Source of the DNA: an uncultured Elusimicrobia bacterium
GTDB lineage: Bacteria > Elusimicrobiota > Elusimicrobia > Elusimicrobiales > UBA9959
Reading direction: 5' to 3'
DNA length: 37,791 bases
NCBI GenBank assembly: GCA_903873295.1
Contig: CAIQNV010000044.1
Location: 1-37,791 of the forward strand
The notes beneath the pieces were generated by a model. It was not told the origin of the DNA and did not search any database. It saw nothing but the letters and a program-made list of their open reading frames with translations. Both the position numbers and the translations under genes were made by a program. This document shows positions 1-37,791 of the stretch, piece after piece (the first letter of the stretch is position 1; the number at the start of each line of letters is the position of its first letter).

Positions 1-19
1 CGTAGGATATCTGATATCC

Positions 20-53
20 AAAAAGGCTTTGCGCTTAGAGCGCCACTAAGCCT
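20..53 (-). terminator. Probable intrinsic terminator, minus strand
   Basis: Read on the minus strand, outer arms AGGCTT (53-48) and AAGCCT (29-24) enclose an inner GCGCT/AGCGC stem (43-39 with 35-31), and a run of five T follows (24-20). This is the form of a rho-independent terminator. It lies beyond the atpC terminator at 167-195, so it is either a back-up terminator or the end of a separate short transcript. A perfect GGATATC/GATATCC palindrome lies just downstream at 5-19. Confidence 0.6.
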
Positions 54-94
54 CTCGGAAGGAAGCCACCCTTTTCATATTACCATCAGACGGC

Positions 95-157
95 CAACGG
101 TTCCTGCGCGGCTGAATGGGCAACCCCATGACCGGCCCGTAGCCAAGCTAAACCCGG
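95..157. repeat. Intergenic repeat, copy 1
   Basis: Bases 95-140 (46 bp) are identical, in the same orientation, to 10146-10191. Weaker similarity continues to 157 (and to 10208). This copy lies between the atpC terminator and the terminator at 20-53, with no gene. Copy 2 carries an inverted partner arm that is not evident here. It may be a dispersed intergenic (REP- or MITE-like) element or part of a structured RNA; two copies in one window suggest more in the genome. Confidence 0.8.
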
Positions 158-166
158 CCTGCACCT

Positions 167-195
167 AAAAAAATACCCCGCGCGGGCGGGGTATT
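167..195 (-). terminator. Intrinsic terminator of the atp operon
   Basis: A perfect 10-bp stem (172-181 with 186-195) closes a 4-nt loop and is followed on the minus strand by seven T (173-167). It starts 23 nt after the atpC stop codon. This is a textbook rho-independent terminator and marks the end of the ATP synthase transcript. Confidence 0.9.
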
Positions 196-217
196 CTTAT
201 GCGGCTTGAGCGGGCCG

Positions 218-640
218 CTACGGCTTGTGCTTGCGCCGGAACTCGGCCACCTTCAGCCGGACGGCGGCGCGGCGCAGGGCCGCGCTGGCCTCGTCGAGCG
301 CCAGATCCGCGCCGCGCATCGCCAGAGCTTCCTTAGCCTTCTGATAGGCCTGGCGCGCGCGCTCCTCGTTCACTTCTTTTGCCAGCTCGGCCGCCTCTGC
401 CAGGATCAGGACCTTGTTCCTGTGCACCTCGGCAAAGCCGCTCAAAACCGAGAAGAACTCCGCCTTATGCCCTTCTTTATACTTCAGGACGCCTTCCTTC
501 ATCTGCGCCGCGAAGGACGCGTGGCCCGGCAGCACGCCCATTTCCCCGCCGAAAGCCGGGATGGTGACAAAATCCACCGGCTTGTCGGTCAGCACCGCTT
601 TTTCAGGCGTTAAAATAGTGAGCAAAAGTTTATTTTCCAT
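218..640 (-). CDS. atpC: F1Fo ATP synthase epsilon subunit
   Basis: This 140-residue protein is the epsilon subunit of the F1 central stalk, which couples rotation of the c ring to catalysis and can inhibit ATP hydrolysis. The N-terminal beta-sandwich is recognisable from the LTILTPEKAVLTD start, the FVTIPAFGGEMGVLPGHA segment and the FSVLSGFAEV strand. A helical C-terminal hairpin rich in Ala, Glu and Arg follows. Length is normal for the family. It begins 3 nt after the atpD stop and is the last gene of the operon, with the intrinsic terminator just downstream. Confidence 0.95.
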   Translation of the reverse strand: MENKLLLTILTPEKAVLTDKPVDFVTIPAFGGEMGVLPGHASFAAQMKEGVLKYKEGHKAEFFSVLSGFAEVHRNKVLILAEAAELAKEVNEERARQAYQKAKEALAMRGADLALDEASAALRRAAVRLKVAEFRRKHKP

Positions 641-643
641 ACA

Positions 644-2077
<1,434 letters not shown>

Positions 2078-2108
2078 TCAAAGTGTGCGGCCAGCCTCCG
2101 CTTCCGCC

Positions 2109-3011
2109 CTAGCCGCCCAGCGCTTCCGCGCCGCTCACAATCTCGTTAAGCTCGGTGGTTATCATCGCCTGACGCATCTTGTTCAGCTTGAGCGTAAGGC
2201 CGTCTATCAGTTCGGAAGCGTTCTTCGAAGCCGCTTCCATGGCGTTCATCCGCGCCGCCAGCTCCGCGGCCTGCGATTCAAGCAGGACCCTGTACAGCTG
2301 GGCGCCGATATACCTGGGAAGCAGCGCCTCCAGAAGCGACTTTTTTTCCGGCTCAAAACTAAAATCGCTCATTTTCCTGCCGGCGGCGCCGGAAACTTTA
2401 AGTATATGGTGCTTGAGCGGCAGCAGAGCTTCCCGCACAATGCGCTGCGTCAGCATCGATTTAAATTCGTTGTAGATAAGCGTCACGGAGAGCACGTCTT
2501 TCCCCGCGAACACTTTAAGGACGTTCCCGGCCAGGATATCGGCGTGGACATAGCCGACCTTAGGGAAGACGCCGACCATCTCGTAGCTTATTTCGAGGTT
2601 AAGGCCTTTAAGCCTTTTTATGAAGTCGCGGCTTTTGCGGCCCACGCAGATAACGTACAGCTTCCGGCCGCGGTTCTCCGTGAGCCAGGCCGCCGCGGCC
2701 TTGAGGAGGTTGGAATTGAAGGAGCCGCACAGGCCCTTGTCGCCGGCGATCAGCACCAGTCCCGCCGCTGCCGCCTGCGGCCTTTCAGCGAACAGCTTAT
2801 ATGCCGGAGACTTCTTGAAATCCCCGCCCTCCATCTCGGCGCAGAGGTCGGCTATCAGGCCCTCCATATGAACGGCGAAAGGCCGCGAAGCGAGGATGGC
2901 GCCCTGGGCCCGCTTGATGCGGGCCGCGGAAACCATCTTCATGGCATAAGTTATCTGCTTTATGCTTTTGACGGACTTGATGCGCTTTCTTATGTCTCTT
3001 AAAGATGCCAT
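2109..3011 (-). CDS. atpG: F1Fo ATP synthase gamma subunit
   Basis: This 300-residue protein is the gamma subunit, the rotating shaft inside the alpha3beta3 ring. The N-terminal MASLRDIRKRIKSVKSIKQI helix, the ITYAMKMVSAARI motif and the central GDKGLCGSFNSNLLK segment are diagnostic. The C-terminal helix (ELIDGLTLKLNKMRQAMITTEL followed by NEIVSGAEAL) is intact. Length is normal. It follows the inserted epimerase gene by 25 nt and is co-directional with it, so it is probably transcribed through it. Confidence 0.96.
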   Translation of the reverse strand: MASLRDIRKRIKSVKSIKQITYAMKMVSAARIKRAQGAILASRPFAVHMEGLIADLCAEMEGGDFKKSPAYKLFAERPQAAAAGLVLIAGDKGLCGSFNSNLLKAAAAWLTENRGRKLYVICVGRKSRDFIKRLKGLNLEISYEMVGVFPKVGYVHADILAGNVLKVFAGKDVLSVTLIYNEFKSMLTQRIVREALLPLKHHILKVSGAAGRKMSDFSFEPEKKSLLEALLPRYIGAQLYRVLLESQAAELAARMNAMEAASKNASELIDGLTLKLNKMRQAMITTELNEIVSGAEALGG

Positions 3012-3036
3012 AAATTTTTAGCCGCCCGCCGCCGCG

Positions 3037-3957
3037 TCACAGCCCGCTCTTCTTCATTTCTTTAACATAGTCGGCTATGCCGCTCTCGAGGTTCCATTCC
3101 GGCCGGTAGTTCAGATAAGCCTTGGCGTACCTGAGATCGCCCTGGGTCTTCATCTGGTAAAAATTATAGGGGTTGTCGAAGTATTCCGGCGCGAGGTCCG
3201 TGCCCATGGCCTTGTTCAGCGCCTCGACCACCTCGTTGAAATTCCCCGGCTTGCCGCTGGCCAGGTTGCAGACGCAGGACTTTTCCGCTTCGAGCGCGTT
3301 GAGATTGCCCCGCACGATATCTTTGACGTAGACGAAATCCCGCACCTGCTCGCCGTACTTGAAGATCCGGGGCCGCTTGCCGGCCTTCATCTGCAGGTAA
3401 AGCTGGTACATCATGCTGGCGGCGTGGCCCTTGTAATATTCCCGGGGCCCATAGACGTTGAAATAGCGCAGGCCCACCAGCCTCATCTCCGCGTGCGCGG
3501 CCGCGAACTCCCTCGCCACGTTATCCATCATCGCCTTCGAGAAGCCGTAAACATTCTCGGGGAGGAGCGGCTGGTCTTCCTTCATAGGGCACTCGCCGTT
3601 GCCGTACACGCCGGCCGAAGAGGCGTAGACCACCCTTTTGACGCCTTTTTCGAGGGCGAAGCTCAGGATGTTCCTGAACCCCTCCACGTTCACTTCCATC
3701 ATCCTCTTTTGATCGTGCACGGTGGTATCGGTGATGGCGGCCTCATGAAAAATAGCGTCCACTTTCCCGGTCTTGTCCCACCAGTCGCGGCCCAGGATGT
3801 CGTAGGCGAGCACGTCGCCTTTGAAGTTGAGCAGGTTCTTGAAATTCCCGGACGAGAAATTATCAAGGACCACCACCTCCGCCCTGCGCTCCTCCACCAG
3901 GGTGAAAGCCAGGTTGGATCCGATAAAGCCGGCGCCGCCGGTGACCAGGTATTTCAT
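3037..3957 (-). CDS. hldD: ADP-heptose 6-epimerase-like SDR protein inside the atp operon
   Basis: A 306-residue extended short-chain dehydrogenase/epimerase. The N-terminal NAD(P)-binding GGAGFIG is at residues 7-13. The active site has Ser113/Ser114 and Tyr137-x3-Lys141. The HEAAITDTT segment and the RYFNVYGPREYYKGHAAS block closely match HldD (RfaD), which inverts C6 of ADP-D-glycero-D-manno-heptose for LPS core synthesis; the exact substrate is inferred. The gene starts 8 nt after atpA and ends 25 nt before atpG, so it is cotranscribed with ATP synthase although its role is in envelope sugar metabolism. Another nucleotide-sugar epimerase activity is the main alternative. Confidence 0.8.
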   Translation of the reverse strand: MKYLVTGGAGFIGSNLAFTLVEERRAEVVVLDNFSSGNFKNLLNFKGDVLAYDILGRDWWDKTGKVDAIFHEAAITDTTVHDQKRMMEVNVEGFRNILSFALEKGVKRVVYASSAGVYGNGECPMKEDQPLLPENVYGFSKAMMDNVAREFAAAHAEMRLVGLRYFNVYGPREYYKGHAASMMYQLYLQMKAGKRPRIFKYGEQVRDFVYVKDIVRGNLNALEAEKSCVCNLASGKPGNFNEVVEALNKAMGTDLAPEYFDNPYNFYQMKTQGDLRYAKAYLNYRPEWNLESGIADYVKEMKKSGL

Positions 3958-3965
3958 GAAGGTCC

Positions 3966-5480
3966 TTAAACGAAATTCTTCTTAAACTCCGTTATCGTGT
4001 TCGTCAGTCTGCTCTCGAGGTCCTCATCCAGCTGTTTTTTCAGCGCGATGTCGGCCAGGAGGTTCGAGTACTTGTCCTTCACGAACCTGAGGAGGTCGGT
4101 CTCGAATTTTTTGACATTGGGCAGCTCGATGCCGTCCAGATGCCCGCGGGTGCCGGCGAAGAACGCCACCACCTGCTCCTCTACGGGCATGGGCTTGAAC
4201 TGCCCCTGCTTCAGCAGCTCCACCAGGCGCTCGCCGCGCTTGAGCTGGTCCATGCTCGACTTGTCGAGGTCGGAGCCGAACTGCGCGAAAGCGGCGAGCT
4301 CGTTGTATTGGGCCAGGTCCGACCGGAGCCGGCCCGCCACCTGGCGCATGGCCTTTATCTGGGCCGAGCTGCCGACGCGCGACACGGAGATGCCCACATT
4401 GACCGCCGGCCTGATGCCGGAATGGAAAAGGGAGGGCTCCAGGTAGATCTGCCCGTCGGTGATGGAGATGACGTTGGTCGGGATATAGGCCGTCACGTCG
4501 TTGGCCTGGGTTTCGATGATGGGCAGGGCCGTGATAGAGCCCCCGCCGTTCTTCTCGGAAAGCTTGCAGGCGCGCTCCAGGAGCCGCGAGTGGAGATAGA
4601 ACACGTCGCCGGGGTAGGCTTCCCGGCCCGGCGGGCGGCGCAGCAGCAAAGACATCTGGCGGTAGGACTGCGCGTGCTTGGAAAGGTCGTCGTAAATTAT
4701 CAGCGCGTGCCGCCCTTCCCAGAGGAAGCCTTCGGCGATGGCGCAGCCGGAATAAGGCGCGAGGTAAAGCAGGGAGGCGGGCTGCGAGGCGCTGGCGGAT
4801 ACGATTATGGAATATTCCATGGCGCCGTTCTCTTCCAGGATCTTTACCACGCGGGCCACGGTGGATTCCTTCTGGCCGATGGCGACGTAGATGCAGATAG
4901 GGCGCTTGTCAGCCGGCTCTTTTTTCTGGTTGATTATGGCGTCGATGGCGATGGCCGTCTTGCCGGTCTGCCTGTCGCCGATGATAAGCTCGCGCTGGCC
5001 GCGGCCTATCGGGATCATGCCGTCCACAGCCTTGATGCCGGTCTGCAGCGCCTCCCTGACCGGGGCGCGCTCCAGCACGCCGGGTGCGATAACTTCCACC
5101 GGGCGCCTTTTCTTGGCGTTTATCGGGCCTTTGCCGTCGATAGGATTGCCGAGCGGGTCCACTACGCGGCCGATCAGCTCGGGGCCCACCGGGACGTCCA
5201 CGACGCGGTTGGTCCGCTTCACGCGGTCGCCCTCCCTGATCAGGGCGTCCTCGCCCATGATCACGATGCCGACGTTCTCGCGCTCGATATTGAGCACCAT
5301 GCCCGAAACGCCGCCCTCGAATTCCACCAGCTCGCCGATCACCGCGCTGCTCAGGCCGTAGACGCGGGCGATGCCGTCGCCCATCTGGAGCACCTGCCCG
5401 GTTTCGGACAGCTCCGCCTCGGGAATGAATTTCTCTATCCGCCCTTTAATAATTTCTGTGATTTCTTCCGGTCGTATCAT
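3966..5480 (-). CDS. atpA: F1Fo ATP synthase alpha subunit
   Basis: The 504-residue alpha subunit holds the non-catalytic nucleotide sites of F1. Walker A GDRQTGKT is at about 168-175, and the Walker B region reads [17 protein letters not shown]. The [11 protein letters not shown] and [16 protein letters not shown] blocks are intact. Length is typical. It begins 33 nt after atpH. Unlike the common atpA-atpG order, an epimerase gene follows it directly. Confidence 0.97.
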
Positions 5481-5513
5481 AAGATCCTTTTAGCCGGCCC
5501 GGCGGCCGGGCCG

Positions 5514-6068
5514 CTAGCCGTTAATAAGTCCGGCGCGCAGGGCTTTAAGCTTGCCGCGCACCGTGGCGTCTATCAGAGTGTCGCCGACTTTAATTTCAAA
5601 GCCGCCCAGCACGCGCTCCGCCAGCACGCCGCGCAGAATAATTTTCTTGCCCGCCGGCCCGGCCAGCAGCGCGTTTATCCGTTTAAGCTCCCCCTCGGAA
5701 AGCGGGTAGCGGCTGCTCACCTCGGCGCGGATCACGCCGCAGAACCCGTCGTTCAGGCTCAGGCACTCCTTCAGTATCTCCTCGATGAGCCCGAAGCGCC
5801 CCTGCCGCACCAGCAGGCCGGCGAAATCGGCGGCCAGGCCGAACTTCCCCGCGCCGAGCATGGCGGCCAGCGCCTCCAGCTTTACGCCGCTGTTCACGGC
5901 CGGATGCGTCAGCGTTCTGAGATGCGGGCGGACGGCCTCCAGGAGCCGGCGCAGGCCGTCGATCTTTACGCCGGCGGCGGCCTCCAGCGCGGCGCCGAAA
6001 ACTTTATCGTCCAGGCCCATGTAGGCCCTGGCATAACGCTTGGCGAGTATTTTGGCGCTTGAGTCCAT
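5514..6068 (-). CDS. atpH: F1Fo ATP synthase delta subunit
   Basis: A 184-residue delta (OSCP) subunit that joins the peripheral stalk to the top of F1. The start KILAKRYARAYMG, the mid-protein segment LLVRQGRFGLIEEILKE and the C-terminal GGFEIKVGDTLIDATVRGKL are family features, and length is normal. Its ATG overlaps the atpF stop as ATGA, which indicates translational coupling of the two stalk subunits. Confidence 0.93.
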   Translation of the reverse strand: MDSSAKILAKRYARAYMGLDDKVFGAALEAAAGVKIDGLRRLLEAVRPHLRTLTHPAVNSGVKLEALAAMLGAGKFGLAADFAGLLVRQGRFGLIEEILKECLSLNDGFCGVIRAEVSSRYPLSEGELKRINALLAGPAGKKIILRGVLAERVLGGFEIKVGDTLIDATVRGKLKALRAGLING

Positions 6069-6586
6069 CAGTTCTCCAGCTTAAGCTCCGGCTTGTCTTT
6101 TTCGAGCTCGGCCAGGTACTTCGACGCCAGGTCCGTATTGGTCCGGTGGTCCAGCTGGTGCATCAATATCCGCTCGGCCGCCATTACGGAAAGCTCCGCC
6201 ACCTTGGTCCTGAGCTCGCGGGCCTCCTCGATCTTCTGCGCCTCTATCTCCCGCTTGGCCGCCTCCACGATTATGCCGGCGCTCCGGCGGGCTTCCTCTA
6301 TATGCAGCTCCCGCTCTTTATCCGTGGAAAGCCTGGCCTCGTCCATGCGGCGCTGTATCTCGGACTTCAGCCCGGAGAGCTGGGCGTCCAGCTCCGATTT
6401 TATTTTTTCGGCCTCCGCGCGGGCGGTCTCCGCCGCGTGCCGGTCGTGCTTCAGGGCGCGCTCGCGCTCCTCCACCGCGTGCATCAGCGGCCGCCAGGCC
6501 GTCTTAGACAGCAGCAGCACCAGCAGCGCAAAGCAGAGTATCGTCCAAAACATCAGGCCGAATTCCGGCCTAATCAATGCTTCCAT
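6068..6586 (-). CDS. atpF: F1Fo ATP synthase b subunit
   Basis: The peripheral-stalk b subunit has one N-terminal membrane helix (FGLMFWTILCFALLVLLL) followed by a long charged coiled coil. I chose the ATG at 6586 (172 residues) because GGAG lies 6 nt upstream and the protein then begins just before the membrane helix. The longer frame to 6670 would add 28 residues translated from the hairpin region. There is one b-type gene only and no b-prime was seen. The stop overlaps the atpH start. Confidence 0.92.
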   Translation of the reverse strand: MEALIRPEFGLMFWTILCFALLVLLLSKTAWRPLMHAVEERERALKHDRHAAETARAEAEKIKSELDAQLSGLKSEIQRRMDEARLSTDKERELHIEEARRSAGIIVEAAKREIEAQKIEEARELRTKVAELSVMAAERILMHQLDHRTNTDLASKYLAELEKDKPELKLEN

Positions 6587-6620
6587 AGGTAACTCCAGAT
6601 CCCCGATCGGGAAAGGTCGC

Positions 6621-6662
6621 CAGCCTGCCGGGTCACCAGTTGTCGTACTGGTGACTGGGCTG
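6621..6662 (-). promoter_or_regulatory. Stem-loop between atpE and atpF
   Basis: A perfect 9-bp stem (6632-6640 with 6647-6655) closes a 6-nt loop. An outer CAGCC/GGCTG pairing (6621-6625 with 6658-6662) can extend it. It lies in the 96-nt gap between the atpE stop and the atpF start and has no T tract, so it is not a plain terminator. A processing or stabilising hairpin that protects the 3' end of the atpE message would help make the c subunit in excess. That role is inferred. Confidence 0.6.
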
Positions 6663-6682
6663 CCGGCCACTGGCGGCTGCGG

Positions 6683-6976
6683 TTATTTATGCGCTTCGGT
6701 CTGCGCGGCGGCCGGGGCGGCTTCGCTCTTGGGCATCGCGAAGTTCATCACGGCCAGCAGGCAGATGACCAGCCCGAAGAACGCGAGGCCTTCGATGAGG
6801 GCGGCGGCGATGATCATCGTGGTGCGCAGCGCGGGGCCCGCTTCGGGCTGCCGGGCGGTGCCTTCAAGGGCGGCGGCGGCCAGCTTGCCTATGCCGAGGG
6901 CGGCGCCTATAAGCACGAGGCCGGCGCCTAAACCCGCGCCTATGTAACCGAGTCCGAGGAATGTCATATCGTTCAT
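6683..6976 (-). CDS. atpE: F1Fo ATP synthase c subunit
   Basis: A 97-residue proteolipid that forms the rotor ring. It has two membrane helices joined by the polar loop ARQPEA, and the ion-binding carboxylate is Glu62 in ALIEGLAFFG. The Gln and Ser/Thr ligands of the Na+-binding c-ring signature are not evident, so proton coupling is more likely. The Ala/Lys-rich C-terminal tail (about residues 82-97) is longer than in many family members. A GGAGG sits 9 nt before the ATG at 6976. Confidence 0.96.
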   Translation of the reverse strand: MNDMTFLGLGYIGAGLGAGLVLIGAALGIGKLAAAALEGTARQPEAGPALRTTMIIAAALIEGLAFFGLVICLLAVMNFAMPKSEAAPAAAQTEAHK

Positions 6977-7061
6977 TGTGTGCTACCTCCGTTTAATATC
7001 CTGTAAATCAGCCTTCCAAATTTTCCCGCCCGGGTCCCCGACTCCCGACCCGCGGTTTTAT

Positions 7062-7823
7062 TTAATGCGGATGCATCGCGGCGCCGGTGAAGATCGCCGT
7101 CAGGAACACGAAAACATAGGCCTGCAGGAAGGCCACGAACAGCTCCAGCAGCAGCGTGAACAGCACCAGCCCGACCGAGATCGGCGCCACTCCGAACCCC
7201 ACTACCGCGCTGAGCGAGCCGAAGATGAAAATGAAGCTTATGAAAGCCAGTATCACTATATGCCCCGCTATCATGTTCGCGAAAAGACGGATGCAGAGCG
7301 CGAAGGTCTTGGTCAGCAGGCCGATCAGCTCGATGGGGAAAAGCAGCGGGTAAAGCCAGACCGGCACGCCCTTGGGCACTATATGGCTGAAATAGCCGAA
7401 AAACCCCTGCTCCTTTATGCCGGCGAAATTCACGAGGGCGAAGGTGGTAAGCGCGAGCCCCGCCGTAACGGCCAGGTTGCCGGTGGCCGTGGCGCCGTAC
7501 GGCACCAGGCCCAGCAGGTTAAGGACCAGAATAAAGAAGAACAGGGTGGAAAAATAACCCATATAAGCCCGGCCCTTGTGGCCGAGGTTCGGTTCCACCA
7601 CCTCGTCGCGCAGGAACAGCACGATGATCTCTATCAGGGCGCGGAAGGGGGCCAGGGCGGCGGAGCGGCTGCGGATGATGAGCGGAAAAACTATCAGGAG
7701 GATGAGCGAGGCGATCCCCATCATCAGCAGATGCTTGGAGACGGGGAGCCTGAGCGGGCCCAGGACTACCCACGACCAGATTTTATCTACGATGTGGTGC
7801 TCAAGAATTTCTTTTAATCCCAT
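7062..7823 (-). CDS. atpB: F1Fo ATP synthase a subunit
   Basis: The 253-residue a subunit forms the ion half-channels next to the c ring. The essential arginine is Arg179 in LCIRLFANMIAGH, and five to six hydrophobic helices are visible. The start codon overlaps the end of the upstream atpI-like gene by 23 nt. Length is normal. Confidence 0.95.
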   Translation of the reverse strand: MGLKEILEHHIVDKIWSWVVLGPLRLPVSKHLLMMGIASLILLIVFPLIIRSRSAALAPFRALIEIIVLFLRDEVVEPNLGHKGRAYMGYFSTLFFFILVLNLLGLVPYGATATGNLAVTAGLALTTFALVNFAGIKEQGFFGYFSHIVPKGVPVWLYPLLFPIELIGLLTKTFALCIRLFANMIAGHIVILAFISFIFIFGSLSAVVGFGVAPISVGLVLFTLLLELFVAFLQAYVFVFLTAIFTGAAMHPH

Positions 7824-8091
7824 TATGTTTCAGCGGAAACGCCTCAAATGCCATCTGAACCAGGATAAAGGAACCCGTAAACGAGATTGTAAGTATAACT
7901 TTTTCATGGCGCAGCACGCAAATCGCCGCGAGCAGCAGCGCGAAACGCAGGAAGAATCCCGACGTGAAAACCAGATAAAAGACCTTATCGGAGGAATCGA
8001 GGACTTTCTTCAGCGCCAGCCGCGAGCCCCAGCCGCTCAAAGCGCCGAGAGCCGCCCCACAAAGTACAACCGCCGGTATGCTATTTATCAA
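7801..8091 (-). CDS. atpI: AtpI-like membrane protein of the ATP synthase operon
   Basis: A 96-residue protein with three to four hydrophobic segments and almost no soluble part. Position (second gene, directly before atpB) and topology fit the ATP synthase I family, which in other bacteria assists c-ring assembly or Mg2+ supply. Sequence identity to AtpI is not obvious by eye, so the call rests on context. It overlaps atpB by 23 nt and the upstream atpZ-like gene by 11 nt, which implies tight coupling. Confidence 0.7.
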   Translation of the reverse strand: MINSIPAVVLCGAALGALSGWGSRLALKKVLDSSDKVFYLVFTSGFFLRFALLLAAICVLRHEKVILTISFTGSFILVQMAFEAFPLKHNGIKRNS

Positions 8092-8296
8092 CGCGCCCCC
8101 CGTTTTCAGGCAAGAGCTCCCGCACCACCAGATAAAACCCCCCGCCCAGCCCGGCGGCCGCGCCGCCCAGCATAAGCCAGGGAGCGGTGCCCAGTTTTTT
8201 ATCCAGCCAGTAGCCGCCCCAGAAGCCCAGCAGCACCGCCACGGCCAGCTCCAGCCCTATCTGCGCGTAATTCCAGTAATTTTCTTTGTCCGCCAT
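8081..8296 (-). CDS. atpZ: AtpZ-like (ATPase gene 1) small membrane protein
   Basis: A 71-residue protein beginning MADKENYWNYAQIGLELA, with two hydrophobic helices and the GFWGGYWLDKKLGTAPWLML segment typical of AtpZ. AtpZ and AtpI proteins have been linked to assembly or ion supply for ATP synthase. I chose the ATG at 8296; the frame is open to 8377 but those residues would overlap the divergent regulator gene. It is the first gene of the operon, so the operon promoter must lie in the 40-bp divergent gap or inside the regulator's first codons. Confidence 0.8.
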   Translation of the reverse strand: MADKENYWNYAQIGLELAVAVLLGFWGGYWLDKKLGTAPWLMLGGAAAGLGGGFYLVVRELLPENGGRVDK

Positions 8297-8336
8297 GCAA
8301 AGAATTCTACTATTTAAAAATGATAAAATCATTTCT

Positions 8337-10046
8337 ATGACTGACGGCCCGGGAAAAAAGCTGCTGCTCGTGGACACCGACGAAGCCGCCGCGCGCGCCC
8401 TGACCTCTTTTCTGGAGGGCCGCGGCTACAATACCCAGACCGTCGCCGATTACCCGCAGGCGATGAGCGCCGTGCAGAACTGGAAGCCCGATCTGCTCAT
8501 CCTCAATATCCTGATCCGGGCCTTCAACCCCCTGGAGTTCCTCAGCGAGCTTAAGAAAAATCCTTTCACCGAGGCGCAGAAGGTGATCATCTTCTCGCAG
8601 ACTCCGGACAGCGGCCTCGTCACCGGCCCCGCCGCCGCGGTGGCGGGCTACCTCACCAAGCCGGTCGATTTCGAGGCGCTCAAGACCGCCCTGCTGAAAG
8701 CCGCGCCGCCGCGGCAGGGGCGCCAGCTGACCGCGCTGGTAGCCGACGGCGACGCGGAATTTTCCGACCTGCTCAAGCTGTTCCTGGAGGCGAATAACTA
8801 CCGGGCGCTGACGGAGAGCGATCCGCTCCGGGTCATGGACCGGCTGCGCGCGGAGCGGCCCGATGTGCTTCTGCTGGACCTGCTGCTGCCCGGCAGGGAC
8901 GGCTTCGCCGTGCTGGCCGAGCTGCGGGCGGCGGCCGACACCGCGCAGGTGCCGGTAATAATTTTGAGCGCGCTGCGCCTGGAAAATTACCAGGAGCGCG
9001 GCATCCTCACCGGCCTGCCCGAAATAGTGGCGCGCGAGATCCCGGGCGATCTGCTCTTAAAGCTTATAGAGGAACAGACCTCGCCGGACGGCGCCTACGC
9101 CGAACCGAAGAAAGCGGTCCGCCCGCGCGTGCTGATGGCGGACGACCAGACCGAGCTGCTGATGCTGATGAAGGAGATGGTGGAGGCCGCCGGCTTCGAG
9201 GTGGTCACGGCCAGCGACGGCGTAGAGGCCATGGCCGCGGTTTTCGAGACCAACCCCGACATCATCGTGCTGGACTATAATATGCCGCGCAAAGACGGGC
9301 TGGCGGTGGCGCAGGACCTGAAGAACAACCCGCTTTTCGCGCATATCCCGATCATCATCGTCACCGCCTTCGGCGAAAAACACACCAAGCTCAAGGGCCT
9401 CAGCATGGGGATAGACGATTATCTTATAAAGCCGGTGGACACCGACGAGCTGGTGGCCCGCATCCGGATGATACTGAAGCGCAACAAGCAGGTCCTGGAC
9501 ACCAACCCGCTCTCCAAGCTGCCCGGCAACCCTTCCATCCAGGCGCGCGTGGAGCGCGAGATCCAGAAGGGCGGGGAATTCGCGGTGCTTTACCTGGACC
9601 TGGACCACTTCAAGGCGTATAACGACACCTACGGGTTCGAAGCCGGGGACCGCGTGATAAAAGCCACCGCCAATCTGCTGGTGAAGCTCACCATCCAGAA
9701 CGAGAATTCGGAAGATTTTATAGGCCACATCGGCGGGGACGACTTTATAGTAGTCACCGGCTTCAAGGGCGCGGAAGAGCTGGCCAAACGCATAGTCGGC
9801 TCCTTCTACGAAATAGCCCCCTCCTTTTACAGCAAGTCGGACAGGGACCGCGGCTGCATAGTCTCCACCGACCGGCAGGGCAATATCAGAAAATTCCCCT
9901 TGCTTTCAATTTCGATAGGAATAGTCCACAACCACACCCGCCCCATCCACTCCTTCGCGCAGGTGAGCAATATAGGCACCGAGCTTAAAAAAGCCGCCAA
10001 AACCGCCGACAAGATCCATTACACAATGGACCGCAGAAAAGACTAA
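8337..10046 (+). CDS. Triple-receiver diguanylate cyclase response regulator
   Basis: A 569-residue cytoplasmic signalling protein with three receiver domains and a C-terminal GGDEF domain that would make cyclic-di-GMP. Receiver 1 (about 7-122) has Asn57 where the phospho-acceptor Asp belongs. Receiver 2 (about 130-247) keeps Asp181 but lacks the usual Lys-Pro pair (REIPG instead). Receiver 3 (about 263-384) is canonical, with Asp269/Asp270, Asp313, Thr343 and Lys365-Pro366. The GGDEF motif is GGDDF (466-470), and no RxxD inhibitory site precedes it. The ATG at 8337 has no clear Shine-Dalgarno, but TAAAAT at 8324-8329 lies 7 nt upstream, suggesting a leaderless message. Transcription is divergent from the atp operon. 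Confidence 0.93.
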   Translation: MTDGPGKKLLLVDTDEAAARALTSFLEGRGYNTQTVADYPQAMSAVQNWKPDLLILNILIRAFNPLEFLSELKKNPFTEAQKVIIFSQTPDSGLVTGPAAAVAGYLTKPVDFEALKTALLKAAPPRQGRQLTALVADGDAEFSDLLKLFLEANNYRALTESDPLRVMDRLRAERPDVLLLDLLLPGRDGFAVLAELRAAADTAQVPVIILSALRLENYQERGILTGLPEIVAREIPGDLLLKLIEEQTSPDGAYAEPKKAVRPRVLMADDQTELLMLMKEMVEAAGFEVVTASDGVEAMAAVFETNPDIIVLDYNMPRKDGLAVAQDLKNNPLFAHIPIIIVTAFGEKHTKLKGLSMGIDDYLIKPVDTDELVARIRMILKRNKQVLDTNPLSKLPGNPSIQARVEREIQKGGEFAVLYLDLDHFKAYNDTYGFEAGDRVIKATANLLVKLTIQNENSEDFIGHIGGDDFIVVTGFKGAEELAKRIVGSFYEIAPSFYSKSDRDRGCIVSTDRQGNIRKFPLLSISIGIVHNHTRPIHSFAQVSNIGTELKKAAKTADKIHYTMDRRKD

Positions 10047-10079
10047 AGTAATTACATTTGCCGAACGTGAAACTGCCAA

Positions 10080-10208
10080 GGGCCGGGCATGGGGTTGCTC
10101 TGAAGCCGCTTTGGGGAGGGGGGCCCCGCTTCGGGGGGAACCGCGCAACGGTTCCTGCGCGGCTGAATGGGCAACCCCATGACCGGCCCGTGCCCGGGCT
10201 AAGCCCGG
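10080..10208. repeat. Intergenic repeat, copy 2, with inverted arms
   Basis: Bases 10146-10191 are an exact copy of 95-140. Here the repeat is part of a larger foldback: 10080-10098 is an inverted copy of 10171-10189 with one mismatch in 19. The space between holds nested stems (10141-10147 with 10156-10162; CCCCG/CGGGG at 10124-10136). It fills the gap between two convergent genes and could act as a bidirectional terminator, a REP-like palindrome or a small non-autonomous mobile element. Confidence 0.8.
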
Positions 10209-10223
10209 AAGCTCCAAATAATT

Positions 10224-11339
10224 TTAAATTTCTACAGGTTCGGGCGCGGATGGCTCCGGCCCGTAATAGATGGCGGGCTGCACCTGCGGCCCGGTATTCT
10301 GGCCGGGCATATAGATCGCGGGCGCCGGCCTGGCCGGGTTACCCTGCGCCGCTTTCTGGCGCTGCATCTCGTCCAGGTACCTCTCCATTTCGGTCTGCGG
10401 AATAAGGGCCTGCACTTCCCTTATCATAGTGACATCCTCGCCGCGGCCGCCGTCCTGGGAATAGACATTGGCCCGGCCCGGGGCGTGGGCATAAGGATTG
10501 CGCGGATCCTCCGACACGGTAGGGCTGGAATCGTACACATAATCCACGCCGCCGCGCACCAGTATCCCCTCTATCTTAAGAGTTTGAAGATTGAAGACCG
10601 GGCTCCCCGAATTACCGCCGAAAGTGTCCAGGTCCGCCACAAAAAAGCCTTTGCCGGAAATGCTGCGCACGCTGCCATTGGTAGCCACTTTAACGGGCAG
10701 GCCGCTCGGGTACCCTATGACCGCCAGCTGCGTCGTCCGGCCGATATTGCCGCGGTTTATCGCCAGCGGGTAGCGGCCGCTCACCTTCCGGTCCAGCTTT
10801 ACCAGGGCATAATCCGCGCCGTCGTTCTGCACCTTCTGCGCTATCACCGCTTTGCAGGAATAAACGTTCTCAGCCGGGAAAGAGGAGGGCATTTCCCCGG
10901 CGCCTGTCACAGCATAGCCGAAAACCAGCTTAACTCTCTCGCAGGGTCCGCCGCGGGGGTCGGGCCTGAAGCAATGGCCGGCGGTAAGCACCATATCCTC
11001 GCCCACCAGCACGCCCGAGCAGTAGGCTCCGACCGGCTGGTCCGCGAAGCGCTCCCCGTCCTGCAGATTATACTTGCCCTTTAAATTAAGGCTCTTAAGC
11101 TTGTAGCCGCCGGTGGCCTCGTCCCTGGGGATGACCGTATCGGGGAACAGCGCCACGGTGGATTCGGCGAACTTCTTCATCGTCCTGTCGGCCGCATAAT
11201 AGTCCTGCCTGTCATCAGTGCCGTAGATAGAAGCGGGAATAATATCCGCGTTGCGCCTGTTAGTCTCGGCGCGCAGGACCGCGCTCCCGCCCAAGGCGGT
11301 CACGGCCAGAAGAGTTAAGGTCAGCATCCTGCGTTTCAT
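10224..11339 (-). CDS. Secreted trypsin-like (S1) serine protease
   Basis: A 371-residue exported protease. A signal peptide (about 1-24, MKRR followed by a Leu/Ala-rich core and an AlaGlu border) leads to a chymotrypsin-fold domain. The triad is visible as His122 (LTAGHCF), Asp177 (DYALVKL) and Ser244 (GGNSGSPVF). The GNSGSP form and overall layout resemble V8/glutamyl-endopeptidase relatives; specificity is not evident. The C-terminal about 60 residues are Pro/Gln-rich and low in complexity. The gene has its own strong promoter 8 nt from the ATG. It is convergent with the GGDEF regulator gene. Confidence 0.9.
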   Translation of the reverse strand: MKRRMLTLTLLAVTALGGSAVLRAETNRRNADIIPASIYGTDDRQDYYAADRTMKKFAESTVALFPDTVIPRDEATGGYKLKSLNLKGKYNLQDGERFADQPVGAYCSGVLVGEDMVLTAGHCFRPDPRGGPCERVKLVFGYAVTGAGEMPSSFPAENVYSCKAVIAQKVQNDGADYALVKLDRKVSGRYPLAINRGNIGRTTQLAVIGYPSGLPVKVATNGSVRSISGKGFFVADLDTFGGNSGSPVFNLQTLKIEGILVRGGVDYVYDSSPTVSEDPRNPYAHAPGRANVYSQDGGRGEDVTMIREVQALIPQTEMERYLDEMQRQKAAQGNPARPAPAIYMPGQNTGPQVQPAIYYGPEPSAPEPVEI

Positions 11340-11347
11340 ACATCTAT

Positions 11348-11376
11348 ATTATGGGGTACGAGTTGACGAATGTCAA
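11348..11376 (-). promoter_or_regulatory. Sigma70-type promoter of the protease gene; likely leaderless
   Basis: On the minus strand, TTGACA (11376-11371), a 17-bp spacer and CATAAT (11353-11348) form a near-consensus promoter. Only 8 nt separate the -10 from the ATG at 11339, so transcription would start at or beside the start codon. No Shine-Dalgarno is present. Confidence 0.75.
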
Positions 11377-11385
11377 TCCCTGATA

Positions 11386-11405
11386 GGCCCAGCGGGGTCT
11401 GGGCC
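11386..11405. repeat. Perfect 7-bp inverted repeat upstream of the protease promoter
   Basis: GGCCCAG (11386-11392) and CTGGGCC (11399-11405) form a 7-bp stem with a 6-nt loop. The next bases repeat GGGCCTAA twice. The structure lies just upstream of the protease -35 box and could be an operator or a leftover hairpin; no role is shown. Confidence 0.45.
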
Positions 11406-11471
11406 TAAGGGCCTAAGCCCAAAATCGGTCAGTCAAAAGTAAAGCCATTTGCGAGACACTACACTAGAATG

Positions 11472-11505
11472 AAAAACGCCGCCCGCTTTTGACACGGACG
11501 GCGTT
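11472..11505 (-). terminator. Intrinsic terminator of the SWIB gene
   Basis: An 11-bp stem with one G-T pair (11505-11495 with 11485-11475) encloses a 9-nt loop and is followed on the minus strand by five T (11476-11472). It starts 18 nt after the SWIB stop codon. Confidence 0.88.
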
Positions 11506-11523
11506 AACCTGTGAATTACCGGC

Positions 11524-11787
11524 TTATTTCTTTATGTTCTTGCCGATGACACCAGCCAAGTCGAACATGCTGATCTGTTTCTTACCGGCGAAAAGCTTCA
11601 GAAGCTTCTCATCGGCATTGATGTTGCGCCTGTTCTTCTTGTCCTGCAGGTTGTTTTTCTTTATGTACACCCAGAGTTTCTTAACGATCTCGGTGCGGGG
11701 AACCGGCTTCGCGCCGATTATGTCGCTCAGGGTGTCGTTAGGGGTTACGGGGGCCATGAACTTCGAGTTTGCTTTAGCTGCGGGCAT
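11524..11787 (-). CDS. SWIB/MDM2 domain protein
   Basis: An 87-residue basic protein that is a single SWIB domain. Diagnostic segments are KFMAPVTPNDTLSDIIGAKP, PRTEIVKKLWVYIKKNNLQD, KKNRRNINADEKLLKLFAGK and ISMFDLAGVIGKNIKK. Stand-alone SWIB proteins occur in chlamydiae and several other bacterial phyla and are thought to bind DNA or chromatin-like nucleoid, but their function is unsettled. An excellent AAGGAGG ribosome site precedes the ATG. It is monocistronic, with a promoter at 11828-11857 and a terminator at 11472-11505. Confidence 0.92.
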   Translation of the reverse strand: MPAAKANSKFMAPVTPNDTLSDIIGAKPVPRTEIVKKLWVYIKKNNLQDKKNRRNINADEKLLKLFAGKKQISMFDLAGVIGKNIKK

Positions 11788-11827
11788 TGTACTTCCTCCT
11801 TAAGGTCTCTCTTCAAATTACACCTAC

Positions 11828-11857
11828 ATATAACCTATTTTCCCTTGGGACTGTCAA
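11828..11857 (-). promoter_or_regulatory. Sigma70-type promoter of the SWIB gene
   Basis: On the minus strand, TTGACA (11857-11852), an 18-bp spacer and TTATAT (11833-11828). This leaves a leader of about 35 nt containing the Shine-Dalgarno, in contrast to the leaderless arrangement of the neighbouring protease. Confidence 0.75.
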
Positions 11858-11889
11858 TACTCTTGTCCCGCCCCCGCCTCACCGCCGGG

Positions 11890-13050
11890 TCAATCCAAAA
11901 TCTTGCGGATGCGCGCCACGCCTTCGATAATGTCCTGCTCGGACCCGCAGTAGCTCAGGCGCAGATGGCCCTCCAGGCCGAATTCCACGCCGGGCACGGT
12001 CACGACCAGAGCTTTCTCCAGCAGCAGCGCGGAAAGCTTGGTGGAATCCTGCTCATAGGCGCTGAAATCTGGGAAGCTGTAGAAAGTGCCCTGCGGCTTG
12101 TGCAGCTTCACCTTCTTAAGCTTGGAAAGCTCCGCCACCATCACGTCGCGCTTCTTCTCTAGCCCCGCGCGCAGGGTGTCCGAGAAACCGTCCCCTTCGC
12201 GCAGCGCGCCCGCGGCGGCCGCCTGGCTCAGCGCGGATGGGCAGGAAGAAACCTGCGCCTGCACCTTCACCATGGCCTGCGTCAGCGCCTCATTGGCCAC
12301 GCTCCAGCCGATGCGGAAGCCGGTCATGGAGAAACTTTTGGAAACACCGTTGATTGAAACTATCACGGACTCGTTCAGCGGCCGCTTCGAAAAATCATAA
12401 GCCGACGGCGCCTTAAGCCCGTCGAACACCAGCCGGTTGTAGATATCGTCCATCAGCAGATAGATATTGCGGCCCTCGCAGATCTCCACCAGCTCGCGGA
12501 TGAAGCCTTCGGGATAAACCTGGCCGGACGGGTTATTAGGGCTGTTGAGCAGGATGGCTTTGGTGCTGCTGGTAAGGTGCGACTCGATGTCCTCCGCCGA
12601 AACCAGCAGCTCGCCGGCGCGGGGCCGCACTATAACGGGCGTGCCGTAGGCCAGGCGCACCATCTCCGGGTAGCTCACCCAGTAAGGCGCCGGAAAGATC
12701 ACCTGGTCTCCGGGGTCCACCACGGAAATAAGAAAATTATAAATAGCCTGCTTGGCGCCGGAAGCCACCACGATATTTTTAGGTCCGGGCTTTACGCCGT
12801 AATGCCGCTCCGTATAGGCCGCTATCTCTTTTTTAAGGGGTGCCGTACCGGAAACGGGGGTATAGCGCACAAAGCCGCCGTCCAGCAGCTTACAGCTCTC
12901 TTCGAAAGCGCCGCCGGGTATTTTTTCTTCGGGCTCGCCGCCGCCCAGGTGCACCACGGGCTTGCCCTCGGCTTTGAGGTTATTGGCTAATTCGTTTAAT
13001 TTGAGCGTGGCCGACTGGCCGAGAGACAGGGCTAATCTGCTGAGGTGCAT
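11890..13050 (-). CDS. Class I PLP-dependent aminotransferase, aspartate-aminotransferase type
   Basis: A 386-residue fold-type I transaminase that moves an amino group between an amino acid (probably aspartate) and a 2-oxoacid. The PLP lysine is Lys238 in SINGVSKSFSMTGFRIGW. NNPSG (172-176), the PLP-ring Asp in DDIYNRLVF (about 201-209) and the C-terminal LRLSYCG arginine region are present. Substrate specificity (Asp, aromatic or alanine) cannot be fixed by eye. It lies 48 nt downstream of tRNA-Cys on the same strand and has no clear Shine-Dalgarno. Confidence 0.9.
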   Translation of the reverse strand: MHLSRLALSLGQSATLKLNELANNLKAEGKPVVHLGGGEPEEKIPGGAFEESCKLLDGGFVRYTPVSGTAPLKKEIAAYTERHYGVKPGPKNIVVASGAKQAIYNFLISVVDPGDQVIFPAPYWVSYPEMVRLAYGTPVIVRPRAGELLVSAEDIESHLTSSTKAILLNSPNNPSGQVYPEGFIRELVEICEGRNIYLLMDDIYNRLVFDGLKAPSAYDFSKRPLNESVIVSINGVSKSFSMTGFRIGWSVANEALTQAMVKVQAQVSSCPSALSQAAAAGALREGDGFSDTLRAGLEKKRDVMVAELSKLKKVKLHKPQGTFYSFPDFSAYEQDSTKLSALLLEKALVVTVPGVEFGLEGHLRLSYCGSEQDIIEGVARIRKILD

Positions 13051-13098
13051 AGCGGTCGAGGGGGCTTTCCCCCTATCCTCCGGATTAAAAAAAAGAAA

Positions 13099-13170
13099 AG
13101 GTGCGGGTGGGAATCGAACCCACGAATAAGAGTTTTGCAGACTCTCGCCTTACCACTTGGCCACCGCACC
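13099..13170 (-). tRNA. tRNA-Cys (anticodon GCA)
   Basis: The minus strand folds as a cloverleaf: GGTGCGG pairs with CCGCACC in the acceptor stem, the D arm has GGCCAAGTGGTAAGGC, the anticodon loop reads CTGCAAA (GCA, Cys), and the T arm has GGGTTCGATTCCC. The base after the acceptor stem is U73, the discriminator required by cysteinyl-tRNA synthetase. CCA is not encoded. A T-rich tract follows and probably terminates transcription. Confidence 0.97.
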
Positions 13171-13233
13171 GTATACCTATATATTACCAAACTTAAAGAA
13201 AAAAGGCACTCCCTTAGGCGGTACTGGCCCGCA

Positions 13234-13262
13234 TTGACAAACGCGGTATTATCCCCCATACT
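13234..13262 (+). promoter_or_regulatory. Sigma70-type promoter of the 13269 gene; likely leaderless
   Basis: TTGACA (13234-13239), a 17-bp spacer and CATACT (13257-13262). Only 6 nt separate the -10 from the ATG at 13269 and no Shine-Dalgarno is visible, so the transcript would start at the initiation codon. Confidence 0.65.
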
Positions 13263-13268
13263 CTAACC

Positions 13269-13778
13269 ATGTCGCCCTCGAAAAACCCGGCAGAAAGCAT
13301 AATAAAAGTCGAATTGATCTTTATCGCTCCCTTGGTAGGCCGGCAAACAATAACAAAAAAAATAACCCCCGCCGGCAACTACGACTTTACCGCCGCCGGC
13401 GGCCCCTGCAACCGCGAGCGGGTCTACACGCTGCTCCTGTCAGCCGGAATCCCGCCGGGGCACCCTTGGCACAATATCTTGCTATCGGAAGACACCGACG
13501 CCCCCGCAGCGGAGAAAAGCGGGGAGCCGGCACAAAATCAGGAAGACAGCGGCGACACCCCCCCCTCGAGAACTTACATCGCCGTCACTTTCGACAATAA
13601 ATCGCGGAAATTGTACCACAACGAGGACACCCTCACCTTCGTAAAACAAACACTGCCCGGAGCATGCACCTACTTTATAAACCGTATCCAATGCCGGGCA
13701 AAAGATATACGCGAAATGTTCACCGGCGCCGGTATAAAGCAGGGACATCCGGCGTATGAGGTGCTGCTTAAGGATTAA
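13269..13778 (+). CDS. Hypothetical protein with an internal two-fold repeat
   Basis: I do not recognise this 169-residue protein. It consists of two related halves (about 13-76 and 100-169), joined by an acidic, Pro/Ala-rich linker. Each half is beta-rich and ends in a similar helix plus motif: LLLSAGIPPGHPWHNILLSE and MFTGAGIKQGHPAYEVLLKD, each preceded by a Cys-x-R/A segment. No signal peptide or membrane helix is seen. The last 11 bases overlap the convergent M3 peptidase gene. A copy of its last 17 codons sits at 15659-15709, left by a tandem duplication. Confidence 0.75.
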   Translation: MSPSKNPAESIIKVELIFIAPLVGRQTITKKITPAGNYDFTAAGGPCNRERVYTLLLSAGIPPGHPWHNILLSEDTDAPAAEKSGEPAQNQEDSGDTPPSRTYIAVTFDNKSRKLYHNEDTLTFVKQTLPGACTYFINRIQCRAKDIREMFTGAGIKQGHPAYEVLLKD

Positions 13779-15588
13779 CGCCGGTTCCTGCTTCCGATTC
13801 GAGCAGTTTTTTATAGAGCGCCACCGAAGCCTCTAGGTCTTTGAAAGGGGCGGACCAAAAAGAAGTATCTCCCAGATCAAACCCGAAGTGTTTACGGGCC
13901 AGGTTTTCCACAGTATCGGTGCCCGCCAGGCGAAGGAAAGCTTCATACTTAGGAAGAAAAGCCTCACCTACCGTTTTAAACCTCGAAAAGAGAGCGGACG
14001 CAAATAGAAAACCGAAGGTATATGGGAAATTATAGAAGGGCACAGAAGTGCCGTAATACTTGCTCGTGGAAGCCCATAACAGCGGGTCCTCCCCGCCCGG
14101 TTCAAGTACGTCGCCATATACCCGGCGCTGCGCCCCGGTCATCAACGCCTTAAGCCGCTCGACAGAAACCTCCCCGGTCATCCGCTCTTCGTAAAAAGCT
14201 TTCTCAAACTCGAACCGCGCCGTAACATCAAGAATAAAGTTGGCGGCCCAGCCCAGGTCATCGTTCAATATGGCAAGTTTTTTTTCATCGCTGATATTTT
14301 TATCGGCAATAAGCTGGTCAGCCAGAATCCGCTCGGCAAATATCGCCGCCGTTTCAGAAAGCGTCACGGGATCTTCGCTAGCCCAAAACCTCATCTCATG
14401 CCTCAGGTGGTGATGCCAAGCATGCCCGATCTCATGCGCGATCGTGTTAAGATCGCTAAGTCTACCCCCAAAACGAAAAAACACCCGTTCTTCTTTTGAC
14501 ACGGTCGAGCTAGTACAAAAAGCCCCTGTACGCTTCCCGCGCCCCGCTGATTCAAGCCACCGGTCTTTCAGGAACTGTCGAAAATACCTCCCGAGCGCGG
14601 GACAGGCTGCATCAAATGCCGCGGAAACTTTATCCGTAGCCTCTGCCCAAGTGAACGGCACATAACCTTTCATCTTCATATGAGCGTAGCGCTCATAACG
14701 GCACAATCCTTTACGCCCGATACTCCGGGCATTCGCCAGCAAGATCTCCCTGGCTGTTCCAAGATTATCATGAACGGCTTCGGACATCGCCTCGATGGTT
14801 TGGCGGCTGATGCCGGCGCCGAACAGCGCCACGTCGAGAAAATGGGCCACTCCCCTGCGCTTATTCAGCGTCAGCCGGGTTCCGGCCATGGCGTTGAGCG
14901 CGGCCGCGCAGATGTCCTCTATCGACGCCCAGGCACGGGTAACTCCCTCGTTAGCCGCTACTTTTACTTTGCAGTCGGCGTCCGCCATAAGCAGGTGGCC
15001 CCGGTCTAAGGGCATTTTTTCCTTCCGCCCATCCGGCCAGGCCATATCGAACTCCAGTTTATCGGATATTTTCTTGTACAGCTCCGCCCAATTATACGAC
15101 CTGCAAGCATCCAGCTCATCGGCAAGCTTCTCCTCCGCCGGCGACATGGAAAATCCGGCCTCTACGCGGATACGCCGCAGATAATAGGCTATCGGCGCGA
15201 GCTGCTCCCGCTTAATGAATGCCCGGAAGAATTTGCCATCCCCTGTAAATGCACGCCGCAGATCCACCTTAAATTCCCAGAACAGGCTAAGCCCCCCGGT
15301 ATTTTTTATTCTCGCCTGGTACTCACCGGCATCGTTGTGCACGGCCTCCAGGCAACCGACATAGGAGGAGAGGTGCCGGAGCCGCGCCGCGCAGTCTTCG
15401 CCTATAAGGATAAGCTGCTCCCACTCGTCGGCGGTCTCCGCCGATAACACGCCCAGCTCGGCGGCTCTCTCTTGAATATGCGTAATATTTTCGGAGAGTT
15501 TATATATAAAGGCCAACATATCCAGCCCGTTAAAGCGGGGAAAATACCCTTTAAGAGACCAGGTCGCACCCTTAGTTTTAGTTGACAT
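13768..15588 (-). CDS. M3 family oligopeptidase, duplicated copy 1
   Basis: A 606-residue zinc metallopeptidase of the thimet oligopeptidase/PepF (M3) group, which trims short peptides in the cytoplasm. The zinc site is HEIGH (His385, Glu386, His389) with Glu412 in TLSETAAIF. The C-terminal YYGTSVPFYNFPYTFGFLFA block matches the M3 substrate-binding region. No signal peptide is present. Length is normal for PepF. A Shine-Dalgarno (AAGGAG) precedes the ATG. It is the last gene of the TPR-SEDS-M3-M3 operon and overlaps the convergent 13269 gene by 11 nt. All catalytic residues are intact, so both copies are probably active. Confidence 0.92.
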   Translation of the reverse strand: MSTKTKGATWSLKGYFPRFNGLDMLAFIYKLSENITHIQERAAELGVLSAETADEWEQLILIGEDCAARLRHLSSYVGCLEAVHNDAGEYQARIKNTGGLSLFWEFKVDLRRAFTGDGKFFRAFIKREQLAPIAYYLRRIRVEAGFSMSPAEEKLADELDACRSYNWAELYKKISDKLEFDMAWPDGRKEKMPLDRGHLLMADADCKVKVAANEGVTRAWASIEDICAAALNAMAGTRLTLNKRRGVAHFLDVALFGAGISRQTIEAMSEAVHDNLGTAREILLANARSIGRKGLCRYERYAHMKMKGYVPFTWAEATDKVSAAFDAACPALGRYFRQFLKDRWLESAGRGKRTGAFCTSSTVSKEERVFFRFGGRLSDLNTIAHEIGHAWHHHLRHEMRFWASEDPVTLSETAAIFAERILADQLIADKNISDEKKLAILNDDLGWAANFILDVTARFEFEKAFYEERMTGEVSVERLKALMTGAQRRVYGDVLEPGGEDPLLWASTSKYYGTSVPFYNFPYTFGFLFASALFSRFKTVGEAFLPKYEAFLRLAGTDTVENLARKHFGFDLGDTSFWSAPFKDLEASVALYKKLLESEAGTGVNP

Positions 15589-15660
15589 AGTCTATTCTCC
15601 TTTTACTGATCCCGGCTAAAATGCCTATCAGGAACATTACCGATAAAAGTTCGCCGCCGC
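15578..15660 (-). pseudogene. 3' fragment of the SEDS gene left by the duplication
   Basis: The minus strand still encodes the SEDS C-terminus in frame (GGELLSVMFLIGILAGISKR, then RIDYVN and a stop at 15578), against GGELLSVLFLLGILVGISKR in the intact gene. It has no 5' part and overlaps the start of M3 copy 1 just as the full SEDS gene overlaps copy 2. It is a truncated relic, but may still carry the ribosome-binding context for M3 copy 1. Confidence 0.9.
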
Positions 15661-15709
15661 CGGCATAAAGCAGGGACATCCGGCGTATGAGGTGCTACTT
15701 AAGGATTAA
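15659..15709 (+). pseudogene. 3' fragment of the 13269 gene left by the duplication
   Basis: The plus strand encodes AGIKQGHPAYEVLLKD and a stop, identical in protein to the end of the gene at 13269-13778. It directly abuts the SEDS fragment through a GCCG microhomology at 15659-15662, the duplication junction. It has no start or upstream part. Confidence 0.9.
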
Positions 15710-17522
15710 CGCCGGTTCCGGCTACAGATTCGAGCAATTTTTTATAGAGCGCCACCGACGCCTCTAGGTCTTTGAAAGGGGCGGACCAAAACGAAGGATC
15801 GCCCAGATCAAACCCGAAGTGTTCACGGGCCAGGTTCTCCACAGTATCGGTGCCCGCCAGGCGAAGGAAAGTTTCATACTTGGGAAGAAAAACCTCGCCT
15901 TCTACTTTAAACCTCGAAAAGAGAGCAGATGCAAAAAGAAAGCCGAAGGTGTACGGAAAATTGAAGAAGGGGACAATAGTGCCGTAATAGTTGCATGTGG
16001 AAGCCCATAACAGGGGGTCCTCCCCGCCCGGTTCTAGCGCGTCGCCATATATCCGGCGCTGCGCTCCGGTCATCAACGCCTTAAGCCGCTCGACAGAAAC
16101 CTCCCCTGTCATCCGCTCTTCGTAAAAAGCTTTCTCAAACTCGAACCGCGTTGTAACGTCAAGAATAAAGTTGGCGGCCCATCCCAGGTCATCGCACAAT
16201 AAGATAAGTTTTTTTTCATCGCTGATGTTTTTATCGGCGATAAACTGGTCAGCCAGAATCCGCTCGGCAAATATCGCCGCCGTTTCATTAAGTGTCACAG
16301 GAGCTTCGTAAGCCCTAAACCTAATCTCATGCCTCAGGTGATCATGCCAGGCATGTCCGATTTCATGCGCGATTGTGTTAAGATCGCGAAGTCTACCCCT
16401 AAAACTAAAAAAAACCCGTTCTTCTTTTGACACGGTCGAGCTAGTGCAAAAAGCCCCTGTATGCTTCCCGCGCCCCGCTGATTCAAGCCACCGGTTTTTC
16501 AAGAACTGGCGGAAATACCTCCCGAGCGCGGGGTAAGCGGAATCAAATGATACAGAAACTTTATCCGTAGCTTCTGCCCACGTGAACGGCACATCACCCG
16601 TCATCTTCACATGAGAGCTGCGCTCATAATGGCACAATCCTTTGCGCCCCATACTCCGGGCATTAGCCAGCAAGATCTCCCTGGCTGTCCCAAGATTATC
16701 ATGAACGGCTATGGACATCGCATTTATGGTTTGCCGGCTGATGCCGGCGCCGAACAGCGGCACGTCCAGAAAATCAGCCACTCCCCTGCGCTTATTCAGC
16801 GTCAGCCGGGTACCAGCGATAGCGTTGAGCGCGGCCGCGCAGATATCCTCTATCGACGCCCAGGCGCGGCTGACACCCTCGTAAGCCGCCTCTTTAACTT
16901 TGCGGTCGGCGTCCGCCATGAAGAAGTAGCCCCGGCCCAGGGACATTTTTTCCTTCCGCCCATCCGGCCAAGCCATTTCGAACATCAGTTTATCGGCTAT
17001 TTTTTTGTACAGCGCTGCCCAGTTATTCGACCTGCAAGCATCCAGCTCATCGGCAAGCTTCTCCTCCGCCGGCGACATGGAAAATCCGGCCTGTACCCGG
17101 ATACGCCGCAGATAATAGGCTATCGGCGCAAGTGCCTCACGCCTAAGAAATTCCCTGAAGAATTTCTCACTCTCCCCTGTAAACGCACGCCGCAGATCCA
17201 CCTCAAATTCCGAGAACAAGCAAAGCCTCCCGATATTTTTTATTCTCGCCTGGTATTCGCCGGCATCGTTGTGCACGGCCTCCAGGCAAATGACAAAGGA
17301 GGCAAGGTGGCGGAGCCGCGCCGCGCAGTCTTCGCCAATAAGGACCAGCGTCTCCCACTCGTCGGCTGTCTCCTCCGACAATACGCCCAGCCCGGCGGCT
17401 CTCTCTAGAACATACGTAATATCCGCCGAGAGTTTATTTACAAAGATCAACATATCCGGCCCGTTAAAGCGGGGGAAATACCCTTTAAGAGACCAGGTCG
17501 CACCCATTTTTTTAGCGGACAT
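15699..17522 (-). CDS. M3 family oligopeptidase, duplicated copy 2
   Basis: This 607-residue paralogue of the adjacent M3 enzyme is nearly the same throughout. The zinc motif HEIGH is at 386-390, with Glu413 in TLNETAAIF. It differs from copy 1 by one extra residue near position 118 and scattered substitutions, several near the zinc site (HDHLRHEIRFRAYEAP for HHHLRHEMRFWASEDP). That suggests maintained function with possible specificity drift. Its start overlaps the last 11 nt of the SEDS gene, indicating translational coupling. Confidence 0.92.
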   Translation of the reverse strand: MSAKKMGATWSLKGYFPRFNGPDMLIFVNKLSADITYVLERAAGLGVLSEETADEWETLVLIGEDCAARLRHLASFVICLEAVHNDAGEYQARIKNIGRLCLFSEFEVDLRRAFTGESEKFFREFLRREALAPIAYYLRRIRVQAGFSMSPAEEKLADELDACRSNNWAALYKKIADKLMFEMAWPDGRKEKMSLGRGYFFMADADRKVKEAAYEGVSRAWASIEDICAAALNAIAGTRLTLNKRRGVADFLDVPLFGAGISRQTINAMSIAVHDNLGTAREILLANARSMGRKGLCHYERSSHVKMTGDVPFTWAEATDKVSVSFDSAYPALGRYFRQFLKNRWLESAGRGKHTGAFCTSSTVSKEERVFFSFRGRLRDLNTIAHEIGHAWHDHLRHEIRFRAYEAPVTLNETAAIFAERILADQFIADKNISDEKKLILLCDDLGWAANFILDVTTRFEFEKAFYEERMTGEVSVERLKALMTGAQRRIYGDALEPGGEDPLLWASTCNYYGTIVPFFNFPYTFGFLFASALFSRFKVEGEVFLPKYETFLRLAGTDTVENLAREHFGFDLGDPSFWSAPFKDLEASVALYKKLLESVAGTGVNP

Positions 17523-18594
17523 GGTCTATTCTCCGTTTGCTGATCCCGACTAAAATTCCTAACAGAAACAGAACCGATAAAAGTTCGCCGCCGCCGTAAG
17601 AGAGCAGCGGGAAAGGAATGCTATTGGGCGGAATGAATCCGAAGCATTTAACTAAGTGGAGCACCGCCTGCAAGCCGATATAAAAACCGGTGCCACTCGC
17701 CAGCAATTTTTCCATCGGGGAGCCGGCGCTCTGCGCCAACCGCAAAGCACGAAACACCAGGACCCCTACAGCTACCACAGCTACCAACGCCGCTGCCCAG
17801 CCGAGGTTAGCCGCAAATCCGGAAAAACCAAAGTCCGAGTAAAAGCCAGGAAGGTTCGACATGTCTACGGCAGGGACATTTCCAAACAGCCCGCCTGAAA
17901 AGAGGAATTTTTCAGACATCGCAGTTTGATAACCGCTTGTTAAGGGGTCCCGAAACGCCAACAGACGGCTCCATCTGTAGGGATATCTTACCAATTCCGA
18001 AATAAAGCAAAGCACAATCGCAGAAATAACGGAGACAACAAATCTTTTCGACACACCACCGGCGACTAATATAAATAGCGCCGTAATAAACACTACGCAC
18101 GCAGCGCCGAGAGCACCCCCCAGCACAAGCAGGAGCAAAGTCACGCCAAGCGCCAACAGGGGTAAGAGATAGGCGCTGATCCCAGTGTTTTCCTTTTTCC
18201 CCGCCAGGCTGGCTGATAAAAACAAAATAAGCGCCGGGCCGGCAAAAGCCGAAGCCTGATAACCGCCGGGGGCTATCTTAAAAAAGAGCGGCAGGAGCAG
18301 CAGCGCCCAGGCTCCGCCGAGTAGGCACAGCGGCCAGACCCCGGCACAAAGTACAAGGTGATACCGGGCCGCTAAAGCAGCCAAGATAATACCTCCCAAA
18401 ACAAAGCTAATCTGCTTATGGAAATAATAAGCCGGATTGCCAAAATTAAGCAAACCTATACCGCTTGTCGAAGAATATATAAACACAATGCTGATAACCA
18501 GCAATAGCGCCGTCGCCGCCAGCCCCGCAAAATCCACGCCACAAAGGCACGACACAGGCACCTTGCAAGAGTTGGTTGTTAATTGAGCAGCCAT
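17512..18594 (-). CDS. Divergent SEDS (FtsW/RodA-like) membrane protein
   Basis: A 360-residue polytopic membrane protein with about ten hydrophobic helices. SEDS proteins polymerise peptidoglycan glycan strands from lipid II, normally with a partner class B PBP. Recognisable motifs are RWSRLLAFRDPLTSGYQTA (about 207-225), SDFGF with Asp254 at the place of the catalytic Asp of the HTDF motif, and FPLLSYGGGELLSV near the C-terminus. The usual EELG after the Asp motif is changed to AANLG. The ATG at 18594 has AAGGAG 8 nt upstream; the frame is open further but unsupported. No PBP gene is near. It lies between a TPR gene and two M3 peptidase genes. Confidence 0.85.
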   Translation of the reverse strand: MAAQLTTNSCKVPVSCLCGVDFAGLAATALLLVISIVFIYSSTSGIGLLNFGNPAYYFHKQISFVLGGIILAALAARYHLVLCAGVWPLCLLGGAWALLLLPLFFKIAPGGYQASAFAGPALILFLSASLAGKKENTGISAYLLPLLALGVTLLLLVLGGALGAACVVFITALFILVAGGVSKRFVVSVISAIVLCFISELVRYPYRWSRLLAFRDPLTSGYQTAMSEKFLFSGGLFGNVPAVDMSNLPGFYSDFGFSGFAANLGWAAALVAVVAVGVLVFRALRLAQSAGSPMEKLLASGTGFYIGLQAVLHLVKCFGFIPPNSIPFPLLSYGGGELLSVLFLLGILVGISKRRIDHVR

Positions 18595-18661
18595 AATCAT
18601 CTCTCCTTTATTTCCGCAGAAACATTCCCGCTTGTTCTTGCTGCGGGGTAAGCTCAATACT

Positions 18662-19762
18662 TTACTTGAGCGCGTAATAAGCCTGCCTGCGGTTGTCCTC
18701 CGCAGCGGCAGCTTTCGGGTCCAATTCAATAGCTTTATTATAGTCGGCTATCGCCCTGGCGTATTGCTTGAGATTGTTTAACGCATACCCCCGGTTGTTA
18801 TAGGCCGCGGCATCGTTAGGGTTCAATTCAATAGCTTTAGAGCAATCCTCTATCGCCCTGTCATATTTCCGAAGACTGTTGTATATATACCCCCGGGTAT
18901 TATAAGCAATAGCTACTTGCGGATTAAGTTTTATGGATTTAGAACAATCCTTAATTGCCTTAGAGTATTTCTTCAGGTTGCTGTACGCATACCCCCGGTT
19001 GTTATAGGCCGCCGCATTATTAGGGTTCAACTCGATGGCTTTAGAACAGTCAGCTATCGCTTTCTTGAATTGCTTCATACTATTATAAACAACACCGCGA
19101 TTGTTATAGGCCTCGTCGGCTTCCGGGTTAAGCTCAATAACTTTGTCATAATCCGCTAATGCCTTATCGTATTGTTTGAGATTTTTATAGGCATACCCGC
19201 GGTTGTTATAGGCAATAGCCGCTTTAGGATCAAGTTCAATGGCTTTTATACAATCGGCAATAGCCTTGTCGTATTGGTTAAGGTTGTTATACGCATACGC
19301 GCGGTGGCTGTAAGCGGCGGCATCGTTGGGGTTCAGTTCTATAACCTTGTCATAGTCCGCTATCGCCTTTTCATATTGCTTAAGATTGTTGTACGCATAC
19401 CCGCGGCTGTTAAAAGCGGCGGCAGCTTTCGGGTCAGGCTCGATCTCGGAGTCAGCGGCAAGCTTGATGGGGACCCCGCGCAGGGCCGCCAAGGTCTCTA
19501 TAACGATAGCGAAAGGCCCACGCAGCGAAGACGGCTGAAGAGCGTTCCTTTTAGTTAAGCATTGTACAACGGGATATACTGTCGCACCCAACTTTTTTTT
19601 CTCTGCCTCCCCGCCTGTACGTACGGCGTCCTTGTAAAGCATGTCTATCACCTTAACGTCGCCGCAGACAGTGATCGGGTCCGCCGCTTTGACAGGCGCC
19701 GGGATGGTCATCGGGATGATCAGGATGGTCAGAATGGGCAGGATATTCAGTATAGTTTTCAT
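18662..19762 (-). CDS. Secreted TPR-repeat protein (paralogue 1)
   Basis: A 366-residue protein with a signal peptide (about 1-26, ending VKAAD). Next is a roughly 90-residue N-terminal domain with paired cysteines (VCGDVK, VVQCLT) and the segment SSLRGPFAIVIETLAALRGV. Seven to eight 34-residue tetratricopeptide repeats of the form AYNNRGYAYNNLKQYDKAIADY follow, running to the C-terminus. It probably scaffolds protein contacts in the periplasm. It is closely related to the protein at 24946-26022. It is first in the TPR-SEDS-M3-M3 operon, behind the triple-repeat promoter at 19824-19879. Confidence 0.9.
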   Translation of the reverse strand: MKTILNILPILTILIIPMTIPAPVKAADPITVCGDVKVIDMLYKDAVRTGGEAEKKKLGATVYPVVQCLTKRNALQPSSLRGPFAIVIETLAALRGVPIKLAADSEIEPDPKAAAAFNSRGYAYNNLKQYEKAIADYDKVIELNPNDAAAYSHRAYAYNNLNQYDKAIADCIKAIELDPKAAIAYNNRGYAYKNLKQYDKALADYDKVIELNPEADEAYNNRGVVYNSMKQFKKAIADCSKAIELNPNNAAAYNNRGYAYSNLKKYSKAIKDCSKSIKLNPQVAIAYNTRGYIYNSLRKYDRAIEDCSKAIELNPNDAAAYNNRGYALNNLKQYARAIADYNKAIELDPKAAAAEDNRRQAYYALK

Positions 19763-19823
19763 AAATTTTTCCTTTTTTCACGGGTCTATTTTTCCTCTCC
19801 CTCGCCGCTCGTCCTTCTTGTTT

Positions 19824-19879
19824 ATAGTGTACCAGACCGACCGCCTGCTTACTAACCCCTAAGTATCCCCGAAATATAC
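19824..19879 (-). promoter_or_regulatory. Triple 11-bp-phased activator array plus -10 (TPR-SEDS-M3 operon)
   Basis: On the minus strand the -10-like box GTACACTAT is at 19832-19824. Direct 8-mers lie 17, 28 and 39 bp upstream of it: GGTTAGTA (19857-19850), GGATACTT (19868-19861) and GTATATTT (19879-19872). There is no TTGACA at -35. The box is 61 bp from the ATG at 19762. Confidence 0.8.
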
Positions 19880-19892
19880 CTTCCCTCTTAGC

Positions 19893-20654
19893 TTAATGAA
19901 CCCGAACCGCGGTGTTCGCCAATAACCGGTTGGGATTATTTTTAAGCGCGGGATTAAGGCGCATAAGCTGCGAGAAGCTTATTTTATTCGCCAGCGCGAT
20001 CCCCATAGCTGACTGACCAGGAGCGACACGCACCTTAACAGCCGCCGATGGATTTTTTTTAGCAGACCGCGCTCCTTTCAGGGTCCTTCCCGTCTTCATA
20101 TTTATATTCTTTGCCGCCCCCAGGCCGGCTATTTCCTTACGTCTGGTCTTCATGGCCTGCATTGTCCGGAGCAATCCCGCCCGCTGCTTTCGTATAAGCT
20201 GCCGCTGCGCCGTTAAATGGCGCCGGAATTCTACCACCCGTGCCTTGAAATTTTTGATCCGCTTTGATTTCTCCGCGTCTTTACTACCCGCCAGCTTGCT
20301 GCTCTGCTCCTCTTCTATGCGGGCCAGTTGCGCGTCGGCTCGCTTGAGCTGTTCTTCCGCGGCCTCCAGCGTTACCCCGACGCTTTTATAGCCTGAGTAC
20401 AATTCGTCTATCACTTTAAGCAGCTCCTCCAGCTCGGCGGTAAAATTCTCGTGCGCCCTGAGCGCCGGCGCACCGCTTTCCTTTATCCGAAGGCTTGCAG
20501 CCAAGCGCCTGCCGGCGGCGGCGGCTCCTTGGAAAGCGTTTCTGTAGCGGGTCATTATTGTCTTCTCCGGGTAGCGCTGTAATTCCGCATTGGCGCACAA
20601 GGACGGCAGGCCTCCCAGGAAAAAACTTATCAGGATGATCGCCGTATATTTCAT
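19893..20654 (-). CDS. Secreted coiled-coil protein with C-terminal LysM-like domain
   Basis: A 253-residue exported protein. The signal peptide (about 1-23, ending CANAE) is followed by a long Lys/Glu/Arg-rich helical region (about 65-175, likely coiled coil), a basic linker, and a C-terminal LysM-like domain (about 206-253: VRVAPGQSAMGIALANKISF, then SQLMRLNPAL and NRLLANTAVRVH). LysM binds N-acetylglucosamine polymers, so the protein probably anchors to peptidoglycan. It starts 5 nt after the 20660 gene and belongs to that operon. Confidence 0.8.
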   Translation of the reverse strand: MKYTAIILISFFLGGLPSLCANAELQRYPEKTIMTRYRNAFQGAAAAGRRLAASLRIKESGAPALRAHENFTAELEELLKVIDELYSGYKSVGVTLEAAEEQLKRADAQLARIEEEQSSKLAGSKDAEKSKRIKNFKARVVEFRRHLTAQRQLIRKQRAGLLRTMQAMKTRRKEIAGLGAAKNINMKTGRTLKGARSAKKNPSAAVKVRVAPGQSAMGIALANKISFSQLMRLNPALKNNPNRLLANTAVRVH

Positions 20655-20659
20655 AACCG

Positions 20660-21175
20660 TTACCTTTGCCTCGTTTTAAGCGCGCCTGTACCCAGCATTA
20701 TCTGCATTTCGTACCAAAGACGAGCCTGTTCCTTATAATTGCAGCCCAGCGCGACAAACGCTTTTGCCCGCCTAATCTCACCCTGCGAGGAAGACGGCCT
20801 AACTGTATCTCCGGACGCGAGTACAGCCTCTATCGCCTCTACGCTGCTACGTACCACTTCATAGCGCCGCAGCATGGAACAAAGCCGCTCTTCCACTATC
20901 CAAGGCGACTTCTTGTTTGACGCGCCCTTGCAGGCTTGTTTCATCAGCATTAGATCCATCAAAGCCAAGTCCTGCTGTCTCTTTTCAAACTCATCAGGCA
21001 TCTCACCGTTACGTAAAAACTCCTCAACGGTCGCATTCATGACTGGATCAGATGAATTTACCTGTTCCATAGTCCAATCGCCCCCTAATGCACCCGCCTG
21101 CACAACCTCGACGGTGACGCAGACAGCCGCTGAAAGCAAAGACGCCGCCGCTATCAGTATCAAATATTTAATCAT
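20660..21175 (-). CDS. Secreted hypothetical protein, Cys-containing
   Basis: I do not recognise this 171-residue protein. It begins with a signal peptide (MIKYLILIAAASLLSAAVCV) and continues as a helical, charged domain with three spaced cysteines (KQACK, RLCSM, LGCNY). It is the first gene of a two-gene operon with the LysM protein 5 nt downstream, so the two may act together at the cell wall. The AGGAGG ribosome site is strong. The promoter is the array at 21229-21284. Confidence 0.75.
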   Translation of the reverse strand: MIKYLILIAAASLLSAAVCVTVEVVQAGALGGDWTMEQVNSSDPVMNATVEEFLRNGEMPDEFEKRQQDLALMDLMLMKQACKGASNKKSPWIVEERLCSMLRRYEVVRSSVEAIEAVLASGDTVRPSSSQGEIRRAKAFVALGCNYKEQARLWYEMQIMLGTGALKTRQR

Positions 21176-21228
21176 AGGTTCTCCTCCTGTCCGTCCTTGT
21201 TTAGCCGCCGAGTATCTGTGCCATAGTA

Positions 21229-21284
21229 ATGTTGTAGCACACCGTGACGGCGAGTTAAATGACAGCTTTATCCGGAAAGTATCC
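21229..21284 (-). promoter_or_regulatory. Triple 11-bp-phased activator array plus -10 (LysM operon)
   Basis: The -10-like box CTACAACAT is at 21237-21229. The 17-bp site is weak (TCATTTAA, 21262-21255). The 28- and 39-bp sites are strong: GGATAAAG (21273-21266) and GGATACTT (21284-21277). The box is 53 bp from the ATG at 21175. Confidence 0.7.
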
Positions 21285-21318
21285 TGATATTTAAAAATAT
21301 GATTTTTAATTTATAGTC

Positions 21319-21423
21319 AGCCGGTACCGGCTAACCCAGGCAGTCTCTATCGAGACCGGCCGGCGCTGAAGCGCGGCGGCCGCAGCAATTGCCAACGCAA
21401 CAGGAGCAGGCAGGCCTGCTCCT
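21319..21423. repeat. Cluster of palindromes downstream of the 21432 gene
   Basis: Two strong inverted repeats stand here: AGCCGGTACCGGCT (21319-21332) and a 10-bp perfect stem with a 2-nt centre (21402-21411 with 21414-21423). Weaker GTCTC/GAGAC arms lie at 21343-21356. They follow the stop of the minus-strand gene at 21432, so they may end its transcript, but no T tract follows the stems. Confidence 0.5.
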
Positions 21424-21431
21424 ATAAAATA

Positions 21432-22460
21432 TTAAGGCTTGAGCTTGTCTTGCGCCCGCGTCTCGCGCCGCGCAGCCGCAGTACTCTTTATACTTTTCAT
21501 GCCATTCAGCGCACTCCTGATCTCGATACGCGCCTCATTAACCTCATGAAGATATGACTTGGTAACCGCATCGAATGTTCTTTTTAACTCCTCAAAGCCA
21601 TCTATTGTTCCCTTTAATTTTACTTCCATATCCCGCAGTCGGTCCTCATACGTCCAGGCCGGCCGGTCTTCTTCTAATTCCACCGGCGACGCTTTGCAGA
21701 CTATCTCGGTCGTTTCGGGATTCACCAAAGCCCGCAGACACCTCACCGCCGGCGACCCCTCTCCGGTTATCAGGCCCCAAACCCGTCCATCCGTGGCCTT
21801 CCGGACAGCGCTGTTGATATCGTCGGTGGCTCTGCCGCAAATGCTTTTGGACCAGAACGGCCCTGACCACTCGTTGGGAGTCCTCAGGCACCAGGTCAGC
21901 ACCTGGGAAGCGGCCCCGCCGCCCACGGAGGTGCATTCATACCTTTCCTTCCCTCTCTGGAGAGTCAGCAAAGTTACGCCCAGGGACCAGTAGACGCGCC
22001 ATTTCTCATTATCATAATCCTCGATAATAGCCTCGCTGATGTTGCGCAGGTAATCCGACTTCTTATCAAGCTCGTCTTTAGAAACGAATTCCACCACATT
22101 AGGCTGGGCCCCGAAGGTGCTTTCCTTCCTGCCTACCACAGTCAGCCCGATTATCCGTATATCCTTCCTGTCTTTAGCTTTATAGAGGTCTTTGGCTATC
22201 CAGGGTCCCTGTATTCGCCCTTTGTTGAAATTCAGTTCATGGTCGAGCAGGACGAGCGCCACACGATTCTCTGTGTCCTTGTTTATGATGTCGTTGTATT
22301 TGGCAAGTGTCTTGACGAACACGAGGTCATATTTGTTTTTAGTGCTGCTGTAAATTTCACGGAGCTTTTGCTCCAGCGTTTGCTTCGAGGCCTCGCCGTA
22401 CGCCTCGTCGTAGTGATCGTCTACGCACAGGATCATTTTAGGTTCATTGTTGGTTTTCAT
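21432..22460 (-). CDS. Receiver-domain protein with unknown C-terminal domain
   Basis: A 342-residue cytoplasmic protein. The N-terminal about 135 residues form a response-regulator receiver with the full residue set: an Asp-Asp pair in LCVDDHYDE, the phospho-acceptor Asp in LVLLDHELNF, Thr in IIGLTVVG and Lys in EFVSKDEL. The remaining about 200 residues are not recognised and end in a helical, coiled-coil-like, basic tail; no helix-turn-helix is evident. I chose the ATG at 22460 (AGGAG 5 nt upstream) over the TTG at 22475. It is last in the five-gene operon starting at 24843 and is a candidate signal-input component for the regulon. Confidence 0.75.
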   Translation of the reverse strand: MKTNNEPKMILCVDDHYDEAYGEASKQTLEQKLREIYSSTKNKYDLVFVKTLAKYNDIINKDTENRVALVLLDHELNFNKGRIQGPWIAKDLYKAKDRKDIRIIGLTVVGRKESTFGAQPNVVEFVSKDELDKKSDYLRNISEAIIEDYDNEKWRVYWSLGVTLLTLQRGKERYECTSVGGGAASQVLTWCLRTPNEWSGPFWSKSICGRATDDINSAVRKATDGRVWGLITGEGSPAVRCLRALVNPETTEIVCKASPVELEEDRPAWTYEDRLRDMEVKLKGTIDGFEELKRTFDAVTKSYLHEVNEARIEIRSALNGMKSIKSTAAARRETRAQDKLKP

Positions 22461-22471
22461 ATGTGCTCCTA

Positions 22472-23140
22472 TCAAGCCCGGCTGTCAGGATTCTTCTCAT
22501 CAAGAAAGTCTTCGCACATGCGCCGCAATCCGAATGCTTTCTCTTTCCATTTCGTCGCGGGCAGCGAGTTGATTCCGGCCTTAAGCTCTTCCGCGTTCTC
22601 TGTTCGGCCTTTTTGTATTAAATAATCGTAGACTTCGTTCAGCCTGCCTAGGATCTCACTCCTGGATAATTTAGTGCCGGGACTATAATGCAGCCTCCTG
22701 AACCGCAGATACTTCTTTTCGTTAGCGTAACAATTGTTTATATACGCCAAGTCCGTTACAGGCTCAAGCTTGAGGAGTAGGCCGTTCAATTCGCCTAGTA
22801 AAAAAGGAATAGTCCTGTAGGCGTGAGAGTAAGCGGCCGGCTCGTCTTCCACCCCGTTAAAGGCGGGCTGTTCCTTCCCGAAATCCTCCATTTTCGGGAA
22901 GCCCAGCACGACAACAGGGTTCTCCCGCTTACGCCTGATCTTCCCCCAGATTATCTGTTCCAGCAGCAATTCATCCTTGACCAGGAGCACCACCGCCACT
23001 TCAGGCGCCAGGCCCGTTGGCATCTGCAAATCATAGGCAGCGGTCATCGGCTTTCTCTTTTGTTCGTGGCCGAATACGGCCAGCGCGCGGGCCAGCGCGG
23101 CCGCTGTTTCAGTATCGTCGGAGATTATTAGTGTTTCCAT
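22472..23140 (-). CDS. Pseudo-receiver-like cytoplasmic protein
   Basis: The 222 residues begin METLIISDDTETAAALARAL, which fits the first strand and helix of a receiver domain, and continue with VAVVLLVKDELLLEQ and NPVVVLGFP strands. The expected phospho-acceptor Asp is missing. The C-terminal about 100 residues are helical and basic and do not show a clear winged-helix signature. The length matches OmpR-type regulators, so a degenerate regulator is possible but unproven. I chose the ATG at 23140; no Shine-Dalgarno is evident. Its stop lies 11 nt before the next receiver gene. Confidence 0.65.
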   Translation of the reverse strand: METLIISDDTETAAALARALAVFGHEQKRKPMTAAYDLQMPTGLAPEVAVVLLVKDELLLEQIIWGKIRRKRENPVVVLGFPKMEDFGKEQPAFNGVEDEPAAYSHAYRTIPFLLGELNGLLLKLEPVTDLAYINNCYANEKKYLRFRRLHYSPGTKLSRSEILGRLNEVYDYLIQKGRTENAEELKAGINSLPATKWKEKAFGLRRMCEDFLDEKNPDSRA

Positions 23141-23223
23141 TTGTAGTTGATACTCAAATATATTAAATAACGCCGGCGGCCACAATCATTATTACTTTGA
23201 GGTTCCTCGCCCCCGCAGGTTCT

Positions 23224-23550
23224 CTATTTGGTGCCCTCCGCGGCCCTCGCCTGGTCGTCCGCCTCGTATACGCCCATGACATTGATGAAGGTATCCTCAG
23301 GCCCGGCCTCGGCGGCGGGTGTTGCGGCAGCAGCCGCGTCCTGCACGGGCGCCGCGGGCACCGTCTCAGCGCTTACTGGCGGCGGAGGCAGGTCCTCGTC
23401 GCTTGCCCCGGGCGCAGCGACAGGCGACGACGCGGCTGGTACTGCCTGCAGCCTGGCGGCCAAAGCCGCCAGCTCAGCCTGACCGGCCGGTGTGCCTATA
23501 TATACCCAGGCCGCGAACACCGCGATAGCGCCTATAATTAATTTAGTCAT
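23224..23550 (-). CDS. Small membrane-anchored protein with conserved C-terminal motif (paralogue 1)
   Basis: A 108-residue protein with one N-terminal hydrophobic helix (LIIGAIAVFAAWVYIG), an Ala/Pro-rich linker and a C-terminal motif AEAGPEDTFINVMGVYEADD. The same motif ends the 129-residue protein at 34352-34741 (AEAGPDDTFERVMDIYDKD). The layout suggests an inner-membrane anchor that presents a short binding peptide. CGGAGG lies just before the ATG. It is third in the operon starting at 24843. Confidence 0.75.
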   Translation of the reverse strand: MTKLIIGAIAVFAAWVYIGTPAGQAELAALAARLQAVPAASSPVAAPGASDEDLPPPPVSAETVPAAPVQDAAAAATPAAEAGPEDTFINVMGVYEADDQARAAEGTK

Positions 23551-23594
23551 AATAGCCTCCGGAGAGTGATATCGACATTATCAGCGCAGCGTCC

Positions 23595-24491
23595 TTATGG
23601 CCTCCCGAATTCGCGAATATCGTCTTCGATAGGCCTTTCCACTGCGACGGCACCGGCCTGGCCGGCCGCGCCGCCGCTCAGCAGCTGTGAGTAGTCCGGG
23701 CCAGGAGTGAAGAGCTGGTCGGAGCCGCCCTTTGCCCCACCGCTGATCTGGGGCAGAACCAGTTCTATAGTGTGTTTTAATATAGCGCCGGTGTTCATAG
23801 CGTCCTTTATATCCGTCTCGATGAGGGCCAGGTCGACAAGGCCGTTAACTTCTTCCATATACCCAAGCAGCCCTTCTATACTGGCGGTCGCCCCTTCCAG
23901 CTTCTTTCCGGCTTCCTGCAGGTGCTTTTCCATACCCTGCTTGCGCTTAAGCTGGTCGATATAGGAGCCGAACTGCTTCCTCTGTTCCGGGGTGAGCCCC
24001 AGCCTGGCCGCGTCGGCCAAAGCCCCCGCCGTCTCAGCCTGCCGAGCGAGATCCTTCGCCATAGCCGCTTTCGTTCCTTCCAGCTGGGCCTGCGCGCCGG
24101 CCAGCTGCCCGGGCCCGACCAGGGCTAAGGCCGCCATCGCTTTGGAAGAATGCTCTTTATAAGCCTTTAGCTGAACTTTCTGACTCCGTGAAATATTCCG
24201 GAGCTCTACGAGATTCTTGGCCCTCTTGATTTCTTTTTTAGAATAGGGCAGGTCGGTGAAATCCTGTGAGTAAAATTCTGCGAAAATCTCGTTTTCGCGT
24301 TTCCGGGAGGACAGGTAATCTCCGTAAATCTTCCCGGCGGTCTTCGTGTGCAGCGCCACCGCGGTCATAGGCGGCAGCTCCACGCTGCTGTCGACCGTGC
24401 TCGCGAACAGCGCGGGGGCCGGGAGCAGCGCGGGGGCCGGGAGCAGTAAGAACACGGCGAAAATGAGCTGGAAGATTTCTTTATTTTTCAT
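23595..24491 (-). CDS. Secreted helical protein (paralogue of the 32161 gene product)
   Basis: A 298-residue exported protein of unknown function. The signal peptide contains an 18-bp in-frame tandem repeat (24408-24443) giving LLPAPALLPAPA. After cleavage comes the segment SSVELPPMTAVALHTKTAGK, then DYLSSRKRENEIFAEF, shared with the 226-residue protein at 32161-32841. The rest is mostly alpha-helical, rich in Ala, Lys and Gln (about 80-250), with a Gly-rich tail. It starts 4 nt after the lipoprotein gene and is second in that operon. Confidence 0.75.
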   Translation of the reverse strand: MKNKEIFQLIFAVFLLLPAPALLPAPALFASTVDSSVELPPMTAVALHTKTAGKIYGDYLSSRKRENEIFAEFYSQDFTDLPYSKKEIKRAKNLVELRNISRSQKVQLKAYKEHSSKAMAALALVGPGQLAGAQAQLEGTKAAMAKDLARQAETAGALADAARLGLTPEQRKQFGSYIDQLKRKQGMEKHLQEAGKKLEGATASIEGLLGYMEEVNGLVDLALIETDIKDAMNTGAILKHTIELVLPQISGGAKGGSDQLFTPGPDYSQLLSGGAAGQAGAVAVERPIEDDIREFGRP

Positions 24492-24495
24492 AAGA

Positions 24496-24843
24496 TTACC
24501 TCTTCAAGAGCGACTTCGTTATTTCCGAATCGGCGCACGCGCCTTCCAGAATGTCGCTCCTCCCCTCTGAAAGGGCGAGCGGGCACAAAGTGAGTTTCAC
24601 TAAAGCGGCAGATTTTTTGTCGGGGCTTTTGCCCGTAAGGTCGAGGAGTCCGTCGAGCACAGCGTTGCGCGCGTCCGCCGTGCCGGCTGTCACGTAGTCG
24701 CCCTTGAGCTGCTTGTAAGTGCTGGCCCAGCGCGGCCCGCCCAGGCGGTTATCTGCGAGGTTGCGATGGCCGGCGCAGCCGCCGAAGAATACCAGCGCAG
24801 TCAGCATCAGACAAGTTTCGGTTATGGTGGTCAGGGTTTTCAT
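24496..24843 (-). CDS. Small lipoprotein (paralogue 1)
   Basis: A 115-residue lipoprotein with a type II signal peptide and lipobox FFGGC-AG, so Cys22 or a near neighbour is the lipidated residue. The mature part is conserved with the protein at 35020-35370: AGTADARNAVLDG, LSEGRSDILEGACADSEITK and SLLKR. It contains two further cysteines (LTLCPLAL, EGACADS) that could pair. No known family is recognised. It is the first gene of a five-gene operon behind the array at 24868-24923. Confidence 0.82.
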   Translation of the reverse strand: MKTLTTITETCLMLTALVFFGGCAGHRNLADNRLGGPRWASTYKQLKGDYVTAGTADARNAVLDGLLDLTGKSPDKKSAALVKLTLCPLALSEGRSDILEGACADSEITKSLLKR

Positions 24844-24867
24844 GATTTTTTTTATCCTCTCTTTCGT

Positions 24868-24923
24868 ATAGTCTACATCCGCCCCTTCTGATAAAGTATC
24901 GTCTATTTATACTTTTGTTATAC
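24868..24923 (-). promoter_or_regulatory. Triple 11-bp-phased activator array plus -10 (lipoprotein 1 operon)
   Basis: The -10-like box GTAGACTAT is at 24876-24868. Upstream sites are CGATACTT (24901-24894, 17 bp), GTATAAAT (24912-24905, 28 bp) and GTATAACA (24923-24916, 39 bp). The box is 24 bp from the ATG, the shortest leader in the set. Confidence 0.78.
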
Positions 24924-24945
24924 CCTCCTGCCGCCGCTATAAGAG

Positions 24946-26022
24946 CTACTTGAGGGCGTAATACGCCTGTTTCCGGTTGTGCTCCGCCGCGCTGTAGCCT
25001 GGCTCCAGCTTGATGGCTTTGTCATAGTCCGCGATAGCCCTGGCGTATTCCCCGAGTCTGCTGTACGCGAACCCGCGGTTGTTGTAAGCACGCGCCTCGC
25101 TGGGGTTAAGTTCTATAGCTTTGGTACAGTCCGCAATCGCCTTGTCGTATTTCTTCAGGTTGTTGTACACAAACCCGCGCGTGCTGTAGGGCGCGTCCAC
25201 CAGCGGATTAAGCTTTATGGATTTAGAAAGATTCTTTATAGCTTTGGAATGCTTATTGAGACCGCTGTAGGAAGCCCCCCGATTGTTATAGGCGGCGGCA
25301 TTGTCCGGATCCAACTCTATAGCTTTAGAGGAGTCCTCGATAGCCTTCTTGTACTGCTTAAGGCCGTTATACGCCGACCCGCGGTTGTTGTAGGCGTCGC
25401 TGGATTCCGGGTCCAGCTCTATGACTTTGTTGTAGTCCTCCAGCGCCTTCTCATTTTCGCCAAGGTATTTATACGCGTACCCCCGGCCATTATAGGCGCC
25501 GGCGGCTTTCGGGTCCAGCTCTATAGCTTTGGAACAATCCGCTATCGCCTTCCCGTACTGCTTCAGCTTGTTATACGCATAGCCGCGGCTGATGAAGGCG
25601 GTGACGTCGTTCGGGTTAAGTTCCAGGACTTTGTCATAGTCCTCTATCGCCTTCTCGTACTGCCTGAGATTATTATGGGCGTACCCGCGGTTGTGGTAGG
25701 GGGCGGCCGCCTTCACATCGGGCGCTATCTCCGAGTCAGTCACGAATACTATGGGAACCCCGCGCATGACCGAAAGGACTTCGATCACTATGGCAAAGGG
25801 ACCGCGGAGCCGCGACGGCTGCAGGACGTTTTTCTTGGTCATACACTGCACCACAGGATACAAAGCCGCGCCCAGCTGCTTTTTCTGCGCCTCCCCGCCA
25901 GTCTGCACTGCGTCGACGTACAGAGCGGCTATCGGTTCAGGCGCGCCGCAGGCGGTGAAGGGTTCGGCGCTCACCGTTATTGCCGCCGAGGTCAGGATCA
26001 GTATCGCCAGTATGTTTTTCAT
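24946..26022 (-). CDS. Secreted TPR-repeat protein (paralogue 2)
   Basis: A 358-residue paralogue of the TPR protein at 18662. A signal peptide (MKNILAILILTSAAITVSAE) leads to the same Cys-containing N-terminal domain (SRLRGPFAIVIEVLSVMRGV) and then seven to eight TPRs. I chose the ATG at 26022, which has CGGAG upstream; the open frame to 26166 would place 48 charged residues before the signal peptide and run through the promoter. It is monocistronic, in contrast to paralogue 1, which leads an operon. Confidence 0.9.
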   Translation of the reverse strand: MKNILAILILTSAAITVSAEPFTACGAPEPIAALYVDAVQTGGEAQKKQLGAALYPVVQCMTKKNVLQPSRLRGPFAIVIEVLSVMRGVPIVFVTDSEIAPDVKAAAPYHNRGYAHNNLRQYEKAIEDYDKVLELNPNDVTAFISRGYAYNKLKQYGKAIADCSKAIELDPKAAGAYNGRGYAYKYLGENEKALEDYNKVIELDPESSDAYNNRGSAYNGLKQYKKAIEDSSKAIELDPDNAAAYNNRGASYSGLNKHSKAIKNLSKSIKLNPLVDAPYSTRGFVYNNLKKYDKAIADCTKAIELNPSEARAYNNRGFAYSRLGEYARAIADYDKAIKLEPGYSAAEHNRKQAYYALK

Positions 26023-26064
26023 AAGTTTTCTCCGTCTCTCCGTCCGCTCTCTGCTCCGTCGTCT

Positions 26065-26120
26065 ATAGTCTACCTGACCCGCCTCCGATCTTCTATTCCT
26101 TAACCCTCCGATAAGTATCC
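26065..26120 (-). promoter_or_regulatory. Triple 11-bp-phased activator array plus -10 (TPR paralogue 2)
   Basis: The -10-like box GTAGACTAT is at 26073-26065. Sites are GAATAGAA (26098-26091, 17 bp), GGAGGGTT (26109-26102, 28 bp) and GGATACTT (26120-26113, 39 bp). The box is 42 bp from the ATG at 26022. Confidence 0.78.
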
Positions 26121-26208
26121 CTTCTCCGGCCGGTTTCTTTTTGTTTTGTAGCCAGCATATGCTCATTTACCCGTCTCTCGCGCCCAGGGCGCTTCTCGCC
26201 GCTTAACT

Positions 26209-26421
26209 TCACCGCATCTTCACACACAGCGCAAACTCGTCAGTCCACTCCAGCGGGAAGATCAGGGGAGACTCGGCTTCCAGTATCTTTTTGTATTGCT
26301 CCTTATTTATCCTGATCAGCGTGAAAGGCTCTCCCGGGATATCCGCGCTGTCTCCGATTCTATCCGCCTCGAGCAGAACGGCCTTTATAGCAGCCTTAAG
26401 TTGCGGGGTGAAAGTTATCAT
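26209..26421 (-). CDS. Small hypothetical protein
   Basis: A 70-residue cytoplasmic protein, not recognised. It is acidic and well ordered in composition (helical start ITFTPQLKAAIKAVLLEA, then GEPFTLIRINKEQYKKILEA). A strong AAGGAGG ribosome site precedes the ATG, and it has its own regulon-type promoter at 26470-26525, which supports a real gene. A GCGCCC-A-GGGCGC hairpin (26180-26192) lies downstream. Confidence 0.7.
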   Translation of the reverse strand: MITFTPQLKAAIKAVLLEADRIGDSADIPGEPFTLIRINKEQYKKILEAESPLIFPLEWTDEFALCVKMR

Positions 26422-26469
26422 ACTTTTGCCTCCTTGCTGGATTTTCTTCTCTTTCTGTTCTTCATAAAT

Positions 26470-26525
26470 ATAGTTTAGTGCAGAACCCCGTGAGTTACTA
26501 TCCGACGAATATACCGAAAGTCTCC
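26470..26525 (-). promoter_or_regulatory. Triple 11-bp-phased activator array plus -10 (70-residue gene)
   Basis: The -10-like box CTAAACTAT is at 26478-26470. Sites are GGATAGTA (26503-26496, 17 bp), GTATATTC (26514-26507, 28 bp) and GGAGACTT (26525-26518, 39 bp). The box is 48 bp from the ATG at 26421. Confidence 0.78.
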
Positions 26526-26574
26526 TATGCCTTAAGTTTATATACTCTAATTAGCGACTGACTCAGGAGACCCT

Positions 26575-27174
26575 ATGAACAAAATCAGAATAAGCGCGGC
26601 GACCCTGACCAGGATAGAACTGGACGGAAAGATCCTGGTAGCCCTTAACAACAAAAGATTTAAGGCCGGAATAAAAATATATACCCCCTTTGGCGGAGCG
26701 CTGGAATTCCATGAGCAGGCAAAGCCATTCCTTGAAAGTTTGCACGCTGTTTTTGAAAACGGCAACGATCTCAGATTAACTATAGCCGAGGATAAGCTGC
26801 CGGTATTCGAAGAATGGTTTAACCAGAAGAAGGACAGAGAAACTTCCCCCTACAGAGAATTGCAGGAGGAACTTGTAGATGAAGAAAAAGTGTTTTCTGC
26901 TCTACCCGAGAACGAAATTACGCTTGAATATATAGCGGGGAAATCAGAAAGAGCAGTGAGCGACAGGCCCGGCCAGGCCGGCGCGCTAACCCAGAGATAT
27001 TTTGAAGTGTTTAAAGCAAAACTCTGCCCCGCCTACGAACAGACACTTAAACTGGCCTTAGCGCTACCCGACACCCACCTGGCGCTGGTCACAGAGCAGG
27101 AAATCCTGGCCGGGAAGTCTGCATCCGGGATTGAAATAGGATCGAATTGCATACCGCTTATCTGTAAGGAATAA
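26575..27174 (+). CDS. Nudix-like protein with a split Nudix box
   Basis: A 199-residue cytoplasmic protein. YTPFGGALEFHE followed about 45 residues later by YRELQEELVDEE resembles the two halves of a Nudix box (GG-x-x-E and RE-x-x-EE), separated by an insertion. Nudix enzymes hydrolyse nucleoside diphosphates linked to another group; the insertion makes activity uncertain. A CAGGAG ribosome site precedes the ATG. It is one of only two complete plus-strand genes in the accessory island and has no GGATA array on its strand. A TATACT box at 26541-26546 could serve as its -10. Confidence 0.6.
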   Translation: MNKIRISAATLTRIELDGKILVALNNKRFKAGIKIYTPFGGALEFHEQAKPFLESLHAVFENGNDLRLTIAEDKLPVFEEWFNQKKDRETSPYRELQEELVDEEKVFSALPENEITLEYIAGKSERAVSDRPGQAGALTQRYFEVFKAKLCPAYEQTLKLALALPDTHLALVTEQEILAGKSASGIEIGSNCIPLICKE

Positions 27175-27238
27175 GCAATAGAGTCGCTCCTTTGCAGGTA
27201 AGCCTCCGTGAGAATGGCGGTAAAACCTCAATATCCGT

Positions 27239-28585
27239 TTATCTCTTCCTTCCTACATAGCCTCCCCAGTCCCAATCATCGATCGTGTCGAGCGTGCCGT
27301 ACCGGTGCCCTAAGTGAATCGCTCCGTACGCTTTTATCCCGAAGATGTTTCCCTTAGTGTCTATCATGTACTTGCCCGAACTTCCTATGTCGACCTTCGT
27401 GTACTTTTTTCCGTTTTTTATTCTCGTTGTCGCATCTTTAATATTAGCGTCACATCCATGTCCTTCTGCTCTTAGCTGCGCTATCGTCTGCTCCTGCACC
27501 ATCTTCGCGAAACGTTCTATTTTCTCCTTCATGCAGCCCCCCTGATTCTCAACATGACGATCCGCTGCCCGCCTGTGCCGCAGGAATTCTATGGCGCCCT
27601 GTAAGTCCTGAACGTTTAACCAGCCGCCCGGATGAGCCAGGTCTTTTAAATCGCGGTCCGCATGGACAAGCAGGCTGGTGAACCCTACATAGCCTGTCAT
27701 CCACTCCGGCAAAGGGTCGCTCCCGCGCCTGGCTCCGAACCCGGCCACTTCGTGAAAGCTGTCGCTGATAAAGGCGACCTCTCCTGGTTCAAAAGGCATT
27801 TTAAGCGCCTGCCTCAGCCGTTCAAGAAAGTCAGGGTGCGGTTTCTCCTGGTGGACATCTACCGAGCTGATCATAATAATATCGTCCGCTATCCCTGCAG
27901 GGCGAAGAAGTTGCCTTAAAGCCTCTCCATCTTTGCCCGCATCGCTCATAATAACTAAAGGCCAACCACTCGAGCGCCCGAACGAGATTAATCCCTGGGC
28001 TTCCAAAGAAATATCACGAGGCATCGAGGCGAATTCACGCATGATATCCCTCAAGGCCTTTAGCCCCTCTTGTGAGCAGGTCGCCAGGGCTTGACGGGCA
28101 AAAGCCTCGATGGCCGCCCCGCTGTCGCCTTTACCGATGAAGAGGCCGCCATTAATGTTCTCCCGCCAGGCTGCCTTCCACTCGTCATCACCGACCACCG
28201 CCACGCCTTGTTTTTCCAGCCGTGTTCGAATACCGCGCATACCGAGGCCGCCCTCCTGTTCTACCTGCGTAACCAGGCAGGCAAGCGACGACTGCAACTG
28301 CGTGTATTCTTTCCGTTCCGATCCCGGCATCAGACTCGCTACCATTTTGTCTAGCGCCGCCCGGAGCAGCAACGGGTCGACACATTTTATGCCGCGCGCG
28401 TAGAGCGGCCGCACTTCACGTTTCCAAATATCCCAGAACGCGGGGTAAGCGGGTTGCTTGCTCCCGGCTGGCATCTTACGGCACCACTCCTGGAATGTCT
28501 GCTCGAGCCGGGGTGTCCCGTCCATCCACCTGTCCAATACCCCGCCAATGTCCAGTGCTAAAATTTTTATGCGGTGCTCATTCAT
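27239..28585 (-). CDS. HAD-like hydrolase fused to a small phage-like C-terminal domain
   Basis: A 448-residue protein in two parts. Residues about 6-340 are HAD-like: motif I ALDIGGVLD (nucleophile Asp12, with the second Asp replaced by Gly as in other DxGGV subfamilies), motif II VIMSDAG, motif III Lys in EKPHPDF and motif IV FISDSFHE. Residues 352-448 form a separate domain with KVDIGSSGKYMIDTKGNIFG and YGTLDTIDDWDWGGY, resembling small proteins I recall from phages. A Met at 352 (27532) follows a G-rich stretch and could start the domain separately. I chose the ATG at 28585 (GGAAGGGGG upstream). It is 77 nt downstream of the 28663 gene. Confidence 0.75.
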   Translation of the reverse strand: MNEHRIKILALDIGGVLDRWMDGTPRLEQTFQEWCRKMPAGSKQPAYPAFWDIWKREVRPLYARGIKCVDPLLLRAALDKMVASLMPGSERKEYTQLQSSLACLVTQVEQEGGLGMRGIRTRLEKQGVAVVGDDEWKAAWRENINGGLFIGKGDSGAAIEAFARQALATCSQEGLKALRDIMREFASMPRDISLEAQGLISFGRSSGWPLVIMSDAGKDGEALRQLLRPAGIADDIIMISSVDVHQEKPHPDFLERLRQALKMPFEPGEVAFISDSFHEVAGFGARRGSDPLPEWMTGYVGFTSLLVHADRDLKDLAHPGGWLNVQDLQGAIEFLRHRRAADRHVENQGGCMKEKIERFAKMVQEQTIAQLRAEGHGCDANIKDATTRIKNGKKYTKVDIGSSGKYMIDTKGNIFGIKAYGAIHLGHRYGTLDTIDDWDWGGYVGRKR

Positions 28586-28662
28586 AATCACATCCCCCTT
28601 CCTATCGATGCATTCCTCTTCTCTATAAACAGAACGCTTACACTTCTCCCCTCTCCTCTGAT

Positions 28663-29010
28663 TTATCCGTGGCCGCAACTGAGTCTTCGGTGGCCAGCTT
28701 TACTTTCTGCTTTGCCGGCGCTCAGCTGCTTCGTCTGCGTTTGTGACCAGGCCGTGCATACAGAGCTTATCCTCGCACAGCGCCAGTCCCTCCGTTGCTT
28801 TACCCGCGCCTCCGCAGACACGGCCTGTTGGTATTCCAGCGCTATTTTTTCCGAATATCCTTTCCACGCTTTTTGCCAGCTTTCTTGCCGCTCTTTCTGC
28901 CAAGCTATGGCCTGCTCGCGGCCGAGCAGGCTCTCCATCAGCATCTGTTGATATATCCTGCGCCGCAGTTCGTGGTCCTCGCTGTCAGTCCATTCGGTTC
29001 TGTTGCTCAT
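28663..29010 (-). CDS. Small charged hypothetical protein, possible frameshift
   Basis: A 115-residue protein starting MSNRTEWTDSEDHELRRRIY, helical and rich in Gln, Glu, Arg and Trp; function unknown. An AAGGAGG ribosome site and a regulon promoter support the start. The last about 45 residues (SSVCTAWSQTQTKQLSAGKA) look unlike protein. The neighbouring frame over the same bases (stop at 28700) reads EDKLCMHGLVTNADEAAERR, which looks more natural. A +1/-1 shift near residue 75 could therefore be a real frameshift or a sequencing error. Confidence 0.55.
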   Translation of the reverse strand: MSNRTEWTDSEDHELRRRIYQQMLMESLLGREQAIAWQKERQESWQKAWKGYSEKIALEYQQAVSAEARVKQRRDWRCARISSVCTAWSQTQTKQLSAGKAESKAGHRRLSCGHG

Positions 29011-29037
29011 ACCACGATCCTCCTTGCTCTCTCGAGT

Positions 29038-29093
29038 ATAGTATACCTGCCCGAATTCATAACAGCTATCCGTAAGGAATACCATAAGTATCC
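29038..29093 (-). promoter_or_regulatory. Triple 11-bp-phased activator array plus -10 (28663/HAD unit)
   Basis: The -10-like box GTATACTAT is at 29046-29038. Sites are GGATAGCT (29071-29064, 17 bp), GTATTCCT (29082-29075, 28 bp) and GGATACTT (29093-29086, 39 bp). The box is 27 bp from the ATG at 29010. Confidence 0.8.
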
Positions 29094-29115
29094 CGGACTC
29101 ACTGGGCCCGTCATA

Positions 29116-30477
29116 TTACACCTTCCACTGGAAGGTCCCCCACCACCAGGTTGCGGCCGACGCGCCGCGCCGGCCGAAGAGGACCGCTCGCGGGCGCAGG
29201 GACTTCTGCCGGGCTACTTTCTGCATTTCGGGCGAAAGCGAAGACTCGCCGTCCGTAAAGACCACAAAATCCTGGCAGCGCTGTTTGAGGGCGTGAGCGA
29301 ACACGCAGTCAAAGTCCGTCCCTCCGCCATAGAACAGGTGACTGTTGATCGCCTCCACTGCGGGTAGTGGATTAACATAGGTATTGAAAGTCCATAAGGT
29401 AACCGGGAGCAAGTCCCGCAACCCCTTGATCAGGTCCACCACCACCCCGAGATGGGAACCCATGCTGCCGGACACATCCAGATAGATCCCCAAAGGCCGG
29501 CACGGCAGCGGCTCCTTGTTGTGGTGGTAGACCAGGTTCGGCCAGCCACAGGCCTGCCGCATCAGTTCGGCCCGGGTAGGACGGAGCAGGTACGGGAGCC
29601 TCAAAGAGTCGTTTAACAAATTCCCGGCAACCTGCGTGAGACACATGGACTGCCTGTCCCGGCTTTCCTGCCGGCTCAGCCAGTCTTTAAGAGAGGCCTT
29701 CCTGGAAGCAGCCTGCTCCTGGGGTTTAATCAACGCCTGTGCCAGCCAGGTATCCGCTCCAGCCCCTTTGCCTCCCGTGCCCGCGCCGGCGCTCAACTCC
29801 TCGCGCAGCGGCTCCGGCAAAGGCAGCATGTCGCCCGGGTCCGGCAGTTCATGCGGCCATAAACTTTCAGTACCATAATCGCCCATAGCTATGATGCGCT
29901 GCTCCCCCTGCGATTCCGAAATATTATTGAACAGTGGGAATATATGCTGATAGCAAGCCTCGGGCGAAGGCGGAACCTGCGACCGCCAGATCTGCCGCCA
30001 CGCCTTTACATGGCTTTCCGGCATCCTCTTGAGCGGCGGGTCAGCCATTACCAGCAAAGGCAGGCTTTTTAATTCTGAGAGCGTGCCTTCTCCTGGCAGG
30101 TCCGCGAGCATAAGGCGCTTATTCAATTCGTGCAGGAAAGGACCGCAGGTCCCCTTCGCCAGGATCCATTCCAAAGAAATATCGAAAGCAAGGTTCACCG
30201 CTTCCTTATGCGGATAGAAACGGAGATGGTGCAGCTGATTGTAGCCGAGGTGATGGTAGAGCTCGTGCATGATAAGGGCTTTTAACTGCGGCTCAGGCAG
30301 CTCCTCGCACAGGCCGCGGTTGACGTGTATCTCCACGGTACGCCGGGTCTCATTATAAACCCAGCAGGCGGTAGAAAAGGAATCGCTGCAGCGCAGCAGG
30401 ATACCCGCGAAAATAGCGTCCAGCCCCAGCGAGGCCGCCACCTGCTGCAAGCGTCTCCAGGGAGTACCAGGCGCCAT
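29116..30477 (-). CDS. Metallopeptidase-VWA protein (DUF2201-like)
   Basis: A 453-residue cytoplasmic protein in two parts. The N-terminal domain has a zinc-protease motif HELYHH (His71, Glu72, His75). The C-terminal domain (about 325-453) is von Willebrand A-like with a complete MIDAS: DVSGS (334-338), Thr387 in GGGTDFD and Asp409 in FTDGE. This matches the DUF2201 putative-metallopeptidase/VWA family, whose members usually sit beside a MoxR-type AAA ATPase. None is seen here; the partner is a HEAT-like protein gene ending 1 nt upstream. I chose the ATG at 30477 because GGAGG lies 6 nt before it. Confidence 0.85.
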   Translation of the reverse strand: MAPGTPWRRLQQVAASLGLDAIFAGILLRCSDSFSTACWVYNETRRTVEIHVNRGLCEELPEPQLKALIMHELYHHLGYNQLHHLRFYPHKEAVNLAFDISLEWILAKGTCGPFLHELNKRLMLADLPGEGTLSELKSLPLLVMADPPLKRMPESHVKAWRQIWRSQVPPSPEACYQHIFPLFNNISESQGEQRIIAMGDYGTESLWPHELPDPGDMLPLPEPLREELSAGAGTGGKGAGADTWLAQALIKPQEQAASRKASLKDWLSRQESRDRQSMCLTQVAGNLLNDSLRLPYLLRPTRAELMRQACGWPNLVYHHNKEPLPCRPLGIYLDVSGSMGSHLGVVVDLIKGLRDLLPVTLWTFNTYVNPLPAVEAINSHLFYGGGTDFDCVFAHALKQRCQDFVVFTDGESSLSPEMQKVARQKSLRPRAVLFGRRGASAATWWWGTFQWKV

Positions 30478-30478
30478 A

Positions 30479-32164
30479 TCAGACCTCCGCCAGCCCCTGC
30501 CGGAGGAACGGCAAGGCACTGGCAGGGAGCTCTACCGCAAAGGCTTCCGCTAAAGAGAACGGCGCGGAACGGGAGAGATCGGAATCCGGCCTCTCTGTTT
30601 TAGTCCTGGCCACGAACCAGTGCGGCCCCCCTTTGCGTTTAGTGGTATCGCTGCACACCTGCTCGAGCCAGGGCAGAAGCGGCGCGAAGTCAGCGGCCGC
30701 CATGGGCTTCATAAAAAACAGGAAGCGCAGGCTGATCTCCGAAGTACGGCAGATCACCAGCACAGTAGGCGCAGGCGCTGCCGCTTTACCCTCGCGAGGC
30801 AGCTCGGCCAGCAGATATTCCTTTTTCAACGCCTGCCTCAAGGCCTTCTCCATTACCGGAGTTATCTGGCCGTCGTACGCCTGCTGTATTTTCTCAAGAC
30901 GCAGGGCCGGCGGCGGCAGCAGTTCCTCGCGCCACTCCGCGAAAGCCTCGAGCATTTTCGATTGCGACGCGTTCTTCAGCCACACCTCTGCCAGGCCCGC
31001 GAGTTCCGGATCCCCTGGCGCGGCCTTTACCGCGTCTACCATACTGTTAGCGGCGTCACCGCAGGTAAGTAGTTTATCTATCTCTTCCCGTGAGAGTTTG
31101 AATTCCGCGCGGCGCTCGAAGATCTTCCCTGTTAAAGCCCCCGGCTCGCAGCAGGACCCGTTATGCCGGCGCGGCCACGCATGCTTCTTCAATAAAGACA
31201 CGAGCTCCGGCTTAAGCCTGGCGGGGAAAGCATATTTGCTTGTTTCGAACAGCACCTCGTGCAGCTCGTAATACCACCTCTCATAGGGCCCGGGCCCCGG
31301 ACTATTCTCGCCGGCAAGGCACTTAACAAGCGCCTCCAGGAACGCTTTCTCTTTGTCTTCACCGGCCGCTTCCAGCACAGGCCAAAGCGGTTCCCAAACC
31401 TCAGCGCTATGCTGCTTCTCGACCCAGGCCGGCATCTTGAGACAAAAATAATCGGCTAATTCCCGGGCTGTGCTTCCGAGCTGAAGCAAACCGTCAAGAA
31501 GCATGCGAAAAGTGTACACATTGCAGATATTGATCAGGTAGGGCAGCAGGCGCTGCGCCGCCTGCCGTTTATTGAATTTCTGAGCGCGGCAGATCCGGAG
31601 GCACATTTCGGCAGCCGCCTGGCTTCCCTGCTTCAGTTCACAGCAGAGATTATTCCAATCCAGGTTCGGAGCCGCGCTCCTGAGCTGTAGCAGGGCGAAA
31701 TTGGAATAAAAGTTGAGAACTCCCTGGCGAAGCAGTTGCACCCATAACTCGGTTCCCTGAAGCGCGGCCTGCACGAGCCGAAGGAAATCGTCATCCGCGT
31801 AAGTGACCGAAGCTAAGAATGCCGAAACCTCCTTATTGTTCAGTAAGCCTCCCGGCGCTATGTTCATACGGCCCAGAGATTTAACGGCGGCCTGCCGCAC
31901 TTCCACATCAGCTGTATTCACTGCCTTCAGTATGGCGCAAGCTGCCCGGGGATCGTTCGGCTCGAGATGTTTTCCTATTACCTTTAGCATTCTCACCTTG
32001 TTCTCATTATGGTATTGATAATAGTTTATACCGAACATTGCCACGACCGTATCTATAACACCTGCATTTTCCGCCCGGTCCAGAACCTCAAGAAACAGCA
32101 AGGCACTTACTTCCTTGAGGTGATCATGCCCCTGCAGGCAGGCGAGCGCTTCATCCTTAGTCAT
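30479..32164 (-). CDS. HEAT-repeat-like helical protein
   Basis: The 561 residues are almost entirely alpha-helical. HEAT-like units are clearest near residues 70-110 (CAILKAVNTADVEVRQAAVK followed by SLGRMN). No catalytic motif is evident. Its ATG overlaps the stop of the 32161 gene (ATGA) and its stop lies 1 nt before the metallopeptidase-VWA start, so it probably forms a complex with that protein. It occupies the place usually held by a MoxR ATPase in DUF2201 operons; whether it replaces that role is speculation. Confidence 0.65.
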   Translation of the reverse strand: MTKDEALACLQGHDHLKEVSALLFLEVLDRAENAGVIDTVVAMFGINYYQYHNENKVRMLKVIGKHLEPNDPRAACAILKAVNTADVEVRQAAVKSLGRMNIAPGGLLNNKEVSAFLASVTYADDDFLRLVQAALQGTELWVQLLRQGVLNFYSNFALLQLRSAAPNLDWNNLCCELKQGSQAAAEMCLRICRAQKFNKRQAAQRLLPYLINICNVYTFRMLLDGLLQLGSTARELADYFCLKMPAWVEKQHSAEVWEPLWPVLEAAGEDKEKAFLEALVKCLAGENSPGPGPYERWYYELHEVLFETSKYAFPARLKPELVSLLKKHAWPRRHNGSCCEPGALTGKIFERRAEFKLSREEIDKLLTCGDAANSMVDAVKAAPGDPELAGLAEVWLKNASQSKMLEAFAEWREELLPPPALRLEKIQQAYDGQITPVMEKALRQALKKEYLLAELPREGKAAAPAPTVLVICRTSEISLRFLFFMKPMAAADFAPLLPWLEQVCSDTTKRKGGPHWFVARTKTERPDSDLSRSAPFSLAEAFAVELPASALPFLRQGLAEV

Positions 32165-32841
32165 GATTTCCCCCAGAGTTCCTGTCCCGGCGTCCATTGC
32201 TCGGTTTGCGCAGCTGTGTCCCGCAGGCTCTTGGCCAGGTTCTTGCGTGTAGTGGCCCGCTGCCTGGGTTTACCCTCGGTCGAGGTTATAAGCGTCTCGA
32301 GGCGGCTTTTCAGCATCTCTATCTCCAGCTCCGGGCGCACCTGCGGCAGCCGCGCGCAGACCTCCCACAGCCTGGCCGGAAGAGCCAGATCGTCAGACCC
32401 CATCGCGTCGCCCATAAGTCTGCGCACTTTAGCGTCCAGCTGAGGCCCGTATTCAGCCAGCAGGCCGGGCGTGCTCAGCAGGCCCTCCAGGCAACTGATG
32501 CGCCGTTCCAGGTCGCCGCTGTCCAGCCCCGATAGCGCGTCGAAATGCAGCTCTGTAAGCTCAGCGAAGATCTCGGCTTCGCGTCTCCTGAGAGCTAAGT
32601 AATCCGCGAAGTCTTTACCCGCCGTCTTGGTGGCCTGCAACGCGAGGGTCATCGGCGGGAGAGTCGTGCTGCTGTCGTATTCCGCCGCCCTGAGAGTCAG
32701 CGGGGGCGTGCGCTGCGAGCTGCTGCCGTCTTCCGCCGCACTAAGCGACCGCGCCAGCGGCAGGGCCAGCGGCACGGACAGCGACAGTGTCAGTGACAGC
32801 GAAACCATCGCGGAGAAAATGTTTTTAATTGTGTTTTTCAT
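32161..32841 (-). CDS. Secreted protein (paralogue of the 23595 gene product)
   Basis: A 226-residue exported protein of unknown function. The signal peptide (about 1-35) is rich in Ser and Leu. A mature N-terminal segment, SSTTLPPMTLALQATKTAGK then DYLALRRREAEIFAEL, matches the protein at 23595-24491; the C-terminal helical parts differ. It is first in a coupled three-gene operon with the HEAT-like and metallopeptidase-VWA genes, an odd pairing of an exported with two apparently cytoplasmic proteins. Confidence 0.75.
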   Translation of the reverse strand: MKNTIKNIFSAMVSLSLTLSLSVPLALPLARSLSAAEDGSSSQRTPPLTLRAAEYDSSTTLPPMTLALQATKTAGKDFADYLALRRREAEIFAELTELHFDALSGLDSGDLERRISCLEGLLSTPGLLAEYGPQLDAKVRRLMGDAMGSDDLALPARLWEVCARLPQVRPELEIEMLKSRLETLITSTEGKPRQRATTRKNLAKSLRDTAAQTEQWTPGQELWGKS

Positions 32842-32885
32842 AAAAGTTCCTGTCCGTGTCCTTTAGTTTTTGATCCTGTCTGAGA

Positions 32886-32941
32886 ATAGTCTATATCGCC
32901 GCCTCTTTAAAAACTATCTTTTAGATATCCGGTACTTATCC
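32886..32941 (-). promoter_or_regulatory. Triple 11-bp-phased activator array plus -10 (HEAT/VWA operon)
   Basis: The -10-like box ATAGACTAT is at 32894-32886. All three sites are good: AGATAGTT (32919-32912, 17 bp), GGATATCT (32930-32923, 28 bp) and GGATAAGT (32941-32934, 39 bp). The box is 44 bp from the ATG at 32841. Confidence 0.82.
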
Positions 32942-32959
32942 GCTCACGCCGGGCGCCCT

Positions 32960-33613
32960 TTATCTTGTCTGCCTTTTGCCCAGCGAGTTATGTATTTTAA
33001 CCACACTTTTCACATAGGAAATAAGTTTCGGCGGCAGCGGTTCGGATGCGTTCACATATTTATTCAGCGTACCGCGCCCGCCGTTATAAAGGCTTAGAAT
33101 AAGATGTTCACGCTGGTAGCCCATACGGGCCGCATAGGCCATGTCTTTTTGTGTCAGAGAAGCATAGCTGTCTCTGATATACATAGCCGCCGCCTCCAGA
33201 TTATTTTCAGGCAGCCAGGGATTTCCGCCAATTTTCCCGCTTCTCCTCATAAGGTCCCAGGTGGACGGAAGGATTTGCCCGAGGGAAAATTCCCCGGCCG
33301 CCCCCAGGCAACCTATTTTAAAACCGGATTCATGCCAAATAATAGATTCGAGAAGTCTTGGCGAGATGTTATATTTAAGCGCCTTGCGATAGGCCAGCGC
33401 GCGCAGTTGTTCCAGATTATAATCAGGCAGTATTTTCCTGACAGGCAGCCGTATAGCCGCTGCCTTCTCCGGGATACTATAGCCGAGAATCTCCCGGTAC
33501 CCGCCGGCGTCGGCCTCGGCATACACGTCAAGCGCGCTCCTTTCAGCCCGCGCCGCAAGCGGCAGCAGGAGAATAAAGAGCAGCGCAGTCGGGCAGCACT
33601 GGTTACGTGTCAT
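32960..33613 (-). CDS. Lytic transglycosylase (SLT domain)
   Basis: A 217-residue exported enzyme that cleaves peptidoglycan between MurNAc and GlcNAc. After the signal peptide (about 1-23) comes a short module ALDVYAEADAGGYRE, shared with the M23 protein at 36175. The SLT domain follows with catalytic Glu95 in IIWHESGFKIG, then GEFSLGQILPSTWD, and LILSLYNGGRGTLNKYV near the end. Its ATG overlaps the stop of the 33610 gene (ATGA), so the two are coupled. Length is compact for the family. Confidence 0.9.
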   Translation of the reverse strand: MTRNQCCPTALLFILLLPLAARAERSALDVYAEADAGGYREILGYSIPEKAAAIRLPVRKILPDYNLEQLRALAYRKALKYNISPRLLESIIWHESGFKIGCLGAAGEFSLGQILPSTWDLMRRSGKIGGNPWLPENNLEAAAMYIRDSYASLTQKDMAYAARMGYQREHLILSLYNGGRGTLNKYVNASEPLPPKLISYVKSVVKIHNSLGKRQTR

Positions 33614-34326
33614 GGCAATTCGCCCCCCGATTTAAAAATAGATTCACTCACCAAAACCCGCTTCTTTCCCTGCTTAGACACGGTATTATTTTTTGCCGCC
33701 TGCGGCGCGCGCAGGGCGTCGCCTGCCGCCGCCAGTTCAGCCAGAAACACGCTGCGATCCAGCTCTTTCAATAAGTTAGTAAGCGTGCCCCTCGATGCAC
33801 GCACTGCGGCATACGCGTCGGCTGCGGCGTCCTGGGTCGGGTTCACAGAATAGAAGAGGGCACCCATCTTAGAGATGTCCTCGAATTTAGACGCCGGCAG
33901 AGTAAGCGCCGTCTCCAGAGCCAAGACCTTCCCCCATTTTATAAGCCCCCTGTTATTCAGATATTCCTCTACGCGGCTCATTTCAGCTAGGGCCGTGTCC
34001 GGACCGGGCATCTCGCTTTCAGCCAGGTTTAATATCCCCTCCACATCTTTGCGGAGCGTTATAAGCGCGCGCTGTTCTTCGGCCAGGTATCTGACAAAAA
34101 CTGCCAGAAGCACTTCCCTCCGGGCGGCATTTTTGAGAGACGTCTCTGATATCACCAGAAAGACGCCGGACTCGGTATTAGAGGAAAGCTCTATATAATT
34201 TTCTATAGACTTGCTGAACGCGGCCGTGGCCGCGCCGAAACCGCTTTCGGTTTTCTGGTCCCCGGCAAAACCGCTTAAGGGGAAGAGGCAGGTGAGGGTC
34301 ATGAAGCCGATAATAATTTTTTTCAT
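33610..34326 (-). CDS. Secreted helical hypothetical protein
   Basis: A 238-residue exported protein, not recognised. The signal peptide MKKIIIGFMTLTCLFPLSGF ends near AGDQK. The mature protein is alpha-helical without cysteines. I chose the ATG at 34326 (TGGAG upstream) rather than the one four codons earlier. It is coupled by ATGA to the lytic transglycosylase gene, which suggests a role with that enzyme, and it follows the 34352 gene by 25 nt. Confidence 0.72.
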   Translation of the reverse strand: MKKIIIGFMTLTCLFPLSGFAGDQKTESGFGAATAAFSKSIENYIELSSNTESGVFLVISETSLKNAARREVLLAVFVRYLAEEQRALITLRKDVEGILNLAESEMPGPDTALAEMSRVEEYLNNRGLIKWGKVLALETALTLPASKFEDISKMGALFYSVNPTQDAAADAYAAVRASRGTLTNLLKELDRSVFLAELAAAGDALRAPQAAKNNTVSKQGKKRVLVSESIFKSGGELP

Positions 34327-34351
34327 AATAATCTCCATATATACCGAACAT

Positions 34352-34741
34352 TTATCCCGGCTGGTTATAGCGCTGGGCTCTCTCGCGGTCCTGCTCTTTC
34401 ATGTCTTTATCATAAATATCCATAACGCGCTCAAAGGTGTCGTCAGGCCCGGCTTCGGCCGCGACGGGCGGCGGCTCTTCTTTGGGCGCCGCAAGATCCG
34501 CTTCGCTGTTTAAGGGCGGCGCGGGGAGTTCCTCCTCGCTGAGCTTCGGCAAAGCGGTGGAAGCGACGACTGCCGGAGCTGTCTGCAGTAAAGAGATACA
34601 GGACTTAAACGTAGCTTTACACCACGGGGAATTAATAAAGATCACCGCGCTTAGGAGCGTTATAACAACTAGAACCAATCTGGCCAGGACTACCTCCAGT
34701 ATGATCTTTCCAATTACTCCGAAGATACCATTAAGTGACAT
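34352..34741 (-). CDS. Small membrane-anchored protein with conserved C-terminal motif (paralogue 2)
   Basis: A 129-residue protein with one long N-terminal hydrophobic segment (about 8-37), a Pro/Ala/Glu-rich linker and the C-terminal motif AEAGPDDTFERVMDIYDKD, shared with the 108-residue protein at 23224. AGGAGG precedes the ATG. It is first in an operon with the 33610 gene and the lytic transglycosylase gene, behind the array at 34775-34830. Confidence 0.75.
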   Translation of the reverse strand: MSLNGIFGVIGKIILEVVLARLVLVVITLLSAVIFINSPWCKATFKSCISLLQTAPAVVASTALPKLSEEELPAPPLNSEADLAAPKEEPPPVAAEAGPDDTFERVMDIYDKDMKEQDRERAQRYNQPG

Positions 34742-35015
34742 AATAACCTCCTGGACGATTTACTCCCGACGCTGATAGTCTACACTCTACACTTGAAACA
34801 AAGTATCCTGAAAACAACCCGGGATTATACCTGCCGCGCATGACCACCTGAATCTTAAGGCTTTGCATATTGGTTAAGTTGCTCCTCTTTAACTCCGCAG
34901 AATTGACAAGGCTAATCTTCCGCGATACGCCGCTTTGAGTGCCGATATTAAGCGCAGACGACAGGGACTGGAAGACCACGACTAAAGTGACCCGCGAGAT
35001 TTCTTTGCTTACCAT
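34731..35015 (-). CDS. Doubtful small ORF spanning a promoter
   Basis: A 94-codon frame beginning MVSKEISRVTLVVVFQSLSS with AGAGG upstream, 4 nt after the lipoprotein gene. The first about 60 residues could be a real small protein. The rest runs through the promoter array at 34775-34830 and overlaps the next start codon, so it may be a decayed gene that has been overwritten by the promoter. No family is recognised. Confidence 0.35.
   Translation of the reverse strand: MVSKEISRVTLVVVFQSLSSALNIGTQSGVSRKISLVNSAELKRSNLTNMQSLKIQVVMRGRYNPGLFSGYFVSSVECRLSASGVNRPGGYYVT
34775..34830 (-). promoter_or_regulatory. Triple 11-bp-phased activator array plus -10 (transglycosylase operon)
   Basis: The -10-like box GTAGACTAT is at 34783-34775. 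Sites are GGATACTT (34808-34801, 17 bp), GGTTGTTT (34819-34812, 28 bp) and GTATAATC (34830-34823, 39 bp). The box is 33 bp from the ATG at 34741. Confidence 0.8.
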
Positions 35016-35019
35016 TAAG

Positions 35020-35370
35020 TCACCTCTTAAGTAGCGCCATAGTGATTTCCGAATCCGCGCAAATTCCTTCCACGAGGTCTACCCTGCCTTCTGCAAGCGC
35101 CGCGGGGCAGAGCATTTTTTTAACTAGGTCGGCAGAGGCTTTGTTCGGACTTCTGGCCGCTAAGTCACTGTATCCTTCCAGCGCGGCGTTGCGCTCGGCC
35201 GCCGTGCCGGCCGTGGCATAGTCGTTATTCAACTGCTTGAACGAGTTGGCATAATGTGGTCCGTCCAGACTGTTATTTACAATGTTACTGTGACCGGCAC
35301 AGCCGCTGCCGAACACCAGCACCGGCAGTATCAGGACGATCTGTGAAATTTTTTTAATGATAGTTTCCAT
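35020..35370 (-). CDS. Small lipoprotein (paralogue 2)
   Basis: A 116-residue lipoprotein with lipobox FGSGC-AG near residue 24. It is collinear with the lipoprotein at 24496-24843; shared segments include SFKQLNNDYATAGTAAERNA, LAEGRVDLVEGICADSEIT and ALLKR, and the two mature cysteines are kept. GGGAGG precedes the ATG. Unlike paralogue 1, it is followed by the doubtful 34731 frame and a new promoter rather than by the paralogous secreted gene. Confidence 0.82.
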   Translation of the reverse strand: METIIKKISQIVLILPVLVFGSGCAGHSNIVNNSLDGPHYANSFKQLNNDYATAGTAAERNAALEGYSDLAARSPNKASADLVKKMLCPAALAEGRVDLVEGICADSEITMALLKR

Positions 35371-35419
35371 AATGTTTTACCTCCCGCCAGATTTACCGCT
35401 TCCGCCTTCCTTAATACGA

Positions 35420-35475
35420 ATAGTCTACACTGCAAAGCCCGATTGTTCTATGTTCAAACTATCATGAAACTCTCC
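35420..35475 (-). promoter_or_regulatory. Triple 11-bp-phased activator array plus -10 (lipoprotein 2)
   Basis: The -10-like box GTAGACTAT is at 35428-35420. Sites are weaker: ACATAGAA (35453-35446, 17 bp), TGATAGTT (35464-35457, 28 bp) and GGAGAGTT (35475-35468, 39 bp). The two upstream sites overlap the last codons of the 35462 gene. The box is 49 bp from the ATG at 35370. Confidence 0.68.
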
Positions 35476-35992
35476 CTGCGCCCGCCCCAGGCCGCCCTGA
35501 GGATAAACCGGCAACCATAGACTCTGCTGCATTAGCTTCGCCGCTTATGTTTGACCAAAAGGCGTCTACATGTAAAAATAACTCACGCCCGATGGTAAAA
35601 TAATTGCCAGCGAGTGTCTTCTCCACCGCCTCATTAAGCGAACTACAGCCCGCACAAGCGTGAATAAGTGCCAAGGCCGCTAAAAACCTGCCAAATACGG
35701 CCGCTGTCGCCGGAGTCATAGCGGTTTGCAGACAGATCCGGCGGAGAAGTGCATTATTGCCGGCGTGAAGGCTGTGCACCACCCGGCCTGCCGCGGGGAC
35801 CAGCTCAGGAATGTTATGCCCCGCCGTCTGCAGGTGGAACGACATAGTTTTAAGTGCGGAAGCGAGAAACTCTCCCGCAGTCAGCGCCAAGACCGGCCTA
35901 GGCAGAGCTTTAACAACAGGAACAGAACCTGCTAATGCCACCATTGCGAGATCAGTTCTGTGATTCATAATCAATTGATTTATCGTATCCAT
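35462..35992 (-). CDS. Hypothetical Ala/Leu-rich protein
   Basis: A 176-residue protein, not recognised. It is helical, with two moderately hydrophobic segments (AMVALAGSVPVVKALPRPVL and FLAALALIHACAGC), and has a Gly/Ala-rich tail. There is no clear signal peptide; weak membrane association is possible. AAGAGGA precedes the ATG at 35992, and the gene has its own regulon promoter. The 3' end overlaps the promoter of the next gene. Confidence 0.6.
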   Translation of the reverse strand: MDTINQLIMNHRTDLAMVALAGSVPVVKALPRPVLALTAGEFLASALKTMSFHLQTAGHNIPELVPAAGRVVHSLHAGNNALLRRICLQTAMTPATAAVFGRFLAALALIHACAGCSSLNEAVEKTLAGNYFTIGRELFLHVDAFWSNISGEANAAESMVAGLSSGRPGAGAGRVS

Positions 35993-36029
35993 AGTTTCCT
36001 CTTTTAAGAAAATGTTTTGTGCGCCAGCT

Positions 36030-36085
36030 ATGTTTTAACACACTGCAACAAAACATAAAATACCGGAAGTATCCGTGAATTATAC
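36030..36085 (-). promoter_or_regulatory. Triple 11-bp-phased activator array plus -10 (35462 gene)
   Basis: The -10-like box is divergent (TTAAAACAT, 36038-36030) but stands in register. Sites are GTATTTTA (36063-36056, 17 bp), GGATACTT (36074-36067, 28 bp) and GTATAATT (36085-36078, 39 bp). The box is 37 bp from the ATG at 35992. Confidence 0.68.
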
Positions 36086-36174
36086 GAACGGAAAATATAT
36101 CAAGACAGATAACAAGGAAATCACGGGGAGAAAACACAAAATTACGGAGGGACAACTTTATTACTGGCCTTCAG

Positions 36175-36912
36175 CTAATAACTGCCTGTCATCTTGGCTA
36201 AAGGATTAACTGATTCTCCCGATGGCGAGATTATTTCAAAATGCAGATGAGGGCCGGTGGACATGCCGGTGGACCCGACACGCCCCAACATGTTTTTGGA
36301 TTTCTCTATTGTCTTACCGATTCTAACCGACACTGCGGACAAGTGGCCGTAGCGAGTAAGAGAACCGTCGTAGTGGCGCATCTCAACTGTATACCCATAA
36401 CCGCCCTTCCAACCTGCAAACGTGACTATGCCCGGTTTGGCTGAATAGACTGGCGTACCGTAGGGCATGGGAATATCGCACCCATTATGAAAGATCATCC
36501 GCTTCAACAGCGGGTGGTAGCGCATACCAAAGCTGGAACTGATCCTGGAATAATTCAGCAACGGCATGCGGTAGGCGTCCTGGCTCCGGTAGCCCGCCGA
36601 CTGTTTTTCCCGATAGTCATTGTTAAATTTGTGGAGTGTGTGTGTAGGGATAGTCACCCGTTTTATAACAATTTTCTTTATGGGTGTTATTTGCCGCGCG
36701 TACACCTCCGCAGGAGAAGCTTCACGATAGGCGGCTTCATCTGCTGCGTATATATCCAAGGCCGTAATATCGTCTCCCCGGCACTGAGCAGGCGACACTA
36801 GAAGCCCGGAGACAGCGACAAAGGCTACTATACACAGCATGCCCCGCCCGGCCGATAATCTAGCCTTAATGACCGCCGGTGCGCCGTGCTTTATCGTTAT
36901 GCGCTTCTTCAT
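36175..36912 (-). CDS. M23 (LytM-type) peptidoglycan endopeptidase
   Basis: A 245-residue exported zinc endopeptidase that cuts peptidoglycan cross-bridges. A long signal segment (about 1-45, ending AQCRG) is followed by ALDIYAADEAAYRE, a module shared with the lytic transglycosylase at 32960. The M23 domain (about 120-245) has its zinc ligands in HNGCD (His142, Asp146) and HLH (His222, His224), plus His190 in RYGHLS. All are intact, so it is probably active. It is monocistronic behind the array at 36954-37009. Confidence 0.92.
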   Translation of the reverse strand: MKKRITIKHGAPAVIKARLSAGRGMLCIVAFVAVSGLLVSPAQCRGDDITALDIYAADEAAYREASPAEVYARQITPIKKIVIKRVTIPTHTLHKFNNDYREKQSAGYRSQDAYRMPLLNYSRISSSFGMRYHPLLKRMIFHNGCDIPMPYGTPVYSAKPGIVTFAGWKGGYGYTVEMRHYDGSLTRYGHLSAVSVRIGKTIEKSKNMLGRVGSTGMSTGPHLHFEIISPSGESVNPLAKMTGSY

Positions 36913-36953
36913 ATAGGCTTGACCTCTGTTTTTTACTTTATACCGCTCTGATT

Positions 36954-37009
36954 ATTGTATAGCAGACCCCAGCCGCGGAACACATCCCGGAAGAATCCGG
37001 TAATTATCC
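36954..37009 (-). promoter_or_regulatory. Triple 11-bp-phased activator array plus -10 (M23 gene)
   Basis: This is the clearest array. GGATAATT (37009-37002, 39 bp), GGATTCTT (36998-36991, 28 bp) and GGATGTGT (36987-36980, 17 bp) follow each other at exact 11-bp steps. The -10-like box CTATACAAT is at 36962-36954, 41 bp from the ATG at 36912. Confidence 0.85.
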
Positions 37010-37098
37010 GGATAACTGGGTCGAGAGATATTGAAGGTGAGAATGTAACGGAGAAAACAAATAAGAAGTGTCGGAAAGCAAAAGGCTTCAGCCTAGCC

Positions 37099-37629
37099 TC
37101 AACTGCCAGAGATCAGGAGTTGCGCGATTTTGGCTATGTTGCGGGCGTCGTCTATGCCGCGGTGGTGGGTGCCGTCTAGCGGCAGGCCTAGTTTTTCCAG
37201 GGCCTTGCTCATTCCGCAGGGTTTTATACCGTAGCGCTCGGCGAAAACGGTTTTCAGGTTTATGTGGTTCTTGAAACTTTCCGGGAAGGGGAGGCTGTGG
37301 CGGGCGCAGTCTATGGCCGTCTGCTTTATGTCGTAGGCGCCCCAGGAACATAATGTCGCTGGGCCGGGGCCTATCCACTCGACGAATTTCGGGAACACCT
37401 TTTTATAATCTTCGGCTTTATCCACCTCCTCCTGGCGGATGCTGGTCAGGTTTCTGCAGAACTCGCTGAGCAGGGTGTTTACTACCGGCCGGACAAAAAA
37501 AGAGAACTCATCGCGCGGAAGCAGATCCGCCCCCAGGCGCACAGCGCCTATCTCTATAATTTCCATGTCGTCCATGGGAACGCGGTGTTCCCAGCAGGTG
37601 GCTTCCAGGTCAAAAATAATATAGTCCAT
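37099..37629 (-). CDS. DEDDh 3'-5' exonuclease
   Basis: A 176-residue exonuclease of the DnaQ/ERI-1-like group. Active-site residues are Asp7 and Glu9 (FDLEAT), Asp100 (GAYDIKQ), and His156 with Asp161 (THHRGIDDARN). The SWGAYDIKQ and HINLKTVFAERYG segments resemble the KapD/ERI-1 family, which trims RNA or short nucleic acids; the substrate is not known. It has no GGATA-array promoter and lies outside the regulon. A short AGGCT/AGCCT hairpin with four T overlaps its stop (37080-37099) and may terminate it. Confidence 0.9.
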   Translation of the reverse strand: MDYIIFDLEATCWEHRVPMDDMEIIEIGAVRLGADLLPRDEFSFFVRPVVNTLLSEFCRNLTSIRQEEVDKAEDYKKVFPKFVEWIGPGPATLCSWGAYDIKQTAIDCARHSLPFPESFKNHINLKTVFAERYGIKPCGMSKALEKLGLPLDGTHHRGIDDARNIAKIAQLLISGS

Positions 37630-37750
37630 AGCTTAATTTTACAAAGTTCCGGGCGTTTCCCGAGAATAGTTGAAAAGATTTGAGGCGGGCCTCCGACCTT
37701 GATACAATCAAGGTTGAATGCAGTAAGTAAATACTGGGAGGCACCGCCAA

Positions 37751-37791
37751 TGAAACAGTACAAAAAGTTCAACGCCGGGGGCAAATATTCC
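37751..37791 (+). CDS. 5' end of a gene cut by the window edge
   Basis: Only MKQYKKFNAGGKYS is present. GGGAGG lies 8 nt before the ATG, which supports a real start. The basic, Gly-rich beginning suggests a nucleic-acid-binding or low-complexity N-terminus, but the function cannot be assigned. The gene is divergent from the exonuclease. Confidence 0.6.

Follow-up and report, generated by a model that had tools for sequence, protein, structure and literature searches.

Eleven minus-strand promoters in the window (the whole 37.8-kb stretch of DNA that was analysed) carry the same array, in which three GGATAnTT-like 8-mers with an exact 11-bp period are followed by 18 bp and then by a TAnACTAT -10 box. 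These promoters probably form an island-restricted regulon under one activator, which would sit head-to-tail on the three repeats and recruit the housekeeping RNA polymerase. As judged from their sequence, the arrays are almost certainly the site at which a single common control protein would bind. One spaced motif defines a set of cooperating orphan genes, a clean and computable regulon in an uncultured lineage, and about 20 proteins, most of them without homologs, are open to study as one system. The wiring for joint expression of this accessory island pairs a private operator with the housekeeping -10, and the 11 arrays can be used as bait for a regulator to which annotation cannot point.

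Layout, statistical support and distribution of the arrays

All 11 promoters fit a gap-free 58-bp alignment in which the slots start 55, 44 and 33 nt 5' of the last T in the -10 box, and in every case the -10 box lies 24-61 nt upstream of a same-strand start codon (Table 1). The initial annotation had listed the end coordinates of the eleven -10 boxes, all of which are correct, and had placed the 8-mers 17, 28 and 39 bp from TAnACTAT; the 11-bp phase it described is exact, with distances that count to 18, 29 and 40 bp, so that each figure was off by one. The exact 8-mer GGATACTT occurs six times on the two strands of the window, always within an array slot: three times in the distal slot (21229, 26065, 29038), twice in the middle slot (19824, 36030) and once in the proximal slot (34775), a distribution over six of the 11 promoters that had been reported before and that our recount reproduces. 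Conservation is uneven, with at least 6/8 matches to GGATACTT in the distal slot of nine promoters and in the middle and proximal slots of five each.

Table 1. Arrays and genes of the island. Sites are named by the last base of the -10 box; slots are given in the order distal, middle, proximal; E values of the arrays are from the profile scan of the whole genome, those of proteins from the family searches.
Feature	Position	Strand	Details
P36954 array and -10, before M23 peptidase gene	36954..37009	-	GGATAATT, GGATTCTT, GGATGTGT; -10 TATACAAT; E 3.1e-8
P36030 array and -10	36030..36085	-	GTATAATT, GGATACTT, GTATTTTA; -10 TAAAACAT; E 2.5e-7
P35420 array and -10	35420..35475	-	GGAGAGTT, TGATAGTT, ACATAGAA; -10 TAGACTAT; E 3.5e-6
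P34775 array and -10	34775..34830	-	GTATAATC, GGTTGTTT, GGATACTT; -10 TAGACTAT; E 6.8e-7
P32886 array and -10	32886..32941	-	GGATAAGT, GGATATCT, AGATAGTT; -10 TAGACTAT; E 5.2e-9
P29038 array and -10	29038..29093	-	GGATACTT, GTATTCCT, GGATAGCT; -10 TATACTAT; E 1.5e-8
P26470 array and -10	26470..26525	-	GGAGACTT, GTATATTC, GGATAGTA; -10 TAAACTAT; E 1.2e-6
P26065 array and -10	26065..26120	-	GGATACTT, GGAGGGTT, GAATAGAA; -10 TAGACTAT; E 8.4e-9
P24868 array and -10	24868..24923	-	GTATAACA, GTATAAAT, CGATACTT; -10 TAGACTAT; E 6.9e-7
P21229 array and -10, weakest of 11	21229..21284	-	GGATACTT, GGATAAAG, TCATTTAA; -10 TACAACAT; E 2.2e-5
P19824 array and -10	19824..19879	-	GTATATTT, GGATACTT, GGTTAGTA; -10 TACACTAT; E 5.9e-9
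Exported M23 peptidase, 245 aa	36175..36912	-	Pfam PF01551 E 1.9e-29; hydrophobic N-terminus
Orphan protein, 176 aa	35462..35992	-	no family found
Orphan lipoprotein-like protein, 116 aa	35020..35370	-	paralog of 24496-24843, 57% identity
P34775 operon	32960..34741	-	membrane protein 34352-34741, exported protein 33610-34338, SLT lytic transglycosylase 32960-33613
P32886 operon	29116..32841	-	exported protein 32161-32841, HEAT-repeat protein 30479-32197, VWA/metallopeptidase-like 29116-30519
P29038 operon	27239..29010	-	orphan 28663-29010, HAD-like protein 27239-28585 (PF00702 E 6.6e-9)
Orphan 70-aa protein of P26470	26209..26421	-	no family found
Exported TPR protein of P26065	24946..26022	-	68% identity to TPR protein of P19824
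P24868 operon	21432..24843	-	lipoprotein-like 24496-24843, exported 23595-24491, membrane 23224-23550, receiver-like 22472-23140, receiver-like 21432-22475
P21229 operon	19893..21175	-	exported orphan 20660-21175, exported LysM-like 19893-20654 (LysM E 0.0033, below cut-off)
P19824 operon (putative)	15699..19762	-	exported TPR protein 18662-19762, second FtsW/RodA paralog 17512-18603, M3 peptidase 15699-17522

Summed slot matches amount to 192/264, against 64.1 +/- 6.9 under random placement (maximum 92 in 20,000). Shifting the register by 1-10 bases lowers the sum to 42-75, and only a shift of +/-11 brings recovery (153 and 138). Self-identity within the 11 array promoters is highest at lags 11 and 22 (0.43 and 0.36), as compared with about 0.27 at every lag in a set of 44 host TAnA(A/C)TAT promoters. 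Leave-one-out scores with the full matrix range from 18 to 39 bits, and none of 1.38 million positions in control DNA (688 kb of the same genome) equals any site; the array matrix taken without the -10 is too weak alone, with 0-21 chance positions per site scoring equally high in 1.38 Mb.

A TAnACTAT-like box had been claimed for all 11 promoters, and the alignment agrees, with departures at 21229 (TACAACAT), 36030 (TAAAACAT) and 36954 (TATACAAT); the box is nearly invariant, with T, A, A, A and T in 11/11. TAnACTAT is 5.5-fold enriched upstream of genes and is a general host -10, found also after TTGACA elsewhere, as in TTGACA-N16-TATACTAT. TTGACA boxes had been described as missing at the arrays, and no TTGACA-type promoter-like site indeed overlaps any of them. 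Since the -10 is the host's ordinary box, it is the -35 whose place the array takes.

When the entire draft genome (3.49 Mb) was scanned with the profile, the only credible matches were the 11 sites; an equal frequency of the spaced motif inside genes, the outcome named beforehand as contradicting a regulon, was looked for and not obtained. The proposal of helically phased direct repeats that replace the -35 in one shared regulon is supported, with the array confined genome-wide to this cluster. Further sites and the regulator may be out of view because the draft has a completeness of 89.9% and the contig stops at 37791. The profile search of congeners gave no good match to the arrays. Weak matches, which were set aside, were seen at the promoters of PorV-like genes in the relative G030 and in the genome itself, which carry another array in another register, in the leader of a phosphatase-like gene in the relative G010 and in a SAM-synthetase-like leader in the relative G026 (gene names as read from translations). 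A strict IUPAC pattern, searched in 341 genomes of the phylum and in IMG/VR, was uninformative, matching 0/11 of the arrays' own sites. A looser pattern picked out 14 stretches in IMG/VR, which were rejected as being, as far as they were read, plain tandem duplications that lack a correctly spaced -10. The literature matches listed contained nothing relevant to GGATACTT in an operator role, and Rfam returned a tRNA-Cys alone.

The predicted regulator and its proposed mode of binding

We suggest that three protomers, or a dimer and a single protomer, would bind head-to-tail on the same face of the DNA, each reading the 8-bp core GGATAnTT within an 11-bp unit. The unit farthest upstream, as a rule the best of the three, would anchor binding, and the degenerate downstream unit would overlap the position of a -35 hexamer. 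The bound protein, acting presumably as an activator of transcription, could substitute for the absent -35 by recruiting the housekeeping RNA polymerase holoenzyme to an ordinary TAnACTAT -10, and one signal might in this way switch all operons of the acquired island, with their exported, cell-wall-active and orphan proteins. On balance we favor a regulator with a winged-helix DNA-binding domain of the OmpR/PhoB-like kind.

Several known systems bear on this proposal. LytTR-type sites are 9-bp repeats about 21-22 bp apart centre to centre, with no unit between; a LytTR-type regulon was rejected, the arrays having a period of 11 and an occupied middle slot. Phages and mobile elements whose late or middle promoters depend on a dedicated activator place their operons under one element-specific switch, but no phage structural or integrase gene was identified with confidence in the island. 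There is a good likeness to PHO boxes, direct repeat units of 11 nt with seven conserved and four less conserved bases (PMC4415409). As in operators of PhoB and PhoP, the arrays consist of 11-nt head-to-tail units with 7-8 conserved positions each and adjoin a housekeeping -10 in place of a -35, and the conservation and number of units vary in the Streptomyces operators as well (PMC4415409). They differ in consensus, GGATAnTT as opposed to CTGTCAT or GTTCACC, and in having three units in 11/11 promoters at one fixed distance within a single island.

The SARP or AfsR boxes of Streptomyces are similar in other respects: within every 11-bp repeat AfsR touches 8 bp and leaves three bases free, and its box overlaps the -35 (PMC10936776), some promoters have three repeats, and one activator serves the promoters of one gene cluster (PMC10936776, PMC10972967). 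In SARP promoters, however, the 3' repeat lies 8 bp from the -10 (PMC10936776), whereas the interval here is 18 bp in 11/11. The cluster is not recognisably biosynthetic and yielded no SARP gene (wHTH plus BTAD): no match to Trans_reg_C was found in it, and the one cluster TPR protein that touches BTAD (E 2.4e-6) is exported and without a wHTH. The long interval counts against the reading we prefer, as do the poorly conserved proximal slot and the fact that the island proteins match no wHTH or other DNA-binding family in Pfam, NCBIfam or PHROGs. Of the OmpR/PhoB-type suggestion made in the initial annotation, the likeness of the operators to pho boxes is good, while the regulator type is not supported as fact, no island wHTH being recognised.

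The genome, at 89.9% completeness, encodes eight OmpR-type response regulators, none on the array contig. Seven have 66-97% orthologs in congeners where the arrays were not found, and only for the one at C156:27384 did five congeners lack a close ortholog (best 55%). The 342/347-aa receiver-like protein was considered as a candidate hidden OmpR-type regulator, but profile comparison with the genome's OmpR regulators gave no match. A full-length model of the 347-aa protein was useless (pLDDT 38); its middle domain gave a moderate single-sequence model (pLDDT 64) with a beta-beta-beta-alpha-alpha-beta-beta order, for which structure comparison returned no winged-helix match.

Alternative explanations for the arrays

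The same regulon might be governed by a direct-repeat activator from outside the winged-helix OmpR/PhoB/SARP group, perhaps of a family not described before; the receiver-like orphan 21432-22475 or 22472-23140 would be an example. We regard this as rather unlikely. The island has no recognised wHTH gene, the regulated P24868 operon holds the two receiver-like orphans, and the former of them shows, by eye, ILCVDD, VLLDHE, GLT and SK at the positions of the receiver acidic pair, acceptor Asp, Thr and Lys; yet neither orphan gives evidence of DNA binding in sequence or fold, and 11-bp units with this 8+3 layout are what proteins of the OmpR fold read. It is unlikely, in the same vein, that this is an orphan-protein accessory island whose private switch belongs to an undescribed regulator family, possibly those receiver-like orphans; if it were, the island would be a self-regulated unit of a new kind. 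Co-option of a host OmpR-type response regulator, with island operators evolved for a protein that also works elsewhere in the cell, would draw on the eight candidates in the genome and on at least two host promoters with their own 11-bp direct repeats before TAnACTAT. Host targets would then be expected, but there is no other site in 3.49 Mb, and the congeners that have orthologs of 7/8 regulators show no good array match, which makes co-option quite unlikely.

Dedicated repressors that silence a whole element coordinately are common, and sequence cannot tell the direction of the effect. A role of the arrays as binding sites for an island repressor, such as one silencing a mobile element, is nevertheless improbable: promoters under repression normally retain a working -35, and no such box overlaps the arrays. 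The fixed 18 bp to the -10 in 11/11 is also easier to reconcile with polymerase contact than with simple blocking. The almost invariant -10 could also suggest an alternative or element-encoded sigma factor that reads GGATACTT-TAnACTAT as a bipartite promoter. We consider this very improbable, for TAnACTAT is general in the genome and follows TTGACA in host promoters, so that the -10 is not distinct from the host's; the three phased repeats would be left unexplained, and family searches recognised no sigma-like gene in the island. There is, finally, scarcely any case for the promoters being recent copies of one another that inherited the repeats without function. The island is rich in paralogs and contains, near 27150, a degraded and incomplete copy of P29038, but mean pairwise identity among the 11 promoters is 66% in the slots and -10, and at chance in the 3-nt gaps (27%) and flanks (spacer 32%, upstream 25%). 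Because the slots are conserved and the flanks are not, promoter duplication does not account for the arrays; the contrast persists among promoters of paralogous genes, which indicates that the slots are kept by selection and not by recent copying, and the copying explanation is already contradicted.

Genes of the island

The island has a GC content of 54%, compared with about 60%, and its products, mostly exported orphan proteins, may form an envelope-associated machine. The close packing of the genes at 15699-19762 suggests one operon behind P19824. The lipoprotein pair, the TPR N-terminus and the VWA, HEAT, HAD and receiver-like proteins were absent or had only remote matches in same-phylum genomes, GTDB contigs, IMG/VR, plasmids and phages, as far as each was searched; on these comparisons the island appears to be present in one uncultured bacterium, the searched proteins being absent from its relatives or at most remotely similar there. 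The M23 and SLT genes have PHROGs matches to lysis and tail families, but both encode common bacterial enzymes. The SLT lytic transglycosylase matches PF01464 (E 3.1e-10), and the export and membrane calls for the P34775 operon were made from N-termini. The HEAT-repeat protein matches HEAT_2 just below the family cut-off (E 1.1e-5). The receiver likeness of the two P24868 products was seen by eye only, and so were the MIDAS-like DVSGSMG and the HELYHH motifs of the VWA/metallopeptidase-like protein.

Architecture of the promoter arrays

The eleven minus-strand promoter sites align without gaps across 58 bp, and, numbered from the last T of TAnACTAT, only four blocks are conserved, at -55 to -48, -44 to -37, -31 to -29 (with weak neighbours) and -7 to 0. 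Blocks 1 and 2 read GGATAnTT and block 3 reads nnATAnnA/T, with successive starts of the three repeats 11 bp apart. Mean pairwise identity is 66% in the three 8-mer positions (distal, middle and proximal slots) together with the -10 box; outside the slots it is 27% in the 3-nt gaps, 32% in the 18-bp spacer and 25% in the 60 bp upstream. The distal slot is the best conserved. Summed slot matches reach 192, compared with 64 ± 7 under random placement (maximum 92 in 20,000), and the signal is lost when the register is moved by 1-10 bp. In a consensus-free test of within-promoter self-identity, the array promoters peak only at lags 11 and 22, and 44 host promoters show no peak at any lag.

The eleven phased-array promoters described in the initial annotation are borne out with unusual clarity, and the core of its interpretation, a regulon whose operator is a phased direct repeat, was right. 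Its 11-bp phase stands, but the 8-mers lie 18, 29 and 40 bp from the box rather than 17, 28 and 39 bp. The exact 8-mer GGATACTT, assigned there to slots of six promoters, has six copies in the window, both strands counted, all in array slots. The NUDIX gene carries at its 3' end a decayed partial copy of the P29038 array that has no -10 box (Table).

Specificity and the -10 box

A leave-one-out matrix gives 18-39 bits on the omitted site, a score reached at no other position among 1.38 million (both strands of 688 kb of the same genome). The whole-genome scan suggested in the initial annotation, run with a calibrated sequence profile, returns exactly the 11 sites, with E 5e-9 to 2e-5; a different kind of promoter follows them at E 0.41. 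Profile matches in 58 genomes from the same family reach E 0.003 at best, and those inspected are other things. This specificity depends on array and -10 combined, the array half being too unspecific on its own.

TAnACTAT itself does not set the regulon apart: over 688 kb of host sequence it shows 5.5-fold enrichment ahead of genes, and it is found 16 bp behind TTGACA-like boxes. Since the box is shared with these host promoters, the array promoters are most likely served by the housekeeping polymerase. As had been noted, no TTGACA-like box overlaps any of the 11 arrays, and the array most likely occupies the place of the -35. In sampled stretches, host promoters often have TAnACT plus AT as their -10 instead of TATAAT, and a promoter scan set up for TATAAT will overlook many of this lineage's promoters.

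The genes behind the arrays

All 11 arrays lie 24-61 nt ahead of a start codon. Two pairs of paralogs are among their products, one lipoprotein-like and one of exported TPR proteins; a second FtsW/RodA paralog and an M3 peptidase come after one member of the TPR pair. The other products are an M23 peptidase, an SLT transglycosylase, a LysM-like protein, a HAD protein, two receiver-like proteins, a HEAT protein adjoining a VWA/metallopeptidase-like protein, and several orphans that are exported or membrane proteins. Well over half carry a hydrophobic export-type N-terminal segment as judged by simple hydropathy rather than a signal-peptide predictor, and we infer an envelope-associated role for the island products.

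The window is one entire contig, G000:C44, from a draft genome of 3.49 Mb (157 contigs, 89.9% complete) whose gene content, type IV pilin-like proteins among others, would suggest Elusimicrobiota. Ordinary chromosome, including the ATP synthase operon, occupies the left 10-13 kb; from about 13 kb onward GC falls from 60% to 54% and the minus-strand genes are mostly without family. The island and chromosomal FtsW/RodA copies share only about 33% identity. Searches of 295-341 genomes of the phylum gave no convincing relatives of the lipoproteins, TPR N-termini or receiver-like protein; for the VWA protein, matches among 101 relatives are limited to three family members, at 25-29%; and no counterpart of the terminal exonuclease gene turned up in 31 congeners at E 1e-20. 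Because of this divergence and these absent or remote relatives, the array-controlled gene set looks like an acquired island. Its interest is that of an orphan island with private wiring.

Table. Coordinates of the arrays and of associated features
Feature	Contig	Position	Strand	Remark
Array promoters (last T of -10 box)	G000:C44	19824, 21229, 24868, 26065, 26470, 29038, 32886, 34775, 35420, 36030, 36954	-	
M3-family peptidase paralogs, in tandem	G000:C44	13768-15588; 15699-17522		
Receiver-like protein	G000:C44	21432-22475		motifs read by eye
Receiver-like protein, degenerate motifs (read by eye)	G000:C44	22472-23140		
SMODS-associated NUDIX domain gene	G000:C44	26575-27174	+	defence-linked family; opposite orientation within island
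Decayed partial array	G000:C44	about 27140-27185	-	
Exonuclease gene (RNase_T/DEDDh)	G000:C44	37099-37629		contig end; no array in front
PF00486 protein	C156	27384		
PorV-like gene array, own genome (L042)	G000:C4	22754-22802		
PorV-like gene array, congener (L043)	G030:C2	20944-20996		
Gene downstream of TCTGAACTCCGTCTGAAGT repeat (L100)	G000:C83	1165-2121		
OmpR-type regulator gene near TCTGAACTCCGTCTGAAGT repeat	G000:C83	3156-3848		

Operator design and candidate regulators

A PHO box is built up from 11-nt direct repeat units (PMC4415409), and AfsR engages sigma region 4 and at the same time touches 8 bp of every 11-bp repeat (PMC10936776). Like these OmpR/PhoB-type and SARP operators, the arrays have one-helical-turn repeats with 8 conserved bases per 11-bp unit and overlap the place of the -35; in contrast to SARP operators, which stand 8 bp from the -10, they have an 18-bp spacer. 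We propose that the array works like a pho-box or SARP operator; given the different SARP spacing, this is put forward as a likeness rather than as class membership. The regulon is new; as a kind of operator it is ordinary. We infer that one activator, bound head-to-tail on the repeats, would substitute for the -35 contact, and that a single signal would therefore switch on the island; the distal slot would nucleate binding, and the proximal slot would coincide with the expected place of sigma region 4.

The predicted regulator may be of the OmpR/PhoB type. The genome encodes eight PF00486 proteins, none on the window contig. Five congeners supply orthologs of 66-97% for seven of them; the one on C156, alone of the eight, has none above 55%. 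Given these orthologs and the absence from the contig, no PF00486 protein is an obvious island regulator. Neither receiver-like protein has a family, profile or fold match. The regulator may be either of these, the C156 protein, a gene past the contig end or one in the tenth of the genome that is not assembled, and the array sites could serve as bait to fish for it.

Elsewhere in the host, and also in a congener, two 11-bp repeats TTCGGGATT(T) end about 16 nt before TAnACTAT upstream of a PorV-like outer-membrane gene; this separate array probably belongs to a conserved regulon of the host that is built in the same way. On another contig, an 11-bp direct repeat TCTGAACTCCGTCTGAAGT precedes TAGACTAT and is possibly the own site of the OmpR-type regulator encoded nearby.

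Follow-up and report, generated by a model that had tools for sequence, protein, structure and literature searches.

A duplicated set of putative lipoprotein, exported-protein, and membrane-anchor genes in an Elusimicrobia genome

An Elusimicrobia genome carries two related sets of genes, each with a putative lipoprotein (lip), an exported protein (exp), and an N-terminally anchored protein (anc). Their sequences point to one block duplication of a lip-exp-anc unit, followed by loss of the middle gene, exp, from the second set. The trio is most likely a lineage-restricted, duplicated envelope module. We put at about 40% the probability that the unit encodes an envelope assembly whose parts act together and which now exists in two specialized versions.

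The source assembly has 3,490,803 bases in 157 contigs and is 89.9% complete. The window, by which we mean the whole 37,791-base stretch of DNA that was analyzed, is one of these contigs (C44). Set 1 is lip1-exp1-anc1, running from 24843 down to 23224, and set 2 is lip2, anc2, and exp2, running from 35370 down to 32161. All six ORFs were intact on the minus strand, where the original prediction had placed them (Table 1). All six proteins have a hydrophobic segment at the N terminus.

Table 1. Genes, gene remnant, and promoter-like sites of the two sets
Feature	Coordinates	Strand	Basis
lip1, putative lipoprotein, 115 aa	24496..24843	(-)	ORF; 57% identical to lip2; helical model
exp1, exported protein, 298 aa; residues 24-81 in common with exp2	23595..24491	(-)	ORF; Z 16; N-terminal hydrophobic segment
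anc1, N-terminal anchor, Pro/Ala-rich middle, AEAGPEDTF tail, 108 aa	23224..23550	(-)	ORF; Z 25 with anc2
lip2, putative lipoprotein, 116 aa	35020..35370	(-)	ORF; similarity to lip1
exp 5'-end remnant at start of ORF 34731-35015	34921..35015	(-)	DNA alignment; about 95 bases
anc2, N-terminal anchor, AEAGPDDTF tail, 129 aa	34352..34741	(-)	ORF; pair comparison
exp2, exported protein, 226 aa; residues 46-103 in common with exp1	32161..32841	(-)	ORF; pair comparison
Two-box promoter-like site before lip1	24868..24900	(-)	Pattern search
GTAGACTAT box, 49 bases before lip2; upstream GATASTTT box unmatched	35420..35428	(-)	Pattern search
Two-box promoter-like site before anc2	34775..34807	(-)	Pattern search
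Two-box promoter-like site before exp2	32886..32918	(-)	Pattern search

Relatedness and duplication of the two sets

The members of each family had been proposed to be pairwise related. We compared each pair by Smith-Waterman alignment against 1,000 shuffles, none of which scored as high in any of the three pairs, and by BLASTP among the 39 window proteins. The lipoproteins at 24496 and 35020 were related over their whole length, with 57% identity, a score of 329 (Z = 62), and a BLASTP E value of 4e-46. The anchors at 23224 and 34352, which had been linked through a shared AEAGPxDTF motif, were also related (score of 167, Z = 25; E = 3e-16). Their strongest match was the tail, AEAGPxDTFxxVMxxY (Z = 13.7), and the N-terminal part matched more weakly (Z = 4.5, with 1 of 2,000 shuffles as high). 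For the exported proteins at 23595 and 32161, the claim held over one 58-residue module only (score of 129, Z = 16; E = 3e-12), whereas their C-terminal parts were unrelated and scored as shuffles do (30, against a shuffle mean of 31.2). Because the likeness is confined to this module, exp2 may share a module with exp1 rather than be its second copy.

Three other resemblances were considered and dropped. The neighboring exported protein encoded at 33610 was unrelated to exp1 and exp2 (Z values of 0.7 and 0.9). Four comparisons of lip with the N-terminal part of the tetratricopeptide repeat (TPR) proteins gave Z values of -0.9 to 0.4, and four comparisons of the anchor tail with the N termini of the SLT and M23 proteins gave Z values of 0.0 to 2.0.

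At the DNA level, a single alignment of set 1 with set 2 ran from upstream of lip, past the lip stop codon, to near position 34921. The same alignment paired the first bases of exp1 with the start of the ORF at 34731-35015. This stretch aligned alone scored 49, against a shuffle mean of 18.3 (standard deviation, 2.6), and 0 of 500 shuffles scored as high; 44 of its first 66 bases were identical to exp1, followed by 6 of 33. Since a remnant of exp follows lip2, set 2 was once ordered lip-exp-anc like set 1.

We also estimated divergence within each pair. dS was 1.07 (0.68 to 1.85) for lip, 1.49 (0.78 to 4.00) for exp, and 1.39 (0.83 to 4.00) for anc, with 4.00 being the ceiling set in the calculation. 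These similar values, with overlapping ranges, fit a single duplication event for the trio and are no proof of one, because dS is near saturation and one event is then indistinguishable from several. dN/dS was 0.28 (0.15 to 0.47) for lip, 0.30 (0.10 to 0.66) for exp, and 0.38 (0.14 to 0.67) for anc. With values of about 0.3 to 0.4, both sets have most likely been kept under purifying selection.

Promoter-like sites

Set 1 had been described as a compact operon and set 2 as spread over three promoters, and the positions of TAGACTAT bore this out. Of the trio sets, set 1 has a single copy, preceding lip1, and set 2 has three (35420-35427, 34775-34782, and 32886-32893). The window as a whole holds six sites, against 0.55 expected. 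Five of them precede lip1, lip2, anc2, exp2, and the TPR protein gene at 24946, at distances of 24 to 49 bases from the start codon, and the other one overlaps the peptidase gene at 13768 at its start. Before lip1, anc2, and exp2, [GA]TAGACTAT is accompanied by a GATA[CG]TTT box 16 bases upstream; for lip2 and the TPR gene 24946, only the -10 half is present. In the 3.49-Mb assembly, this two-box pattern had three exact matches, each preceding one of the three families (lip1, exp2, and anc2). Allowing one mismatch added no site, and allowing two added one; a reversed control had none. This genome count is partly circular, because the pattern was derived from the same three sites. In simulated upstream stretches, a shared upstream box arose in 1 of 10,000 runs, for a box length picked after the sites had been seen.

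In the best alignment of set 1 with set 2, the TAGACTAT of lip2 is paired with TAGACGAT, about 29 bases upstream of the lip1 box, and not with the lip1 box itself. Therefore, the lip promoters may have arisen separately. Also, GTAGACTAT alone is not private to the trio, having 28 sites in the genome compared with 10 for the reversed control. Of the 24 sites lying outside the window, we read 5 as standing before likely genes, including recA, a pilin gene, and genes for exported proteins, so the -10 half may be a general promoter.

Possible joint action and competing explanations

The original prediction took the joint expansion of the three families as a sign that their products act together. 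The expansion itself stood, with lip, the exp remnant, and anc in the same order as in set 1; joint action became only likelier. It is likelier because similar promoters precede each family after the breakup of set 2 and because the genes appear to be under purifying selection.

The history that we propose begins with duplication of the lip-exp-anc unit, after which the middle gene of set 2 was lost except for about 95 bases. The anchor gene of set 2 now has a promoter-like site of its own, and a protein with the exp module (exp2) is encoded 1.5 kb downstream of anc2, behind a putative site of the same kind. The sequences support these steps. Beyond them, we infer that the three products would be made together and bind each other, lip as a small helical lipoprotein, exp as a secreted and likewise helical protein, and anc as a membrane-anchored one with a short conserved tail. 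The contacts would be the conserved parts, namely, the 58-residue exp module, the AEAGPxDTF tail, and the lip fold, and the exp C terminus, which differs between the sets, would determine the particular task of each. In that case, we would be looking at two specialized versions that perhaps act alongside the transglycosylase (32960) and the M23 peptidase (36175) encoded next to set 2. Going by neighborhood only, these two enzymes make a cell-wall role possible. The position of exp2 outside the lip2-anc2 run counts against a joint assembly, and so does the restriction of the exp likeness to 58 residues. It is very improbable that the trio is the fullest version of this proposal, a previously undescribed three-part envelope complex in two specialized versions, with its own promoter class, that directs local cell-wall remodeling with the adjacent transglycosylase and M23 peptidase. 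Its parts would be the lipoprotein, a secreted adaptor whose head is modular, and a membrane anchor with a tail.

A serious competitor, to which we give less than an even chance, is that these are weakly selected, lineage-specific genes of a variable region that were duplicated together as neighbors and whose products do not interact. In 12 relatives, we compared stretches of 8 to 40 kb adjoining the atp operon. All 12 had atpB and the regulator at 8286, and 10 had the aminotransferase at 11890, with the remaining two contigs ending after about 8 kb. None of the window genes right of 13,050 had a match above 45 bits in these stretches. The G+C content of the window drops from 0.602 to 0.535 right of 13 kb. 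By this comparison, the area right of 13 kb is a variable, genome-specific region. The lack of a counterpart beside the atp operon of the 12 relatives, the presence of the trio families in this genome only, and the decay of the set 2 exp copy all favor the idea of noninteracting neighbors. So does the duplication of unrelated genes nearby. All-versus-all BLASTP of the 39 window proteins recovered the trio pairs, related ATP synthase subunits, a TPR pair (18662 and 24946; 68% identical; dS of 3.14 [1.67 to 4.00]), and a peptidase pair (13768 and 15699; 85% identical; dS of 0.27 [0.21 to 0.33]). The TPR pair may be older than the trio duplication and the peptidase pair is younger, so the area was duplicated more than once. 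Because these unrelated neighbors were duplicated too, the fact of joint duplication says little by itself about joint function. However, dN/dS is below 1 in all three trio pairs, with upper bounds of 0.47 to 0.67, and the same two-box pattern precedes all three families.

The exported pair raises a different alternative, that exp1 and exp2 have a sorting or docking module in common but are unrelated elsewhere, and that only lip and anc were truly duplicated. The likeness does stop at about residue 81 of exp1, beyond which the pair scores at shuffle level. However, the exp remnant after lip2 indicates that a lip-exp unit was duplicated, which makes a relocated copy a natural source of exp2, and we consider the module explanation somewhat unlikely. 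A further possibility, which we consider improbable, is that a mobile element or a decayed prophage carried the trio, for instance as envelope or lysis functions accompanying the SLT and M23 enzymes: the lower G+C content, the genome-specific gene content, an SLT protein matching phage lysis and tail families, and a weak PhageMetallopep match of protein 29116, below the cutoff, would suit this origin, but pattern-seeded scans of viral contigs found no relative of any of the three families, tblastn with lip1 found none in phages or plasmids, the six proteins had only two PHROGs matches (E = 0.063 and 0.085), and the Pfam families listed for the 20 window proteins that were scanned include no integrase.

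A jointly acting envelope assembly is the reading we carry forward, tentatively. The trio is a clear, dissectable, lineage-restricted set, duplicated as a block, with one member lost from the operon and a similar promoter still before each family. If the products interact, it would illustrate the origin and diversification of new envelope assemblies inside a single lineage. Two of its short conserved parts, the 58-residue module and the nine-residue tail, can be tested directly.

Distribution, similarity to known proteins, and neighboring genes

In profile searches, credible members of lip and of the exp module were each found in 1 of 340 phylum genomes, and credible members of anc were found in 1 of 61 genomes; in every case, this was the present genome. 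Two other matches were dropped by reading, not by a test. A lip match in G049 (E = 5.8e-4) fell on a different protein, in its signal peptide and Cys region, and an anc match in G029 (E = 0.003) was an Ala/Lys-rich stretch of another exported protein. Pattern-seeded scans for lip and exp in genome contigs found nothing.

None of the six proteins reaches the cutoff of any Pfam or NCBIfam family. The best Pfam E value among them, DUF3987 for exp1 (0.0013), came with 18.4 bits against a cutoff of 27, and we took it as chance in a helical protein. PF08278 for exp2 had a Pfam E value of only 0.033, and NCBIfam panB for exp1 (E = 0.023) was far below its cutoff. The most suggestive Pfam match of exp1, also below the cutoff, was the LTXXQ family of Spy/CpxP (PF07813; E = 0.013). 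Like Spy/CpxP, exp1 is exported and predicted to be helical, and it has an LTPEQ sequence. However, it scored 16.7 bits against a gathering cutoff of 24.3, and exp2 had no match. Spy/CpxP proteins act as periplasmic chaperones and are not known to have partners like lip or anc. The predicted model of exp1 is helical but poor (mean pLDDT of 45.4).

The lip proteins have a conserved Cys (residue 23 or 24) after a hydrophobic stretch, with F and G at the -3 position. F or G at -3 is outside the classical lipobox rule, and the lipoprotein label is tentative. Three cysteines are common to lip1 and lip2, and a disulfide may join the last two (residues 87 and 103 of lip1). A predicted model of lip1, built from two sequences, has helices at residues 37-52, 56-71, and 76-93 with high confidence (block means of 85 to 95 over residues 41 to 100). 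This short helix series resembles TPR and other helical-hairpin repeats (Fis1, PgaA-TPR, and the designed DHR14), with VIA-align Z values of up to 8.7 over 73 residues, although the matches included many unrelated helical structures and such values are common among helical bundles and prove nothing. Unlike TPR proteins, lip1 and lip2 matched no Pfam family at E values up to 1 and hence showed no TPR sequence repeat in that search. A Foldseek search with the lip1 model gave no match at E = 0.001 or better, an absence that in itself shows nothing.

We matched no known system to the trio, and a literature search with limited wording returned nothing relevant to it, from which we claim no absence from print. 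Lineage-restricted, locally duplicated clusters of exported orphan proteins are a general kind of gene set. The trio is like them in its small exported proteins, lack of detected relatives, local duplication, and location in a variable region. It is unlike them in that the broken set 2 has the rare two-box pattern before two families, just as the intact set 1 has it before the operon.

Several neighboring genes deserve mention. The stretch at 21432-23140 encodes two proteins, side by side, that on visual inspection resemble degenerate response-regulator receivers, with no Pfam match at the cutoff. A lone SMODS-associated NUDIX domain protein (26575-27174; Pfam E = 1.4e-22) is encoded on the strand opposite to its neighbors, and it matches the PADLOC 2TM effector and RT-associated NUDIX models. 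We dropped a defense reading of the area; among the 10 proteins given to PADLOC, only this one had matches. The HEAT protein at 30479 was found in this genome only among 61, apart from a partial match (4.5e-4) in G049. The N-terminal domain of the TPR proteins (18662-19762 and 24946-26022) was found in no other of the 61 genomes, and the gene at 24946 lies immediately upstream of lip1 and shares its -10 box. The tandem peptidase genes (13768-17522) encode what we take to be oligopeptidase-like enzymes, and the 15699 gene had one match each in 18 of the 22 other genus genomes searched, at 51 to 53% identity. Finally, the transglycosylase (32960-33613) and the M23 peptidase (36175-36912) have a common N-terminal stretch, ALDxYA...YRE (Z = 6.5, with 0 of 2,000 shuffles as high; BLASTP E = 0.025).
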